Positions 1-64,000 of a stretch of 64,000 nucleotides of DNA are shown here, piece by piece. Position numbers and translations under genes: made by a program. The notes under the pieces were generated by a model, which did not search any database, was not told the DNA's origin, and worked only from the letters and a program-made list of their open reading frames with translations. The stretch covers positions 193,294-257,293 of the forward strand of contig NZ_QFRJ01000003.1 in NCBI RefSeq assembly GCF_003143775.1, in the 5' to 3' direction. How positions within the stretch are numbered: position 1 is the first letter of the stretch; each line of letters starts with the position of its first letter. The DNA comes from Brumimicrobium oceani. GTDB lineage: Bacteria; Bacteroidota; Bacteroidia; Flavobacteriales_D; Crocinitomicaceae.

Positions 1-880
1 CTACTGCATTTCCTCCAGCGATTGTGAAAGTAGCTGTGTTGTTGGAAGCTGTGTAAGTATTTCCATCAATCCATGTGTAACTGTCGCACGCTGTTTGAAC
101 ATCTGTTCCTGTTGTAGAATTGTTGATTGTTAAATCTAAAGTTACGATAGAATCACAACCTACTGTATTTCCTCCAGCGATTGTGAAAGTAGCTGTGTTG
201 TTTGATGAAGTGTAAGTATTTCCATCAATCCAAGTGTAACTGTCACACGCTGTTTGAACATCTGTTCCGGTTGTAGAATTGTTGATTGTTAAATCTAAAG
301 TTACAATAGAATCACATCCTGCTGCATTCGTTAAAGTGTGCGTTGCGGAATTGTTGGAAGCTGTGTAAGTATTTCCATCAATCCATGTGTAACTGTCGCA
401 CGCTGTTTGAACATCTGTTCCTGTTGTAGAATTGTTGATTGTTAAATCTAAAGTTACGATAGAATCACAACCTGCTGCATTCACTAAAGTGTGAGTAGCT
501 GTGTTGTTTGATGAAGTGTAAGTATTGCCATCAATCCAAGTGTAGCTGTCACACGCTGTATGAACATCTGTTCCCGTTGAACTATTGATCGTTAAATCTA
601 AAGTTATAATTGAATCACAACCCACAACATTCGTTAAAGTGTATGTTGCCGTATTGTTGGATGAAGTATAAGTAATTCCATCCATCCATGTGTAGCTATT
701 ACATGCCATTTGAACATCCGTTCCGAACGAGGAATTATTAATTGTTAAATCTAAAGTTACAATAGAATCACATCCTGCCGCGTTTGTTAAAGTATGCGTG
801 GCCGTGTTGTTTGAAGCTGAGTAAGTATTGCCATCTATCCAAGTATAACTATCACATGCAATTTGAATATCTGTTCCGAA
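1..880 (-). repeat. Six in-frame WIDGN repeats (about 150-159 bp units)
   Basis: The TTCCATCAAT core, or a close variant of it, recurs at 61, 220, 373, 526, 676 and 829, giving spacings of 159, 153, 153, 150 and 153 bp. All are multiples of three. Each unit encodes TACDSYTWIDGNTY, then NNTAT and a CDSIVTLDLTIN segment. The length changes come from a short linker that is either FTIAGGNAVG-like or HTLTNAAG-like. Two further units of the same type lie in the neighbouring gene at about 4340-4660. Confidence 0.85.
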
Positions 881-3199
881 TGTTACGGAAAAACAAGTTG
901 TATTTCTGAAAGCCCTAGAAATACCTTGATCAATTCGATTTCTCCCAGTAATCAAGACATCGCTATACCCATCATTATCTATATCACTAAAGGCTAACGA
1001 ACCAGACAAAACGGAATCAAAGGGTGTACCTGAAAGCTCTACAAAAACTCCAAGACCATTATTGGTATATAATTTAGAAATAGGTTGACTAGAACTATTT
1101 TTCCCTGTAATCAAAACATCCTCATCGCCATCATTATCCACATCGCTGAAGGCAATAAAACTGTCTCTTACCCCCTCAAAGGGAGTACCTGTAATTTCCG
1201 TAAATACGCCCAAACCATCATTGGTGTACAACTTGGAAATATATTGACCTGCGCCATTCTCGCCAGTAATCAATAGGTCGCCATCTCCATCATTATCTAC
1301 ATCACTAAAGGCTACACAACCATAAACAACCCCTTGGAAAGACGTACCTAGCACTTCTGTAAAATTTCCTAAACCATCATTGGTATACAATTTAGAAGTA
1401 TGTTGACTAGCGCTATTCATTCCTGTAATCAAAACATCTTCATCTCCATCATTGTCTACATCACTAAAGGCAACAGAACTATAATCAACCGCTTCAAAAG
1501 GAGCAGCTATCACTTCGGTAAAAACACCCGATCCATTATTGGTATACAACTTGGCCACAGGATTATTAGAGCTATTCCGTCCCGTAATCAAAACATCTTC
1601 ATCTCCATCATTATCTATATCACTAAAGGCTACCGAACCATTTCGAACTCCCATAAAAGGAGTGCCTGTAACTTCGGAAAAAAAACCTAATCCATCATTG
1701 ATATATAATTTAGAAATATCCTGATCAGAGCTATTCTCGCCCGTAATCAAAAGGTCTTCATCACCGTCATTATCTACATCACTAAAGGCTATTGAACTTC
1801 TCATTACTGCTTCAATAGCCGTCCCTGTAAGCTCTGTAAAAACGCCCAGACCATCGTTGATGTACAATTTTGAAATGCGTCGATTAGGAACATTGTACCC
1901 CGTAATTAAAACATCCTCGTCACCATCATTATCCACATCACTAAAAGCTATTGAACCTCTCAAAACTCCATCAAAAGGAGAACCTGTAACTTTTGTAAAG
2001 AACCCAGATCCATCATTTATATATAACCTGGATGATTGCATAAAAGAGCCTAGAAATCCTCCCATAAAAATATCTTCATCTCCATCATTGTCTACATCAC
2101 TAAAAACTAAAGAACCTAATCCAACTTCTTCAAAAGATGTACCCATGACTTCCGTAAAAACTCCCGAGCCATCATTAGAATATAATTTGGAAGACGTCTG
2201 AAAGGAGCTATTAGCTCCCGCAATCAAAACATCGGCATCTCCATCATTATCTACATCACTAAAAGCTACCATACTAAAAATGACTCCTTCAAAAGGAGTG
2301 GCTGTAACTTCTGTAAAAACACCTAAACCATCATTGGTGTAAAGTTTAGAAATATGTTGACTCGAGCTATTTTCACCTGTAATCAAAACATCTTCATCTC
2401 CATCATTATCTATATCACTAAAAGCTACAGAACCATTTCGAACTCCCATAAAAGGCGTACCCGTGACTTCCGTAAAAACACCCAACCCGTTATTGGCATA
2501 CAGTTTAGAAATAATCAACCCTAAATCACCCTCACCCGTGATCAAAACATCCTCATCACCATCATTATCCGCATCACTAAAAGCTATAGAACCTCTCAAA
2601 ACTCCATCAAAAGGAGTACCTATAAGCTCAGAAAAAACACCAGCGCCATCGTTAGCGTATAATTTAGAAATGGGTTGACCAGTATTATTACTTCCTGTAA
2701 TCAAGACATCTTCATCGCCGTCATTATCTATATCACTGAAAGCTATTGAACTAAAACTAACTCCATCAAAAGGGACACCTACAAACTCTGTAAAAAGACC
2801 CGAACCATCATTTAAATATAATTTTGAAATGGGTTGACCAGAATCATTTTTCCCTGTAATCAAAAGGTCCTCATCGCCGTCATTATCTACATCACTAAAG
2901 GCTATAGAACCTTCCGCAACTTCTTCAAAAGGCGTACCCATTACTTCTGTAAAACCACCAAAACCATCATTAGCATACAATTTTGAAATGATTTCCACAT
3001 TTCCAGTATATCCCGTAACTAAAAAATCTTCATCACCATCGCCATCTACATCGCTAAAAGCCACAGAACTTTCAATTAACCATTCAAAATCTGCAATAAT
3101 TTGAGGTGCTGGTGGAGGTGGGAAAATTCGTTCAAAAGAGATTTGAGAGGAAAGTAATTGCGCCGTAAACAACGCAAATAATAAACTAATTCTTTGCAT
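1..3199 (-). CDS. Large secreted/surface protein with 14 VCBS/FG-GAP repeats and WIDGN repeats (C-terminus outside window)
   Basis: One uninterrupted frame runs from an ATG at 3197-3199 to the left edge, about 1066 codons, with no stop inside the window. The N-terminus (MQRISLLFALFTAQLLSSQ) looks like a signal peptide. After a short Pro-rich linker come 14 units of exactly 53 residues, each built around a D-x-D-N-D-G-D-x-D calcium-type loop followed by LITG, SKLYxNDG and FTEV; this is the VCBS/FG-GAP pattern of beta-propeller blades. From about position 900 leftwards the protein changes to six repeats of about 50-53 residues containing CDSYTWIDGNTY, ending at the window edge. By analogy with the next gene it probably ends in a T9SS sorting domain, but that part is not visible. 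Likely a cell-surface or released adhesin-like protein; the ligand is unknown. The family call is firm and the function is inferred. Confidence 0.85.
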   Translation of the reverse strand, partial: MQRISLLFALFTAQLLSSQISFERIFPPPPAPQIIADFEWLIESSVAFSDVDGDGDEDFLVTGYTGNVEIISKLYANDGFGGFTEVMGTPFEEVAEGSIAFSDVDNDGDEDLLITGKNDSGQPISKLYLNDGSGLFTEFVGVPFDGVSFSSIAFSDIDNDGDEDVLITGSNNTGQPISKLYANDGAGVFSELIGTPFDGVLRGSIAFSDADNDGDEDVLITGEGDLGLIISKLYANNGLGVFTEVTGTPFMGVRNGSVAFSDIDNDGDEDVLITGENSSSQHISKLYTNDGLGVFTEVTATPFEGVIFSMVAFSDVDNDGDADVLIAGANSSFQTSSKLYSNDGSGVFTEVMGTSFEEVGLGSLVFSDVDNDGDEDIFMGGFLGSFMQSSRLYINDGSGFFTKVTGSPFDGVLRGSIAFSDVDNDGDEDVLITGYNVPNRRISKLYINDGLGVFTELTGTAIEAVMRSSIAFSDVDNDGDEDLLITGENSSDQDISKLYINDGLGFFSEVTGTPFMGVRNGSVAFSDIDNDGDEDVLITGRNSSNNPVAKLYTNNGSGVFTEVIAAPFEAVDYSSVAFSDVDNDGDEDVLITGMNSASQHTSKLYTNDGLGNFTEVLGTSFQGVVYGCVAFSDVDNDGDGDLLITGENGAGQYISKLYTNDGLGVFTEITGTPFEGVRDSFIAFSDVDNDGDEDVLITGKNSSSQPISKLYTNNGLGVFVELSGTPFDSVLSGSLAFSDIDNDGYSDVLITGRNRIDQGISRAFRNTTCFSVTFGTDIQIACDSYTWIDGNTYSASNNTATHTLTNAAGCDSIVTLDLTINNSSFGTDVQMACNSYTWMDGITYTSSNNTATYTLTNVVGCDSIITLDLTINSSTGTDVHTACDSYTWIDGNTYTSSNNTATHTLVNAAGCDSIVTLDLTINNSTTGTDVQTACDSYTWIDGNTYTASNNSATHTLTNAAGCDSIVTLDLTINNSTTGTDVQTACDSYTWIDGNTYTSSNNTATFTIAGGNTVGCDSIVTLDLTINNSTTGTDVQTACDSYTWIDGNTYTASNNTATFTIAGGNAV
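965..3110 (-). repeat. 14 tandem 159-bp coding repeats (VCBS/FG-GAP blades)
   Basis: The ATCATTATC core, or a close variant, occurs at 971, 1130, 1289, 1448, 1607, 1766, 1925, 2084, 2243, 2402, 2561, 2720, 2879 and 3038. Every step is exactly 159 bp, so there is no insertion or deletion across 14 units even though the units differ clearly in sequence. Each encodes one 53-residue blade with a DxDNDGDxD loop. Fourteen units would fit two seven-bladed propellers. Confidence 0.9.
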
Positions 3200-3360
3200 A
3201 ATAATAGTATTAAATTTGTTAATTATATGACGAATTTAAAAACTATACTTTTAATTTAGGCTTCAAACAATATGACTTTAATCATTTCATTACAAGACTA
3301 ATATCTTAATTGATATGTAACATTTGTACTTTCTAAAGGCTCTGTAATTATTGAATGGGC

Positions 3361-3560
3361 TATCCGATACTTTGTGATTAAGCGGTGAACTGATAAGACC
3401 CTTGGCAAGTTTCTATTTCAACAAATTGAAAAAGAAATTTATCTCAGGGTAGTATTAGGCTAAGGGCATATTTCAAGAATGGAGAAACCTTGTCAAATTA
3501 AAGAGGGAACCATTTTCTATGGTAATTTATTAAACTGCTGGTAAAGTTCACGACAAGCAT
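3361..3560 (-). repeat. MITE-like dispersed intergenic repeat, copy A (inverted)
   Basis: Read on the minus strand it starts with ATGCTTGTCGTGAACTTTAC, continues with CAGCAGTTTAATAA, an AAAATGG block and CTCTTTAATTTGACAAG, and later shares the CAATTTGTTGAAATAGAAA and CAGTTCACCGCT segments with copies C and D. The right end reads CACAAAGTATCGG, so the TTTGCTGGT part of the right terminal repeat is deleted. It is the only one of the five copies in reverse orientation. It lies between the two surface-protein genes. No coding capacity is seen. Confidence 0.75.
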
Positions 3561-3782
3561 TATTATTTATTTTGAAAAAGTTGTAAAAAAGTTCGCTTCA
3601 GCATACTAATAAGCCTGATAATCAAACGAAATAGCCTTTTTTTACTAAACTGCCAATACAATACTTGAATAGCATTTATTTGTTTTTTTAAATATTCATC
3701 TAGGAACTAAACACTCAAGCCCCCTTTGCTTTTGGGGAAGTACTCACTAAGAAACTCAGCAAAAAACAAAATGCTTGAAACC

Positions 3783-3840
3783 AAAAAACCGATTCCAAAA
3801 CTCAATCTCCTCTTAAGGAAAATCAAGTTTGGAATCGGTT
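3783..3840 (-). terminator. Rho-independent terminator downstream of the 3871-8740 gene
   Basis: A perfect 13-bp inverted repeat, AACCGATTCCAAA at 3787-3799 and its complement at 3828-3840, with a 28-nt loop. On the minus strand it is followed by a short U run (complement of AAAA at 3783-3786). It sits 30 bp after the stop codon of the upstream minus-strand gene. Confidence 0.75.
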
Positions 3841-3870
3841 ATTAAAAACTAAACGACTCTAAAATGAAGT

Positions 3871-6800
3871 CTAATTCTTTATTACGCGGTGGATGCTTTC
3901 GCTTGTTCCATCCGTAATGCGAATCATATAAACTCCTTTTTCGTAAGCAGATAAATCTACTTGCACTGAGTTATTCATGATGTTTTGTTCTGTCAACTTA
4001 CGGCCTGTTGCATCAACTACTTCTAAAGCATATTGATTAGACTCAAAATTCTCAAACTGAACTGTCACCACTCCACGGGTTGGATTCGGATATAGACTTA
4101 TTCCTAAGATTTTGTCTAAATCATTTAAGCCAACATTGTCCACTAAAATACAGTCAGAAGTATCTGTACAATTTCCTTCCGTTACAATCACTGCATAATT
4201 TCCATTAGCCAAAGCTGTGAAATCTTGATTCGTCTCTCCAGCAATTGGTGCATTTCCATTGTCACAGTCAATCCACTGATAAGTTGCCCCTACTGCATTT
4301 GCAGTTAAGACCACACCCGCAACGCTTGTTGTAACATCGACAGTATTGATGGTCAAATCTAAAGTTACGATAGAATCACATCCTACTGCATTTCCTCCTG
4401 CGATTGTGAATGTAGCTGTGTTGTTTGATGAAGTATAAGTATTTCCATCAATCCAAGTGTAGCTATCACACGCTGTTTGAACATCTGTTCCTGTTGTGGA
4501 ATTGTTGATTGTTAAATCTAAAGTGATAAGAGAGTCACAACCAAATGCTCCAGCACCAGGTATAGTATGCGTTGCTGTATTGTTTGAAGCAGTGTATGTG
4601 TTTCCATCAATCCATGTGAAAGTTTCACATGCAACTTCCGTATCCGTACCTGTTATAGGCGAAGATAAGGTTGAGAAAGTGAAAGGTCCAACGAATGTAC
4701 TTACCAAGCTACCACAATCTGCCTCAACATAATAATCATAGTCTGAACAAGGGTTTAAACCTGTCAAAGTGTAAGGGTTACTTGTTACTGTTACTTGCGT
4801 TCCTGATCCAGGAGTGAATCCTGCAGATCCATACTCAATATTCCAAGTCGTTGCTGTTCCATTTTCTGTCCAACTTAAGTCAGCAGAGTTTAGTGTAATA
4901 TTAGCAACACCTAACGCTGATGGGTCTGTACAAACAGGTGCTTCCATAACGAAGAAGTCATCTACACCTAAATCATTTTGATAATAATTAGACGAGGTTG
5001 TTCCTGTTGCAGCAATTGCATAAATTCTAAACTTTGTAGTTGTTGGAATTCCAGCTGGAAGTGTACCAGAAACTTCAACCCATGATGTAAAGTTTCCTGT
5101 TTCGGTAGTGATATTTACCCATGCACTACCATCCCACGCATCTAGCGCTATAGTGTGGTTCGTGGAATTATCTGTATTATCAGACGCAAACCAGAAACCA
5201 ACCAATGGAGTTGTCAAGCCGCTCATATCAATGAAAGGAGAAACCATTTCATTGGCTGTGATATCACCTGAGGCATCAATCCACATATAGTTACCAGTAC
5301 CAGATGTATGATCACCTAGATCTGGCAAATAAGCGTGACCTGTATTCACAACATCATCTGTTACTTCCCATAAATCTGACAGCGTTTGCGGCTCCCAACA
5401 AGTAGGTAAATCCGTGTATGGACTCGTTAATGCAAGACCATCAAAGTCCTGCATATATGGTGCAGTAATTGCAAAGCATGGCGTAAAGAATGTGGAAACC
5501 AATGACCAAGCACTGGTATCTCCCACCGTACAGATTGCTCTTACATATACCTCATAATCGGTATCATCTGTTAACGCTGTTAAAACTGCAGAATTACTTG
5601 TTTCTGTACTTCTCGTACCTGAGCCTAGAGTAAATCCTGGTGCTCCATACTCCACTTCCCACTCCATTGGTGAACCAGATTGGGTCCATGACAAATTTGC
5701 GGTAGTAGCTGAAGTCGCGTTAGCGAGCAAATTGGTTGGCGCTAAACAAGTAGGAATAGCTTCGTAGTTAAATTCATCTATTCTGATGTATTTATAAGTT
5801 CCCCCGTCTAATTCATGCGCAAGCACAATGTATTCGTCTGTTCCATTGTAACCATTTGCAGTTGTAATATCTACAATAACTTGCTGGTAGGTATCATCTG
5901 CAATAAAGGTAATGGTTTCAATTGGGTTAAATGTTGACGTAGGCGTTGGTGCAGCAATTGTACCCACAATCAGTCGTGTGGTCACATTATCTGCGTTTGC
6001 TTGGAACCTTACTCTTTTATCGCCTGCTGGTAGATCTGTAAATTGAGGTGACAAAGCAATTAGAGTATCTGTAACACTTGACGCACTATTGTATAAATAC
6101 AAAGCTTGAGAACCAGCAAAAGGTGCCGATGTTCCAGTGAAATCCTCTACTTCTACCCATGCACTGCTATATGATGCGTAAGAATCCCAACAACCTGGGG
6201 CCATGTCCAACATATCATTTTCAAATCCATTATAATAAGGAGCAGTATATGGAACACATAAAGTAGTAAAGTTTGAAGCAAAAGTCCAAGTACTTGTATC
6301 TCCAACAGCACAAATTGCTCTTACATAAACATCATAGTTTGTGTTATCGGTCAACGAACTTAAAGTTGCATTTGTTGAACTTTCTACGCTACTTGTACCT
6401 GATCCTAAAGTAAATCCAACTGGTCCATATTCGACTTCCCAAGATGTTGCTGTTCCATTTTCAGTCCATGCTAAGTCTGCTGAAGAAGAAGTAATGGCAC
6501 TAACCGCTAAATTTGAAGGAGCAACACAATTAGGAATCGTTTCATAATTAAATTCATCTATTCTAATGTATTTAAAAGTTCCTCCATCCAACTCATGAGC
6601 AAGAACAATATATTGGTCTGTTCCGTTGTAACCACTTGCTGTTGTAAACTCTACAATTACCTGCTGGTATGTATCATCCGCATTGAAGGTAACCACTTGA
6701 ATTGGATTAAATGTTGATGAAGGAGTTGGTGCAGCAATTGTACCTACTATTAATCGTGTAGTTACGTTATCTGCATTGGCTTGAAATCTAATTCTTTTAT

Positions 6801-8682
6801 CACCCGCAGATAAATCAGAAAACTGTGGTGTTATAGCAATCAAAGTGTCTGAACCTACTGTAAAGCCCGAACCACTATAGATATAAAGTGCCTGATTTCC
6901 GAGGAAAGGCGCCGCTGTTCCAGTGAAATCCTCTACTTCTACCCAACCATTAGAAATAGTAGAATAAGAATTCCAACATCCAGGTGGCGTATCTAAAGGA
7001 TCATTTTCAAAACCATTATAGTAAGGCGCTGTGAAAGCTGAACACAATGTTTTGAACGACCATGCACTAGACCATTCACTCGTGTCACCAGGCGCACAAA
7101 TTGCTCTAACATACCATTCGTAATCTGAGTACGGAGACAATCCTGTGGCATTATAATTTGTTGAATTCACAATGAATGAATTTGCCGTAGCTCCAGGTGT
7201 AACACCAGGTGCTCCTAAAGTCACTTCAAATGAAGTAGCAGATACATGGGTCCACGATAGATCTGCACTTGAGCTTGTAATATTTTGAGCTATCCCCGCA
7301 TTGGCTTTGAAGCACGAAATTGTCGACTCAACAACAAAGAAGTCATCTATACCTAAATCATTCTGATAATAATCCGAAGACGTTGTTCCCGTTGCGGCAA
7401 TAGCGCGAATTCTAAATTTTGTTGTTAAAGGAACTCCATTAGGTAAAGGACCACCCACTTCTTTCCAAGCAGGGAAATTACCTGATTCTGATGTAACATT
7501 TACCCAAGTAGAACCGTCCCAAGCATCTAAAGTGATGGTATGGTTCACATTATTGTCCACATTGTTTGAGGCAAACCAAAATCCGATATAAGGAACAGTT
7601 AGTCCAGTCATATCAATCAAAGGGGTTACCATCGCATTTTCTGTGATATCACTTGAAGCATCTATCCACATATAATTACCCGTACCAGTGGTGTGATCTC
7701 CAATGTTTGGTAGATAAGCGTGTCCTGTATTTGTTACATCATCTGTAACATCCCAAAAATCTGGTCCTACTTGAGGCTCCCAACAACTTGGCAAATCAGT
7801 ATAAGGAGAAGATAAAGCCAAGCCATCAAAGCTCTCATTGAATGGCGCAACGAATGCTGCACATGGCGTTGTGAATGTTAAGGGAGCTGAGAAATTACTG
7901 GTGTCTCCAGGAGCACAAATAGATCTCACATAAAAATCATAAGTTGTACTCGGAGCTAAAGATGACAAGACTTGACTTGTTGTAGCAGTGACATTCGATG
8001 TCCCACTTCCAGGCGTGTAACCTGTAACATCATACTCAGTAATCCAAGAAGTAGAAGTTCCATTCTCTACCCAATTGAAGGTTCCTCCTGAACCACTTGG
8101 CAATAGAGATAGACTTCCAGGTTTCGCACACGTTGAGAAGTTTTCTACTACGAAATTATCGATGTAAACATTATAATCTGTGTTACTCACCGAAGACCTT
8201 CCATAAAAACCAATCTTTACGATTCCACTGTAGGCAGATAAATCTAAAGTTACAGTTTCACCAGCGTTTGAAGGCTGATCTCCTTCGGTGTAGAGTTTTA
8301 GAATGTTAGATTTTGACCATGTTACTCCGGCATCCGTTGAAATTACGACTGCCATAGTATCATCAATACTCATTAAGTCTGTTCCAGAGCCTGAGTAATC
8401 TGTTAAACCTATATCGAATTGAATTTGATAAGCACCCGTCCCCAAATCTATCTCTGGTGACACGAGCCATTCGTCAATTGTTGTTCCATAAATATTAATT
8501 CTTGCTGATCCTGAAGAACCTGAGTTTAGAAATCCATCTGAAGTCCAGTTCGAGGTTGTAGCAGTATAAGTACTTGCATTACCTAAAACCCCCGTTGGTT
8601 TCTGTCCAGCAGGTAGGGACATAGGTGCTAAATCCCTCAAAGTAAGTCGGTGTGACCGTGCATTGAGCATTTGATTTAGCAT
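3871..8682 (-). CDS. Multidomain fn3/MAM-like T9SS-secreted protein (main frame; N-terminus displaced by frameshift)
   Basis: About 1600 residues of repeated extracellular modules. In order: a jelly-roll-like domain with YGTTIDEWLVSPEIDL; an fn3 domain; a MAM-like module (ESFDGL, YMWIDASSDIT, NDLGIDDFFVVE); an fn3 domain; two near-identical modules starting APYYNGFEND, each followed by fn3; a second MAM-like module; an fn3 domain; two WIDGN repeats; an Ig-like segment; and a C-terminal type A T9SS sorting domain (LYPNPTRGVVTV near the start, GVYMIRI near the end). It should therefore be exported by the Por/T9SS machinery and anchored to or released from the surface. The first in-frame Met at 8682 is not a natural start: the residues up to about LGNAS do not look like a signal peptide, and a proper signal peptide lies in another frame at 8740. 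See the N-terminal fragment entry. Confidence 0.85.
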   Translation of the reverse strand: MLNQMLNARSHRLTLRDLAPMSLPAGQKPTGVLGNASTYTATTSNWTSDGFLNSGSSGSARINIYGTTIDEWLVSPEIDLGTGAYQIQFDIGLTDYSGSGTDLMSIDDTMAVVISTDAGVTWSKSNILKLYTEGDQPSNAGETVTLDLSAYSGIVKIGFYGRSSVSNTDYNVYIDNFVVENFSTCAKPGSLSLLPSGSGGTFNWVENGTSTSWITEYDVTGYTPGSGTSNVTATTSQVLSSLAPSTTYDFYVRSICAPGDTSNFSAPLTFTTPCAAFVAPFNESFDGLALSSPYTDLPSCWEPQVGPDFWDVTDDVTNTGHAYLPNIGDHTTGTGNYMWIDASSDITENAMVTPLIDMTGLTVPYIGFWFASNNVDNNVNHTITLDAWDGSTWVNVTSESGNFPAWKEVGGPLPNGVPLTTKFRIRAIAATGTTSSDYYQNDLGIDDFFVVESTISCFKANAGIAQNITSSSADLSWTHVSATSFEVTLGAPGVTPGATANSFIVNSTNYNATGLSPYSDYEWYVRAICAPGDTSEWSSAWSFKTLCSAFTAPYYNGFENDPLDTPPGCWNSYSTISNGWVEVEDFTGTAAPFLGNQALYIYSGSGFTVGSDTLIAITPQFSDLSAGDKRIRFQANADNVTTRLIVGTIAAPTPSSTFNPIQVVTFNADDTYQQVIVEFTTASGYNGTDQYIVLAHELDGGTFKYIRIDEFNYETIPNCVAPSNLAVSAITSSSADLAWTENGTATSWEVEYGPVGFTLGSGTSSVESSTNATLSSLTDNTNYDVYVRAICAVGDTSTWTFASNFTTLCVPYTAPYYNGFENDMLDMAPGCWDSYASYSSAWVEVEDFTGTSAPFAGSQALYLYNSASSVTDTLIALSPQFTDLPAGDKRVRFQANADNVTTRLIVGTIAAPTPTSTFNPIETITFIADDTYQQVIVDITTANGYNGTDEYIVLAHELDGGTYKYIRIDEFNYEAIPTCLAPTNLLANATSATTANLSWTQSGSPMEWEVEYGAPGFTLGSGTRSTETSNSAVLTALTDDTDYEVYVRAICTVGDTSAWSLVSTFFTPCFAITAPYMQDFDGLALTSPYTDLPTCWEPQTLSDLWEVTDDVVNTGHAYLPDLGDHTSGTGNYMWIDASGDITANEMVSPFIDMSGLTTPLVGFWFASDNTDNSTNHTIALDAWDGSAWVNITTETGNFTSWVEVSGTLPAGIPTTTKFRIYAIAATGTTSSNYYQNDLGVDDFFVMEAPVCTDPSALGVANITLNSADLSWTENGTATTWNIEYGSAGFTPGSGTQVTVTSNPYTLTGLNPCSDYDYYVEADCGSLVSTFVGPFTFSTLSSPITGTDTEVACETFTWIDGNTYTASNNTATHTIPGAGAFGCDSLITLDLTINNSTTGTDVQTACDSYTWIDGNTYTSSNNTATFTIAGGNAVGCDSIVTLDLTINTVDVTTSVAGVVLTANAVGATYQWIDCDNGNAPIAGETNQDFTALANGNYAVIVTEGNCTDTSDCILVDNVGLNDLDKILGISLYPNPTRGVVTVQFENFESNQYALEVVDATGRKLTEQNIMNNSVQVDLSAYEKGVYMIRITDGTSESIHRVIKN

Positions 8683-8740
8683 TGGGGTTCAGAGCCAAAA
8701 GCCCTAAAAGCATTCCTGCTAAAAGTGATTTTGTTTTCAT
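8579..8740 (-). CDS. Out-of-frame N-terminal piece of the 3871-8682 gene (signal peptide)
   Basis: The ATG at 8738-8740 opens 53 codons with a clear signal peptide (MKTKSLLAGMLLGLLALNPN, then AKSNAQ) followed by YFEGF and VPTCWTETNGG, the usual opening of this type of jelly-roll domain. The frame hits TAA at 8579-8581. Dropping one base from the run of five G and four T (8585-8593 on the plus strand, as AAAACCCCC) joins TETNG directly to VLGNAS of the main frame. So the gene is really 3871-8740 with a one-base insertion: a sequencing error, a recent mutation, or a phase-variable tract. I cannot tell these apart from this sequence. Confidence 0.8.
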   Translation of the reverse strand: MKTKSLLAGMLLGLLALNPNAKSNAQCTVTPTYFEGFSTYVPTCWTETNGGFR

Positions 8741-8920
8741 AAGTTTTCTGTTAATAAATTAAATTATCGCTTTACCCATAACTTTTAAGGATAAAATTTG
8801 CTTTGTGAAATTACAAAAAAATTAAAAACCGAACAACAATCTGTTAAGAAACAAGTATCTAAACCAAAACTCCAAGAAAAAAAAATGTTTATGTGAGCAG
8901 GATCTCACTCTAAATCTAAA

Positions 8921-8957
8921 AAAAGAAAAAAGCCCCAAATGTTTTTATGGGACTTTT
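8921..8957 (-). terminator. Terminator for the response-regulator operon
   Basis: Stem AAAAGCCCCA (8928-8937) against TGGGACTTTT (8948-8957), 9 of 10 pairs, with a 10-nt loop. On the minus strand a U-rich tract follows (complement of AAAAGAAAAA and the A run before it). It lies about 220 bp past the 9177 stop. Apart from this hairpin I see nothing in the 8741-9176 gap. Confidence 0.6.
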
Positions 8958-9176
8958 GATTTTTGGCTTTGGTCATATTTTAGTCAGTACTTTTCTATAA
9001 AAAGTGTCGTCTGCTGTTGTCTGAAGTAACACAACAAATTTATATTTGAGACAAGCCAATTCTATACGTGCTACTACGTATTTTAAGATATATTTCGGAG
9101 TATCATGATCGCTGAGCTTAGACCATTAGCGATGCCTTTCAATATTCATAAGACAAAACTTAAGGATTTGATTAAG

Positions 9177-9806
9177 CTAGATCCATGTTTTATTCTCATT
9201 TACCCAAGCCAATAAGGAGATTGACTTTTCTTTTAATCCTAGCTTACTTATAATATTACTCCGATGTTTTTCAACAGTTCTAATTGAGATAAAAAGCTGT
9301 TCCCCTATCTCTTTTGTGGATAGGTTTTGCGCTATTAGTTTTAAAATTTTGCGCTCTGAAGGAGTAAGGTATTCTAACTTATTCATTTTTTTTTCAGCAT
9401 CAATTAAAGTCCTTGAGCTAAACACCTTGCTATAATATTCTTTGCCTTCTAGTATTGCTTTGAGGCAATTTTCAATTTCTGATACGGCATCCTCTTTCAA
9501 CACATATCCTGCAATATTTAGCTTTTTTGCTTTGAGTAAAAACGCTGCTTCTTGGTGATAAGATAAAATGATGAATTTGGTAAAACAATCTGGATTGGCT
9601 TCACATTTCTTGGCAATCGTAAGCCCATCCACAAATGGCATTTCTATATCCAATATTGCTATTAAAGGCTTGTGCACTATCAACAAGTCCCATGCTGCTT
9701 TACCATCATTGGCTTTTAATAAATTTGTATACCCTAGGTTTTTAAGCTGTACATACAAACCTTCTAGCAAAATTGGGTGATCGTCCGCAATAAGTATTTT
9801 CGGCAT
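9177..9806 (-). CDS. NarL/FixJ-type response regulator (LuxR HTH)
   Basis: 209 residues. The receiver domain covers 1-120 with the acidic pair D8-D9, phosphoacceptor D53 (AILDIEMPFVDG), S82 in the switch position and K104. A LuxR-type helix-turn-helix follows at about 143-208 (LTPSERKILKLIAQNLSTKE, then RTVEKHRSNIISKLGL). It should bind DNA after phosphorylation by the histidine kinase encoded just upstream: that gene's stop and this start are one base apart, so the two form an operon. The target genes are not evident; the adjacent 8740 surface gene is one possibility only because of its position. Confidence 0.93.
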   Translation of the reverse strand: MPKILIADDHPILLEGLYVQLKNLGYTNLLKANDGKAAWDLLIVHKPLIAILDIEMPFVDGLTIAKKCEANPDCFTKFIILSYHQEAAFLLKAKKLNIAGYVLKEDAVSEIENCLKAILEGKEYYSKVFSSRTLIDAEKKMNKLEYLTPSERKILKLIAQNLSTKEIGEQLFISIRTVEKHRSNIISKLGLKEKSISLLAWVNENKTWI

Positions 9807-9807
9807 T

Positions 9808-11847
9808 TTAAAGGGGGATTTTTAATTGAATAATTGTTCCTTGCCCAAGCACTGAAGAAATAACAAGTTGAGTTTTGAGGATATTGGCACGCTCTTTTAA
9901 GGTTTTCATTCCTAAAGAATTCATCAGCATTGCTTTTTCCGCTTGATCAAAACCTTTTCCATAATCCTGAATTTTAACCTCCACCATGGTCTTATTATTC
10001 TTTACGAGAATTAGCAAAGAGGGAGAACCTGAATGTTTTATCACATTATTTAAGGCTTCCTGTACTATTCTGTATAGGTTTAATTCTTGTTTCTTATCCA
10101 ACAGACCATCAATGTCTTCAACTTCTTTACTCACAAAAAGATCTGTACTCTCATCCACAGACGTCACTAATTTATTCAATGCTGCGGTGAGTCCAAATTT
10201 CTCTAAAATGAAAGGGTGTAGACCTTGCGTGATGGTTCGAACATTCTGTAAAGCAGAGGCGATTAAATTTTCAAACTCGTATTTTTCCTCCAAAACAGCC
10301 TTCGTTTTCAACAATATTAAATCTTGTCCAACAGAGTCGTGCAATTCCCTTGAAATTCTCTTTCTTTCTAATTCTTGCGACTCTATCAATTCTTGAGAAA
10401 ATTGAGTTTGAGCTTGCTCCTTTTCTGCCAAATACCTCCCCTCCTTTTTCGTTTGTCTATTTCTTAAAATCAAAAAGAAAATTCCCACCAGTAAAAAAGA
10501 TAAAATAGCTATTCCAATAAAAAGAGAGTTTTTTGTTTCCAACTTTTGTGCAGCGATAATTTTCTGTTTCTCTTGTTCTGCCTCATAAATAGCTAATTCT
10601 TTTTCTATCTCAAATTCACTCTTTAACTGATAAGTCCTTTTTATCTGATCTTCGCTATTTATGCTGTCTTTGAAAATGCTCACCTTTTTCAGAAAGATTA
10701 GGGATTGTGCAAAGTTCCCCAAGTGTTCATTGGCCTCTGCCAAGCACTCACAAACCTTAACTTTATGAAAGAGAGAAACTGTGGGTTCAAAAAACTTCCA
10801 AGCTTTTTGACATAATTCCAAGGCCTTTGCAAAATCTCCTCTTAATAAAGCTATACTTCCAAGATCATATTGGGCAATGGCTACAATTTCATCACTTTGA
10901 AATTCTGGAGCTTTTGTTAAAACAACCTGTATATAGTCTTCTGATTTACTGGGCTCTCCCAAATTTAGGTAAAGCTTAGACAAGATGGAACTGTACACCA
11001 CTTCTCCATAAGGGTCGGGATTATTGAGCACCAAATCATATCCTTCCAAGGCATATTTAAGCGACTTTTCATATTCCTGAAAATGCAAATGAAAATCAGC
11101 ATAGGAATATAGCAAATGGATTTTTACTCGGTAAGAGTCATACTTTTCTGCATAATTCTTAGCCAATTCAAAGTACTTTATGCCTTGGTTATAGTCCCCA
11201 AATTGTTTATAAGCGTCTGCCAAAGTAACATAAACACTATAACTTTGAAAATAGTCCACCGTATCTAAATATTGTATTGCCTTTTGCAAGTCCAATATCG
11301 CTAAATCATATTTTGATTCTGAAATAAAGTAGGACGCTCTTTTTCTTAGAGCGCTGACAAAAACTGTCTTTTCCTTTTCTTTGTCAATGTCGGCATTCGA
11401 AATAACATATTCACTATATTGCTTAAAAGAATCAATCTTTCCCGTAGCAATATAAGCATAAGCCAATTCATCGGCAATCAATAATTTTGCAAGGGGAAAT
11501 TTTTCCTTGGAGATCTTTACAAAATAATGCTCACCAAGACTTTGTATTTCAACAAAATTATTTTTGCTGGAGTAAACACCCAAAAGCTTAGAAACAATAT
11601 CTGGTGAATTATTCAGTTGATTTGTCTCACTTAACACTAATGCTTGATGAAGATAATGCAAGCTGCTATCCAGGCTCTCGCTCTTGTATTGCTCTGCGAC
11701 CTTTATAAATAGGCTAACTTGTCCGGCAACATCTTTGGTCTCATCAATGGAATATTTCAACGAATCAATTGGTGTACTCTGACTTACAGATTGCAAAACA
11801 AATGCAAAACTGAGACAAATCAATAGGTATTTGTAAATTCTCATCAT
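9808..11847 (-). CDS. TPR-containing sensor histidine kinase (HisKA_3/NarX-DesK type)
   Basis: 679 residues. Signal peptide at about 1-23, a long TPR-like helical region at about 45-400, one membrane helix at about 441-462, a coiled stretch, then a HisKA_3 dimerisation domain with phosphoacceptor H503 (RISRELHDSVGQD) and a GHKL ATPase with an N box (EALNNVIKH, about 598-605) and DYGKGF. This is the bacteroidetal layout in which periplasmic TPR repeats sense a signal and the cytoplasmic kinase phosphorylates a LuxR-type regulator. The partner regulator is one base downstream. The signal is unknown. Confidence 0.9.
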   Translation of the reverse strand: MMRIYKYLLICLSFAFVLQSVSQSTPIDSLKYSIDETKDVAGQVSLFIKVAEQYKSESLDSSLHYLHQALVLSETNQLNNSPDIVSKLLGVYSSKNNFVEIQSLGEHYFVKISKEKFPLAKLLIADELAYAYIATGKIDSFKQYSEYVISNADIDKEKEKTVFVSALRKRASYFISESKYDLAILDLQKAIQYLDTVDYFQSYSVYVTLADAYKQFGDYNQGIKYFELAKNYAEKYDSYRVKIHLLYSYADFHLHFQEYEKSLKYALEGYDLVLNNPDPYGEVVYSSILSKLYLNLGEPSKSEDYIQVVLTKAPEFQSDEIVAIAQYDLGSIALLRGDFAKALELCQKAWKFFEPTVSLFHKVKVCECLAEANEHLGNFAQSLIFLKKVSIFKDSINSEDQIKRTYQLKSEFEIEKELAIYEAEQEKQKIIAAQKLETKNSLFIGIAILSFLLVGIFFLILRNRQTKKEGRYLAEKEQAQTQFSQELIESQELERKRISRELHDSVGQDLILLKTKAVLEEKYEFENLIASALQNVRTITQGLHPFILEKFGLTAALNKLVTSVDESTDLFVSKEVEDIDGLLDKKQELNLYRIVQEALNNVIKHSGSPSLLILVKNNKTMVEVKIQDYGKGFDQAEKAMLMNSLGMKTLKERANILKTQLVISSVLGQGTIIQLKIPL

Positions 11848-11961
11848 TCAACAAAGAGTTCCTTATTCAATATCTCTTTAATTTTATCATTATTCCTGAG
11901 CGCATTCAACTGCCCGTAAAAATAAAGATAAAACGATTGACTTTAGCGCATTGGTAAATAA

Positions 11962-12098
11962 ATTGCTTATCGGAAACTTTACCACCTGTTGAATATACAA
12001 CAATAAAAGTTCTCTCTTTAACTTGGCCAGATTCTTCCATAGTCGAAAATCTTAATTTTCAACTATGGTCGGGATGACAGTTGTAGGCGCTGGGAGGC
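11962..12098 (+). repeat. MITE-like dispersed intergenic repeat, copy B
   Basis: Starts TTGCTTATCGGAAACTTTAC, then the TTCTCTCTTTAACTTG block and a hairpin: CCATAGTCGAAAAT (12037-12050) pairs with ATTTTCAACTATGG (12055-12068) in 13 of 14 positions. It ends in GGGATGACAGTTGTAGG, a tail shared with copy E. It lacks the right-hand module with the second terminal repeat found in copies C and D. It occupies about half of the 304-bp gap between the histidine kinase start and the 12152 gene. Confidence 0.75.
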
Positions 12099-12151
12099 CA
12101 TTGAGAGTATGAAGCAAAAGCGATCATATCTTTAAACCTTGAGCACCGGGA

Positions 12152-13678
12152 TTAGAAGGAGATATTCCCCATTCTTGATTTTAAATCATCCTTGTAAATG
12201 TCTATAACTTGTTTTAAAACATTTTCATTTTCATCTTTCAAGACCAACTTGAAAATCATTCTTTCATTATCAGCAGTTAGCGTCAAATAATCCGCTATGG
12301 ACAACATGACGTCAAACTGTCCTTTCATCTTGTTAAATTCTGAATCACCAAGTGTTTTCAAATCCACAAACAACGAAAAAGGCTTACTTCCAAAATCTTC
12401 CAACCCCTTTACTTTATGCATTTCTCCAATTTCAAAATCAGATTTTAAGGTGTCGTTACTGTGCATAACAACCGATTTATCCTTCATTAAAAGCATGGAG
12501 TTCTCAATTTTAAAATAGCCCTCACCCAAATCCGAAATCACTTCCTCGCTTGCAAATGTTCTTACTAAGTCTTTCATATTTTGAGGATTTTTACCTAAGC
12601 CCAAATAGAGATGTGAGTTGGGAAGATTATTTGAATTGTCCATTTTGTCGCTGTCCTCACTATTGCTAATCATCATTCCTAGATCTCCATTCAGAATATC
12701 AGATAAATTTTCATTCGTTAAAGAAGCAAACATACTTCCCATAGGCCCCATAGAATTGTAAAAAGACCTCTCTGCTTCCGGAGAAAAATCTTTCATCAGA
12801 TTTTCCAACTTCTCTATATCCAAAGACATGGCCATGGCCATAATTGGCTCTCCAGGCCCTAGGTTGTTTAAGACATCATTCGCTACTTTATCCTTAAAAA
12901 AAGTGTTTTTTTTCATTTTATCGTTCACCCTTGAAAAATCCATTTTCGCCGTTAGATTTCCATTATTAAAATCTACTGTCATAAAGAAGTGGCCACCTCT
13001 CACCATTTCCTTAATCTCTGCTTGATTTTCTTCCGCCAAGTCATTCAATGAAGTATTTGATGTCTGGTACAAATTCTCTAAATCACCGGCTAATAAAATA
13101 TCGGTGGTTGTGGCTAAGATTTCGGTAACATCAGTGTCTTTTTCCTCGTTCTTAAAAGAAGCAAAAGCGTTAAACAGTTTATCTTTTGGGTCATCTCCAA
13201 AATTTCCTGACACCATTACCACAGTATGCTCATTGAAGCCTACGGCCATATTCATATCAAAGGAAACGTTCATATCATTTACTTCCTCAAAATAAAACCC
13301 CATCTCTTTAAACATTTGCAAGGTACTGTCCTCATTTTCAACACTCATAAAGACATATGCGTACTTGGGTATTCCATCGTTATTCAGGGGTCCTTCAAGC
13401 GCATAATGTATTTTGTCGGTTAGTCTTAAACTATTTTCAAACGATTCCATTTGATTATTCACAAACTCTCCAATTGTGGGAATCTGACTCAATTGAGCTT
13501 TTCCTTTGATGGCCAAAATATTTACATATCCATATCCCACTACCTCATCGGAGGAAGTTACAAATCTTGCAACATCAGCATTCAAATCACTGGAACTTTT
13601 CCCGTTACAGCCAATTAATAAAGTTGAAATTAAAATCCCAGAAAACAAATACGATAAGAACTTATTCATAAATTTCAT
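12152..13678 (-). CDS. Lipoprotein resembling DUF4836 family
   Basis: 508 residues. A lipoprotein signal with an LIGC lipobox near residue 24 follows a hydrophobic stretch. The mature part starts SSSDLNADVARFVTSSDEVV and has no enzymatic motif I recognise. The overall style (an N-terminal statement that the value must be a non-negative reporter-like strand pattern, then long alternating alpha/beta repeats of the YGYVNILAIKGK kind) resembles Bacteroidota DUF4836 lipoproteins, whose role is unknown; this match is from memory. ATG codons at 13678 and 13669 are both possible starts. It is probably a single-gene transcript, flanked on both sides by MITE-like repeats (copies B and C). Confidence 0.7.
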   Translation of the reverse strand: MKFMNKFLSYLFSGILISTLLIGCNGKSSSDLNADVARFVTSSDEVVGYGYVNILAIKGKAQLSQIPTIGEFVNNQMESFENSLRLTDKIHYALEGPLNNDGIPKYAYVFMSVENEDSTLQMFKEMGFYFEEVNDMNVSFDMNMAVGFNEHTVVMVSGNFGDDPKDKLFNAFASFKNEEKDTDVTEILATTTDILLAGDLENLYQTSNTSLNDLAEENQAEIKEMVRGGHFFMTVDFNNGNLTAKMDFSRVNDKMKKNTFFKDKVANDVLNNLGPGEPIMAMAMSLDIEKLENLMKDFSPEAERSFYNSMGPMGSMFASLTNENLSDILNGDLGMMISNSEDSDKMDNSNNLPNSHLYLGLGKNPQNMKDLVRTFASEEVISDLGEGYFKIENSMLLMKDKSVVMHSNDTLKSDFEIGEMHKVKGLEDFGSKPFSLFVDLKTLGDSEFNKMKGQFDVMLSIADYLTLTADNERMIFKLVLKDENENVLKQVIDIYKDDLKSRMGNISF

Positions 13679-13878
13679 TTAGTTTACCCAAAAATAATGA
13701 AATCAAATTATAAAAGACTGATTGGGTTAATAATGAACGTTAAATCTGGATTTGAAATGGTTTTAAGAAATCCAGTTCAAATGTTTTATAGTGTATAATT
13801 TTAGCCCAATTATTCATTAATGTCCTCCCTCCCTTTTTTGGTTAAACAAAACTTCTCAATTCTTGTTTTTAAATTTAA

Positions 13879-14110
13879 ATGCTTGAACGCAACTTTACAA
13901 GCAGTTTACTAATTTAAAAGAGAAAATGGTTCTCTACTTAATTTGACTAGATTCTTCCATTGTTGAAAAGCATAATTTTCAACAGTGATCAGGAAGACAG
14001 CTGTGGAAAATTTCTTTTTCAATTTGTTGAAATAGAAATTTGCTGAGGATCTTGTCAGTTCTTAGCTGAATCACCTACTTGCTTAGATATATTTGCTGGT
14101 AAAGTATCGG
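13879..14110 (+). repeat. MITE-like dispersed intergenic repeat, copy C (most complete)
   Basis: 232 bp carrying all three modules. The left end is ATGCTTGAACGCAACTTTAC followed by AAGCAGTTTA. The middle hairpin is CATTGTTGAAAA (13958-13969) against TTTTCAACAGTG (13976-13987), fully paired with one G-T wobble. The right module has CAATTTGTTGAAATAGAAAT, GTCAGTTC and the right end TTTGCTGGTAAAGTATCGG. ACTTTAC(C/A)AGCA at the left is inverted as TGCTGGTAAAGT at the right, so the ends are terminal inverted repeats. No open frame of note. It fills half of the 13679-14131 gap. Confidence 0.8.
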
Positions 14111-14127
14111 TCTTATTTGTAACTTTG
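14092..14127 (+). promoter_or_regulatory. Candidate promoter at the right end of repeat copy C
   Basis: TTTG at 14092-14095 and TAACTTTG at 14120-14127 match the Bacteroidota -33 and -7 boxes, but the 24-nt spacing is slightly long. The TTTG lies inside the right terminal repeat of copy C. The next ATG is 5 bases after the -7 box, so a transcript would be leaderless or nearly so. Confidence 0.4.
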
Positions 14128-14131
14128 TATT

Positions 14132-14698
14132 ATGCATGAATTAGAACCTTATTTTAATTGGAGAGATCATTACATATCATCGGAAGATGAACGTTCTCCT
14201 TTTTTCAACAAAGAATACAGCGAATTTGAATTTTCAGATAGAGTGTATAATTATCTGTTGCATCCTCAATGGGATAACTTTGGTTCTTCCACACTTTTTA
14301 TTAAGATTTTGTACGCGGATTACGAAGAAGGATTTACGGTTATAGAATTGATTGGGGAATGGAATGATGCGATAAATAATGATATAATGACTTTGAAAAG
14401 AGACATTATTGAGCACCTAATGGAAGAAGGAATTGACAAGTTTATATTGATTGGTGAAAACGTGCTTAACTTTCATTATTCTGACGATTGTTATTACGAA
14501 GAATGGTTTGAAGAATTAGAAGATGGATACATCGCAATGGTTAATTTTCATGATCATGTGGTTAGGGAGTTTAATGAAATTCACTTAGATCAATATTTTG
14601 TTTTAGGTGGAGAATTGGAGGATGTTTCTTGGAGAACCTACACACCAGAGCAATTTTACGGTAAAATAAATTCTTATGTACAGAAAAGATTAGGTTAA
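14132..14698 (+). CDS. Conserved hypothetical protein, acidic, cytoplasmic
   Basis: 188 residues with no signal peptide or membrane helix. It is rich in Glu, Asp and aromatic residues (FNWRDHYISSEDE, LIGEWNDAINNDI, YYEEWFEELEDGYIAMVNF). I do not recognise a characterised family. Codon use and composition look like the neighbours. The frame starts right after repeat copy C and ends 6 bases before the convergent Nudix gene, so it stands alone as a transcript. The length and regular hydrophobic pattern suggest one globular alpha/beta domain. Confidence 0.75.
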   Translation: MHELEPYFNWRDHYISSEDERSPFFNKEYSEFEFSDRVYNYLLHPQWDNFGSSTLFIKILYADYEEGFTVIELIGEWNDAINNDIMTLKRDIIEHLMEEGIDKFILIGENVLNFHYSDDCYYEEWFEELEDGYIAMVNFHDHVVREFNEIHLDQYFVLGGELEDVSWRTYTPEQFYGKINSYVQKRLG

Positions 14699-14704
14699 AA
14701 ATGC

Positions 14705-15139
14705 TTAGTTGTCATTCGTTAAAATTCCAACTACTTTTTTATCTATTGGAAAAGTTACATCTTTCTTCTGTAAATCCGATAATTTAACCCAGCGATGAGA
14801 CTCTATTTCTCCCTGATTAAAATCAAAAGGAATTTTAGTCGCTTTGATGGCTTCAGTATTTTCTACCGACACTTCATAGTAAACACTTATTATCTGATCA
14901 TCAAAATGAAAGGCAGATTTTTGATAGAAATCGGTTAAGTAAATCAATTCTTTTACTTTTATTTCTACACTCAGTTCCTCCTGAAACTCTCGAATTAAGC
15001 AATCTTTTATCCCTTCTCCCTCCTCCAGTCCTCCCCCTGGAAATTTCGTAAATTCCTTACCAAATCGGCGCTCATCAGAGAGTAAAACTTCATTATTTGA
15101 ATTCTTTAAAATACCATAAACCCTGATGTTAAACGCCAT
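14705..15139 (-). CDS. Nudix hydrolase
   Basis: 144 residues. The Nudix box is complete at about residues 36-58: GGLEEGEGIKDCLIREFQEE, then LSVEI, matching Gx5Ex7REUxEExGU except that the final Gly position is Ser. Such enzymes cleave nucleoside diphosphates linked to another group, with Mg2+ held by the REFQEE glutamates. The substrate cannot be told from the sequence. The opening MAFNIRVYGILKN is the usual first strand. It is convergent with the 14132 gene. Confidence 0.88.
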   Translation of the reverse strand: MAFNIRVYGILKNSNNEVLLSDERRFGKEFTKFPGGGLEEGEGIKDCLIREFQEELSVEIKVKELIYLTDFYQKSAFHFDDQIISVYYEVSVENTEAIKATKIPFDFNQGEIESHRWVKLSDLQKKDVTFPIDKKVVGILTNDN

Positions 15140-15313
15140 ATCTTCTGCTTTTATATTTTTCTATCCTAATACGCTAAAATTGCGTTAGCTAAAATAGAGA
15201 TTCCGCAGAGTCAAAAGCGTATAAATTCCGGAAATTTATCGAATTGGTATTTCGGGTAACAAAACACACATTAAAATCAATTGAAAAATAGTAAACTTGT
15301 CGAAAATTCAAAA

Positions 15314-15484
15314 ATGTCATTAAACCTATACATTTATGCTTTTATTGGCGGATTAATTCTTGGCGGAATTAATAGTTGGATTGCATACAATAAAGGTTTG
15401 CGCGGAGGAAAGATGTTTTTTATGGGAACTATTGCATTTTTCGGAATTATCATGTTAATTTTAAGGCTGTTCAATCAAAGTTAA
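15314..15484 (+). CDS. Small membrane protein (two helices)
   Basis: 56 residues from the ATG at 15314: MSLNLYIYAFIGGLILGGIN begins the first membrane helix, and FMGTIAFFGIIMLILRLF forms the second. A longer version from a TTG at 15281 is open but less likely. The stop overlaps the next start (TAATG at 15482-15486), so it is translationally coupled to the EI24-like gene and may work with it. Function unknown. Confidence 0.6.
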   Translation: MSLNLYIYAFIGGLILGGINSWIAYNKGLRGGKMFFMGTIAFFGIIMLILRLFNQS

Positions 15485-16197
15485 TGAGAGCGATAAATGA
15501 TCATTTTTACTCCTTAAAACGTTCAATAAGCCTTCTGCTAAAAGGTCACTTCTTAGTATTTTTCATCCCAGGTCTTGTTATTGCTTTATTTTTTTTTCTT
15601 TATCTACTAACCATTGATACCGTAGAAGGATTTTTCGGGTTATTAAATCACACACCGTGGATAGGAAATTATATGGGAACTGCGGTAGACTCAGTCTTTA
15701 GCTGGGTAAATAGCATATCAATCTATTTTTACCAATTCACAATCATTACCCTTTTGTCACCCTTTCATACCGTCTTGAGTCAACGGGTAGAAACCAATGA
15801 AAACAACAAACTTTACTCTTCAGGACCTTTGCAATTTATTAAAGATATCCTAAGAACTATTGGTGTTGCTGTTGTTGGAGGTCTAATCTATTCTTCACTT
15901 TTCCTTCTTTGGACAGTCATTGCTTGGACATTTGAACTCAGCTTTCTTTCGCCAATTATTTCCGCGATTTTAATTGCCTTTTTTACTGGATTTAACAGCT
16001 ATGACTACGCTTTAGAAAGACACAATGTTACAGTAAAGGAGAGTTGGAAATTTGCATTTAGGAACCCAACTCAAATGATTTTAACTGGATTGATTTTCAC
16101 AGGACTTTTATACATTCCTATTATTGGAGTTGTTGTAGCTCCTGTTTTGCTTACGATGGTAGGCACGATAAACTACATTAGGATAAACAAAATTTGA
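15484..16197 (+). CDS. EI24 domain (CysZ-like) membrane protein
   Basis: 237 residues. Several membrane segments (about 21-45, 70-95, 125-150, 155-170, 200-232) with the SPFHTVLSQRVE and FNSYDYALERHNVTVKESW segments typical of EI24/CysZ-like proteins. In proteobacteria CysZ takes up sulfate; in Bacteroidota this family is not linked to sulfur genes and its role is unknown, and no sulfur gene is nearby. It is coupled to the preceding small membrane gene by a one-base overlap. Confidence 0.8.
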   Translation: MRAINDHFYSLKRSISLLLKGHFLVFFIPGLVIALFFFLYLLTIDTVEGFFGLLNHTPWIGNYMGTAVDSVFSWVNSISIYFYQFTIITLLSPFHTVLSQRVETNENNKLYSSGPLQFIKDILRTIGVAVVGGLIYSSLFLLWTVIAWTFELSFLSPIISAILIAFFTGFNSYDYALERHNVTVKESWKFAFRNPTQMILTGLIFTGLLYIPIIGVVVAPVLLTMVGTINYIRINKI

Positions 16198-16258
16198 TCC
16201 CTCGCTCGACCCTATTTTTTTACCTATAAATCCAGAATGAGACTTCAGCAACAATTCA

Positions 16259-17212
16259 TCAACAATCCCAAAGCATTTCTTCAAAAATCAACATCGCTGC
16301 TAAAGCCAATTGAGAATAATTCTGAGATGAATTCCTAAATCTACCATTTTCTGTAATCCACATCGTTTGAATGAGCTCCATTCCGCCCTTTGAAGGACTA
16401 ATTTTGTTGATTACTCCCGCCACATTTCCTGCTCCTGCATGGTAAATATGCAGTACGAACAGTCTAAACCAAAGGTCGTTCTCGTGGTAAGAAATATTGT
16501 GTCTATCTAAAATAACTTTAGCCTCTGGAATACAAACATTTGCAATCAAACTACTTGCTCCAATTGCCGATTTAACAAAGTCCTTTCTATCGTCTACATA
16601 GCGATTAACAGTGAGTCCTTGGGATCTGGCTACGGCAGCCATCAATTGAAAAGAACCGTACGCTCCAACATTTGATTTTGCTAACCTTCCCGGACTTTCG
16701 ATCATCAAAATCGCCTGCGCATACCAAGGGTCTACATCTTGTTGTTTAAACACCTCTACACCTTTCGAAATTGTAGGTAAAACATTGTCAAAAGTATAAA
16801 AATCCCTTTTTCCAGTAGTCATGTAAACTTTGTCGGTGCTGTTCAATCCTAAAGAAGTCCTTATAGAGTCTCGGTAAGAATCTTTCTGTTCATCCGATTT
16901 TTCATCCCAAGAAGCCACAGATTTAGCCTCAATGATTTGACGTGTTGCTCCAATATTGATTACACAGGAATCTGGTGAAAGCTTCATTATTGTTTTCCAA
17001 AAAACAGGATGCGCCAAGTGATCCCATTCTTGTTGAAATAACTGCAAATTATTTACATACAATAGATTTACGGTATCATTTAGGATACGCGATTCTACAA
17101 AGTTCACTTTGGGAACAGATGAAGAAGGGGTGTTTGGTAAACTATCATTTTCATGAGCATAAACAAACCCAACAAAGCAGCAAGTTAAAGCTATAATTGT
17201 ATTTCTAATCAT
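16259..17212 (-). CDS. Lytic transglycosylase (SLT-like)
   Basis: 317 residues from the ATG at 17212. A TTG five codons earlier would extend it, but MIRNTIIALTCCFVGFVYA is itself a good signal peptide. The C-terminal half carries the SLT/lysozyme-like fold: the AILMIES segment holds the probable catalytic Glu, followed by NVGAYGSFQLMAA (the GxxQxMP-type motif) and YHAGAGNV. It should cut peptidoglycan glycan strands in the periplasm, forming anhydro-muramyl ends. It is 67 bp downstream of cmk on the same strand. Confidence 0.82.
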   Translation of the reverse strand: MIRNTIIALTCCFVGFVYAHENDSLPNTPSSSVPKVNFVESRILNDTVNLLYVNNLQLFQQEWDHLAHPVFWKTIMKLSPDSCVINIGATRQIIEAKSVASWDEKSDEQKDSYRDSIRTSLGLNSTDKVYMTTGKRDFYTFDNVLPTISKGVEVFKQQDVDPWYAQAILMIESPGRLAKSNVGAYGSFQLMAAVARSQGLTVNRYVDDRKDFVKSAIGASSLIANVCIPEAKVILDRHNISYHENDLWFRLFVLHIYHAGAGNVAGVINKISPSKGGMELIQTMWITENGRFRNSSQNYSQLALAAMLIFEEMLWDC

Positions 17213-17294
17213 GTTGTGAATTAACAAGGTTTAGTCGCAAGCACAAAAATGAAGTGCTGCATTTATACAATTATAACAAAAAAAAGTAAATGTG

Positions 17295-18011
17295 TTACTT
17301 CTTCCTTACTTTTTTTACTAACTCCAATACCTTAGTTAATTGTTCTTTGGGTGTGAGGTTTGAGTTATCCAACACAATAGCATCCTCTACTTGTGTTAAA
17401 GGGCTTTCTTCTCGTGTAGAATCCATTTCATCTCTGAGTTTTAAATTCTCTTTCACTTCTTCCAAGGTAACTTTTTCACCTTTTGAAGTCAGTTCATCAA
17501 ATCGACGTTGCGCTCTGATATCAGGATCAGCGGTCATAAACAATTTTAGTTCTGCCAATGGAAAAACGATTGAACCAATATCTCTACCGTCCATTACTAC
17601 TCCACCATTAATCCCCATAATACGCTGTTGTTTTACCAAAAACAAACGCACTTCTTTAATCTTCGCTACAGAACTCACACTATTTGAAACTTCAATAGAT
17701 CGAATCTCCTTTTCAACATTCTCTCCATTCAAATAAAGTTCTGCTTTTCCTTTAGCATTGTTTTTAAATGCTATTTTAATTTCCGGCAAAGAAGCTATAA
17801 TTCTATTTATATCCACATGGTTACGCGAAACTAAATTCTTTCTCATCGCATGCAAGGTTGCCCCTCTGTACATAGCACCTGAATCAACAAAAACATAATT
17901 TAGTTCTTTTGCCAATGCTTTTGCCAATGTACTTTTACCACAAGCTGTCCAACCATCAATAGCAATTGTGAGTTCTTTATCTCTGCTCACGCTCCTCATA
18001 TCCCTTCTCAT
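17295..18011 (-). CDS. cmk: Cytidylate kinase
   Basis: 238 residues. The P-loop is DGWTACGKSTLAK (about 19-31), a variant of the usual DGPSxSGKST. The NMP-binding segment VDSGAMYRGATL and the later GGVVMDGRDIGSIVFP, RAQRRFDEL and TREESPL motifs are those of Cmk, which phosphorylates CMP and dCMP using ATP. A second Met at residue 5 is an alternative start. Upstream lies an 840-bp gap without genes, so its promoter must be in that gap. Confidence 0.95.
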   Translation of the reverse strand: MRRDMRSVSRDKELTIAIDGWTACGKSTLAKALAKELNYVFVDSGAMYRGATLHAMRKNLVSRNHVDINRIIASLPEIKIAFKNNAKGKAELYLNGENVEKEIRSIEVSNSVSSVAKIKEVRLFLVKQQRIMGINGGVVMDGRDIGSIVFPLAELKLFMTADPDIRAQRRFDELTSKGEKVTLEEVKENLKLRDEMDSTREESPLTQVEDAIVLDNSNLTPKEQLTKVLELVKKVRKK

Positions 18012-18396
18012 AGCGCCAAAGATATGAATTCATATTAATAAGAGAAATTTGAAAGTTTAATTTTATTTACTCCACATAGAATGCACCTCCCTATTTTGTT
18101 GCAAAAAACATCGTTTTCTGGGCCTATTCCAATAAGAAATCAGTGATTTTTAGTAGCTAAGCTCTGGTCTAAACAGAAACAAAAAAGCTTTGTTGCGAAA
18201 TAAAAAAAATAGTGTACTAAACCAAAATGGACTGAAAGTATCCTAAGCTTAGATAGGAATAAAATGGGTCAGTTTCAAAAGTTGGGAATTAAGTTTTTTC
18301 TTGACTAAGAATCCCTGTATAAAAATTAGTCTTATCCTATCTTGAGTTGATCTTTTAGACTCTGTAAAAGATGAAGTGCATAAAAGGACAATACTA

Positions 18397-18426
18397 AAGC
18401 GTTCCCACAAGAAGCGTTCCCACAAG
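18397..18426. repeat. 15-bp direct tandem repeat (two copies)
   Basis: AAGCGTTCCCACAAG occurs twice head to tail at 18397-18411 and 18412-18426. The second copy overlaps the left arm of the GTTC...GAAC hairpin. Confidence 0.8.
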
Positions 18427-18466
18427 ATACAATCTTGCGAGAACACTTTGTGAAAGGGTTGAAATT

Positions 18467-18519
18467 AAAAAAGGGGGAGAATTAATGGCGCAAAGCGCCA
18501 TTAATTCTCCCCCTTTTTT
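18467..18519. terminator. Perfect 25-bp stem-loop with A6/T6 ends
   Basis: The left arm 18467-18491 (AAAAAAGGGGGAGAATTAAT, then GGCGC) pairs perfectly with 18495-18519; the loop is AAA. It is symmetrical and would work as a terminator on either strand. It lies about 335 bp past the mutS2 stop. Confidence 0.75.
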
Positions 18520-18532
18520 GAACTCACAACTT

Positions 18533-18578
18533 AAAAAAAAGTTACCTCAAGATTATATCTTGTGGTAACTTTTTTTTT
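18533..18578. terminator. Second strong stem-loop, A8/T8 ends
   Basis: 18533-18553 (A8, then GTTACCTCAAGAT) pairs with ATCTTGTGGTAAC plus the T run ending at 18578, with a single T-T mismatch. It is 13 bp from the previous stem-loop, so the two form tandem terminators on the mutS2 side. The CAAGAT/ATCTTG inner stem is also used by the third hairpin at about 18415-18443. Confidence 0.7.
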
Positions 18579-18853
18579 ATTTCTCGGTCTAATTCCACAT
18601 CGACAAGCCACAAGAAAACTTATAGCTAAATGTCGATCTTATTTCGAAATGAAGCATAAATTGAAAAAATATTGACGTGATGTTACCTGTAATTGACGTG
18701 TGGATATTAGCTGGCCATTGTTTTATAATAAAACATATCCCCACAAATTTAATGTGACCCAATAAAATCCTCTAACTGTAAAGTTCTAGACTTTGGATAT
18801 TATACCTAGGATTATGGTCTAGCACCCAAGGACTGCTAAGGCTCCTACTATAA

Positions 18854-20977
18854 CTAATTACTTACCCAAATCAACTGCTCTAGTTTTACTTTCATTCTAG
18901 CAAAACCCAATAAAACTGTTACCTCATCCCCTTTTATCTCTTCCACATCACCAGTTTGCTTCGTTGCAATGAGCTTCACTTTACTCCCAACCTTAATTTT
19001 ATCTTGTTGGTATTCGTTGACCATTTTCTTTGGCTTTCCTTTTTTCTTATTGGCCTGCTTCTTAAGTCGAATTTCTTTTTTAACTTCCTCTGTTTTCGCT
19101 TTTTCTTTTGCAATGTACTTTTTAATATCTTGCATCAGCGGTTCATTTACATTCTTCTTCTTGACACCAACTTTATAGTTGTCAATATATGATTGAAGTT
19201 TATTCCCTAGACTTACGAATTTGCTGGTTTCCTCTGCTTTATTTTGTAGAGAGGCCAATTTTCTATCGTATTTTTCCTTTGTTGTTTCGTAATATTTCCG
19301 ATGTTTATCAGCAGTTTCTTGTGCTAAAATGTGTTCTTTGGTTAAGCGACTCAAATAGGATTTTTCTTTTTGCAATTCATGAAGCAGTTGATCCATCTCT
19401 ACCTTCTTATTGTCAAGTTTGGATTTTGCCCTATTAATTAGCTTTTTCGGAATCCCATTAATTTGAGCAACTTCAAAAGTAAATGAACTTCCTGGCTGCC
19501 CCATTGAAAATTTAAACAAAGGATTCAACGTTTCCGTATCGAACAACATGCAACCATTGATAGCTTCAGGCAACTTGTCCGCTTTCAGCTTTATATTGCT
19601 GTAGTGTGTAGTGATAACTCCGTAAGATCCTTTGTCATAAAGTGTTTCAAAAAACACTTCAGCCAGCGCACCACCCAAATCAGGATCTGAACCCGTACCA
19701 AATTCGTCTAATAAAAGTAGAGCGTTTTCATTGGCTACATTTAAAAAATGACGCATTCTTTTCAAACGGTAAGAATAGGTACTGAGCTCATCTACAATGG
19801 ACTGATTATCTCCAATATCCGTTAACAGTGCATCAAAAAAGCACATTCTACTATTCGGATGCAGGGGCACTAATAAACCACATTGCAACATCAATTGTAA
19901 AAGTCCAACTGTCTTTAGGGTTATACTCTTCCCTCCTGCGTTTGGTCCAGAAATCACCAACATTCTAGAATTTTCATTCATAGAAATTCGTTGAGGAATA
20001 GTTTTCTTTCCTAAATTGTCATTGTTCATTTTCAACAAAGGGTGAAAACAATCAATTAAATCGAATGCTTTATTTTCATTTATTGCAGGTAAATTAGCGT
20101 CGAGAAGCAGCGCCAGTCTACATTTTGCATTGATAAAATCCAACTTGGTTAAAACTTGCTGATAGTCTTTTATCAGCGGAAGGAAAGCCAACATCTCATA
20201 AGTTAACTGCTGCAGAATGATGAAAATTTCTTTTCTTTCATCATCTTTAAGTTGCTCTAATTCATTATTTAAAGGAACAGTTTCTCCCGGTTCTACAAAG
20301 GTAACGTTTCCAGATTTTGAATTGCCCACTACCTGACCATTAACTTCTCTTTTGTAGGAAGACAGAACAGCTAAAACCCTTCTATCATCGAAATACCCTT
20401 CCTTCGTGTCGGCCAAATACCCTTTCTTCAAGTACTTTCGCATACTCCTGTCGAAAGTGGAATGAATATGTCTTTTTACTGAAGACATTTGCTGACGTAT
20501 TGACAAAAGATCTGATGAGGCATCGTCTTTTACCTTTCCGTGTTTGTCAAAAATAGTATCGATTTTCTCGATAATTTCTTTCGTAAATTCTACATCCGAG
20601 AGGAGTTCATACAACTGAGGGAAATCTTCTTCTCTTTTATTAAAAAAGAAAAGCAAGGAATTTACCATGACAGAAGCCATACGAATTCGGGCAAAGCTTT
20701 CTTGAGGAAGACTGGCATTTTGCACAGGCAACATCCGAATTTCATTTTGCAGTTCCTCGAATTCCAATCTTGGAAAACTTTCGCCTTCTCTACGGATTTC
20801 AACCAACTCATTGGTCTGATTAAGGAATTTCATTAACTCCTCATTGTTCTGAACAGGTTTCAACCGTTCTACGATTTTGAGCGCAGATGGGCCAACACAA
20901 TACTCGCGTAATATGTCCTGAAGCTTTCCGAGCTCTAAATCCTTATATGTTTGTGGGTCGCATTTCAACATTTGCAT
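18854..20977 (-). CDS. mutS2: MutS2-type ATPase lacking a Smr domain
   Basis: 707 residues. The N-terminal helical core region is followed by the MutS ATPase: Walker A SGPNAGGKS at about 341-349, Walker B LLLLDEFGTGSDP, and TTHYSNIK. After it comes a long charged coiled coil (about 500-655) and a small C-terminal beta domain (IKVGSKVKLIAT to KLEQLIWVSN). The Smr nuclease domain that ends typical MutS2 proteins is missing, as I recall for many Bacteroidota members. MutS2 proteins have been linked to suppressing recombination and to rescuing collided ribosomes; which applies here is open. Starts at 20977 or 20971 are both ATG. It is divergent from the 21008 gene with a 30-bp gap. Confidence 0.88.
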   Translation of the reverse strand: MQMLKCDPQTYKDLELGKLQDILREYCVGPSALKIVERLKPVQNNEELMKFLNQTNELVEIRREGESFPRLEFEELQNEIRMLPVQNASLPQESFARIRMASVMVNSLLFFFNKREEDFPQLYELLSDVEFTKEIIEKIDTIFDKHGKVKDDASSDLLSIRQQMSSVKRHIHSTFDRSMRKYLKKGYLADTKEGYFDDRRVLAVLSSYKREVNGQVVGNSKSGNVTFVEPGETVPLNNELEQLKDDERKEIFIILQQLTYEMLAFLPLIKDYQQVLTKLDFINAKCRLALLLDANLPAINENKAFDLIDCFHPLLKMNNDNLGKKTIPQRISMNENSRMLVISGPNAGGKSITLKTVGLLQLMLQCGLLVPLHPNSRMCFFDALLTDIGDNQSIVDELSTYSYRLKRMRHFLNVANENALLLLDEFGTGSDPDLGGALAEVFFETLYDKGSYGVITTHYSNIKLKADKLPEAINGCMLFDTETLNPLFKFSMGQPGSSFTFEVAQINGIPKKLINRAKSKLDNKKVEMDQLLHELQKEKSYLSRLTKEHILAQETADKHRKYYETTKEKYDRKLASLQNKAEETSKFVSLGNKLQSYIDNYKVGVKKKNVNEPLMQDIKKYIAKEKAKTEEVKKEIRLKKQANKKKGKPKKMVNEYQQDKIKVGSKVKLIATKQTGDVEEIKGDEVTVLLGFARMKVKLEQLIWVSN

Positions 20978-21003
20978 ACAAAGCTAATAAATCATTACAT
21001 TTG
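20971..21003 (+). promoter_or_regulatory. Bacteroidota-type promoter, near-leaderless
   Basis: TTTG at 20971-20974 and TACATTTG at 20996-21003, spacing 21. The ATG of the next gene begins 5 bases after the -7 box, where transcription would be expected to start. The -33 box overlaps the first codons of mutS2 on the other strand. Confidence 0.65.
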
Positions 21004-21007
21004 TTAA

Positions 21008-21610
21008 ATGAAAAAGTTCACTGCATTCGTATTATCCTTGTTGACAATTGTTGTATTTGCATCGATTGCCTGGTTACTTTACTCCAATTTCCAAACTACT
21101 CCAGTAGTAATTATCAATTTAGTGATAATGATGACGGGCGTTATGCTTGCATTTATTGTTTACAACAGAGTGATGGTAAGCAGCGATAAAAGTTCAATTC
21201 AAGTTAATACCGATCATTTCCCTTATATTGAACGTGCTTTAATCTATGTTATGCCTCAAGACTTTGTCTCTAAATTGGAGAAAAATAAAGGTAAAATATT
21301 TATGGTTTCAACTGATGTTGTTGAAAGTGACATTTCACTTAAAGATGGCGACTTCAATAGACTTACAGATACCATCACTTTGCGTTACACCAATGGAGTT
21401 AGCACTAAAATACGTGGCTCGAGAACTGTTGCTGTGGGAGATAATCAATTTCTTTTTTACGGTTTTGATGAATTAATTCACATAAAAGGTAAAACAGAGC
21501 TTATTTATCAATGGGAAGAAGACAGATTGGTTCAGCAAGTAAATGGTGAATTGGTTTCTATCAATATCCCCGATAGAATGCCTGTTTATATCTTTGATTG
21601 GAAAGAATAA
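21008..21610 (+). CDS. Hypothetical membrane-anchored protein
   Basis: 200 residues. Two membrane helices at about 5-25 and 33-53 (FVLSLLTIVVFASIAWLLY; VVIINLVIMMTGVMLAFIVY) are followed by a soluble domain of about 145 residues with many beta strands (GKIFMVSTDVVESDISL, NQFLFYGFDELIHI). I do not recognise a family. The stop at 21610 is 66 bp from the convergent hydrolase gene. Its promoter appears to overlap the mutS2 start. Confidence 0.72.
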   Translation: MKKFTAFVLSLLTIVVFASIAWLLYSNFQTTPVVIINLVIMMTGVMLAFIVYNRVMVSSDKSSIQVNTDHFPYIERALIYVMPQDFVSKLEKNKGKIFMVSTDVVESDISLKDGDFNRLTDTITLRYTNGVSTKIRGSRTVAVGDNQFLFYGFDELIHIKGKTELIYQWEEDRLVQQVNGELVSINIPDRMPVYIFDWKE

Positions 21611-21676
21611 AAAACACGGTTTTTTCCCGCTGTACAACAGCTTACATTATCTGAACCAAAGAAAAACCTGTTGATA

Positions 21677-22459
21677 TTATTTTTGCAGCTTCAAGAAAGA
21701 AATCACGGTATCGTTGAATTCAATGGGCTGATCTACATTTACTACATGACCACAGTTTTCAATAACATGCAATTGCGCACTCATGTGTTTTGAAATCACC
21801 TCTTTTATAGAAGGCAGAAATAAATGATCCTGTTCTCCCATGATGTAAAGCGTAGGAATATTGATGTCTTTCATTCTAAATAATCGCAGCAAAGGAGTCA
21901 GTTCTGCAGTTAATTTATACCATCTTTTAAATTCTTTTTGGTAAAGCTTTTTAGCTTCTTTCACAAACAATGAACGAGATTCCTTGTGGTTCTTTCTTGG
22001 CATTATAACGAATGCAAAAAGTTTGTACAAAAATATATAAGGAACAACGGATTTAAAAACATTTCCAAAACCGATAAGAAACTTTGATCTGACATTTAAC
22101 TTTAGAATCGCGCCTCCCATAACCATGCTCTCGACCCTCTCAGGGTTTCTTTCGGCTAAATCACGAATTAAAATTGTCCCCAAAGAAATTCCAATAAAAT
22201 GAGATTTCTGAATTTTAAGGTGATCCAAAACTTCAAGAATATCGTTGGAAATAAATTGAAAAGTATATTTCTCATTGCTGATTTGCTTTACTGGAACCTG
22301 ACTCTCGCCATGACCTCTTAAATCAATCAACAAAACATTAAACTCATTTTTAAAAGCACGAATTTGCCTAAACCAAATGGAACTACTCCCCCCTGCTCCA
22401 TGAACAAAAGTGACCCATTTTGTGGTATTTTCATTAGGATAAATTGAATAACTTAACAT
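21677..22459 (-). CDS. Alpha/beta hydrolase
   Basis: 260 residues with the fold's landmarks: oxyanion loop HGAGGSSSIW (about 20-29), DLRGHGES, nucleophile elbow GISLGT (Ser), acid residue in MGEQDHLFLP, and the catalytic His in NCGHVVNVDQP near the C-terminus. The substrate is unknown; such proteins hydrolyse esters, lactones or similar bonds in the cytoplasm. There is no signal peptide. Single gene, with its 5' side facing a 673-bp gap. Confidence 0.88.
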   Translation of the reverse strand: MLSYSIYPNENTTKWVTFVHGAGGSSSIWFRQIRAFKNEFNVLLIDLRGHGESQVPVKQISNEKYTFQFISNDILEVLDHLKIQKSHFIGISLGTILIRDLAERNPERVESMVMGGAILKLNVRSKFLIGFGNVFKSVVPYIFLYKLFAFVIMPRKNHKESRSLFVKEAKKLYQKEFKRWYKLTAELTPLLRLFRMKDINIPTLYIMGEQDHLFLPSIKEVISKHMSAQLHVIENCGHVVNVDQPIEFNDTVISFLKLQK

Positions 22460-22791
22460 AGTTTAAAAATAGTTTATTGCCCTAAATAAACAGATGAGCT
22501 GCATATAAAGTTTTACAATAATACAACAAAAAAATTCAGTCCTTCAAAATATTTTTAGTTGAAATTCAGCTACTTGATTGTTTTTAAATGCGTACATAAT
22601 ATTTTTGAAAGTTAAATGCTATCATTAGAGGGCGCTAAGAAAATTAGAAGTATAAAATAAAGCTCGAAAACTTTTTTCGAAAAATGAAAAAGAAGTGAAC
22701 TTGTGACATACTTCTCATGTGTTACCGAACAACAATTATGTAAGTCCCGACTGAAAGACGAATGCAGACATTAAACATAAAATACTTGTCC

Positions 22792-22940
22792 GGAACTTTA
22801 CCAGCAGTTTAATAAACTACAATAAAAAATGGTTCTCTCTTTAATTTTCACTTTGTTGAAGTAGAAATTTGCGAAAGATTTTGTCAGTTCACCGCTGAAT
22901 CACATACTTCATTAAATCTATTTGCTGGTAGAGTATCAAA
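22792..22940 (+). repeat. MITE-like dispersed intergenic repeat, copy D
   Basis: 149 bp with both ends. Left: ATACTTGTCCGGAACTTTAC followed by CAGCAGTTTAATAAAC. Right: TTTGCTGGTAGAGTATC. It lacks the middle hairpin module: TTCTCTCTTTAATTTT joins directly to CACTTTGTTGAAGTAGAAAT. It lies in the gap 22460-23132, in which I see nothing else convincing. Confidence 0.78.
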
Positions 22941-23132
22941 TAGACATTTAAAAGATAGACCAATAGTTTTAGTGCTTGCGTTTAAGGCCTGTGACAAAAA
23001 GTTGACAAGTAAATAAAGCTGAACGCATAGTACTAGCTCCTGTTCCCAACATCCACATTTTTACTACAATTCAAAACTCCTCATCTATATACTCTCTCCT
23101 ACTTCTATTATTCTTAAATTCGCAACTCCAAA

Positions 23133-24347
23133 ATGCATAGAATGAAAATCCCCACAATAGCCATAAAACTTAATAAAGCAGGAGAAAGAGCCGTAAAACA
23201 AGGTCACCCTTGGGTATTTGAGAACAGCATTGAGAAAGCACCTGAAGGCGATAGACCCGCTGGAAATTTGTGTGTGATTTTTGATCAACGCTACAATAAA
23301 CCTATCGCATTTGGTTTGTGGGATCCTGAAGAAATTATTCGCATAAAAATTATTCTTCAAGGCAATCGTTTGCAATTGAACACTGAGTTTTGGAAAGCAC
23401 AGTTAAAAATGGCGTATTCAAAAAGACAGAACCTCATCAATAAAGGCATTACAGGTTACAGAGGAATTCACGGGGAAAATGATAGTTTCCCTGGATTAAT
23501 TCTAGATGTTTATGCAAAAGTTGGTGTTCTGAAAATCTATTCAAACATTTGGAAACCTTACATCGAAGTTTTGATGGAGGAAATTCAAAGTTTGTATGGC
23601 TTAGAAAGTATTGTGACCCGTTTCAGTAGAAAAATTGAACAAAAGAACACATTTCCTTATCAAGAAGGTCAAATTATTGGTGAAGCTTTAGCGGATGAAA
23701 AAGTCGAATTTGAAGAATGTGGTGTGAAGTTTTATGCCTACACACAGTCTGGACACAAAACAGGATTCTTTTTGGACCAGCGACCAAACAGGTTGTGGGT
23801 TCAGCAAAATGCAAAAGGAAAGAAAGTCTTAGATGTTTTCAGTTATGTTGGCGGATTTGGCATTCATGCTTTAAAGGGAGGTGCATCAAATTTAACATCA
23901 GTTGACATTAGTCAGCAAGCGATGGACGTAGCAGCAGAAAACATTAAACTGAACAAACTAGACATTTCAAAATGGACACCAATCACAGAAGATGCATTTG
24001 TGGCTTTAGAAGACTTGATTGAGAAAAATGAGCTCTTCGATATGGTCATCATCGATCCACCTTCATTCGCAAAACAAGCCAGTGAGGTAGCCAGCGCATC
24101 CAATCAATATGAAAGGTTAGCCCGGTTGGGAAGAGATTTAGTTGCTAAAAATGGCACCCTTATCCTCGGCTCTTGTTCAAGCAGAATTTCCTTAGAAGTC
24201 TTTGAAGATATTCATCGCCATGCAGGAATAAACCCAATGAATGATTGGAAATATTTACATTTTAAGCTCCACGATGACGATCACCCGATTGGTTTTGCAG
24301 AGAGTAATTATTTGAAGACCGTGTTTTATAGGAAAGGGGGTGATTAA
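23133..24347 (+). CDS. rlmI: RlmI-like class I rRNA methyltransferase (23S m5C1962 type)
   Basis: 404 residues. An N-terminal PUA-like domain (KAGERAVKQGHPWVFENSIE) is followed by a linking domain and a Rossmann methyltransferase: YTQSGHKTGFFLDQRPNR, SAM-binding VLDVFSYVGGFGIHAL, IIDPPSFAK, and LGSCSS holding the cysteine expected for C5-cytosine methylation. This is the RlmI layout and length. ATGs at 23133 and 23142 are both usable. It is convergent with lon, with a terminator between. Confidence 0.88.
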   Translation: MHRMKIPTIAIKLNKAGERAVKQGHPWVFENSIEKAPEGDRPAGNLCVIFDQRYNKPIAFGLWDPEEIIRIKIILQGNRLQLNTEFWKAQLKMAYSKRQNLINKGITGYRGIHGENDSFPGLILDVYAKVGVLKIYSNIWKPYIEVLMEEIQSLYGLESIVTRFSRKIEQKNTFPYQEGQIIGEALADEKVEFEECGVKFYAYTQSGHKTGFFLDQRPNRLWVQQNAKGKKVLDVFSYVGGFGIHALKGGASNLTSVDISQQAMDVAAENIKLNKLDISKWTPITEDAFVALEDLIEKNELFDMVIIDPPSFAKQASEVASASNQYERLARLGRDLVAKNGTLILGSCSSRISLEVFEDIHRHAGINPMNDWKYLHFKLHDDDHPIGFAESNYLKTVFYRKGGD

Positions 24348-24459
24348 TTGGTGATTTTTCAATTGAAAATGGTTAATCTAAAAAAACCACTCATTCTTAC
24401 CATATAATCTTTCTTATTTCAGGAACGCCACATTGCTGTAGCTTGTTTCTGAACCAAAA

Positions 24460-24494
24460 AAAACCACTCCCTACCTAAGTAGAAAGTGGCTTTT
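24460..24494. terminator. Bidirectional terminator between rlmI and lon
   Basis: AAAACCACT (24460-24468) pairs with AGTGG-C-TTTT (24485-24494), with one bulged base and a 16-nt loop. It has an A run on one side and a T run on the other, placed between convergent genes. Confidence 0.6.
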
Positions 24495-24539
24495 ATAATT
24501 AAAACCTAAACGAATAATTTGTAATTATCTAATTCGTAA

Positions 24540-26987
24540 TTAATTCACCGAAACCGCATCCAAAACCTTAACCTTCGTTAAAGCGATATCCAAAACTTCC
24601 TTCATGTGGCTCACATAATGGAAAGTTAATCCATTTAAGTACTCTTCTTTAATTTCCTCAACATCTTGTTTGTTCTTGTCGCTCAGGATAATTTCTTTAA
24701 TGTCGGCACGCTTTGCCGCTAAGATTTTCTCCTTAATTCCACCCACTGGTAAAACATCTCCACGCAAGGTAATTTCACCTGTCATGGCTAAATTTTTCTT
24801 TACCTTCCTTTGCGTGAATAAAGAAGCCAAGGAAGTTAACATTGTAATACCCGCTGAAGGCCCATCTTTTGGTGTAGCTCCTTCTGGAACGTGCATGTGC
24901 ACATCATAATTATTGAAAACATCTGCTTCGACACCTATCCAGTCTGGATGTGCTTTTAAGAACTGTAAAGCAATCGTTGCGGATTCTTTCATCACATCCC
25001 CCAGGTTTCCAGTCAAAGTAAGCTTTCCTTTCCCTTTGGCCAATGAAGATTCAATAAATAAAATATCCCCACCCATTGAAGTCCAAGCCAAGCCAGTTAC
25101 TACTCCTGCAACATCATTGTTGGCGTACTTGGTTTTTGGTCTTCCAGGCCCCATGATTTTCACTAAATCATCCGCAGAAATGGTCTTTTTAAATTCTTCT
25201 TCCATGGCAATTTGTCGTGCGCGATTTCTAACCAATTTAGCCACCACTTTGTCTAAACCTCGAACACCCGATTCGTGCGTATATTCTTCAATCAATTTTT
25301 CCAGGGTGGACTTACTAATTGAAATATCAGATTTTTTAATTCCATGTTCCTTTATTTGGTTTGGAAGTAAGTGTCTTTTAGCAATCTCTATTTTCTCTTC
25401 CACTGTATACCCTGAAACCTCAATAAGCTCCATACGGTCTCGCAGTGGACCTTGAATTGTAGATAAATCATTTGCTGTTGCGATAAACAACACCTTTGAT
25501 AAATCATACTCTGTCTCCACATAATTATCGTAAAACTCATTGTTTTGCTCTGGGTCCAAGACCTCTAGCATAGCACTTGATGGATCTCCTTGATTTGAAC
25601 GAGAAATTTTATCAATCTCATCGAGCACGAAAACAGGATTTGAAGTACCGGCCTTTTTTAAGTTTTGAATTACGCGTCCTGGCATAGCTCCAATATAGGT
25701 CTTTCTATGTCCACGAATTTCGCTTTCATCTCGAATTCCTCCCAATGACATTCTTACATATTTTCTTCCTAGCGCCTCAGCCACTGACTTTCCTAAAGAG
25801 GTTTTACCTACTCCCGGAGGTCCATAAAAACATAAAATTGGTGACTTCATGTCTTTCTTCAGTTTCAAGACTGCCAGGTATTCTAAAATACGCTTCTTTA
25901 CTTTTTCTAGGCCATAATGGTCACGCTCCAAGACCTTTTCAGCACGTTTCAAGTCGAGATTATCCACCGTATATTCATCCCATGGCAAATCCAGCAGCAA
26001 ATCTAAATAGTTCAGTTGAACAGTATATTCTGCCCCTTGTGGATTTGATCGCTGTAAACGATTCAATTCCTTATCGAACATTTCTGCCACTTTTTTAGAC
26101 CACTTTTTCTTAGCTGCACGTTCTCGCATCTTTTCCACATCTTGCTCCTGTGGGTTCCCGCCTAATTCTTCTTGAATCGTTTTAATTTGTTGATTTAAGA
26201 AATACTCGCGCTGTTGCTTGTCTAAATCTACTTTAACACGCGTTTGAATTTCATTACGCATTTCAAGTTGCTGTGCCTCAATCGTCAAATGTTGCAGAAC
26301 AGACATTGCGCGTTTTTTCAAATCCATCTCATCCAGCATCTTTTGCTTTGTTGCAACGTCAGCGTTCATATTAGAAGAAATAAAATTGATTAAAAAACTT
26401 GGGCTATCAATGTTCTTTATTGCAAACTGGGCCTCGGAAGGAATACTTGGAGATTCTTTAATTATCTTTAAAGACAACTCCTTCATCGATTGAATTATCG
26501 CCGTGAATTCCTTACTATTTTTTGGAGCTTTCGCTTCTTTACACAGTTTGATTTCACCACGTAAAAATGGTTTTTCCTGAGTTATTTTCTCTAGCTCAAA
26601 CCTTCTTTTCCCTTGAATGATCACCGTTGAGGTACCATCCGGCATTTTGAGCATACGCAGAATAGTTGCCACTGTACCTATTGAATGTAAGTCTTTCCCT
26701 TCTGGATCTTCAATTTCAGGATTCTTCTGAGAAACTACTCCTACTACCTTATCACTATTGTTGGCATGTTTTATTAAATCAATCGATTTATCTCTTCCTA
26801 CAGTGATTGGAATTACAACACCGGGAAATAATACATTATTCCTTAAAGGTAAAATTGGAATATCAGAAGGGAACTTAGCGTTGTGCATATCGTCCTCTTC
26901 TTCTTGAGTAATTAGCGGAATAAATTCGGCGTCAGAATCGTCTGGTGATCCTAAACTTATAATACTTTTATCAAAAATGTCGTTCAT
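24540..26987 (-). CDS. lon: ATP-dependent protease Lon
   Basis: 815 residues. The N-terminal substrate-binding domain ([18 protein letters not shown] at about 43-60) is followed by a coiled region, an AAA+ domain with Walker [10 protein letters not shown] (389-397) and Walker [11 protein letters not shown], and a C-terminal serine-lysine protease domain with S711 (PKDGPSAG) and K753 ([10 protein letters not shown]). Full length and intact. It degrades misfolded and regulatory proteins in the cytoplasm. It is monocistronic: the upstream gene cluster ends in its own hairpin at 27103-27134. Confidence 0.97.
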
Positions 26988-27102
26988 ATCTTATGTGCGC
27001 TTTTGCGTCAATGTGTCAGTTAGTACTTCCAATTAAGTTAAAGAAATTTATTAAATCCCCAACTATAATTGCGGCTTCTAATGGTTCAATCCTTATGCCA
27101 TA

Positions 27103-27134
27103 GTAAAAAACTGTCAAAAATGACAGTTTTTTAC
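27103..27134 (-). terminator. Terminator for the arginase-argS-glmU-like operon
   Basis: A perfect 14-bp inverted repeat: GTAAAAAACTGTCA (27103-27116) and its complement (27121-27134), loop AAAA. On the minus strand it ends in a run of six U. It is about 180 bp past the 27317 stop; nothing else is seen in the 26988-27316 gap. Confidence 0.65.
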
Positions 27135-27316
27135 AGTTTTGAAGAAGAGTATTGAGGCACTTCTGAGTAAACTTTGTCCTAATTGAAAAAAACTAAAACT
27201 TCGATAATTGAATTTCAAGTTCAAAAATAATCACAGCGCATGATTTACTTACTCATTGAATTCTAACTCAATAACCAGTGATTATCCGGTTCAAAAGTCT
27301 TTATTTTTAGAATCTT

Positions 27317-28465
27317 TTATTTCTTTGGAAATAAATAATTTAAGATTTTTAAATCAGCATTTTCGATTTTTTTTCCTCTACGTATCATCATTTGATTAGC
27401 GGCATCAATTGCTCTATCTAAATCATATACTGGAGAATCTTGCTGACCTCCCCAAGAAAAGTTAGGGACATATTTTGGTGGAAATCCTGATGTAAAAATA
27501 TTTGCACAAACACCTATTACTGTTGCTGTATTTAACATTGAGTTGATACTTGTTTTGGAATGATCTCCCATCGCAACTCCCATAAACATAAGGTCTGTTT
27601 GTTCCATATCTTCCGATAAATAACTATAGGTCTTCACATTTCCGTAGTTGTTTTTAAGATTAGAACTGTTTGTATCCGCTCCTAAATTACACCATTCTCC
27701 TATTAGCGAATTTCCTAAAAAACCATCATGGCCTTTATTTGAATAGGCTTGGAAAATTACGTTATTCACCTCTCCCCCAACTTTACAATGCGGACCAAGA
27801 GAAACTGCACCATAAACTTTGGTGGATAGCTTTAATGCACTGTTTTCTGACATAGCCAAAGCTCCACGGACAACGCTTCCTTCCATTATTTCAGCGTTTT
27901 TACCAACATAAATAGGTCCAGACTTCACATTCAGAATTGCACATTCAACAGTTGCGCCCTCTTCAATAAAAAGCTGACTCGGGTCTCCAATTAATGTGTT
28001 TGTCTCTGAAAGCTGAGCGCTCTTTTTTCCTTTGGTATAAGCTGAAAAATCTGTGGCTAAAATAACATCGTTCTTTTGATACAAATCCCAACGGTTTTCT
28101 AAAATCACCAGATCATTAATTGTGACCGAAATGCTGTTTTTAGGCTCGAAATGCTCACCTCTGTGCGCCATAAAAACGCCTTGCATGTATAAGGTTTGAT
28201 TTAGCTCTAAATTTCTAACCAACTCCACTAACTTTTTATTAGGAACTACAGAAGCATTAATCCAGTAGTTGTCTTCCGTTTTATTGATCGGGAATTTCTC
28301 CGTAAAATAATCCTCGGTTTTAAAAGAAATTTTAGCTTCAGGCAAGTAAAACTGCCAGCGCTCATCATTCGTAAACATACCCGTTCTAAGATTTCCAACA
28401 GGCCTTGTTAAAGTTAATGGTGCAAATGTTAAGTGATTTGATAAATCGTGTAGGATGATATTCAT
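27317..28465 (-). CDS. GlmU-like UDP-GlcNAc synthesis protein (Bacteroidota variant)
   Basis: 382 residues from the ATG at 28465; a TTG at 28501 would overlap argS and is less likely. The N-terminus (MNIILHD, then LTFAPLTLTRPVGNLRTGM) and the C-terminal left-handed beta-helix hexapeptide pattern (GPIYVGKNAEIMEGSVVRGA, CKVGGEVNNVIFQAYSNKGH) match the alternative bacteroidetal GlmU family, thought to make UDP-N-acetylglucosamine. The N-terminal half lacks the classical nucleotidyltransferase LAAGxGTRM motif. It is 13 bp downstream of argS, so co-transcribed. Confidence 0.85.
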   Translation of the reverse strand: MNIILHDLSNHLTFAPLTLTRPVGNLRTGMFTNDERWQFYLPEAKISFKTEDYFTEKFPINKTEDNYWINASVVPNKKLVELVRNLELNQTLYMQGVFMAHRGEHFEPKNSISVTINDLVILENRWDLYQKNDVILATDFSAYTKGKKSAQLSETNTLIGDPSQLFIEEGATVECAILNVKSGPIYVGKNAEIMEGSVVRGALAMSENSALKLSTKVYGAVSLGPHCKVGGEVNNVIFQAYSNKGHDGFLGNSLIGEWCNLGADTNSSNLKNNYGNVKTYSYLSEDMEQTDLMFMGVAMGDHSKTSINSMLNTATVIGVCANIFTSGFPPKYVPNFSWGGQQDSPVYDLDRAIDAANQMMIRRGKKIENADLKILNYLFPKK

Positions 28466-28478
28466 AATTCTGTTTTTG

Positions 28479-30377
28479 TTACATTCTATTCGGTACTTCA
28501 ATCCCTAACAAACGCATTGCTGTAAGGATAACTTTTCCAGTATTTTGACTAATTAAAATTCTTGCATTTTTCAACGCTATATTTTCCTCTTTCATTACAC
28601 TAAAGGCTTGGTAGAAAGAGTTGTAGTTCTTCACCAATTCAAAAGTATAATTTGCTATTAAAGCTGGACTATAATTCTGCCCTGCTTCCTTAACCACTAA
28701 TGGGAATTCGCTTAATTGCTTGATCAACTCCTTTTCTGCAGGATTAATCGCCATTTCCTTTTCAGGATTTACCAAATCAACCTTGGTCATTAAGGAATTA
28801 ATTCTCGCATAAGCATATTGAATAAAAGGTCCTGTATTTCCATTTAGCTCAATAGATTCATCTGGATTAAATTTCATACGTTTTTGAGGATCAACTTTCA
28901 GCAAGTAATATTTCAACCCACCCATACCAATCATTTCGTAAAGGTTTTCGCGTTCTGCCTCTGTCATTCCTTCAATATGGCCACGTTCTTTTGTGCTTTC
29001 CTTAGCCATTGAAACCACCTCTTCCATCAAGTCATCGGCATCCACCACCTTTCCTTCACGAGATTTCATTTTACCATCAGGTAAATCCACCATTCCGTAA
29101 GATAAATGATAACAGTTCTTCGCCCAGTCAAAACCGAGTTTCTTCAAGATTAAAAACAAGACCTGAAAATGATAATCCTGCTCGTTTCCAACGGTATAAA
29201 TTATCCCATTCAAATTCGGATAGTCTTTAAAGCGATCTATTGCCGTTCCGATGTCTTGAGTCATGTAAACAGCAGTTCCATCTGCACGCAATACCAATTT
29301 TTCATCAAGTCCCTCATCTGTTAAATCCACCCAAACAGAGCCATCTTCTTTCTTAAAGAATACCTTTTTCTCCAATCCATCAGTCACCAAATCTTTTCCT
29401 ATAAGAAAGGTATCAGATTCGTAATAGATTTTATCAAAATCTACTTGCATTCTGTTATAGGTTGTTTCGAATCCTTTATAAACCCAATTATTCATGGTAG
29501 ACCATAACTTGTATGCCTCTGGCTCATTGGCCTCCCACTTCAACAACATTTCCTTAGCGTCTTTTGTTAATTGAGCGAACGGAACAGCAAACGCAGCTAT
29601 TTTTCTAAGAATAGCCGTTTTCTTTTTCTCATCTATTGCTTCTTGATAAGCTTTAAAAAGACCAGGAAGCTTTTCCTTTGCATCCTCTGGAGCATCTATA
29701 AAGCCATTTCTTTGCCATTGCTCCGCTATTGAAAATGCCTGAATCGTAACTTGCTTATCAAATTCAATATAGTATTTACCAACAAAATGATCTCCTTTCA
29801 TCCCAGTGGTCTCTGGAGTCTCTCTGTTCCCATTTTCATCTTGGCTTGCAAACTGCTCCCAAGCCACCATGCTTTTACAGATATGAATTCCACGGTCGTT
29901 AATGATTTGGGTTTTGACCACTTCGTGTCCATTTGCTTTTAGAATTTCAGACACACTATATCCCAAAAAGATATTTCTCATGTGGCCTAAATGCAGTGGC
30001 TTGTTCGTGTTTGGCGAGGAATATTCAACCATGTACATCTTACCTGACAATTCTGAAGCAAATCCAAACTTTTCATCTTTGGTCATATCGAAAAGCTCTT
30101 TTTTCCAAAAATCAGTTGTTAGATTGATGTTCAGAAAACCACTAACAACGTTAAAGCTCTCCACTTCTTCTAATTCTTCTTTGAGAAAGCGTCCGATATC
30201 CTCACCAACCACAGCTGGAGAAGACTTTAATATTTTAACAAATGGAAAGACAACCAAAGTCATATCACCTTCCACATCTTTTCTTGTCTTTTGAAATTGT
30301 ATTAATTTCTCGTCAATTTTCACTCCAAAAACCGACAGACTATTCTCCAGCAATAATGCTTTAATTTTGTTTTCCAT
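28479..30377 (-). CDS. argS: Arginyl-tRNA synthetase
   Basis: 632 residues, class Ia. An N-terminal Add1-type tRNA-binding domain is followed by the HIGH-type motif in SSPNTNKPLHLGHMRN, a KMSKS-like segment DGKMKSREGKVVDADDL, and a DALR anticodon-binding domain at the C-terminus (QYAYARINSL to LGIEVPNRM). It charges tRNA-Arg. The gene upstream on the same strand is an arginase, 11 bp away, and a glmU-like gene follows at 13 bp: one operon. No truncation. Confidence 0.96.
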   Translation of the reverse strand: MENKIKALLLENSLSVFGVKIDEKLIQFQKTRKDVEGDMTLVVFPFVKILKSSPAVVGEDIGRFLKEELEEVESFNVVSGFLNINLTTDFWKKELFDMTKDEKFGFASELSGKMYMVEYSSPNTNKPLHLGHMRNIFLGYSVSEILKANGHEVVKTQIINDRGIHICKSMVAWEQFASQDENGNRETPETTGMKGDHFVGKYYIEFDKQVTIQAFSIAEQWQRNGFIDAPEDAKEKLPGLFKAYQEAIDEKKKTAILRKIAAFAVPFAQLTKDAKEMLLKWEANEPEAYKLWSTMNNWVYKGFETTYNRMQVDFDKIYYESDTFLIGKDLVTDGLEKKVFFKKEDGSVWVDLTDEGLDEKLVLRADGTAVYMTQDIGTAIDRFKDYPNLNGIIYTVGNEQDYHFQVLFLILKKLGFDWAKNCYHLSYGMVDLPDGKMKSREGKVVDADDLMEEVVSMAKESTKERGHIEGMTEAERENLYEMIGMGGLKYYLLKVDPQKRMKFNPDESIELNGNTGPFIQYAYARINSLMTKVDLVNPEKEMAINPAEKELIKQLSEFPLVVKEAGQNYSPALIANYTFELVKNYNSFYQAFSVMKEENIALKNARILISQNTGKVILTAMRLLGIEVPNRM

Positions 30378-30388
30378 TTTTAATATAT

Positions 30389-31348
30389 CTATGCTTTCTT
30401 TTCAGCAACCTCAACAACTTCTTTCATTAAATAGTAGGCAACCTCTGCCATGTGATTCGTTTTTTCATCTAAGCATGGGTTTACCTCCACGAATTCAATA
30501 CACTTTACTTTTGGGTGAGCAGCATAGTGCCTTAACAATTCGCTTGCTTCATTTGGTGTTAATCCGTTTGGAACAGGAGTCCCAGTTCCGTGAGAAACAA
30601 TGTCAGGATCCATAGAGTCTACGTCAAAAGAAATATAAAGCTCATCACAATCGGCATATTTCTCCTCTAGTCGGTCAATTATTTTCTGTACTCCTTCTGT
30701 TCTGATCTCATCTACAGAAATATTCTTGATTCCTTTGCGTTCCATCAATTCAACCTCAGGAGTCTCAAGATCACGCAAACCAATAAAACCGAGATCTTGT
30801 GCCTCTATTTTAGGCGCTATTCCGCCTGTATTTTTTAATTCATTCCAAAATTTAATAGTATCCGGCACAGGGTCATTTTGTTTTGACTCTAAATTATCCT
30901 CATTCAATGCTGTAGCCAAAGGCATGCCGTGCATGTTTCCTGATGGAGTCGTATATGGCGTATGTAAATCTCCGTGTGCATCAATCCACAAAACCCCTAA
31001 TCTGTGCTGGGGATTTGCCACTTTCAATCCTGCTATTGTACCTCCTGCAGAACCATGATCTCCAGCAACCACAATTATAAAATCATTCTTTTTTCTTTCT
31101 CTACTTACTACTTCAGCAACATTTTTGTAGACCGTAGCTAAACCATCAGCTCTTTTCCCCCACTTATATTTGGTTGGCTGATCCAAAAGATGATTCATGG
31201 TTTTAACATAATGAATAGGATATTTAGAGAACAAAAAGTTCCCCGAATTATCATCTGCAACACGCATTGCTCCTGGTCCTAAACTTGCCCCACGAGTTCC
31301 TGCAGAAATTTCTGAATCATTGATGATATATGCTATTGATTTTGCCAT
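30389..31348 (-). CDS. Arginase (arginase/agmatinase family)
   Basis: 319 residues. Manganese ligands are visible in the family motifs: VVAGDHGSAGGT, LWIDAHGDLHTPYTTPSGN, and SFDVDSMDPDIVSHGTGTPV (about 220-240). The SGNMHGMPLA segment and the length are those of true arginases (Arg to ornithine and urea) rather than agmatinases, but substrate choice is inferred. It heads an operon with argS. A TATCTTCG -7-like box (complement of 31380-31387) lies upstream of its start. Confidence 0.85.
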   Translation of the reverse strand: MAKSIAYIINDSEISAGTRGASLGPGAMRVADDNSGNFLFSKYPIHYVKTMNHLLDQPTKYKWGKRADGLATVYKNVAEVVSRERKKNDFIIVVAGDHGSAGGTIAGLKVANPQHRLGVLWIDAHGDLHTPYTTPSGNMHGMPLATALNEDNLESKQNDPVPDTIKFWNELKNTGGIAPKIEAQDLGFIGLRDLETPEVELMERKGIKNISVDEIRTEGVQKIIDRLEEKYADCDELYISFDVDSMDPDIVSHGTGTPVPNGLTPNEASELLRHYAAHPKVKCIEFVEVNPCLDEKTNHMAEVAYYLMKEVVEVAEKKA

Positions 31349-31444
31349 AACAATTGTTTTCTTTGTTTTTTAGTTGGTGCGAAGATAAAAAAATCATAGT
31401 TAATATCTTAAAAAAGTAGAACAGGAATAACATCTGCCTTCAGA

Positions 31445-31478
31445 TTTGAATATTGCCATAAAATTTATTCTAAATTTG
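31445..31478 (+). promoter_or_regulatory. Bacteroidota-type promoter of the 31507 gene
   Basis: TTTG at 31445-31448 and TAAATTTG at 31471-31478, spacing 22, with the start codon 28 bases further on. Confidence 0.6.
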
Positions 31479-31506
31479 TATTAGAAAACACATCTTTTAA
31501 ATCCCT

Positions 31507-32139
31507 ATGAAGAAAATACTTTCATTCACCCTTCTTCTTTTTTTACTTTCCGCTTGCTCTTCACCAAAGGTCAGCATAGATAATTTCGAAGGAAAATTTA
31601 TATATACTATTTCAACTATCGAAGAAGAGGTTAATCTGTCAGATAGCACCAGCTACCAAATAGTTTACGCGAAAGACTCAATGCTGCGAATTGATAATTT
31701 TACACCCATTGGGAAACAGATTTACATAAAACACATCCCAAAGAACAAAGCCTACATCTTAATGGATGTAGGGATGAAAAAAGTGGCAATTCAAACCATA
31801 GCCGATAGTTCTGAAAATGCGGGTCGATATCTTTTTGAGCATGCGCGAGGAAAAGAAAAAATGGCCAATCGCAAAGCAAAAAAGATTCGTGTAACAGACA
31901 CCGTCTACGACACCACCTTCAATATGAATTATTTGGAAGAAATCCCTGCTAAATACGCTACAGCCATAGAAGGAATGCCAGGTCTACCTGCCCGGTACTC
32001 AATCAATGCCAATGGAACTTGGCTAAATTATGAAATTAACTCCGTAGAAGAACGCCCACTAAACATCGACCTGTTTGGAATACCTTCTGGATATGAAGTT
32101 ATCACATTAGACGAGTTTATTGACTTAATCAAAGACTAA
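31507..32139 (+). CDS. Lipoprotein, DUF4412-like
   Basis: 210 residues. Lipoprotein signal MKKILSFTLLLFLLSACSS, with the Cys at residue 17. The body (GKFIYTISTIEEEVNLS; SMLRIDNFTPIGKQIYI; KAYILMDVGMKKVAI) has the strand pattern of LolA/DUF4412-like periplasmic domains, in which a hydrophobic cup holds a lipid or protein tail; this is inferred. It precedes ftsK-lolA on the same strand with an 86-bp gap and its own promoter. Confidence 0.7.
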   Translation: MKKILSFTLLLFLLSACSSPKVSIDNFEGKFIYTISTIEEEVNLSDSTSYQIVYAKDSMLRIDNFTPIGKQIYIKHIPKNKAYILMDVGMKKVAIQTIADSSENAGRYLFEHARGKEKMANRKAKKIRVTDTVYDTTFNMNYLEEIPAKYATAIEGMPGLPARYSINANGTWLNYEINSVEERPLNIDLFGIPSGYEVITLDEFIDLIKD

Positions 32140-32225
32140 CAGTAAATTGTGAATACCCTTGGAGATACATCCCTTAATTAACAAATTCATTCCTTATATT
32201 CGCAGAATAAATCTGCAGCAATCGA

Positions 32226-34787
32226 ATGGCAAAGGGAAATGTATTAAAACAAAAAGATAAAAAGAAGAAGAATGAGCCTTCGTCTAAATCGAAAAAAGGC
32301 AAATCTTTATCTTCACTTTATGCAAAAGTAGACAGAAGAAAGGCAAAATCAATTAGTGGTGCTATACTTTTACTGCTTTCCATCTATTTATTCATCGCAT
32401 TTACATCCTATCTTTTCAGCTGGAAAGAAGACCAAGATTTAATTATTTCAACAACTTTTTTTGAATTTATTTTTGGTAGTCCAGACATTGAAGTTACAAA
32501 TTGGCTGGGTAAATTCGGGGCTTGGACCGCTCATTTATTCATGTTTAAATGGTTCGGAATTGCCTCCTTTGCTTTCAGTTTTTTACTTATGATATCTGGT
32601 GTGAGACTTCTGCTGAATATCAGAATTCTTCCGCTGCGTAAAACATTTCTAGTAACCTTCATTGGAATAATTTGGTTCTCTGCATTCTTAGGGCTTATGA
32701 CCACTAGGGTAAATTATTTAGGAGGTTCTTTTGGATACGCCACTAAGGAATGGTTAACTTCTGTCTTAGGTGTTTTTGGTGCTATTCTACTGATTCTAGT
32801 GCTACTGTTTGTGGCTATAGTTTCTTTATTTAATCCTGACTTTAAAGCAATATTTCAAAAATATTTTCCAAAAAAAGAAAACTCCGATTCAACTTTGGCA
32901 GACAATAACAGCTTTTCACAAGAAGAGGTTATACCATCAGAAAAGGAAGACGATGAAAGTAAAGCGTTGGAAGACGATTTTGAAGAAGAAGAATATGAAG
33001 TTACTTTCAAAGACGACAACTTAGATAAGCAGAGTACAGAAAACACTGAAGTAGAAGAAGATGATACTGAAACTATTGAAACGCCAGAAAAAGAAGTTAA
33101 AAGTGATGATAGCTTCGAAGTGGTAGAAAGAAAAGAAGAGCCTGAAAGCGAGATTATAACTCTAAAAAGCGAAATTTCAGAAAAAGATCCCGACGACAAT
33201 GAATTTTCAATTGAGGTAGCCAAAAGCGAAAAAGAACTATCGGATAAAGATTTAAATAAAAAAGCGGAAGATTTTGGCCCTTATGACCCAAAACTGGACT
33301 TGTCAAGCTATTCACTTCCTACCATTGATTTACTTCGAAAATTTGAAAGTAACCAGGGGGGAGTAACAAAAGAAGAGCTGGAAGCCAACAAGGACAACAT
33401 TGTAAATACGCTCGCAAATTACAAAATTGACATTTCAAAAATAAAGGCTACAATTGGTCCAACGGTAACCCTTTACGAAATTGTACCTGCTCCGGGAGTA
33501 AGAATTTCTAAGATTAAAAATCTAGAAGATGATATCGCTTTGAGCTTAGCTGCATTAGGAATTAGAATTATTGCTCCTATTCCTGGAAAAGGAACGATTG
33601 GTATTGAGGTTCCGAATAGCAACCCAGAAATTGTAAGTATGCGCTCTTTAATTGCGTCTGAAAAATTTCAAAGTTCTAAGGCCGAACTACCTATTGTATT
33701 GGGGAAAACCATCACCAATGAGACATTTACTTTCGACTTGGCAAAAATGCCTCACCTATTAGTCGCAGGAGCCACTGGTCAGGGTAAATCTGTTGGACTG
33801 AATGCAATACTTGTGTCCTTATTATATAAGAAACATCCATCCCAAGTTAAATTCGTTTTAATTGACCCAAAGAAAGTGGAGCTCACGCTTTTCAATAAGA
33901 TTGAGCGTCACTTTCTGGCGAAACTCCCAGATGAGGAAGAAGCAATTATTACAGATACTTCCAAAGTAGTGAACACCCTCAATTCATTGTGTATAGAAAT
34001 GGATGAACGTTATGATTTATTAAAATCTGCTCAAACAAGGAACATCATAGAGTACAACAATAAATTTATTGCCAGAAAATTAAATCCTGAAAACGGTCAC
34101 CGCTACATGCCCTACATTGTAGTATTGATAGATGAGTTCGCCGATTTAATTATGACTGCAGGAAAGGAAGTTGAACATCCAATTGCACGATTAGCTCAAC
34201 TTGCCCGTGCTATTGGTATCCACTTAATTGTGGCTACACAGCGTCCATCAGTTAACGTAATTACGGGAATGATAAAAGCCAACTTCCCTGCCAGAATAGC
34301 ATTTAGAGTGTTATCAAAAATAGATTCTAGAACTATACTTGACACATCAGGAGCAGATCAATTAATTGGAAAAGGAGATATGCTTATTTCTACAGGAAAC
34401 GAAGTCATTCGTCTACAATGTGGATTTGTTGACACCCCAGAAGTTGAGGATATTTGTGACTTTATTGGAAATCAAAGAGGTTATCCTGACGCGATGATGC
34501 TCCCTGAATATATAGGTGAAGGCGCTGAGGGAGCAAGCTTAGACGTCGACGATGAGTTGGATTCTAAATTTATTGAAGCTGCAGAAATTATTGTAACCCA
34601 TCAACAAGGTTCTGCCAGTCTACTTCAACGAAAACTTAAACTTGGCTACAACAGAGCAGGAAGAATTGTAGACCAACTTGAGGCTCACGGAATTATCGGC
34701 CCGTTCCAGGGAAGTAAAGCAAGAGATGTTCTCATACCTACAGACGAAGCACTGAACGAACACCTCAATTCACGAGGTTTACGTTAA
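32226..34787 (+). CDS. ftsK: DNA translocase FtsK/SpoIIIE
   Basis: 853 residues. Four to five membrane helices at about 40-215, a very acidic linker (about 225-350), then the RecA-like motor with Walker A GATGQGKSV (about 514-522) and Walker B VLIDEFAD (about 635), ATQRPSVNVITG, and a C-terminal winged-helix gamma domain (GSASLLQRKLKLGYNRAGRI) that reads KOPS-type sequences. It pumps chromosome dimers at the division septum. A lolA homologue follows, a common pair in Bacteroidota. Confidence 0.95.
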   Translation: MAKGNVLKQKDKKKKNEPSSKSKKGKSLSSLYAKVDRRKAKSISGAILLLLSIYLFIAFTSYLFSWKEDQDLIISTTFFEFIFGSPDIEVTNWLGKFGAWTAHLFMFKWFGIASFAFSFLLMISGVRLLLNIRILPLRKTFLVTFIGIIWFSAFLGLMTTRVNYLGGSFGYATKEWLTSVLGVFGAILLILVLLFVAIVSLFNPDFKAIFQKYFPKKENSDSTLADNNSFSQEEVIPSEKEDDESKALEDDFEEEEYEVTFKDDNLDKQSTENTEVEEDDTETIETPEKEVKSDDSFEVVERKEEPESEIITLKSEISEKDPDDNEFSIEVAKSEKELSDKDLNKKAEDFGPYDPKLDLSSYSLPTIDLLRKFESNQGGVTKEELEANKDNIVNTLANYKIDISKIKATIGPTVTLYEIVPAPGVRISKIKNLEDDIALSLAALGIRIIAPIPGKGTIGIEVPNSNPEIVSMRSLIASEKFQSSKAELPIVLGKTITNETFTFDLAKMPHLLVAGATGQGKSVGLNAILVSLLYKKHPSQVKFVLIDPKKVELTLFNKIERHFLAKLPDEEEAIITDTSKVVNTLNSLCIEMDERYDLLKSAQTRNIIEYNNKFIARKLNPENGHRYMPYIVVLIDEFADLIMTAGKEVEHPIARLAQLARAIGIHLIVATQRPSVNVITGMIKANFPARIAFRVLSKIDSRTILDTSGADQLIGKGDMLISTGNEVIRLQCGFVDTPEVEDICDFIGNQRGYPDAMMLPEYIGEGAEGASLDVDDELDSKFIEAAEIIVTHQQGSASLLQRKLKLGYNRAGRIVDQLEAHGIIGPFQGSKARDVLIPTDEALNEHLNSRGLR

Positions 34788-34865
34788 CAAAGGTAAACAT
34801 ACAAGTAAAAAAATATAGTTATTTTTGGCACAGTTTATGCAAAATCGATTTTAAATTTATAAAAT

Positions 34866-35504
34866 ATGAAATACTTAATTATAGCGGTTCTATTTATCTC
34901 AACTTCATTATTTGCGCAGTCAGATCAAAAATCAGATCAAATTCTAGACAACATGTCTTCCGAGATTAAAAAAATGAATTCATTTTATATTGAGTTCACG
35001 ATGAACGTTAAGAATCCCGCAACCGGTGAAAATTCCAATCAAAAAGGATTAGGTTACGTGAAAGGCGATAAATACTATGCTTCACTTGGACAAAATACAC
35101 TTGTTTCAAATGGTGTAAAGAATTGGACAATTGTAAAGGAAGAAAAGGTTACTTACCAAAGTGATGTTGACCTTGAAAGTGATGAATCAATGAATCCAAA
35201 AAAATTAATGACAATTTGGGAAGAAGGATTCAAAAATAAATACGACCAAGAAATTCAAATGAATGGAAAAAAGACTCACCAAATAAGTCTATTCCCTCTA
35301 GATCCAAGTAAAGTAAACTATCATACTATAACTTTATACATCGAAGCAAGTAATAACGAATTACAAAAAGCAATTATGAAAACTAAAGATGGAAGTACAA
35401 TGACCTACACCATAGATAAGTTTGAAAAGAACAGTGCTGTTACAGACAGTAAATTCGTTTACAATCCAAAGAACTTCCCAGGTTATCAGCTCATCAGAGA
35501 TTAA
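34866..35504 (+). CDS. lolA: LolA-like outer-membrane lipoprotein carrier
   Basis: 212 residues. Signal peptide MKYLIIAVLFISTSLFAQ, then the LolA fold pattern: SEIKKMNSFYIEFTM, GLGYVKGDKYYASLG, NGVKNWTIVKEEKVTYQSD and a C-terminal strand pair. LolA carries lipoproteins across the periplasm from LolCDE. A TATTTTTG -7-like box at 34820-34827 suggests it can be transcribed apart from ftsK. A clear terminator follows. Confidence 0.85.
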   Translation: MKYLIIAVLFISTSLFAQSDQKSDQILDNMSSEIKKMNSFYIEFTMNVKNPATGENSNQKGLGYVKGDKYYASLGQNTLVSNGVKNWTIVKEEKVTYQSDVDLESDESMNPKKLMTIWEEGFKNKYDQEIQMNGKKTHQISLFPLDPSKVNYHTITLYIEASNNELQKAIMKTKDGSTMTYTIDKFEKNSAVTDSKFVYNPKNFPGYQLIRD

Positions 35505-35511
35505 AAATTTA

Positions 35512-35549
35512 AAAGCAAATTTCTTTCAGTGAAGAAATTTGCTTTTTTT
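35512..35549 (+). terminator. Rho-independent terminator after lolA
   Basis: Perfect 14-bp stem AAAGCAAATTTCTT (35512-35525) with 35532-35545, loop TCAGTG, then a T run to 35549. Confidence 0.9.
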
Positions 35550-35699
35550 ATTGCTTTAATTGGTTCAGAAAATAATATATTTGTGCACAAATCAGCAATT
35601 TAGCAATTTAGCAATTAAACTATTTCGATCAACGTACACAATTTAACCATTTACAAACATTTTCACCCCTTTAAATCAATAGCAAAACAATAAAAAATC

Positions 35700-35726
35700 T
35701 TGACAAAGTAAAATTGTTTATATTTG
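35700..35726 (+). promoter_or_regulatory. Promoter of wza-wzc
   Basis: TTG at 35700-35702 and TATATTTG at 35719-35726. The -7 box contains the TTG at 35724 that could otherwise be taken as a start, so translation must begin at the ATG at 35745. Confidence 0.6.
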
Positions 35727-35744
35727 TCCCCTGAAATAAATTTT

Positions 35745-36527
35745 ATGTACAAATCCATATCACTTATAATTATCCTAATCAATGTTCTGTTGTTTAGTTC
35801 CTGCGGTACACACAAAAAAATGGTGTATTTTCAAACAGATCAAACAGATAGTACAGCGGTAGAAAATTCACAATATACACCCACTTTTAAGCCAGATGAC
35901 TTCTTGGCTATTGTTGTTACTGCCAATGATCCAAACAGCGTTGTCCCATTCAACTTCCCAGTGTCGGGTAACACTCAGCCTGCTCAAGCAGGATATTCCT
36001 CTGGTGCGCCTGCAAGAACAGGATACTTAGTAGATCCCAATGGATTTGTTAACCTACCTATTTTAGGTAAAATAAAATTAGGTGGACTGAACAGAACTGA
36101 AGCTACTGATTTATTAGAGGAAAAAATGAGTGCTTTTTTACAAAGCCCAGTAGTGAACATACAAATCCAAAACTACAAGGTTACTGTTTTGGGTGATGTT
36201 AAAAAACCAGGAACCTATACCATTCCAAATGAGAGAATAAGTATTTTGGAAGCCATTGGCTTATCAGGTGACTTGGACATTACTGGAGTTAGAAATAACG
36301 TACTCGTGATTAGGGATGAAAACGGTGAAAAAAAACAGTACAGGGTGGACTTAACTACGGACCAAGTGCTCACTTCACCTGTATTTTATTTGGAACAAAA
36401 TGATGTTGTTTATGTAGAACCAAATAACGCAAAAAGATCACAAGGAACATTTTGGAGATCTTCAGGAGGAATAATTATATCCTTGACTTCATTAGTTATT
36501 ACTACTATCACTTTAATCACTAATTAG
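35745..36527 (+). CDS. wza: Polysaccharide export lipoprotein (Wza-like)
   Basis: 260 residues from the ATG at 35745. Lipobox FSSCG near residue 19, then a Poly_export domain (YTPTFKPDDFLAIVVTA, GYLVDPNGFVNLPILGKIKL) and an SLBB domain (VTVLGDVKKPGTYTIPNERI), with a C-terminal hydrophobic helix that would span the outer membrane. It forms the export channel for capsule or exopolysaccharide and pairs with the Wzc-like kinase 5 bp downstream. No glycosyltransferase or flippase genes follow. Confidence 0.9.
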   Translation: MYKSISLIIILINVLLFSSCGTHKKMVYFQTDQTDSTAVENSQYTPTFKPDDFLAIVVTANDPNSVVPFNFPVSGNTQPAQAGYSSGAPARTGYLVDPNGFVNLPILGKIKLGGLNRTEATDLLEEKMSAFLQSPVVNIQIQNYKVTVLGDVKKPGTYTIPNERISILEAIGLSGDLDITGVRNNVLVIRDENGEKKQYRVDLTTDQVLTSPVFYLEQNDVVYVEPNNAKRSQGTFWRSSGGIIISLTSLVITTITLITN

Positions 36528-36532
36528 CAGAT

Positions 36533-38932
36533 ATGCAACAGCAAATATTTGATCAACAACCTGAGGAAAACATAAATATTCAGGAAATTATCTGGAAGTA
36601 CTTACAGCACTGGAAGTGGATTTTACTTTTTACATTTGTATTTTGCGGTGTAGCGTACCTCTATTTAAAAGGACAATCGTCCATTTATAAAAGTACTTCA
36701 ACAGTTTTAGTCAAAGATGATAAAAAGGGAAGTTTAGGCGCGGAATTAGACATTTTCTCAGACTTAGGTCTTTCTAAAGGAAACTCTAATTTACATAACG
36801 AAATTGAGGTTTTTAAATCTAGAGACCTCATCATGAAAGTGATTAAGAAGCTACAATTAAACACGCAATTAACTCAACAAAACAATACTTTAAACGCGGA
36901 CACCTATTATTACGGAGATAATTCACCATTAATATTCAAGTTCAAAGACAGTTCGGAGGATTATTATTCTAAATCATTTGCACTAGCATTAACGAAAGTT
37001 ACTGACGATAAATTTGTAGTTCATCAAAAGTATAGTGAAAACCAAAATGAATTCAACGATAAATTAGGCGAATTCAAATACAACCAAGAGTTTGAAACTA
37101 TGGGTGGTAAAGTAAGTGTTTCTAAAACAGAAAGCTTCAACAAAAGCCATATTGGTAATAATTTTACATTTAGTGTTTCTTCACTTTCTAGTGCTACAAA
37201 TAAATGGAAAGGAAATTTCGAAGTTAGTACAGTCAATAAAGATGCTTCAGTCTTGGTATTATCAGCAACTGGATTGATTAAGCAAGCCAACAATGATTTC
37301 ATTAATCAGCTAATTATTGAGCACGAGGAAAATGCAATTTCAGATAAAAATGAAATCACAAAAAACACGAGTGCATTTATTGCTGAGCGAATGAATGTTA
37401 TTCAGGATGAATTATCTGAAGTTGAAGGAATTAATGAGAAATTTAAAACAGACAGAAGGTTAGTTGATGTAGAAAAAAATGCTGAGATGTTTCTTGAGCA
37501 AGAAGGATCAATTGAAAGCGTTATCATAGAAACGAATATTCAGCTCAGTTTAGCTGAGTATATGGTGGAATACCTAAACAAATATGATGATGTTACTACC
37601 TTATTACCTGTAAATTTAGGATTCGAAGATCAAACCATTAATGCTATAACTTCCGAATACAATAAGTTAGTTATGGAGCGCAACAAACTTATTGAAGGCT
37701 CTAGCGAAATGAATCCATTAGCAGTTCAACTAGAAAACCAAATAAACGGACTAAAAAAGAGTGTCAAAAGAAGTCTTCTCAATGCCCAAGAGAGCATGGA
37801 GATGAAATTAAAAGAACTTCAAAAAGAGTCTTCAAAATACAAAAAGAGAATCGCTGACATTCCAGAATTTGAAAGACGTTATAGAGAGATCCAACGTCAA
37901 CAACAAATCAAAGAAACTCTTTATCTTTATCTTTTACAGAAAAGAGAGGAGAACGAAATTGCTATGGCTTCAACGATTGGAAACGTAAAAATCATAGATG
38001 GAGCATACCCGTTGAGCACTCCAGTTGGACCAAAGAAAAATATCATCTTCCTGGCGGCTTTCATTTTGGGTATAGCTATTCCAATTGCATTCATTTATTT
38101 ACGTGATTTACTGGACAATAAAGTAAGATCAGTGGACGAATTAGAGGCTACGGACATTTCAGTGGTAGCTGACATTCCTATGGATAAAACAAAGGAGGTT
38201 TTAGTTACTAAAAAGGGAGAGCGAACGGTAATCTCTGAAGCCTACCGAATGCTAAGAACGAATATGAAGTTTTTACTGGAAAAGAAGGAAGAAGGTCAAG
38301 TCATCTTTTTAAGTTCCACACTTCCAAGTGAAGGAAAAACTTATACCTCCATAAATATAGCCAATTCATTAGCGCTCACAGACAAGAAAGTAGTACTTGT
38401 AGGACTGGATCTTAGAGCACCAAAACTTTCTCAATACCTGAACCACGAAGAAAGTCTATTAGGAGCCTCCAATTACTTGGCGAGTGAAGATATAACTCTG
38501 GATTCGATAATATACCCAGCAAATGACGATATTAATTTCGACTATATATTTTCTGGCGACATTCCTCCTAATCCAAGTGAGTTGCTAACAAGACCAAGAA
38601 TGAATGAGTTGTTTGAAAAGCTAAAAAAACAATATGATTATGTTATAGTGGACACATCACCAATGGCATTAGTTGTGGATACTGTTTCCATACTTGAACA
38701 TTCGGATCTACTTCTGTATGTCGTGAAGGCAAACTTTGCACATAAAAAATCACTTAATATCCCGATTAAACTCCATAGTGATAGCAAAGTAAAAAACATC
38801 GCCTTTATCCTCAACGGAAGCGAAAGGAAGAAAGTTGGCTATGGTTATGGAAACTATGGCTACGGATATGGAGACACCTATGAAGCAGCAAGCGGCAAAA
38901 AAAGTAGGTTTTCATTTTTTAAGAAAAAGTAA
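36533..38932 (+). CDS. wzc: Wzc-like polysaccharide co-polymerase / tyrosine autokinase
   Basis: 799 residues. An N-terminal Wzz domain with a first membrane helix at about 30-48, a long periplasmic coiled coil, a second helix at about 500-522 (IIFLAAFILGIAIPIAFIYL), then a BY-kinase domain with Walker A PSEGKTYTS (about 598-606), Walker A' VVLVGLDLRAPKL and Walker B YDYVIVDTSP. The C-terminal tail has a cluster of six tyrosines (YGYGNYGYGYGDTY), the usual autophosphorylation site that controls chain length and assembly. It makes an operon with wza. Confidence 0.93.
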   Translation: MQQQIFDQQPEENINIQEIIWKYLQHWKWILLFTFVFCGVAYLYLKGQSSIYKSTSTVLVKDDKKGSLGAELDIFSDLGLSKGNSNLHNEIEVFKSRDLIMKVIKKLQLNTQLTQQNNTLNADTYYYGDNSPLIFKFKDSSEDYYSKSFALALTKVTDDKFVVHQKYSENQNEFNDKLGEFKYNQEFETMGGKVSVSKTESFNKSHIGNNFTFSVSSLSSATNKWKGNFEVSTVNKDASVLVLSATGLIKQANNDFINQLIIEHEENAISDKNEITKNTSAFIAERMNVIQDELSEVEGINEKFKTDRRLVDVEKNAEMFLEQEGSIESVIIETNIQLSLAEYMVEYLNKYDDVTTLLPVNLGFEDQTINAITSEYNKLVMERNKLIEGSSEMNPLAVQLENQINGLKKSVKRSLLNAQESMEMKLKELQKESSKYKKRIADIPEFERRYREIQRQQQIKETLYLYLLQKREENEIAMASTIGNVKIIDGAYPLSTPVGPKKNIIFLAAFILGIAIPIAFIYLRDLLDNKVRSVDELEATDISVVADIPMDKTKEVLVTKKGERTVISEAYRMLRTNMKFLLEKKEEGQVIFLSSTLPSEGKTYTSINIANSLALTDKKVVLVGLDLRAPKLSQYLNHEESLLGASNYLASEDITLDSIIYPANDDINFDYIFSGDIPPNPSELLTRPRMNELFEKLKKQYDYVIVDTSPMALVVDTVSILEHSDLLLYVVKANFAHKKSLNIPIKLHSDSKVKNIAFILNGSERKKVGYGYGNYGYGYGDTYEAASGKKSRFSFFKKK

Positions 38933-39055
38933 TGGAAAACAACGACTTTATTTAACACATATTTTTTGGTTTTAAGCCATTATTATCTTTAACTTTGCTA
39001 AAAATAGTTTAAATCAGATTTAACATTAAATAAGAAAAGTAATATTTTAAATTAA

Positions 39056-39086
39056 TTTGATTAACTAGTTATAATTCATACATTTG
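39056..39086 (+). promoter_or_regulatory. Bacteroidota-type promoter of the 39127 gene
   Basis: TTTG at 39056-39059 and TACATTTG at 39079-39086, spacing 19: the best consensus match in the window. The start codon is 40 bases downstream. Confidence 0.75.
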
Positions 39087-39126
39087 TAAAAAACTAACAT
39101 AACAATAAATTAAAATTCACATAGCC

Positions 39127-39798
39127 ATGAAAAAAATCTCACTGATATTATTGATTACTCTTTTAAGTACCTCGGCATTTTCTCAAATGAGATCTGGTCG
39201 TTCAATGGGTAGTCTAAGAATCAACTGGCACAAGACAGGATGGTTCATTGATGGTAACGCTGGAATTCGTCTTTTGGGACAAACTTCTCCTATTGCCGAT
39301 TCTGAACTTGCTTGGTCAGCTAATGGTGGATTAGGGTACTTCTTTAATAAGAAAATTGCAATTAAGGGTAGATTAGATTACAATCAATTTAACGCTGCTT
39401 ACAACGGTAAACTGGATAGATCAGGTCAAGCCGCTGCATCGTTAGAAGCAATGGTTCGATTATTAGAACTTATTTCTCCAAATTATTACAGAAAATTCGA
39501 ATTGAACGTTCACGCAGGTGCTGGTCTAACAGCGCTTTTGAATCCATCTCTGAGGGATCAAGTAGAAGCTAACGGTGGTGAATACAAAGGGAAATTATTT
39601 AACGCAGACAATATGGGACACATTATTGTAGGTATTACACCCCAATATCACATTAACTCAAGAATGTCTATTAATTTAGACATTAGTCAATTTACACAAT
39701 TCAAGCAAAATAATACTTATGACAGTCACAACGGAGTAAAATCCAAAGACGTTACTGGTTTTATTAGTGCATCCGCAGGATTGACAATTAGATTTTAA
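39127..39798 (+). CDS. Outer-membrane beta-barrel protein
   Basis: 223 residues. Signal peptide MKKISLILLITLLSTSAFSQ, then alternating strands (TGWFIDGNAGIRLLG; WSANGGLGYFFNKKIAIKGR; ELNVHAGAGLTALLN; SMNIGHII-like; GFISASAGLTIRF) ending in a terminal aromatic residue, as in eight-stranded OmpA-like barrels. Function is not clear, perhaps structural. Its strong own promoter and terminator make it a single-gene unit. Confidence 0.8.
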   Translation: MKKISLILLITLLSTSAFSQMRSGRSMGSLRINWHKTGWFIDGNAGIRLLGQTSPIADSELAWSANGGLGYFFNKKIAIKGRLDYNQFNAAYNGKLDRSGQAAASLEAMVRLLELISPNYYRKFELNVHAGAGLTALLNPSLRDQVEANGGEYKGKLFNADNMGHIIVGITPQYHINSRMSINLDISQFTQFKQNNTYDSHNGVKSKDVTGFISASAGLTIRF

Positions 39799-39824
39799 TA
39801 GTAGTTAGTTAAAACTCAATATCA

Positions 39825-39857
39825 AAAATCCACTCAATGTAATTGAGTGGATTTTTT
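39825..39857 (+). terminator. Rho-independent terminator after the beta-barrel gene
   Basis: Perfect 14-bp stem AAAATCCACTCAAT (39825-39838) with 39842-39855, loop GTA, T run to 39857. Confidence 0.9.
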
Positions 39858-39859
39858 GT

Positions 39860-40345
39860 TTTATACCCCCATCAAAATTCAGGAGTGGCATTTAGTGCTC
39901 AATTAAAAAAGCTTACGTCAAGCAGTTTTCTCTTCTTTATTTCTAGATCTCTTCGCTAATAATAACAGTAGATGTGCAAAGCCCTGCAAGAAGAGAATAC
40001 ATAAGCAGTCTTATTTTCGTTTCATGGCCTCTATCACTCCAAACGAGCACAAGGAACTAGTAGCTCGCTATTTCTATAAGGAAGAATAAGCTCCATTTAA
40101 ATTTCAAGTTTTAGGATATAATCAATTGGAGTGGAATTCAGTTCGTTCTAAAACATAAAAGTATGCTCGATGAAACAGTAAGAATCTATAAAAAAACATT
40201 AAGGAAAAGTATACATAGACACATTGAACAGCGTTGCAAATAAAGCAATAGAAGTACTACTGCTTTCTTTGTAATAGATACATAAAGCCGGCCATTGAAG
40301 CTTAGAAAAAGCCCCTCGAGAACATTCAGGAAATTCTAAAAAGCG
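39860..40345. other. Gene-free stretch, possibly decayed coding DNA
   Basis: No frame over 60 codons on either strand. Two short Met-started stretches read like protein: at about 40024-40089 (MASITPNEHKELVARYFYKE, then E and stop) and at about 40162-40242 (MLDETVRIYKKTLRKSIHRH, then IEQRCK and stop). They are in different frames, which suggests a degraded gene, but I cannot name a parent family. Confidence 0.35.
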
Positions 40346-41263
40346 TTATATACTATTTTTAGAACCATTTAGCCAATCAACATCTTTCTTTAGCCAATTC
40401 AGTGTTTCTTCCTCTTTAGAACCGCTTTCCGCTTTAAAATCATAAAACCAAGAAGCGTTTTTAGGTAAACTCATCAAGATAGACTCTATCCTTCCTCCTG
40501 TTTTTAGGCCAAATTTCGTTCCTCTGTCATGCACTAAATTAAACTCAACATATCTTCCTCTCCTGAGGTTTCTCCAATCCTCATTCACTTCGGTAAAGCG
40601 CGGATTTCGGTCAGCATTTATCTGATCTGCATAAACTTTTGGAAAAAGCTCTCCTAAGTCAATAGCAAAGTCGAGTAGTTGCTCTTTTGAGACACCCTCT
40701 TTCTCTGTTAACTTATCGTAGAAAATACCACCAACACCTCTCGTTTCCTCACGGTGCGGAATGTAAAAGTACTCATCGGCCCAAGTTTTAAATTTGGGAT
40801 AAAAATCAACATGATACCTATCGCAGGTTTTTTTCAGGTCTTTATGGAAATTTTGAGCTTTTTCAAAATCGATATAATGCGGTGTCATGTCAATCCCTCC
40901 ACCAAACCAATAGACACCCGTATCCATCTCAAAATAGCGTACATTCATGTGCATAATTGGATGAAAAGGATTTCTGGGATGAATCACTATGGAAACACCT
41001 GTAGCCAAAAACGAATTACCATCAAGACCCAATTGCTTTTTCATCACTTCTGAGACTGGTCCGTGTACCGCCGAGAAATTAACGCCGCCCTTTTCAATTA
41101 TTTCACCTTCTGATAGAATTCGAGTTCTTCCACCTCCACCCTCTTCACGGACCCAATTGTCCTCATGAAATTTGGCTTTACCGTCTAGCGTTTCTAATTG
41201 ATTGCAAATGTAATCTTGAACAGATTTTAATCTGTTAATTACCTCTTCTTTGGTTAACGTCAA
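40346..41263 (-). CDS. hemF: Oxygen-dependent coproporphyrinogen III oxidase
   Basis: 305 residues. HemF motifs are plain: EDNWVREEGGGGRTRILSEG, HPIMHMNVRYFE, YWFGGGIDMTPHYI, FYIPHREETRGVGGIFYD and NLVHDRGTKFGLKTGGRIES. It converts coproporphyrinogen III to protoporphyrinogen IX using O2. The start must be non-ATG: upstream of the TTG at 41263 the frame offers no ATG before a stop, and no Met follows within the conserved N-terminus. The first 29 bases overlap the end of the LysM gene, so translation is probably coupled. Confidence 0.93.
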   Translation of the reverse strand: MTLTKEEVINRLKSVQDYICNQLETLDGKAKFHEDNWVREEGGGGRTRILSEGEIIEKGGVNFSAVHGPVSEVMKKQLGLDGNSFLATGVSIVIHPRNPFHPIMHMNVRYFEMDTGVYWFGGGIDMTPHYIDFEKAQNFHKDLKKTCDRYHVDFYPKFKTWADEYFYIPHREETRGVGGIFYDKLTEKEGVSKEQLLDFAIDLGELFPKVYADQINADRNPRFTEVNEDWRNLRRGRYVEFNLVHDRGTKFGLKTGGRIESILMSLPKNASWFYDFKAESGSKEEETLNWLKKDVDWLNGSKNSI

Positions 41264-43169
41264 AATGATTGTTATTTGAAATTATTTCTAAAAACTGAAT
41301 TTCAAAATCTTTTTGTTTTGAAATAAATACACTCGAGTTTTCGCTTCCATGATTCTTCCCTAATGATTCGACACTAAAGTGATCCATTAAACCAATGCTT
41401 CTGTCATATCCCAAAAGCAAAGAGGCCACTTGAGAGAGCACAACATCAAATCCGTGAAATGCATATTTGGATGCATCTGAACCATATCTCAATCTATAAT
41501 CCGCCAAAAATTTCTTGACATCTTTCTTGTCATAGTCTAAATAATTGGAAGCCGCAAAATGAAATTCAAAACGATTTTTATAGTAACTATTTAATGCTGG
41601 TATATCCATCCAACTTTGTAGCCCCACCATATTAATGGCAGCTTTACCGTAAGTTGGACTATAATTTTTAGCAGCATTTAAAGCGTTTACAAATTTCATT
41701 ATTTGCTGCACATCACTTGAAAGACAAACAATAAAATTACTTCCATCAGTGTCTATTTGATTCATTAAGCTTCTACCAGAAGCATCTCCTACTCCAGTCA
41801 CTTTTGCCGACTTTCTTGTTGCAAACGACTGACTTTTTTCAAAAATATCTTTAAAATACTGAACCCGTTCTTTTACTTCCTCATTTTCACCTTCAATAAT
41901 GACTATATTATCCGCTCCGTGTTCTTTGGCCAGGTATTTAGCCATCGCACTAATCATTGTCAATTCCGAGGGAACCATAGAAAGTAGGTAAGGATTATTT
42001 TCCAAAAGCTTAGTTGGTATTTTGGTGACAGCGACAATAGGAACTTTATTGCTCAAACCCCACTTGGCTGCGTGCTCTAATAATTGTGGGTAAAAGGGAC
42101 CAATCACGAGGTCTAAATTACCCTTGTTATTGCTACCTAATTTTTCCTTTAACTTAATTAAATCTCCACCTGTGTCAAAAAACTCTACTTCAGCATTTAA
42201 ACCAAGCTTTTCGAGGGAATCTAGAGCCATCTGAGCGCCCATCAAAAATTCTACAGATAAATTAGTGAGTTGATTTAAAGAAGTACTTTCAGAATAGAGT
42301 CCTGACAAAGCTTTCGGATTATCTTCTAATCTCATGGGCAAAACAATTAAAACCTTGTAATCATCTTTTTTCTTCACAAGAAAGTCTGTTGTCTTTTTTA
42401 TTGTGTCTTGTTCCACCAACTCTCTCACCTCAACTTCTTTAATTCTCTCTTTCTTTAGTTTAATGGTTAAAACTTGGCCCGGTTTAATTGAGCTGCCCTG
42501 TAGATTATTTTGTTCTATTAACTCTTCCACAGGAACCATAAATCGTCTTGAAATTGAATAAAGTGTCTCTCCTTTTTGAACTTCATAATTTACAATGCTG
42601 TCTTGAAAATCAACCTTGTAATCAATAACAGTTACAGAGTCATCTTTAAATGGATTATGTGGTTCAAATCTCTGTTCTGTTTCTTTTTCTGACTTTTCGT
42701 TTTTATCAAGTGGTTTTTCTTCCTCCATCAAAATAGGTTTTCCATCTATTTTAGACAGCAATGGGATTTTCAACTCTTGCTTTATATCTAAACCTTCATC
42801 TGCTCCTGGATTTAACCGAATTATATCTGCCACCGAAACATTATAAGAACGAGAAATTCCATAAAGTGTCTCTTTTCTTTTTACGAAATGAAGCACATAC
42901 TTCTCTTGGGCAGGCTTTTGAGCAACATCCCCATTCGTTGGAATATATAGAATTTGACCTACTTTTAATCCGTCTTTTGCAGTGGGATTAGCTTTAATGA
43001 TAGATTCAATTGTGACTTCATACTTTACATGTAAACCATACAAAGTATTCCCTGCCTCTACTGCATGAACTCTATACAATTTACCGTCTTTGGTTTCTTG
43101 TCTTATTTCTTGAGATAAAACAGAAAAAGCACCTCCAAAAAATACAATTAAAGCTATTAAAATCCTCAT
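41235..43169 (-). CDS. LysM repeats fused to a periplasmic-binding-like domain
   Basis: 644 residues from the ATG at 43169, whose A is shared with the guaA stop (TAATG); an ATG three codons earlier is also open. Signal peptide [20 protein letters not shown], then three LysM domains (GNTLYGLHVKYEVTIESI; KETLYGISRSYNVSVADI; GETLYSISRRFMVPVEEL) that bind peptidoglycan, a charged linker, and a type I periplasmic-binding fold of about 370 residues (KVLIVLPMRLEDNP; LDLVIGPFYPQLLEHA; GFDVVLSQVASLLLGY). It probably sits on the cell wall in the periplasm. The ligand is unknown. Confidence 0.85.
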   Translation of the reverse strand: MRILIALIVFFGGAFSVLSQEIRQETKDGKLYRVHAVEAGNTLYGLHVKYEVTIESIIKANPTAKDGLKVGQILYIPTNGDVAQKPAQEKYVLHFVKRKETLYGISRSYNVSVADIIRLNPGADEGLDIKQELKIPLLSKIDGKPILMEEEKPLDKNEKSEKETEQRFEPHNPFKDDSVTVIDYKVDFQDSIVNYEVQKGETLYSISRRFMVPVEELIEQNNLQGSSIKPGQVLTIKLKKERIKEVEVRELVEQDTIKKTTDFLVKKKDDYKVLIVLPMRLEDNPKALSGLYSESTSLNQLTNLSVEFLMGAQMALDSLEKLGLNAEVEFFDTGGDLIKLKEKLGSNNKGNLDLVIGPFYPQLLEHAAKWGLSNKVPIVAVTKIPTKLLENNPYLLSMVPSELTMISAMAKYLAKEHGADNIVIIEGENEEVKERVQYFKDIFEKSQSFATRKSAKVTGVGDASGRSLMNQIDTDGSNFIVCLSSDVQQIMKFVNALNAAKNYSPTYGKAAINMVGLQSWMDIPALNSYYKNRFEFHFAASNYLDYDKKDVKKFLADYRLRYGSDASKYAFHGFDVVLSQVASLLLGYDRSIGLMDHFSVESLGKNHGSENSSVFISKQKDFEIQFLEIISNNNHFDVNQRRGN

Positions 43170-44701
43170 TATTCCCATTCTATTGTTGCAGGTGGCTTGG
43201 AGCTAATATCGTAAGTTACACGATTAATTCCTTTCACTTGATTAATTATTTTATTCGATATTTTACCTAAAACTTCATAAGGCAAATGACACCAATCTGC
43301 AGTCATTCCATCTGTTGAAGTCACGGCACGCAATGCCACTGCATTTTCGTAAGTTCTTTCATCGCCCATTACACCAACAGTGTTCACAGGTAAGAAAATT
43401 GCACCCGCTTGCCAAACCTCATCGTACAAGCCAGCAGCTTTTAATTCTCCGATAAATACAGCATCTACCTCTTGAAGAATCGCAACCGTTTCTGGAGTTA
43501 CTTCTCCTAAAATTCTAATCCCCAAACCTGGACCAGGGAAAGGGTGTCTTCCCAAAATAGCCGGAGAAATTCCTAAAGACTTCCCTACACGTCTTACCTC
43601 ATCTTTAAATAAAGATTTTAAAGGCTCAACGACTTTTAATTTCATATAATCTGGTAATCCACCAACATTATGGTGAGATTTTATGGTTTGTGAAGGTCCT
43701 CCAGTAACACTTACAGATTCAATTACATCGGGGTAAATTGTACCTTGACCTAGCCATTTTGCGTTTTCTACTAATTTTGATTCTTCATCAAAAACATCTA
43801 CAAACACCTTACCAATTGCTTTTCTTTTTTCTTCTGGATCTGTTAACCCTTTCAAGGCAGAATAAAACTTTTCAGATGCATCAACACCTTTCACGTTAAG
43901 CCCCATTCCCTTGTAGCTTTCTAAAACTTCTGTGTATTCGTTTTTACGTAACAATCCGTTATTCACGAAAATACAGTGTAAGTTCGAACCAATTGCATGA
44001 TGTAATAAAGTTGCCGCTACAGAGGAATCCACTCCTCCAGACAATCCTAAAATCACTCTATCGTCTCCAAGTTGTTCTTTTAAAGCATCAACTGTAGATT
44101 CCACAAAAGCATCAGGCGTCCAATCTTGTTTACACTCTGCAATTCCAACCACAAAATTATAGATCATCGTTCCACCATCCGTTGAATGATAAACTTCTGG
44201 GTGAAATTGAATTCCATAAGTTTTTTCTCCTTGAACCGCGTAGGCAGCATTTTTTACATCTGCTGTACTTGCAATTACATCAAAATCTGATGGTAAAGTC
44301 TTAATAGAATCTGCATGCGACATCCAAACTTGTGACTGTTCTGCAATTCCTGCTAAAAGACTACTTTCGTGATCATGGGAAACAATATTTGCTCTTCCAT
44401 ACTCTCGCGTATCAGAAGCAGCCACTTCTCCACCAAAATTGTGCGCCATATATTGTGCACCAAAGCAAACTCCTAAAAGTGGAACTTTACCTTTAATTTT
44501 TGATAAATCGATTTTCGGCGCTTTCTCGTCTCTTACAGAAAAAGGACTTCCTGAAAGAATTACACCTTTAATATTACTTGTGATTTCTGGGCATTTATCC
44601 CAAGGGTGAATCTCACTATAAACATTCAGCTCTCTTACTCTTCTCGCTATAAGTTGCGTATATTGAGAACCAAAATCCAAAATTAAAATCGTGTCTTGCA
44701 T
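43169..44701 (-). CDS. guaA: GMP synthase (glutamine-hydrolysing)
   Basis: 510 residues. Class I glutamine amidotransferase domain with the nucleophile in [10 protein letters not shown] (C79) and catalytic His-Glu in [10 protein letters not shown], then an ATP pyrophosphatase domain with the P-loop [11 protein letters not shown] and the C-terminal dimerisation domain ending [14 protein letters not shown]. It makes GMP from XMP. It heads an operon with the LysM gene and hemF, each overlapping the next. Confidence 0.97.
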
Positions 44702-45104
44702 GGCGCAAAGATAATAAACCCTTCATTCGACACCTAAGTAATTTTTAATTTTTAACGACTAAAAATCTAAAAGTCGAATGAATAGTGATTATGACTTTAA
44801 AAGCCTATCCAATACTCTACCAATAAATATGTCTTATCAATTAATTAGTCTTTGAAAGAAAACTCCAAATATTCGTCAATAGGACGGACAGGTCGATGTT
44901 ATGCTTACCTCGGCTGGCTCGCATCGGACAAGCTTACTTCGTCAGACTATGCATATCTCAGCGCAACGTTGCACAGGTGTTTTGAATTGCAGGAGTCCAG
45001 AAGTTTACAGTCGGGACTCCTGACAATTAAAAACTTCTCAAGCCTTTTCTATAGAATTTTCTTATCAATAACTTGAAAAAGCCTAGTTTTCTTGCGAACA
45101 CAAC
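44702..45104. other. 403-bp gap with a G+C-richer patch and an inverted repeat
   Basis: About 44880-45022 is visibly richer in G and C than the surroundings. It holds a perfect 9-bp inverted repeat, CAGGAGTCC (44990-44998) and GGACTCCTG (45014-45022), without a T run on either side. The segment CAGTCGGGACT here reappears inverted as AGTCCCGACTG just before repeat copy D (about 22743). The small frame at 44852-45076 has no ATG start and no protein-like features. Origin unknown. Confidence 0.4.
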
Positions 45105-46061
45105 CTATCGGATAATTTGATTGGTTTTCAAGGACTCCACAGTATTCTTCATTATACGTTCTTCTATATTTGAGGTATCCGCTTGAACGAAGCCTTTTCC
45201 TGTAATTTTTTCAAAAAGCTCTATGTATCTTTCTGTAACCAAAGAAATGAAATCTTCTGGAATAATTGGCATTTTCTGACCTTCCAAACCTTGGAAATCA
45301 TTTTCAATTAACCATTGACGGACAAATTCCTTACTTAATTGACGTTGTTGTTCTTTATTCGCTTGTCTTTCTGCGTAACCTTCTGCGTAGAAATAACGTG
45401 AAGAATCTGGTGTATGAATTTCGTCCATCAGCATTACTTTTCCATCTTTCATACCGAATTCATACTTTGTATCCACCAAGATTAAGCCTCTTTCAGCGGC
45501 CATTTCTGTTCCTCTTTGATACAATGCATGAGTATACTTTTCTAGCTGACTGTAAATTTCTTCTGTTGCATAACCTTGCTTCAACAATTCTTCACGTGAA
45601 ATATCTTCATCATGTCCCTCAACTGCTTTTGTAGATGGAGTAATAATTGGAGAAGGAAATTTATCGTTTTCATTCATTCCATCTGGCATTTCAACGCCAC
45701 ATAAAACTCTTTTTCCAGCGCTGTATTCTCTCCAAGCGTGTCCTGTTAAATATCCACGAATCACCATTTCAATACGAATTGGATCACAACGGTAACCCAC
45801 AGCCACATTTGGATCTGGAACATCAATTAACCAGTTGGGTAAAATATCTTCAGTAGCTTTCAAAAAATGAGTTGCCACTTGATTTAAAACTTGACCTTTG
45901 AAAGGAATTCCTGCAGGTAAAATATGATCGAAAGCAGAAATTCTATCTGATGCAATCATCACTAAGTGGTCATCACCAATAAAGTAGACATCTCTTACCT
46001 TCCCTTTATAGACTTCCTTTTGTTCAGGGAAATTGAAATCAGTTTTTGTTAGACTCTTCAT
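45105..46061 (-). CDS. purC: SAICAR synthase
   Basis: 318 residues. Typical opening ([20 protein letters not shown]), [25 protein letters not shown] and [20 protein letters not shown] followed by [10 protein letters not shown]. It ligates aspartate to CAIR in purine synthesis, using ATP. Its length is that of the longer, fungal-like PurC type found in Bacteroidota. The start overlaps the end of phoH by 23 bases, so the two are co-transcribed. Confidence 0.96.
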
Positions 46062-47004
46062 ATTGCTTTTTTTCTTTATCGAAAGCTTCGATAATTTGTT
46101 TTACTATTCTGTGACGAATAACATCATTTTTATTTAATCGAACCACGCCGATTCCTTCAATTTCGCTTAAAGTATCTAAGGCAAATATTAAACCCGACTT
46201 TTGCTTTGAAGGCAAATCAATTTGCGAAGCATCTCCTGTAATCACGAAGCTAGCGGTCATCCCCATTCGGGTTAAGAACATTTTCATTTGATTGACCGTT
46301 GTATTTTGTGCTTCATCTAAAATCACAAAAGCCTTGTCTAGTGTTCGTCCACGCATAAATGCCAATGGAGCAATTTCTATGACACCAAGTTCCAAATAAT
46401 CAATCAATTTTTCGGCAGGAATCATATCGCGCAAAGCATCGTACAAAGGCATCATGTAAGGGTCTAATTTATCCTTCATGTCTCCAGGTAAAAAACCAAG
46501 ACTTTCACCCGCTTCCACAGCAGGGCGCGTTAAAATAATACGTTTAACTTGCTTGTTTTTTAAGGCTCTCACAGCGCATGCCACGGCGGTATATGTTTTT
46601 CCTGTTCCCGCTGGTCCAACGGCAAAAACCATATCATTTTGGTTAATGGCTTCCACAAGTTTTCTTTGATTGAAAGTTCTTGCTTTTATTTTATTTCCAC
46701 CAACACCGTGAATTATGATTTCTGAACCATCACCCGACAACATTTCAACTGGATCTTCCACCATAACGTTGTCGATATTATTTTCTGTTAGCCCACCATA
46801 CTTGGCAATATGTTGTATCAGTTGATTGACTTTGGCTTCAAAACTTTCTACAACAGCTTCGTCGCCTTCTATTGTAAGCGTGTTTCCTCGAGCCACAATT
46901 TTTAAATCTGAAAAGTACTTTTTAATCAGCTTCAGTTTTGAATTATTAACTCCTAGCAATTCTAAAGGATTAATATCTTCAATTTCAATTTTTCGTTCTA
47001 GCAA
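46039..47004 (-). CDS. phoH: PhoH-like ATPase
   Basis: 321 residues. An N-terminal KH-like region ([20 protein letters not shown]) is followed by the P-loop GPAGTGKTY (130-138), [28 protein letters not shown] and [10 protein letters not shown]. PhoH proteins are ATPases tied to RNA processing or ribosome maturation; the exact role is not settled. The only usable start is TTG at 47004: an in-frame TAA lies four codons upstream and the first internal Met is near residue 81. It forms an operon with purC. Confidence 0.92.
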
Positions 47005-47028
47005 TATTTTACGGTTTTAATCTGCATC

Positions 47029-47062
47029 CAAAATTAATGAATTTTTAATGTTTTGAAACAAA
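47029..47062 (-). promoter_or_regulatory. Promoter of phoH-purC
   Basis: On the minus strand: TTTG (complement of 47059-47062) and TAATTTTG (complement of 47029-47036), spacing 22. The TTG start codon is about 25 bases further on. Confidence 0.65.
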
Positions 47063-47194
47063 AAAAGACACAGAAAGACAAAAGTTAGTAATTCCAAGAT
47101 TGTTGGTTTAATAAGTTCGTAAAAAGGGCTTCAAAACATCAACTACCCTCTTGACTAAAAGCCAAATATCAGCATGGTATAGATTTGATTTTAA

Positions 47195-47342
47195 ATGCTT
47201 GTCGGGAACTTTACCAGTTGTTTAATAAATTGCAATAGAAAATGGTTTTCTTTTAAGTTTGACAAAATCCTTCCATAGCTTAAAATCATAATTTTCAACA
47301 ATGATCAGGATGACAGTTGTGGGAGTTAGTGGGCAAACGAGA
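47195..47342 (+). repeat. MITE-like dispersed intergenic repeat, copy E
   Basis: Starts ATGCTTGTCGGGAACTTTAC, then CAGTTGTTTAATAAATTGCA, the AAAATGG block, and a hairpin region (CATAGCTTAAAAT...ATTTTCAACAATG) that has lost several pairs. It ends in ATCAGGATGACAGTTGTGGG and a short tail resembling that of copy B. It lacks the right terminal repeat. It lies in the 47005-47493 gap, in which nothing else is evident apart from the phoH promoter. Confidence 0.75.
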
Positions 47343-47493
47343 GGAAAAAAAAACATTCCAAATTGCCTCACCTCCGTGAGGTTTAGGATCAAATTACTTT
47401 ACTGCTCGAAATTCCCAGAACAACGCAACAATATTCTAAAAATTAAAGCTAATTTTGAATTTAATTGTTTCAATAAATTGCGTTTAAGTTAAT

Positions 47494-48354
47494 ATGAGCA
47501 TAATCACGCTTACAACAGACATGGGATTAAGTGACTACTACGTTGCTTCGCTGAAAGGAAGGCTTTTGAGCTTATCGCCAAATGTTCAAATTATCGATAT
47601 TTCTCATTTTATAAGTCCTTTTAAGATTACCCAAGCTGCTCATTTACTTAAAAGTTGTATTCGAGACTTCCCAGAAAACACTGTACATATTATAGGAGTA
47701 GATGCCGAACCATTGATTAATTTTAATCAACCAGAACAAAGTATTTATCCAACAATAGTAAAACATCAAGGACAATATTTTTTGGGTGCAGACAATGGTT
47801 TTTTCAGCCTGCTCATGGGGAATAAGAAAGCAGAAGGCATGTGGAGATTGGAGGATGTTCTTTCGCGTCCAGAATTAATGAATTTCCCAACAAAGAATAT
47901 CCTTGTTCCTGCTGCATGTAAAATTGTAGATGGTATCCCATTTGAAAATTTTTGTAGTCCAATTGAAAACATTCGTAAAGCAATTCCGCTGTCTCCGGTT
48001 ATTGATGGAGACACATTAAAAGGAGCTGTTTCATATATTGATCATTACGGAAACATCATTACCAACATTACAAAGAAGGACTTCCTACGCGTTGGAAAAA
48101 ATATTCCTTTTGTTATTTATTTCCGACAGAAAGAATACTATATCGATACCATTTCATTGGGTTACAACGAAGTTCCAGCGGGAGAAAAACTGGCTATTTT
48201 CAATGACAGTGGTTATTTAGAAATTGCAATTAACAAAGGAACACCCGAAAATGGTGGAGGCGCAAATTCCTTATTTGGACTGCGTCTTGGAGACATCATC
48301 AGAATTGAATTTACCCCACGTGGATCTCGCACAACAATCGATTCACTTTTCTAA
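47494..48354 (+). CDS. SAM hydrolase / SAM hydroxide adenosyltransferase (DUF62)
   Basis: 286 residues. Family signatures: ITLTTDMGLSDYYVASLKGR, DISHFISPFKITQAA, IGVDAEPL, YFLGADNGFFSLL and YIDHYGNIITNIT. These proteins share the fold of fluorinase and chlorinase, but most use water to split S-adenosylmethionine into adenosine and methionine. The long loop that marks true fluorinases is not apparent. It is followed 9 bp later by a small monooxygenase-like gene. Confidence 0.9.
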   Translation: MSIITLTTDMGLSDYYVASLKGRLLSLSPNVQIIDISHFISPFKITQAAHLLKSCIRDFPENTVHIIGVDAEPLINFNQPEQSIYPTIVKHQGQYFLGADNGFFSLLMGNKKAEGMWRLEDVLSRPELMNFPTKNILVPAACKIVDGIPFENFCSPIENIRKAIPLSPVIDGDTLKGAVSYIDHYGNIITNITKKDFLRVGKNIPFVIYFRQKEYYIDTISLGYNEVPAGEKLAIFNDSGYLEIAINKGTPENGGGANSLFGLRLGDIIRIEFTPRGSRTTIDSLF

Positions 48355-48363
48355 AATATACAA

Positions 48364-48666
48364 ATGACAAGATTAGTTAAGCTCACATTAAAAGAAGAAC
48401 ACGTCAACGATTTCATTGCGCATTTTGATACCGTAAAGGAAAAAATAAACGCTTTTCCAGGCTGTAAAGGAATGAAATTAATGAGAGATAAAAATTCACC
48501 AGGAATAGTTTTTACTTACAGTGAATGGAAAACGGAAAATGATTTAGAAAATTATAGAAATTCTGAATTATTTGCTTCCATATGGCCAACTGTAAAACTT
48601 TGGTTTGAGAAAAAAGCAGAAGCTTGGTCTACGGAGACTTATTTTGATGGCTTTGCAATCAAATAA
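48364..48666 (+). CDS. ABM-type (antibiotic biosynthesis monooxygenase) small protein
   Basis: 100 residues. The dimeric alpha/beta-barrel pattern MTRLVKLTLKEEHVNDFIAH, FPGCKGMKLMRD, FTYSEWKTENDLENYRNSEL and FASIWPTVKLWFEKKAEAWS is that of ABM domain proteins, some of which oxidise quinols or degrade haem. No specific substrate can be assigned. It is probably co-transcribed with the SAM hydrolase. Confidence 0.8.
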   Translation: MTRLVKLTLKEEHVNDFIAHFDTVKEKINAFPGCKGMKLMRDKNSPGIVFTYSEWKTENDLENYRNSELFASIWPTVKLWFEKKAEAWSTETYFDGFAIK

Positions 48667-48906
48667 ATAATATTAGCCCGAAATAGATGAATTTTAGCCT
48701 TGCTTTTTTTTCTTCTACTCAAGAAACAAGGGCCAGTCAAAAGCACTTCGAATTAAAGCAAAACTTTTTAATGTATTTCAGGTCAGAAGTTAATTTTGTC
48801 CGAACAATCAAAAGAAGTTTATTATCATTACAATTTTGACAATCTTTAGCAGTTATAAATCAAAATAAGCAAGAGAAGCATTATTTTTGACACAAATTTC
48901 ATAAAA

Positions 48907-49638
48907 ATGGGAGCACTTTATCTGAAGGAAATACGTAGTTTTTTAAGTTCTATTATTGGTTATGTGTTTATTCTTATTTTCATCGTAACCTGTTGGTTAT
49001 TTCTATGGATAATCAATGACGACTTTAATCTTCTAAATGGAGGCGTAGCGGATTTAATTCCGTTTTATAATTTAGCCCCTTTAATCTTGCTCATTTTAAT
49101 TCCTGCCATTACCATGCGTTCTTTCGCTGATGAAAGAAAAACTGGGACAATTGAACTACTTTACACTCGTCCCATTTCGGATTTTTCAATTTTAATGGCG
49201 AAATATTTAGCTGGTGTTACCCTAGTTGTAATTTCGCTTATTCCTACATTAACTTTTTATGTATCTATGCATTATTTAGGCGATCCTATTGGTGTAATGG
49301 ACCATGGTGCGGCCATCACCTCTTTTATAGGACTCATATTGCTGGGCGCTTCATTTGTAGCTATTGGAATTTTTGCAAGTACAATAACCAGTAATCAAAT
49401 TGTGGCTTTTATTTTCGCTATGTTCTTGTGTTGGTTCTCTTTTAGTGGATTGTCACTCTTAGGTTCTTATGCCACATTTGCAGGATTCGACAGCATAATC
49501 CGCTATGCCAGTTTAGACTATCATTATGATTCGATAAAAAAAGGAGTGATTATTTTAAGCGATATGGTCTACTTCTTCAGTGTAATCATTTTCTTTTTAT
49601 TCGCTTCACACAATATTTTAACTGCAATACGTAAATAA
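48907..49638 (+). CDS. gldF: Gliding motility ABC transporter permease GldF
   Basis: 243 residues with six membrane helices. It opens MGALYLKEIRSFLSSIIGYV and contains TMRSFADERKTGTIELLYTRPISDF, the ABC-2 permease signature of GldF. GldF and GldG form an ABC transporter with the ATPase GldA, required for gliding in Flavobacterium johnsoniae though absent or dispensable in some gliders. gldA is not in this window. A TATTTTTG -7-like box is at 48882-48889. gldG follows after 2 bp. Confidence 0.9.
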   Translation: MGALYLKEIRSFLSSIIGYVFILIFIVTCWLFLWIINDDFNLLNGGVADLIPFYNLAPLILLILIPAITMRSFADERKTGTIELLYTRPISDFSILMAKYLAGVTLVVISLIPTLTFYVSMHYLGDPIGVMDHGAAITSFIGLILLGASFVAIGIFASTITSNQIVAFIFAMFLCWFSFSGLSLLGSYATFAGFDSIIRYASLDYHYDSIKKGVIILSDMVYFFSVIIFFLFASHNILTAIRK

Positions 49639-49640
49639 TT

Positions 49641-51416
49641 ATGGCTAAAATAAAATTAAAGAGGGCTTCCAATAAAGCGTATTATGGAATTATTACTGCA
49701 ATTGCTTTAGCGGTTTTAATTCTTATCAACATTATCGTATCCTTTGTTGATTTTCGTGCAGATTTCACAGGAGATCAGCGCTATTCTCTTACAGATTCGA
49801 GTATAAACTTCTTGAAATCGGACACCATTCTTACGGATAAAATTCTATTCAAAATTTATTTAGAAGGAGAATTTCCAGCAGAAATTAAACGTTTGCAAAC
49901 AGCGGTTCGTGATAAATTAGATGAATTTAAATACTATGCTGGTGCAAAAATTCAATATGAATTTATTAATCCTAATAAGGGTTCAATCGAGGATCAGGAA
50001 GCGTTGAAAGAACAACTTTTCAATAAAGGACAAGGAATTCGCCCAATAGACATTACCTACAGAAGTCAAGGAGCATCAAACATAATTGAAATTTTCCCTG
50101 GGGCTATTGTAGAATATAGAGGAACAACAATTGACCATATTCGATTCCTTGAAGGAGGACAATACCGTTTGGATGCTAGACTCAACGACCTTGTTCAAAA
50201 AGGAATTAATAGCTTGGAATATAAATTCATGCGGGTTTTGGCCAAAGCAACACGAACAGAGAAGAAAAAGTTAGCTTTCGTTCATGGACATGGAGAACTA
50301 GGAATTCCTTATACTCAAGGAGCAAGAAGAAACATTGAAGATTCTTACCTTATAGATGATGTAATTATTGATGGCCAATTAAACGCACTAGATGTTTATG
50401 ATGGAATTATTATTGCCGAACCCAAAGAAAAGTTTAGTGGTAAAGACAAGTTTATCATTGATCAATATTTGATGCAAGGGGGAAACATAATGGTTTTTAA
50501 CAATCCACTAGAAATTAATAATGATACCATTCGCAGAACAGGAAAAACACATAGTGTAAGAAAAAGAACAGGTATTGGAGACTTACTTTTCGACTATGGA
50601 ATAAAGGTGAATGAAGACTTAGTGATTGATGCGAACTATGATGCCTTTGCAATGCCTGGAATACCCAAAGGATTTGTAAACTGGTATTTTTATGTGAGGG
50701 CATTAGGAACAGACCACCCTATTTCTAGCATGGTAAATCCGGTGAAATTGCCCTATGTTTCTAGTTTGCAATTTGTAGAGACGAAAAATAAAACGAAGCC
50801 TTCAGTAATTTTAACGAGCTCATCGAATTCTAAATCTTTTGGAAACGCTCCCCTCCTTTCTATCGCCATGGAAACTCAGTTTGGTGAAAACCCTATTTTC
50901 CAAGAAGACCCGAACAATAAAAACAATCGTTCTATGTTGGGAGGAATTGTAGAAGGAGAATTTGAATCGGCGTTTAAGAACAGAATTATCTCAACTTACT
51001 CGGATAATCCTGATGCTAAAATTTTAGATAAATCTATTGCACCAGGAAAAATCATGGTAGTTGGAAACGGTACTTTCTTTAAAAACACTTACTATGACTC
51101 CGTTGCTGTTCCAGAGGAAAATAGGTACAGATATGTTCCCAGGTTGCCGCGAGGTAGAGAAATCGATGAACTTTTTGCAGGAAGAACATTTGGAAATTTT
51201 GAATTTTTCGAAAATTGCGTTGATTACATGCTGGGCGAAAGCACCTTATTATCCATCAGAAGCAGAACGATTGACCTTCACCCAACAGACAAATTAAAAA
51301 TTGAAAAGCAAGGTGCGTTTTATAAATTCATCAATATTGCAATCCCTTTACTGTTTATTATCGTCATGGCTGTAGTTGTATTTGTAATACGCAGATATAA
51401 ATACGTGAAAAAATAA
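49641..51416 (+). CDS. gldG: Gliding motility ABC transporter auxiliary protein GldG
   Basis: 591 residues. One membrane helix near the N-terminus (about 15-37), a large outer domain (RYSLTDSSINFLKSDTIL; KKLAFVHGHGELGIPYTQGA; YLMQGGNIMVFNNPLEI), and a second helix near the C-terminus (about 560-583) before a basic tail. This is the GldG layout (ABC_transp_aux domain). It should act with GldF in the inner membrane. A third gene follows at 6 bp. Confidence 0.9.
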   Translation: MAKIKLKRASNKAYYGIITAIALAVLILINIIVSFVDFRADFTGDQRYSLTDSSINFLKSDTILTDKILFKIYLEGEFPAEIKRLQTAVRDKLDEFKYYAGAKIQYEFINPNKGSIEDQEALKEQLFNKGQGIRPIDITYRSQGASNIIEIFPGAIVEYRGTTIDHIRFLEGGQYRLDARLNDLVQKGINSLEYKFMRVLAKATRTEKKKLAFVHGHGELGIPYTQGARRNIEDSYLIDDVIIDGQLNALDVYDGIIIAEPKEKFSGKDKFIIDQYLMQGGNIMVFNNPLEINNDTIRRTGKTHSVRKRTGIGDLLFDYGIKVNEDLVIDANYDAFAMPGIPKGFVNWYFYVRALGTDHPISSMVNPVKLPYVSSLQFVETKNKTKPSVILTSSSNSKSFGNAPLLSIAMETQFGENPIFQEDPNNKNNRSMLGGIVEGEFESAFKNRIISTYSDNPDAKILDKSIAPGKIMVVGNGTFFKNTYYDSVAVPEENRYRYVPRLPRGREIDELFAGRTFGNFEFFENCVDYMLGESTLLSIRSRTIDLHPTDKLKIEKQGAFYKFINIAIPLLFIIVMAVVVFVIRRYKYVKK

Positions 51417-51422
51417 ATTATT

Positions 51423-52442
51423 ATGAAAAAGTTAATTGTTATTGTTTTAGGAGTCGCACTTATTGTCGGACTATCCTACATGGCTTTAAATTTAAAATCC
51501 AATTCTAAAGCCACAGACATTAGTCTAATTGCCTTTGCTGTTGAAGACACTTCCACAGTAAATAAAATTGAAATTTATGATTCCTACACTGATCAAAACT
51601 TTTCAGTTTCTAGAAATGATGAAGGAATTTGGGTTGGGGAGAACGGTGAATGTATTCAACAGAACATTATACAGATGATGTTGGAAACGATGAACAAAAT
51701 TACGTTGAAGGGCTATGTTCCGCAATCTGCAATGGCCAACATGAAGAAAAGACTTATGGCCAACCATAAAACAGTAAAAATTTACCAGAATGGTAAATGG
51801 GCGAAAACTTGGTATGTTGGACACTCTACTCAAGACCACATGGGAACACACATGTTGTTGGAAACGCCAGACATTAAAAGTGATAACCCTGTTATTATGG
51901 GGATGAAAGGCTTCTATGGAATTTTGGAACCACGATTTTTTGCAGACGCAAGAAGATTTGCTTGTATTGGACTATTTTCATACAAAAGTTCTGACCTAAA
52001 ACAAGTTGAAGTCATCAATCGTGTAGTTCCAGACAAGAGCTATTTGATAGAAATTAACAGTCCAGATGACATCAGTGTTACCACAAACGGAAAACCTGTT
52101 CAGAACATTAACAAGGATAATTTAACCTTCTATTTGAATGGTTTTGAGAATGTAAACTTTAACCAACCCAATTTTACGCTTTCGCCAGCTCAAATTGACA
52201 GTATAAAAGCAAGCACTCCAGACTACGAACTAAATATCACTGCAAAACAATCTTCATACAACTTAGATTTATACAGAAGATTAGACCCGGAATATGATAA
52301 AAAAGACACTTTGGCTTACGATCAAGATTATTTATGGGGAGTGAAATCTGATGGAGATTTGGTTAGGGTTCAGTACTATTCTGTTGGTCCATTGATCCAA
52401 GGAAAAACTGTTTTTGTGAATGAGTTTATAACAATTGAGTAA
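51423..52442 (+). CDS. GldFG-linked hypothetical protein, DUF4340-like
   Basis: 339 residues. An N-terminal signal-anchor (MKKLIVIVLGVALIVGLSYM) is followed by a soluble domain starting with KIEIYDSYTDQNFSVSRNDE and GIWVGENGE, and later YVPQSAMANMKKRLMANHKT and KTWYVGHSTQDHMGTHMLL. The pattern recalls DUF4340 proteins, which often sit beside GldG-type ABC auxiliary genes. It starts 6 bp after gldG, so it is likely the third member of that operon and may act with the transporter. No known enzymatic motif. Confidence 0.75.
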   Translation: MKKLIVIVLGVALIVGLSYMALNLKSNSKATDISLIAFAVEDTSTVNKIEIYDSYTDQNFSVSRNDEGIWVGENGECIQQNIIQMMLETMNKITLKGYVPQSAMANMKKRLMANHKTVKIYQNGKWAKTWYVGHSTQDHMGTHMLLETPDIKSDNPVIMGMKGFYGILEPRFFADARRFACIGLFSYKSSDLKQVEVINRVVPDKSYLIEINSPDDISVTTNGKPVQNINKDNLTFYLNGFENVNFNQPNFTLSPAQIDSIKASTPDYELNITAKQSSYNLDLYRRLDPEYDKKDTLAYDQDYLWGVKSDGDLVRVQYYSVGPLIQGKTVFVNEFITIE

Positions 52443-52593
52443 AAGTAATTAGAACAATTCCTCAATGAGGCCATAATTAAAAAGAGAACAATGTATTTCC
52501 TTTTAAAATAGGCCCTTGTTTGGTTAGAATTCGCAGGAAAGATTGAAAGATTAGAAAAAGGTTTTTAATGCTTTAAAATTGAGTGTAAAAAAC

Positions 52594-52601
52594 TATATTT
52601 G
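52594..52601 (+). promoter_or_regulatory. -7 box upstream of dnaN
   Basis: TATATTTG matches the Bacteroidota -7 consensus. The -33 position only offers TTTA at 52572-52575 (spacing 18), so the match is partial. dnaN starts 26 bases downstream. Confidence 0.45.
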
Positions 52602-52627
52602 TCGTTATAAATTTTAAGAAAGAAAAA

Positions 52628-53752
52628 ATGAATTTTGTAGTTTCAAGCTCAAGCTTATTAAAACACCTTCAAACAATCAGTGGTGTATTGACAACAAGTA
52701 ATACTTTGCCAATTTTGGACAATTTCTTATTTGAAATCAATGAAAAGACTTTAAGGGTTTCAGCATCTGATATTGAGACTACAATGAAAACCACTTTTGA
52801 AGTGGATGCCAACGAAACTGGAAAGATTTGTATTCCTGCGAAATTATTGTTGGATGTTCTTAAGAATTTACCAGACCAACCTTTGACTTTCACGATTAAC
52901 CCAGAAGGTTATGGTATCGAAATCACTTATACTAATGGAAAGTCTAAAATGGTAGGTTATAACGGTGATGATTTCCCTAAAGTGAGAGAAATAGAAAACA
53001 CAAATAGTACTCTTATTAAAGGTGAAGTTTTAGCCGACGCCATAAACAAAACTATATTTGCCACAGGAACTGATGATTTGCGTCCGGTAATGAGTGGTGT
53101 TTTTTGCCAATTTACAACAGATGACATGACATTTGTAGCAACAGATGCTCACAAATTGGTGAGGTACCGTCGTTCAGACTCCACTTCATCTGGAAATTCA
53201 TCTTTCATTCTTCCTAAGAAAGCATTAAACATGCTGAAAAACAATTTGGGTGGACAAGCGGATGCAGAAGTCAAGATTGAATTTAACGATTCAAACGCTG
53301 TATTTAATTTTAAAGACATCGAATTAACATGTCGTTTGATTGATGGGAAATATCCAAATTACGAAGCGGTAATTCCACAAGAGAATCCAAACGTATTAAC
53401 GGTAGATCGCGAATCTTTGCTAAGGTCCATTAAACGTGTATCTATTTTTGCCAACAAAACAACACATCAAGTTCAATTAAAAATTTCAGGGTCTGAACTA
53501 GCGATTTCAGCTGAAGACATTGATTTCTCTAATGAGGCAAAGGAGCGTTTAACTTGTAGTTATGACGGAACAGATATGGAAATTGGGTTCAATTCTCGAT
53601 TCATCATTGAAATGTTGAGTAATATATCATCAGATGAAATTAAATTGATGATGAGTCAACCCAATAGAGCTGGATTAATAGTTCCTGCAGTTCAAGAAAA
53701 TGAGCACGAAGACATTTTAATGCTGGTGATGCCAGTTATGGTGAATTCATAA
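52628..53752 (+). CDS. dnaN: DNA polymerase III beta sliding clamp
   Basis: 374 residues with the three repeated clamp domains. Opening MNFVVSSSSLLKHLQTISGV; TDDLRPVMSGVFCQF and ATDAHKLVRYRR in the middle domain; and a C-terminus ending ILMLVMPVMVNS. It forms the dimeric ring that tethers DNA polymerase. It has its own -7 box and is separate from the gld genes by 185 bp. Full length. Confidence 0.97.
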   Translation: MNFVVSSSSLLKHLQTISGVLTTSNTLPILDNFLFEINEKTLRVSASDIETTMKTTFEVDANETGKICIPAKLLLDVLKNLPDQPLTFTINPEGYGIEITYTNGKSKMVGYNGDDFPKVREIENTNSTLIKGEVLADAINKTIFATGTDDLRPVMSGVFCQFTTDDMTFVATDAHKLVRYRRSDSTSSGNSSFILPKKALNMLKNNLGGQADAEVKIEFNDSNAVFNFKDIELTCRLIDGKYPNYEAVIPQENPNVLTVDRESLLRSIKRVSIFANKTTHQVQLKISGSELAISAEDIDFSNEAKERLTCSYDGTDMEIGFNSRFIIEMLSNISSDEIKLMMSQPNRAGLIVPAVQENEHEDILMLVMPVMVNS

Positions 53753-53845
53753 ATCTATTTTTTTGGCATAAGGCTGACGTATACTTCACTTTATTCTTGA
53801 TTTTCGCATGAAATTTGCTATCTTTAGGTTGCACTAATTTTCATT

Positions 53846-54775
53846 ATGCTCAATCGTATGAATAATTTTTCTAAAGTATTATATGTCATTATAGGAAGTG
53901 TTTTTCTTTCTAGTTGCGGAAGCGCAGTAAATGCTCCTGTAAAAACAATCGAAGATCAAAAGGCTTCCCTGCATAAAACCATTGAAGAAACTGCTAAGGC
54001 CAATCATGTTTTAGAGGATTATCAATCACTTTCGTTCGGACAAATGAAGGTGTACAAACCAGAAACATTTGTTCGTTTAGACTCTATTTATGCCATCAAA
54101 CAAAACTATATAGAGGAGAATGACTTACGGGGATTAAGAAGCTCTGGAATTGAGGAATTAATTCCCATTTATCGAGAAGAAGCTCTCCTAGAATTAGATC
54201 AAGTTCAGTACGAAATAGAACATATCTATCAAACAGGCACTGGCGATTCAATACAAATACATAGTTCCTTTTTCCTTTTTGACCACAAAGACAGCTTAGT
54301 TTTAATTTCGCCATTCTATCATTTTAAAATAGCACCAAAATTCAAAGATTTATTCTATGCCTATCAATTCGACTATCACTTTGTTACCAACAGAAATCTA
54401 TACATTTCGGAAGCTGAGTGGGACTTTATTCGTTTTTTTAAAACCCGACAATTTGAATTAACAGGCACTTCAGCATTAGAAGCATTTATGCAACACACCA
54501 TGCGAGTTATGGAAGCGGCTAGAAAATCTGCCACAGTAGACTTCAGAAATTTGAGTAAACTCTTGGTCACTGATCATTTTAAAACCTTGGGCAAAGAAAT
54601 TATGATTGAAAAGTTTGGTAAGCTCATGGTTATTGAAGAAAATAATATTGTTATGAACTACGAGCTAAAAGTAGACTGGATAGATGAAACCATGGAAGGA
54701 ATGAATAAATCTACAGTCTTTAAATTTAGTCCCTATTTAGAAATTGAAGACATAAAAACCAATATCCCACAGTAG
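53846..54775 (+). CDS. Hypothetical lipoprotein
   Basis: 309 residues. The N-terminus MLNRMNNFSKVLYVIIGSVF followed by LSSCGS gives a good lipobox; the second Met (53858) may be the real start. The mature part is mixed helix and strand (EELIPIYREEALLELDQVQY; FEFDYHFVTN-like; VRVMEAARKSATVDFRNLSK) with no known domain. It lies between dnaN and the convergent comEC gene and appears monocistronic. A TATCTTTA near-match to a -7 box precedes it at about 53819. Confidence 0.7.
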   Translation: MLNRMNNFSKVLYVIIGSVFLSSCGSAVNAPVKTIEDQKASLHKTIEETAKANHVLEDYQSLSFGQMKVYKPETFVRLDSIYAIKQNYIEENDLRGLRSSGIEELIPIYREEALLELDQVQYEIEHIYQTGTGDSIQIHSSFFLFDHKDSLVLISPFYHFKIAPKFKDLFYAYQFDYHFVTNRNLYISEAEWDFIRFFKTRQFELTGTSALEAFMQHTMRVMEAARKSATVDFRNLSKLLVTDHFKTLGKEIMIEKFGKLMVIEENNIVMNYELKVDWIDETMEGMNKSTVFKFSPYLEIEDIKTNIPQ

Positions 54776-54798
54776 CCTTTGTCCCTAAGAAAAGAAAA

Positions 54799-56778
54799 TC
54801 AATCGGTATTTTTTATAATCAAAGCTTTTTGAGTTGTATTTTCATCAATAAAGTCACTTTCTAAATAAGGATTCCACGCTCCTTTAACTATGGATATTTT
54901 TTGATTTTTAGCGTTTTCAACCACCCGATCAGCTAAAAGAAAATGTTGATTGTGATAATTAACCAACCAGCCATTTTTCGTACTTCGAAAATATACATCT
55001 TTTTGCAAGCGCATTTCCTCGCCATCTACTAAGGGCAAGACTTCTGCTTTTAAACCCACCGTATTTTCATAAGCTTTCAAAAGAAAATCGATTTGCTTCT
55101 GAGTACTAGCGCTCGAATCATCGTAAATAAAGAACAGTTTTCTATTGGCTTTAAACACCACTGCTTTTTTGTAGTGATTCAAAACAATGAGCTCTTCTTT
55201 TGACTTATTATATTCACGATTTATAACTAAACTTAAGCCTAAGATGAAAAGTAAGACTATTCCAAATCGAAAGGCTTTTAGTTTTCTGCTTTGCCAAAAA
55301 TAAAAAGTTAAAGCTATGCACAAATACATCATTGTTACTTGAAAAACATTCGGCGTGAATCCAGTACTCACTTCACCAGGCAAGGAATTAATCCATTTTA
55401 TGAAAAGTGTAAGGGTGTCGTAAATAAAATTCACAAGATCAGCTAGAATATCTGAGAGATAAGGAACAGCATGAAAAATTAAAAAAACAACAACGCTTAT
55501 CAGAGCCACTGAGGCGAGAACCAGCAGACCTATATTCGTTAAAAAGAAATAGTTTGGGAATTGGTTAAAATAATACAAGGTCAAAGGAATTGTGCCGATT
55601 TGAGCTGCAATTCCGATTACCGTACCTTGCCAGAAAAAATTGAATACCTTATACCGGAAATATAGCAGTTTAACGATGGGTCCGTAAAAAAATGCAATGC
55701 CCAAAACCGCCAAGTAGGACAATTGGAAACCTATATCGAACAAATAAAGTGGATTAAAAATGAGTAAAAGCAAGGCGGAAGCAAAAATGGCTTGTAAACT
55801 AAAGAACTTCTTGCCCATTAACTGTCCGATGGCTAAAATAGAAAACATAGTAACCGCCCGGGCCACTGAGGCGGACATTCCTGTAAGAAAAGCAAAAGCC
55901 CAGATAAGAATTAGGGCAAAATAAAGATAGAGATTTCTTTTTCTTAGAGGTTTGATAAAAAAGAATATCCACTGAAGAAAGCCCAATAGAATACCAACAT
56001 GCATCCCCGAAACGGCTAAAACATGCATTGCGCCAGCGTTAGCAAAGTGATTTCTTTTTTCGATAGAAAGCTTTGACTTGTCACCCAAAGTTAAAGCAAC
56101 CACCAAACCTTGATTCTCTTCTGAAATATTTTCCTTTATGATGTTAACCAAATAAGCACGAGAACGTGACCAAAAACCAGAAAAACTGTTTACGAAGTCC
56201 AACTCTGTAATATTCTCATCGTCTAAAAAGCTAATTGTGCTTATTCCTTTTGCTTTCCAATACTTTACAGCATCAAACTCGCCTGGATTGTTCTTGTTTT
56301 TGATGACTTGCAAATCCGGTTGTAATAGAACCACACTACCTTCTGAAACTTTAGGTGAGCTGGTTTTTATATAGCAAAGCAACTCTCCTTGTGCGTATAC
56401 CTTTGCATGTGGCTTAATAATTTGCTGAATGGAAACAATGGCTTTATCATACTCCCCTTTTCCCTCTTGAAAATCAATTATTTGTCCTATCAACTGATCA
56501 TTCTCTAAATAAAGACCTTTAAAATCCTGTTCATAGGACACAGGCATCTTCAACTGATAGCCCAGCATACCGGACGAAAACAGTAAAAGCACAATGTTCC
56601 AATTGATCCATTTTCTGTAGAAGTAAACTTTCTGACTAAAAGTCAATAAAATAATTAATGTGAATAATAATGTTGCCCAAATGGTAAAAATCAACACCCA
56701 ATGAATATCGAGGAGATCGCCAAGAAAAATACCGATCAAAAACGCAGAAAGCGCTGCAAAGATTGAGCTTTTAATCAA
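54799..56778 (-). CDS. comEC: ComEC/Rec2 family DNA-uptake protein without metallo-lactamase domain
   Basis: 659 residues. An N-terminal helix cluster and DUF4131-like OB domain (LENDQLIGQIIDFQEG) are followed by the Competence domain: LVVALTLGDKSKLSIEKRNH, FANAGAMHVLAVSGMHVGIL, FLTGMSASVARAVTM and LYLFDIGFQLSYLAVLGI. The C-terminal about 150 residues do not contain the HxHxDH metallo-beta-lactamase domain of full ComEC. It should form the inner-membrane channel for single-stranded DNA. No in-frame ATG precedes the conserved region; the start appears to be TTG at 56778. Confidence 0.87.
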   Translation of the reverse strand: MIKSSIFAALSAFLIGIFLGDLLDIHWVLIFTIWATLLFTLIILLTFSQKVYFYRKWINWNIVLLLFSSGMLGYQLKMPVSYEQDFKGLYLENDQLIGQIIDFQEGKGEYDKAIVSIQQIIKPHAKVYAQGELLCYIKTSSPKVSEGSVVLLQPDLQVIKNKNNPGEFDAVKYWKAKGISTISFLDDENITELDFVNSFSGFWSRSRAYLVNIIKENISEENQGLVVALTLGDKSKLSIEKRNHFANAGAMHVLAVSGMHVGILLGFLQWIFFFIKPLRKRNLYLYFALILIWAFAFLTGMSASVARAVTMFSILAIGQLMGKKFFSLQAIFASALLLLIFNPLYLFDIGFQLSYLAVLGIAFFYGPIVKLLYFRYKVFNFFWQGTVIGIAAQIGTIPLTLYYFNQFPNYFFLTNIGLLVLASVALISVVVFLIFHAVPYLSDILADLVNFIYDTLTLFIKWINSLPGEVSTGFTPNVFQVTMMYLCIALTFYFWQSRKLKAFRFGIVLLFILGLSLVINREYNKSKEELIVLNHYKKAVVFKANRKLFFIYDDSSASTQKQIDFLLKAYENTVGLKAEVLPLVDGEEMRLQKDVYFRSTKNGWLVNYHNQHFLLADRVVENAKNQKISIVKGAWNPYLESDFIDENTTQKALIIKNTD

Positions 56779-56879
56779 AATGGTTAAATAATTTGTAGTG
56801 AACTGATGTTAAACTTAGGAAAATAATTGGAGATTGGAGGGGGGTGGAGGAGATTTTTTTTGGGTTGGGTGGGGAAAGG

Positions 56880-57555
56880 GTTTCGTGGAGGAGAAGAAGA
56901 AAGGTGACGCAAAGGTTCGCAAGGAGGGAGAGATTCGCGGAGGAAAAGAAGAAAAGTTACGCAGAGAAAAGGAAAAGGTGACGCAAAGATTCGCGGAGGG
57001 GCAGAGTTTCGCAAAGGAAAAGAAGAAAAGTTACGCGGAGTTTCGCAGAGGGGTAGAGTTTCGCAAAGGAACAGAAGAAAAGGTGACGCAAAGTTTCGCT
57101 GAGGGGCGGAGTTTCGCAAAGGAACAGAAGAAAAGTTACGCGGAGTTTCGCTGAGGGGCGGAGTTTCGCAAAGGAAAAGAAGAAAAGTTACGCAAAGGTT
57201 CGCGGAGGGGCTGAGTTTCGCAAAGGAAAAGAAGAAAAGTTACGCGGAGTTTCGCAGAGGGGCAGAGTTTCGCAAAGGAACAGAAGAAAAGTTACGCGGA
57301 GTTTCGCAGAGGGGCAGAGTTTCGCGAAGGAATGGAAAAGTTACGCAGAGAAAAGGAAAAGGTGACGCAAAGATTCGCGGAGGGGCGGAGTTTCGCAAAG
57401 GACAAGGAAAAGTGACGCAAAGATTCGCAGAGGGGCAGAGTTTCGCAAAGGAAAAGAAGAAAAGTTACGCGGAGTTTCGCAGAGGGGCAGAGTTTCGCGA
57501 AGGAATGGAAATGAAAGGTGACGCTAAGTTTCGCAGAGAGGGAGAGATTCGCGGG
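56880..57555. repeat. Purine-rich array of about 52-bp imperfect tandem units
   Basis: GAGTTTCGC(A/G)AAGG recurs at 57004, 57056, 57109, 57161, 57213, 57265, 57317, 57388, 57438 and 57490: steps of 52, 53, 52, 52, 52, 52, 71, 50 and 52 bp. Each unit combines short words: TTCGCAAAGG, AAGAAGAAAAG, TTACGCGGAG and TTCGCAGAGGGG. The plus strand is strongly A/G-rich. Both strands are open for about 100 codons, but the predicted proteins are low-complexity shadows of the repeat. It fills the gap between the divergent comEC and hisS genes. Confidence 0.85.
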
Positions 57556-57691
57556 GGAAAGGAGGGGGAGAAAGTAAAATTGTCTGGGGTAAGCCCATAA
57601 TATGGAAAGGGCACGCCCGAAAAAAAGATATTTTCACTCACTTCCTATTAAGCGTAGAAAATTCCTATTTTTGCTTTAAAATATTTCAAAA

Positions 57692-59062
57692 ATGGCACAA
57701 AAACCAAGCATTCCAAAAGGGACACGTGACTTTCTTCCTTTTCAGGTGAACAGAAGAAATTATATTTATGACACGATTAAAACGGTGTTTAAAAAATATG
57801 CTTTCGCTCCTATTGAAACTCCTTCTTTTGAACTTTCCTCTACTTTGATGGGGAAATATGGAGAAGAAGGTGATCGCTTGATTTTTAGGATTTTGAACTC
57901 GGGTGACAAAGTAAAGAAAGCGGATTTAAAAGCCCTTGAAGAAGGAAACTTGCCGAAATTTGCAAATTCACTCTCTGAAAAAGCATTGCGCTATGACTTA
58001 ACGGTTCCTTTCGCACGATTTGTTGTGCAGCACCAAAATGATTTGACATTTCCTTTTAAAAGATACCAAATTCAACCTGTTTGGAGAGCTGATCGCCCGC
58101 AGAAAGGACGTTACCAAGAATTTTATCAATGCGATGCCGATGTGGTAGGAAGTGATTCCCTCCTATTTGAAGTTGATTTTATTCAGATTTTTGATGAAGT
58201 ACTTTCTGCTTTAAAAGTGCCAGATTTTACGGTTCAAATTAACAATAGAAAGATACTTTCTGGAATTGCCGAAGTAACGAAAGAAGAAGATAAAATTATT
58301 GACATTACTGTGGCCATCGATAAACTAGATAAAATTGGTGAAGAAGGCGTTGTAAAGGAATTGATTGAAAAGAATGTGAGTCAGGAAGCCATTGACAAAA
58401 TTCGACCTTTGTTTAGTTTGACTGGTGATACACAGAAAATGCTGACTTTCATGCGAGAATTTCTAGCAGAGAGTGAGATTGGAATGAAAGGAATTGAAGA
58501 ACTGGAATACGTTTTTCAAAAAACTGAAATTTTAGGATTAAAAAACGCCAAACTAGAATTTGATGTGACCCTAGCAAGAGGATTGAACTATTACACTGGT
58601 GCAATTTTCGAAGTAAAAGCAAACGGAGTAAAAATGGGTTCTATTTGTGGTGGCGGTCGATACGATGATTTAACTGGACTTTTTGGAATGAAAAATCTTT
58701 CGGGAGTTGGAATTTCATTTGGAGCGGATAGAATTTACGATGTTTTGACGGAATTGGAGTTATTCCCAGAAGACATTAATCAAACGCTTGAATTCCTCTT
58801 CATCAACTTTGGAGAAAAAGAAGTTGAATATTCATTGCCCCTTTTACAAGCTTTAAGAAACAACAATGTCACCGCAGAACTTTATCCTGATGAAGCAAAA
58901 CTGAAAAAACAGTTTAAGTATGCAGACGACAGAAATGCAAAATACACAGTTATTGTTGGCGAAAGTGAGCTTGAGAAAAACGAAATTACCATTAAAGAAA
59001 TGAAATCTGGAGATCAAGAAACGATGTCCATAGAATCATTCACAGAAAAATATTGTTCATAA
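57692..59062 (+). CDS. hisS: Histidyl-tRNA synthetase
   Basis: 456 residues, class II. Motif 1 area PIETPSFELSSTLMGKYGEE; motif 2 RYQIQPVWRADRPQKGRYQE with FYQCDADVVG; histidine-A motif LARGLNYYTGAIFEV; motif 3 area GSICGGGRYDDLTGLFG and GVGISFGADRI; and a C-terminal anticodon-binding domain. It charges tRNA-His. A TATTTTTG -7-like box is at 57666-57673. The stop overlaps the hutH start (TAATG). Confidence 0.96.
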   Translation: MAQKPSIPKGTRDFLPFQVNRRNYIYDTIKTVFKKYAFAPIETPSFELSSTLMGKYGEEGDRLIFRILNSGDKVKKADLKALEEGNLPKFANSLSEKALRYDLTVPFARFVVQHQNDLTFPFKRYQIQPVWRADRPQKGRYQEFYQCDADVVGSDSLLFEVDFIQIFDEVLSALKVPDFTVQINNRKILSGIAEVTKEEDKIIDITVAIDKLDKIGEEGVVKELIEKNVSQEAIDKIRPLFSLTGDTQKMLTFMREFLAESEIGMKGIEELEYVFQKTEILGLKNAKLEFDVTLARGLNYYTGAIFEVKANGVKMGSICGGGRYDDLTGLFGMKNLSGVGISFGADRIYDVLTELELFPEDINQTLEFLFINFGEKEVEYSLPLLQALRNNNVTAELYPDEAKLKKQFKYADDRNAKYTVIVGESELEKNEITIKEMKSGDQETMSIESFTEKYCS

Positions 59063-60558
59063 TGAAAACATTAGTCTTAGATCATCAGCAATTTGAAATT
59101 GACGCATTATTTCAATTTATTGCTTCAGGAAATAAAGTAGAATTGGGAGAAAATGGTCGAAAAGCCGTTTTAAAATGCCGTGAATACTTGAATAATAAAA
59201 TGGAAAACACGGAAGGAAACATTTACGGAATCAATACCGGATTTGGATCTCTGTATGACCAATCTATTTCAAAAGAAGATTTAGCGAAGTTACAAGTAAA
59301 TTTGGTACGATCTCACGCTTGTGGTACAGGCGCTGAAGTTCCTTCTTCAATTGTAAAGACCATGCTTTTATTCAAAGCGATTGGTTTGCATTACGGACAT
59401 TCTGGAGTTCAAGTAGAAACGGTTGAAAGATTAATCTACTTTTATAATAATGACATTATTCCTGTAGTTTATGAACAAGGAAGTTTGGGGGCTTCCGGAG
59501 ATTTAAGTCCATTGGCTCACATTGCACTCGCTATTATTGGCGAAGGAGAAGTTTATTATAAAGGAAAGAAAGCCAATACAGAGGATGTCATTTCAGAACT
59601 TGGCCTCTCTCCTATTCAATTACAATCAAAAGAAGGATTGGCCTTATTAAACGGAACACAATTTATGAGTGCATATTTGGCACATTGTGTTTATGAAGGA
59701 AAAAACATCTTGAAACAAGCAAACATCAACGTTGCCATGTCCTTGGAAGCTTATGACGGAAGAATTGATCCTTTTACTCCTTCTGTGAATAAAATCAGAA
59801 ATCAAGCAGGACAAATTAAAGCAGCTTCGGAAATTTCTAAAAATCTGGAAGGAAGTCAGTTCGTGACACAAGAAAAAGTGCATGTTCAAGACCCTTATAG
59901 TTTTAGATGTGTGCCGCAAGTTCACGGAGCGAGTTGGGACACTTTAAACCATGCAGAACAAGTGGTGACGAGAGAAATTAACGCAGTTACTGACAATCCT
60001 ACAATTTTCCCAGATGAAGATTTAATTGTTTCAGCAGGAAACTTTCATGGTCAACCTTTGGCTTTAGCCCTCGACTTTTTAGCGATTGCTTTGGCAGAAT
60101 TAGGGAATATTTCTGAAAGAAGAATTTACAAATTAATGGGCGGAATGCGTGGTTTACCAGCGTTTTTGGTAGCGAAACCAGGATTGAACAGTGGATTTAT
60201 GATTGCCCAATATACTGCGGCTTCTATCGTAAGTCAGAACAAACAATTGTGTACACCCGCTTCTGTAGATTCTATAGATTCATCGAACGGACAGGAAGAC
60301 CATGTGAGTATGGGCGCTAATGCAGCAACGAAATTACACAGAGTTGTAGAGAATGTTTGGCAGATTTTAGGAATAGAATTGATGGCTGGAGCTCAAGGAG
60401 TAGAGTTTAAAGGAGTTGAAAAAACCAGTAAGCTACTTCAAAAGGAGCATCAAACGTTCAGAGAGAAGATTCCTTTCATCAATGAAGACGAGTACATGTC
60501 TAGCTATTTAAGAGAAAGTAAAGCCCATGTTAAAAACCAAAACAATTCTTTGATATGA
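59062..60558 (+). CDS. hutH: Histidine ammonia-lyase
   Basis: 498 residues from the ATG at 59062, which overlaps the hisS stop by one base. The MIO cofactor triad A144-S145-G146 is intact in SLGASGDLSPLAH; Y55 (YGINTGFG) and the QDPYSFRCVPQVHG and DNPTIFPDEDLI segments are also typical. It deaminates histidine to urocanate, the first step of histidine breakdown. A tyrosine or phenylalanine ammonia-lyase of the same family cannot be excluded, but HSHACGTG-type residues (RSHACGTG) favour HAL. No other hut gene is in the window. Confidence 0.88.
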   Translation: MKTLVLDHQQFEIDALFQFIASGNKVELGENGRKAVLKCREYLNNKMENTEGNIYGINTGFGSLYDQSISKEDLAKLQVNLVRSHACGTGAEVPSSIVKTMLLFKAIGLHYGHSGVQVETVERLIYFYNNDIIPVVYEQGSLGASGDLSPLAHIALAIIGEGEVYYKGKKANTEDVISELGLSPIQLQSKEGLALLNGTQFMSAYLAHCVYEGKNILKQANINVAMSLEAYDGRIDPFTPSVNKIRNQAGQIKAASEISKNLEGSQFVTQEKVHVQDPYSFRCVPQVHGASWDTLNHAEQVVTREINAVTDNPTIFPDEDLIVSAGNFHGQPLALALDFLAIALAELGNISERRIYKLMGGMRGLPAFLVAKPGLNSGFMIAQYTAASIVSQNKQLCTPASVDSIDSSNGQEDHVSMGANAATKLHRVVENVWQILGIELMAGAQGVEFKGVEKTSKLLQKEHQTFREKIPFINEDEYMSSYLRESKAHVKNQNNSLI

Positions 60559-61088
60559 GTTACCAGCAAGAGGAATTACCAAATTCTAAGGACATAAATA
60601 CAGAAACTAAAAGGCCTAATTCGCTTACTGTACTCTTAGTATTGAGTGCTATATATATTGTAATGAGCTTATCGGCTACATTTCAAGCAATTTCAAATGG
60701 ACCTTTAACACAAAACCAGTTAGAACAAGAGACGTCTGAGTTTTATGGCTCTATGGTCGAATTACGGAATCAAGGTTTGGGTGAAGAACTTACGGATATG
60801 GCTGAAGTGATGGTAGAAACTTCTGTTTATATCAACAATGAAGTTTATCAGCTCACCAATTACCTAAGGTTAATTGAGTTAATTATTGGTGCTGCTAGTC
60901 TGGTTTTAATGTTTCAACTAAAGAAAATAGGATTTCATATTTATCTTTTTTACAGTTTGTTTCCCATAATCACGACATATATTACGTTGCCACAAGAACT
61001 CATACTGACAGCTTCCATTGTTGTAATGGTTTTTATAGGTGCTTTGTTTGCGCTACTCTACGGAACGAAATTAAAGTACATGAAATAG
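60555..61088 (+). CDS. Small four-helix membrane protein, paralogue 1
   Basis: 177 residues. The start overlaps the hutH stop (ATGA), so it belongs to the hisS-hutH transcript. A charged N-tail is followed by a helix at about 25-47, an outer or inner loop with GPLTQNQLEQETSEFYGSMV and YINNEVYQLTNY, and three more helices at about 103-170 around FHIYLFYSLFPIITTYITLP. It shares the loop motif (GPxTQxQLEQ, YINNEV) and length with the proteins at 61518 and 62859, roughly 40 percent identical by eye. Function unknown. Confidence 0.75.
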   Translation: MSYQQEELPNSKDINTETKRPNSLTVLLVLSAIYIVMSLSATFQAISNGPLTQNQLEQETSEFYGSMVELRNQGLGEELTDMAEVMVETSVYINNEVYQLTNYLRLIELIIGAASLVLMFQLKKIGFHIYLFYSLFPIITTYITLPQELILTASIVVMVFIGALFALLYGTKLKYMK

Positions 61089-61116
61089 GTAGATGCATCT
61101 AACAACGATATTATGT

Positions 61117-61147
61117 AAACCGAAAATGTAGCCCATTTTCGGTTTTT
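61117..61147 (+). terminator. Terminator of the hisS-hutH-membrane protein operon
   Basis: AAACCGAAAATG (61117-61128) pairs perfectly with CATTTTCGGTTT (61134-61145); the T run continues to 61147. Confidence 0.85.
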
Positions 61148-61220
61148 TTATGGATTAAAAACACGTTTTCCTAGCCCTAAAAATTAAAATGTAGCACTTC
61201 AATAAGGAGAGAATTATTGC

Positions 61221-62065
61221 CATTTATCGAAAAGCATAAAAAATTCGTCTAAGAAAAACAGAAAATCACAAAGTTTTTTTGATTTTTTTATGAATAGACC
61301 ATATCCACTTTTTATTGGTTGAATAATCTAAATCTTTCGATAAACATTAAAAAAGACCCAAAAGCTTGTGAATTCAACACTTATGCGCTTATACTGTTCG
61401 TCTAAAAAAGTTTTATCAATCAATTAAAGCCCTTAAATTAGTAGTGTAAACAAAATTTCTGAGCTGGTCATTAGGTATAATCAGACAAAGAAAATAAGAA
61501 CTTAAAAACACTCAATTATGAATTACTCTAGCGAAACACACGTGCAAGATTACACTTCTTTAAGCACAACGAAGCGTCCAAAATTATTGAGTTTACTACT
61601 ATTATTAAGCTCTATTTATATCCTTTCGACATTAACAGCGGTAACGCAGAGACTAATTGACGGTCCAATGACTCAAGTTCAGTTAGAGCAACAAATGTCT
61701 GCACTTTATGGAGAAACTCAAATTTTGGTAAATCAAGGAGCAAGTCCAGAGTATATGCAGTCAACACAGAAGATCGTTGAAAATTCAAGATATATCAACA
61801 ATGAAGTTTTTTATTTATCAAATTATTCACTTTTAGGAACATTAATAGTGGGATTAATTAGTGTTTTCCTTATGTTTTTCGGGTTCAAGATTGGGTTATG
61901 TGTATATTTAGTCTACAGCATCCTACCTATCATCACGATGTATTTGATTACACCTGCTGGATTAATATTAGAAACACCAATCTTAATCATTGCTTTCTCT
62001 TCAGCGGTACTATTGTTTCTTTACACTATAGGTTTTAACAAATTAGACGAAGCAAAAAAAGCGGC
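61221..62065 (+). repeat. 845-bp direct repeat, copy 1
   Basis: Matches 62562-63406 at an offset of 1341 bp with about six visible differences (one at 61236, one near 61347, three at about 61379-61395, one at 62006). It starts at an inverted repeat (TTTATCGAAAAG at 61223, CTTTCGATAAA at 61334-61344), includes the whole upstream region and all but the last three codons and stop of the membrane-protein gene, and ends abruptly at GCGGC. Confidence 0.95.
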
Positions 62066-62075
62066 AAACGCTTAA
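61518..62075 (+). CDS. Small four-helix membrane protein, paralogue 2 (duplicated)
   Basis: 185 residues: a polar N-tail with SSETHVQDYTSL, a first helix at about 25-47 (LLSLLLLLSSIYILSTLTAV), a loop with GPMTQVQLEQQMSALYGETQ and YINNEVFYLSNY, then three helices at about 104-175. It is identical to the protein at 62859 except for the last few residues (KKAANA against KKAAIS). Only one silent base differs in the shared coding part. Function unknown; a diverged paralogue sits just upstream at 60555. Confidence 0.8.
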   Translation: MNYSSETHVQDYTSLSTTKRPKLLSLLLLLSSIYILSTLTAVTQRLIDGPMTQVQLEQQMSALYGETQILVNQGASPEYMQSTQKIVENSRYINNEVFYLSNYSLLGTLIVGLISVFLMFFGFKIGLCVYLVYSILPIITMYLITPAGLILETPILIIAFSSAVLLFLYTIGFNKLDEAKKAANA

Positions 62076-62113
62076 GGTTTCAACTTCATCAGCACAACAA
62101 TACACTACTTTTT

Positions 62114-62136
62114 CCCCTTTACTTAAAATAAAGGGG
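62114..62136 (+). terminator. Terminator after paralogue 2
   Basis: CCCCTTTA (62114-62121) pairs with TAAAGGGG (62129-62136), followed by ATTTTT. It lies outside the duplicated block. Confidence 0.7.
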
Positions 62137-62335
62137 ATTTTTCATTTATAAGAGTTAAAGAGATGCATAAGGAAATCCTTTTCTAAGGCCAGTTAAATAT
62201 ACTTACGTGATAAAACCCTGCATAAGTCTATAAGCCCCTCCAGATTCTTAGTGAGGCTTTTAGCTTGCTCCCAAAGCAGGTAAAAGATCCACTCATGAAC
62301 AAAGCAGTATATGCATATATTATTCAAAATGCTTA

Positions 62336-62593
62336 ATGGATAATAGGGCTTTTAAGTCGCAAAAAGCACTATCGTTAAACCGTACTTCTCTTTTATTGGA
62401 ATCAACTCTGATAATAAATGAATTAGAAGAGATTCTTTCTTCAAAAAAATATTTATTCTCTGAGGAAAGGATAGCAGCTTCAAGAAGTGTTCTATCAAAA
62501 ATCTGGGTTTGTAAGTGTTTAGACAACATCCTTATAGCGATTAAAATAGGCTTACCTCCCTCATTTATCGAAAAGCCTAAAAAATTCGTCTAA
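62336..62593 (+). CDS. Possible small hypothetical protein
   Basis: 85 codons (MDNRAFKSQKALSLNRTSLL at the start). The last 11 codons (ending FIEKPKKFV) lie in the duplicated block, and a matching tail with one change (FIEKHKKFV) is found before copy 1 at about 61221-61254, cut off from any N-terminal part. So the duplication breakpoint lies inside this frame. No family recognised; it may be chance. The rest of the 62076-62858 gap shows only the terminator and the duplicated upstream region. Confidence 0.35.
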   Translation: MDNRAFKSQKALSLNRTSLLLESTLIINELEEILSSKKYLFSEERIAASRSVLSKIWVCKCLDNILIAIKIGLPPSFIEKPKKFV

Positions 62594-63406
62594 GAAAAAC
62601 AGAAAATCACAAAGTTTTTTTGATTTTTTTATGAATAGACCATATCCACTTTTTATTGGTTGAATAATCTAAATCTTTCGATAAACAATAAAAAAGACCC
62701 AAAAGCTTGTGAATTCAATGCTTATGCGCTTATCCTGTTCGTCTAAAAAAGTTTTATCAATCAATTAAAGCCCTTAAATTAGTAGTGTAAACAAAATTTC
62801 TGAGCTGGTCATTAGGTATAATCAGACAAAGAAAATAAGAACTTAAAAACACTCAATTATGAATTACTCTAGCGAAACACACGTGCAAGATTACACTTCT
62901 TTAAGCACAACGAAGCGTCCAAAATTATTGAGTTTACTACTATTATTAAGCTCTATTTATATCCTTTCGACATTAACAGCGGTAACGCAGAGACTAATTG
63001 ACGGTCCAATGACTCAAGTTCAGTTAGAGCAACAAATGTCTGCACTTTATGGAGAAACTCAAATTTTGGTAAATCAAGGAGCAAGTCCAGAGTATATGCA
63101 GTCAACACAGAAGATCGTTGAAAATTCAAGATATATCAACAATGAAGTTTTTTATTTATCAAATTATTCACTTTTAGGAACATTAATAGTGGGATTAATT
63201 AGTGTTTTCCTTATGTTTTTCGGGTTCAAGATTGGGTTATGTGTATATTTAGTCTACAGCATCCTACCTATCATCACGATGTATTTGATTACACCTGCTG
63301 GATTAATATTAGAAACACCAATCTTAATCATTGCTTTCTCTTCAGCAGTACTATTGTTTCTTTACACTATAGGTTTTAACAAATTAGACGAAGCAAAAAA
63401 AGCGGC
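62562..63406 (+). repeat. 845-bp direct repeat, copy 2
   Basis: Second copy of the block at 61221-62065, offset 1341 bp. It begins inside the small frame at 62336-62593 and ends in the last codons of the 62859 gene. The 496 bp between the copies is unique. Confidence 0.95.
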
Positions 63407-63416
63407 TATTAGCTAA
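62859..63416 (+). CDS. Small four-helix membrane protein, paralogue 3 (duplicated)
   Basis: 185 residues, the same as paralogue 2 up to the Ala-Ala before the end, then IS instead of NA. Its upstream 297 bp are also shared with paralogue 2, so both copies should be expressed from the same kind of promoter, though no TAnnTTTG box is obvious there. The stop is 22 bp from the convergent MFS gene. Confidence 0.8.
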   Translation: MNYSSETHVQDYTSLSTTKRPKLLSLLLLLSSIYILSTLTAVTQRLIDGPMTQVQLEQQMSALYGETQILVNQGASPEYMQSTQKIVENSRYINNEVFYLSNYSLLGTLIVGLISVFLMFFGFKIGLCVYLVYSILPIITMYLITPAGLILETPILIIAFSSAVLLFLYTIGFNKLDEAKKAAIS

Positions 63417-63438
63417 ACTCAACCCATTACAGCGTTTA

Positions 63439-64000
63439 TCAAACTTTATTTGTAATTGACCTCATGCGGTACTTTACAAGATAAATCAGCGCCAAACCAC
63501 TGCCAATAAATGCTAGACCTGCTCCAACAAGCATTGGTGTATTGAATGCTAAACCAAGTCCAATTGGAACTGCACCAAAATATGCCCCCAGTGTATTCCC
63601 GATATTAAAAGCACCCTGCCCTGCTGAAGCAGCAATCGTTTCTGCACCTTCTGCACTATTGATTAGCATCATTTGTAAACTTGCACCAACGCTAAAAGCT
63701 ACACCTCCAGTAAGAAAAGCCATCGGATAGGCTGCCCAATCTATCGATGAAACGAGATAGCCCAAAATTAGGCAAAAGACCATTGCCATAAATGATATAA
63801 TCACCGCTTTTGTTGGGATGACGGTATCGGCCAGCTTACCACCAATTAAATTTCCTATAAACATTCCCAACCCAACCAAAAACATAATTATTGGAACTTT
63901 TTCATCAGCCAATCCTGAAACCTTGGTAACCAAAGGTCCAATATAACTCATCCAAGAAAATAAACCTCCCGTTCCTACAGCAATTACAGCTATAATTAAC
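63439..64000 (-). CDS. MFS transporter, DHA1/AraJ type (5' end outside window)
   Basis: The frame is open to the right edge, past the Met at 63951 (upstream residues LIIAVIAVGTGGLFSW continue a membrane helix), so only the C-terminal about 187 residues are present. The segment SYIGPLVTKVSGL, then FLVGLGMFIGNLIGGKLAD (the motif between helices in the second half of MFS proteins) and about five to six helices match AraJ-like drug/sugar efflux permeases. The substrate is unknown. Confidence 0.85.
   Translation of the reverse strand, partial: LIIAVIAVGTGGLFSWMSYIGPLVTKVSGLADEKVPIIMFLVGLGMFIGNLIGGKLADTVIPTKAVIISFMAMVFCLILGYLVSSIDWAAYPMAFLTGGVAFSVGASLQMMLINSAEGAETIAASAGQGAFNIGNTLGAYFGAVPIGLGLAFNTPMLVGAGLAFIGSGLALIYLVKYRMRSITNKV

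What the first reader, a model, noticed from the sequence alone, without database searches (positions are those of the whole stretch)
3361..47342. A family of five dispersed MITE-like repeats with inverted ends
Copies A (3361-3560, inverted), B (11962-12098), C (13879-14110), D (22792-22940) and E (47195-47342) share a left end ATGCTTGTCGGGAACTTTAC-like followed by CAGCAG, then an AAAATGG and TCTCTTTAATTTGAC block. C and D also carry the matching right end TTTGCTGGTAAAGTATC, so ACTTTACCAGCA is a terminal inverted repeat. All copies are in gaps between genes, none has coding capacity, and there is no parent transposase in the window. I do not know of a described element with this sequence. Five copies in 64 kb would suggest a high copy number genome-wide.
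Basis: seen in the sequence. Interest (0 to 1): 0.8.

Follow-up and report, generated by a model that had tools for sequence, protein, structure and literature searches.

The report
IS1595-driven MITE family in Brumimicrobium
The repeats are real: they are short non-coding jumping elements, scattered through one marine bacterium's genome, whose ends match those of a known kind of bacterial transposon (IS1595), and their middle folds into a conserved three-armed hairpin.

Summary
The five window repeats are deleted or half copies of a ~343 bp element with a 26-bp terminal inverted repeat (TIR), AATGCYTRTCSGRWACTTTACCAGYA. The host is a Brumimicrobium by kinship. Its fetched stretches hold 74 element intervals. 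The TIR pattern hits 107 times there, against 0 for the backwards control. Of 42 two-ended copies, 29 keep an 8-bp target duplication at 7/8 or better, 18 of them perfect. Copy C is absent from the orthologous gap in two congeners. A likely parent lies in a congener: L153:1450-2502 is a 1.05-kb IS1595-family IS with matching TIRs. The host assembly shows only one cousin IS1595, with a related TIR (17 of 26 bases) and a perfect 8-bp duplication. The body is a three-armed hairpin core with compensatory changes, also kept in a B. salinarum copy. Its apex looks like a bidirectional terminator in this species, but that copy lacks the T-tract and gene orientation gives no significant support. New member of a known kind (an IS1595-linked MITE); the covarying core is the interesting part.

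The parts
3355..3561 (-). Copy A: both ends recognisable, apex hairpin and part of the right TIR deleted (model 1-91 and 189-330); outer right limit judged by eye
11962..12124 (+). Copy B: left half only (model 2-168), broken inside the central palindrome
13878..14110 (+). Copy C: left end to model 130 plus 226-335; outermost bases of the right TIR lost; absent from the orthologous gap in G003 and G002
22781..22948 (+). Copy D: two-ended internal-deletion copy (model 3-66 and 239-343)
47194..47353 (+). Copy E: left half only (model 2-161), broken inside the central palindrome

Best explanation
The repeats are one MITE family. It is a ~343-bp non-autonomous DNA transposon with 26-bp TIRs, mobilised in trans by an IS1595-family DDE transposase that recognises those TIRs and inserts into AT-rich 8-bp targets (rough consensus TAAATTTA) in intergenic DNA. 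Shown: the TIRs at both ends, the 8-bp target duplication, many dispersed copies, a congeneric gap without copy C, very similar copies at different loci (up to 97.7%), and an IS1595 IS with matching TIRs in a congener. Inferred: that this IS type is the mobiliser, because no transposition was observed and the host assembly shows only a cousin with a partly matching TIR. The internal sequence forms three palindromic arms on a closing stem. Copies then decay by internal deletion and by loss of one half, with many breaks in the central palindrome. The window's five copies are such decayed forms.
For: TIR pattern, up to 3 mismatches: 107 hits in the host, 0 for the backwards control there (that control gave 1 hit each in G004 and G060). 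Hits occur in 7 of 10 genomes of the genus (host, G001-G005, G009; none in G006-G008) and in none of the 4 other-family genomes. An exact scan of the 84,980-species collection found 7 stretches, 6 titled Brumimicrobium and one a MAG contig of the same length as G009:C8; the tool may leave out the host's own and very near records. TSD: mean identity 0.82 in the 8-bp frame against 0.50 for left and right flanks of different copies; identity is 0.81-0.86 at each of the eight positions and near control at the next base on either side (0.55 against 0.50, 0.38 against 0.37). IS1595 members are usually flanked by 8-bp TSDs (PMC8101967, passages read). Parent: L153:1450-2502 carries a 315-aa transposase, NF033547 (IS1595 family) 165.4 bits against cut-off 75 and PF12762 61.8 against 27, with TIRs at 0 and 1 mismatches from the degenerate MITE pattern, and 22 and 21 of 26 bases in common with the plain MITE left end. 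The host cousin L174:1418-2425 has a 299-aa ORF, 41% identical, with TIRs sharing 17 of 26 bases with the MITE left end and AAACTTAA on both sides. Empty site: in G003 and G002 the same two genes are 80 and 84 bp apart in the aligned stretches where the host has 365 and 403 bp, and the right flank aligns from the base after the element or the next. The closest of 153 pairs of 18 long copies is 97.7% identical. 0 of 74 intervals overlap a called ORF longer than 600 bp (crude caller, shorter ORFs ignored).
Against: No IS with the matching TIR was found in the host: one search paired only 100 of the 107 TIR places, and the assembly is in 35 contigs. The IS with the matching TIR lies in a genome (G009) with only 3 TIR hits and no body match. 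By eye the MITE shares only the TIR with that IS, so an origin by internal deletion of it is not shown. The duplication at that IS is imperfect (6/8, my reading). 13 of the 42 two-ended copies have 6/8 or less. The left flank of copy C is too diverged to show a base-exact empty junction; G004 lacks copy C too but has an unrelated repeat array in the gap, and the stretches of G001, G005, G006 and G008 did not resolve it. Copies B and D had no syntenic flanks to compare, and A and E were not tried.
Confidence: 0.92

Rival explanations
1. The core is a selected functional RNA or terminator (a domesticated, spreading bidirectional intrinsic terminator or processed RNA), and the transposon ends are only its vehicle.
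For: A full copy folds at -142.5 kcal/mol against -75.4 for shuffles, z -11.75. Over 18 copies, 97.5% of cells pair, with 55 both-side changes against 17.9 for shuffled letters and at most 15 for slid partners. The three arms are kept in a B. salinarum copy although the apex sequence differs. In most of the aligned host copies the apex reads A-tract, GC hairpin, T-tract on both strands.
Against: The B. salinarum copy keeps the palindrome but not the T-tract. Only 23 of 74 intervals keep the apex. Those are not significantly enriched between convergent genes: 10 of 23 against 13 of 50, Fisher p 0.18, one contig-end interval left out. The consensus terminator scan of one full copy found 0. Rfam at gathering score: 0 in the window, and in nine loci, eight of them with long copies, only a tRNA beside the B. 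salinarum copy. The number of further pair types equals the shuffled mean (38 against 37.3). Perfect palindromes can also be kept by template switching between arms, without selection on RNA (recalled).
Confidence: 0.25
2. The repeats are moved by a transposase of another family with 9-12 bp duplications (IS4- or ISAs1-like; duplication lengths recalled).
Against: Identity is well above control at eight positions and near control at the next base on either side. The only complete IS found with these ends is IS1595.
Confidence: 0.03
3. An old, immobile interspersed repeat spread by recombination only.
For: The window copies are decayed; the median pairwise identity of 18 long copies is 82.4%.
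Against: 18 of 42 perfect 8-bp duplications, a 97.7% identical pair at unrelated loci, a congeneric gap without copy C.
Confidence: 0.02

Closest known systems
MITE linked to ISHwa6 (IS1595 family) in Haloquadratum walsbyi, table row in PMC3852290 (one passage read)
   Same: Non-autonomous element attributed to IS1595: 165 bp, 7 copies, IR 25, DR 8
   Different: An archaeon; half the length; far fewer copies; the passage read says nothing of a multi-arm core
IS1595 family of insertion sequences (PMC8101967, passages read)
   Same: 8-bp TSD; the matching IS has the PF12762 DDE domain and an N-terminal C2C2 motif
   Different: The MITE has no gene and by eye shares only the TIR with the IS; the TIR begins AATGC, whereas the eukaryotic Merlin relatives are said to begin with GG
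QMITE2 of Coxiella burnetii (PMC10969869, passages read)
   Same: DR of 7-9 bp, TIR of 23-29 bp, whole-element stem-loop fold; the review says MITEs typically lie in AT-rich intergenic DNA and give stable stem-loop transcripts
   Different: No sequence relation claimed; here the three-arm core shows compensatory changes in two species
Correia/NEMIS of Neisseria (PMC2229807, one passage read)
   Same: Small mobile repeat with stem-loop transcripts, there proposed to be cut by RNase III
   Different: Shorter (155 bp in the passage); no sequence relation claimed
SPRITE, S. [quoted passage not shown]
   Same: Chromosomal repeat with a terminator-like sequence; the review calls terminators formed by MITEs conceivable
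   Different: Here the hairpin sits in the middle of a TIR/TSD-bounded MITE and its T-tract is missing in the B. salinarum copy

Membership tests
MITE | Short (under ~600 bp), no coding capacity | tested here: met
   179-347 bp for 41 of 42 two-ended copies; the 42nd is 749 bp because a ~400-bp element is nested in it. Coding capacity was judged by length and by the absence of ORFs over 600 bp across the intervals
MITE | Terminal inverted repeats | tested here: met
   26-bp TIR at both ends; 107 hits in the host against 0 for the backwards control
MITE | Target-site duplication of fixed length | tested here: met
   8 bp; 18 of 42 perfect, 29 of 42 at 7/8 or better, control identity 0.50
MITE | Many dispersed copies, mostly intergenic | tested here: met
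   74 intervals, 0 overlapping a called ORF over 600 bp
MITE | Empty orthologous sites | tested here: met
   copy C absent from the gap in G003 and G002, base-exact only on the right side; B and D not comparable, A and E not tried
MITE | Transposition in trans demonstrated | not testable with these tools
   needs a transposition assay
IS1595-derived or IS1595-mobilised | 8-bp TSD | tested here: met
   family habit from PMC8101967
IS1595-derived or IS1595-mobilised | TIR shared with an IS encoding an IS1595 transposase | tested here: met
   L153:1450-2502, TIRs at 0 and 1 mismatches from the degenerate pattern; NF033547 165.4 bits
IS1595-derived or IS1595-mobilised | N-terminal zinc ribbon and DDE domain in that transposase | tested here: met
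   C31-C34-C51-C54, D134 and D226 invariant in three aligned transposases, PF12762; which residues are catalytic is recalled, not tested
IS1595-derived or IS1595-mobilised | Matching IS present in the same genome | tested here: not met
   one IS1595 transposase found in the host, with a related but different TIR; the assembly is in 35 contigs
IS1595-derived or IS1595-mobilised | Internal sequence derived from the IS by deletion | tested here: inconclusive
   by eye only the TIR is shared with the G009 IS; no formal alignment was run and no IS with the exact TIR is known in the host
Intrinsic terminator | GC-rich hairpin followed by a U-tract, kept across relatives | tested here: inconclusive
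   visible in host copies, T-tract missing in the B. salinarum copy, consensus scan of one copy 0, orientation test p 0.18
Known Rfam RNA | Match at gathering score | tested here: not met
   0 in the window; 0 in the elements of nine further loci

The most novel reading that the evidence does not exclude
The three-armed core is itself a selected device: a mobile structured RNA, or a single-stranded DNA or cruciform substrate, that the element or the host uses for more than transposon ends. In this species it acts as a bidirectional terminator dropped between genes. The element's main decay route is breakage at the palindrome tip, which leaves reproducible half-elements.
Probability: 0.22. Interest if true: 0.55.

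Novelty: new member of a known kind. Interest (0 to 1): 0.36.

Why it matters
It gives this genus an annotated MITE family with a plausible mobiliser and explains many intergenic repeats in the host. The compensatory changes inside a MITE body, kept in two species while the apex sequence changes, give a testable case of selection (or template-switch repair) on the part of a MITE that is not its ends. Half-elements broken in the palindrome suggest a decay route that can be tested.

Tried and rejected
Exact 24-base inner left-end pattern in genome contigs: 0 hits; replaced by the degenerate TIR pattern. Search for an IS-sized TIR pair in the host: among the 100 of 107 own TIR places copied from the listing, the 29 pairs found are 177-345 bp and 42 places stayed unpaired; no autonomous copy was seen. 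The TIR at the start of contig C6 was followed as a possible IS cut by a contig end; it reads as a truncated MITE copy. Plasmid and phage collections: no match. Terminator by gene orientation: not significant. PDB relatives of the transposase: 0 up to E 0.01. Ends of window copies A, C and D were inspected for duplications and none is clean (by eye). Copies B and D were tried for empty sites, but their flanks are not syntenic in the congeners.

Rows dropped: the 42 two-ended copies are 42 of 54 rows. Six dropped rows were second left ends of the same element and six were chance pairs (the 258-bp row of L114 and the rows of 1.2-1.8 kb in L122, L123, L135, L144, L145). The window's own two-ended copies were not in that count. 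The 18 copies of A3 were picked by hand for long coverage of the model; other copies of 283-345 bp (among them L084, L086, L089, L094, L099 with its inverted interior, L106, L107, L111, L130, L134) were not put in, so the pair counts rest on a chosen set. A4 uses 11 of those 18 plus one B. salinarum copy. The half-element check used 18 of the 29 one-ended intervals, chosen because they break at model 150-190. In relatives the DNA search scored only 7 candidates a genome, so weak body matches there may be missed.
Full report
What was checked. The five repeats are in the sequence at the stated places and score far above chance with a profile built from 9 copies outside the window. The window is G000:C23:193294-257293 of a 3.85-Mb genome in 35 contigs. 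The host itself is unnamed. The named records that share the TIR are Brumimicrobium glaciale, B. salinarum and B. aurantiacum plus an uncultured Flavobacteriales MAG.

Anatomy. Full-length copies elsewhere in the genome are about 343 bp (e.g. L088, L093, L110). They begin AATGCTTGTCGGGAACTTTACCAGCA and end TTTACTGGTAAAGTATCGGATAGGCATT, so the TIR is about 26 bp. The window's copies are a deleted A, half copies B and E, and internally deleted C and D. Profile search of the fetched stretches gave 74 element intervals. These came from regions chosen by TIR or BLAST hits, and a few intervals are pieces of one element (for example the two sides of a nested insertion at C32:185441-186187), so 74 is a rough count of pieces. 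Four further two-ended elements share the TIR but got no profile hit (L089, L092, L104, L111; 272-316 bp), as do G004 elements with an unrelated-looking interior (L160, L162, L163). One TIR thus serves several interiors.

Mobility. In the frame of an AATGC...GCATT element, left and right flanks agree at eight positions (0.81-0.86 each) and fall near control level at the next base on either side. Mean 8-bp identity is 0.82 against 0.50 for flanks of different copies; 18 of 42 are perfect, 29 of 42 are at 7/8 or better and 13 are at 6/8 or less. The target is AT-rich, roughly TAAATTTA. Copy C lies between two genes whose aligned stretches in G003 and G002 are 80 and 84 bp apart, against 365 and 403 bp in the host; homology to the right resumes at the base after the element or the next. 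The left flank is too diverged for a base-exact junction; G004 lacks copy C too but has an unrelated repeat array there. The closest pair of 18 long copies is 97.7% identical, the median 82.4%. TIR counts run 107 (host), 37 (G005), 13 (G004), 10 (G003), 6 (G002), 3 (G001), 3 (G009) and 0 in G006, G007, G008. DNA hits to the body itself appear mainly in the host, G003 and G005; hits in G001 and G002 are TIR-length, and G004 adds one 63-bp internal match (7 candidates scored a genome). Two weak short matches (E 4.1e-5 and 7.6e-5, in G043 and G051) were the only ones in the 89 genomes outside the genus.

The mobiliser. The one complete IS found with the matching TIR is in the G009 MAG (L153:1450-2502). 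It is 1053 bp with a 315-aa transposase of the IS1595 family (NF033547 165.4 bits; PF12762 61.8 bits), TIRs at 0 and 1 mismatches from the degenerate pattern and an imperfect duplication (6/8, my reading). Eight-base duplications are usual for IS1595 (PMC8101967, passages). The host's one PF12762 hit sits in a 1.0-kb IS with TIR TATGCTTCCCCGCAATGTTACCACTA, 17 of 26 bases shared with the MITE left end, and a perfect AAACTTAA duplication. Its transposase is 41% identical to the G009 one. Whether it accepts the MITE's ends is unknown. By eye the MITE shares nothing with either IS beyond the ends, so I call it IS1595-mobilised and leave IS1595-derived open.

The core. One full copy folds as RNA at -142.5 kcal/mol against -75.4 (sd 5.7) for shuffles. 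The TIRs pair with each other; inside, a closing stem carries three arms. On 18 hand-picked copies RNAalifold predicts the same closing stem and arms. 97.5% of cells pair (shuffled 93.7%); there are 55 both-side changes against 17.9 with shuffled partners and at most 15 with slid partners; but the count of further pair types (38) equals the shuffled mean (37.3), 12 pairs with both-side changes were reached by 6 of 500 shuffles, and the closing stem has no both-side change. With 11 of these copies plus one B. salinarum copy, 18 of 80 predicted pairs have both-side changes; that copy keeps the three arms with a different apex. In host copies the apex is A-tract, GC hairpin, T-tract on both strands, the look of a bidirectional terminator. 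But the B. salinarum copy lacks the T-tract, only 23 of 74 host intervals keep the apex, the consensus scanner reported none in one full copy (its stem rule may absorb the tract), and apex-keeping copies are not significantly more often between convergent genes (10 of 23 against 13 of 50, p 0.18). Rfam finds no family in the window or in the elements of nine other loci. I therefore hold palindrome conservation as shown, RNA or terminator function as possible, and template-switch repair of palindromes as an equally open cause.

Decay. By profile, 29 of 74 intervals have only one end; two of these are the sides of the nested copy and one lies at a contig end. 18 of the 29 break at model 150-190 of 344, in the central palindrome. 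Of those 18, three still carry the other end or its last bases with a matching duplication (C35:101251, C1:321375, C32:23254), one may (C12:543101), and the other 14 show none. L099 has its inner part inverted (seen in the alignment). Cleavage or slippage at the hairpin tip is the likely cause (inference).

Known or new. An IS1595-linked MITE is in print: a 165-bp, 7-copy element in Haloquadratum walsbyi with IR 25 and DR 8 (PMC3852290, passage). Folding MITEs and terminator-like repeats are in print too (PMC10969869, passages; PMC2229807, passage). The searches I ran for this genus and for Flavobacterium found no description (listings and abstract starts only; the library is open-access PMC). 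Verdict: a new member of a known kind, with a covarying core.

Noticed in passing
A ~400-bp relative is nested in a copy of the first family (L148, C32) with duplication GAAATATG. Parts of it match several places in G004.
   Followed up: partly
window about 18043-18864: G003 and G004 lack the ~810 bp that the host has here; the flanking matches abut in them (in G003 with an 8-base overlap), so the region around the GGGTCA element is an insertion or a fast-changing stretch.
   Followed up: no
window 56880-57580: Array of ~52-bp repeats rich in TTTCGC/TTACGCGGAG/AAGAAGAAAAG. A similar-looking array lies in the intergenic gap of G004:C8 (L225) where the host carries copy C.
   Followed up: no
window 1-3067 and 4224-4658: Units spaced 153-159 bp, 62-80% alike, suggesting a repetitive (surface-type) protein gene next to copy A (the protein was not looked at).
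   Followed up: no
window 61221-61520 and 62562-62861: Stretches 98% identical at 1341-bp spacing, which looks like a recent tandem duplication.
   Followed up: no
L160, L162, L163 (G004): ~285-309-bp elements with the same TIR but a different interior, so one TIR is shared by different MITE bodies.
   Followed up: partly
L153, L174, L175, L183, L186: The inner TIR motif TACCA recurs near the ends of IS1595 genes of several genomes whose outer TIR differs (by eye).
   Followed up: no
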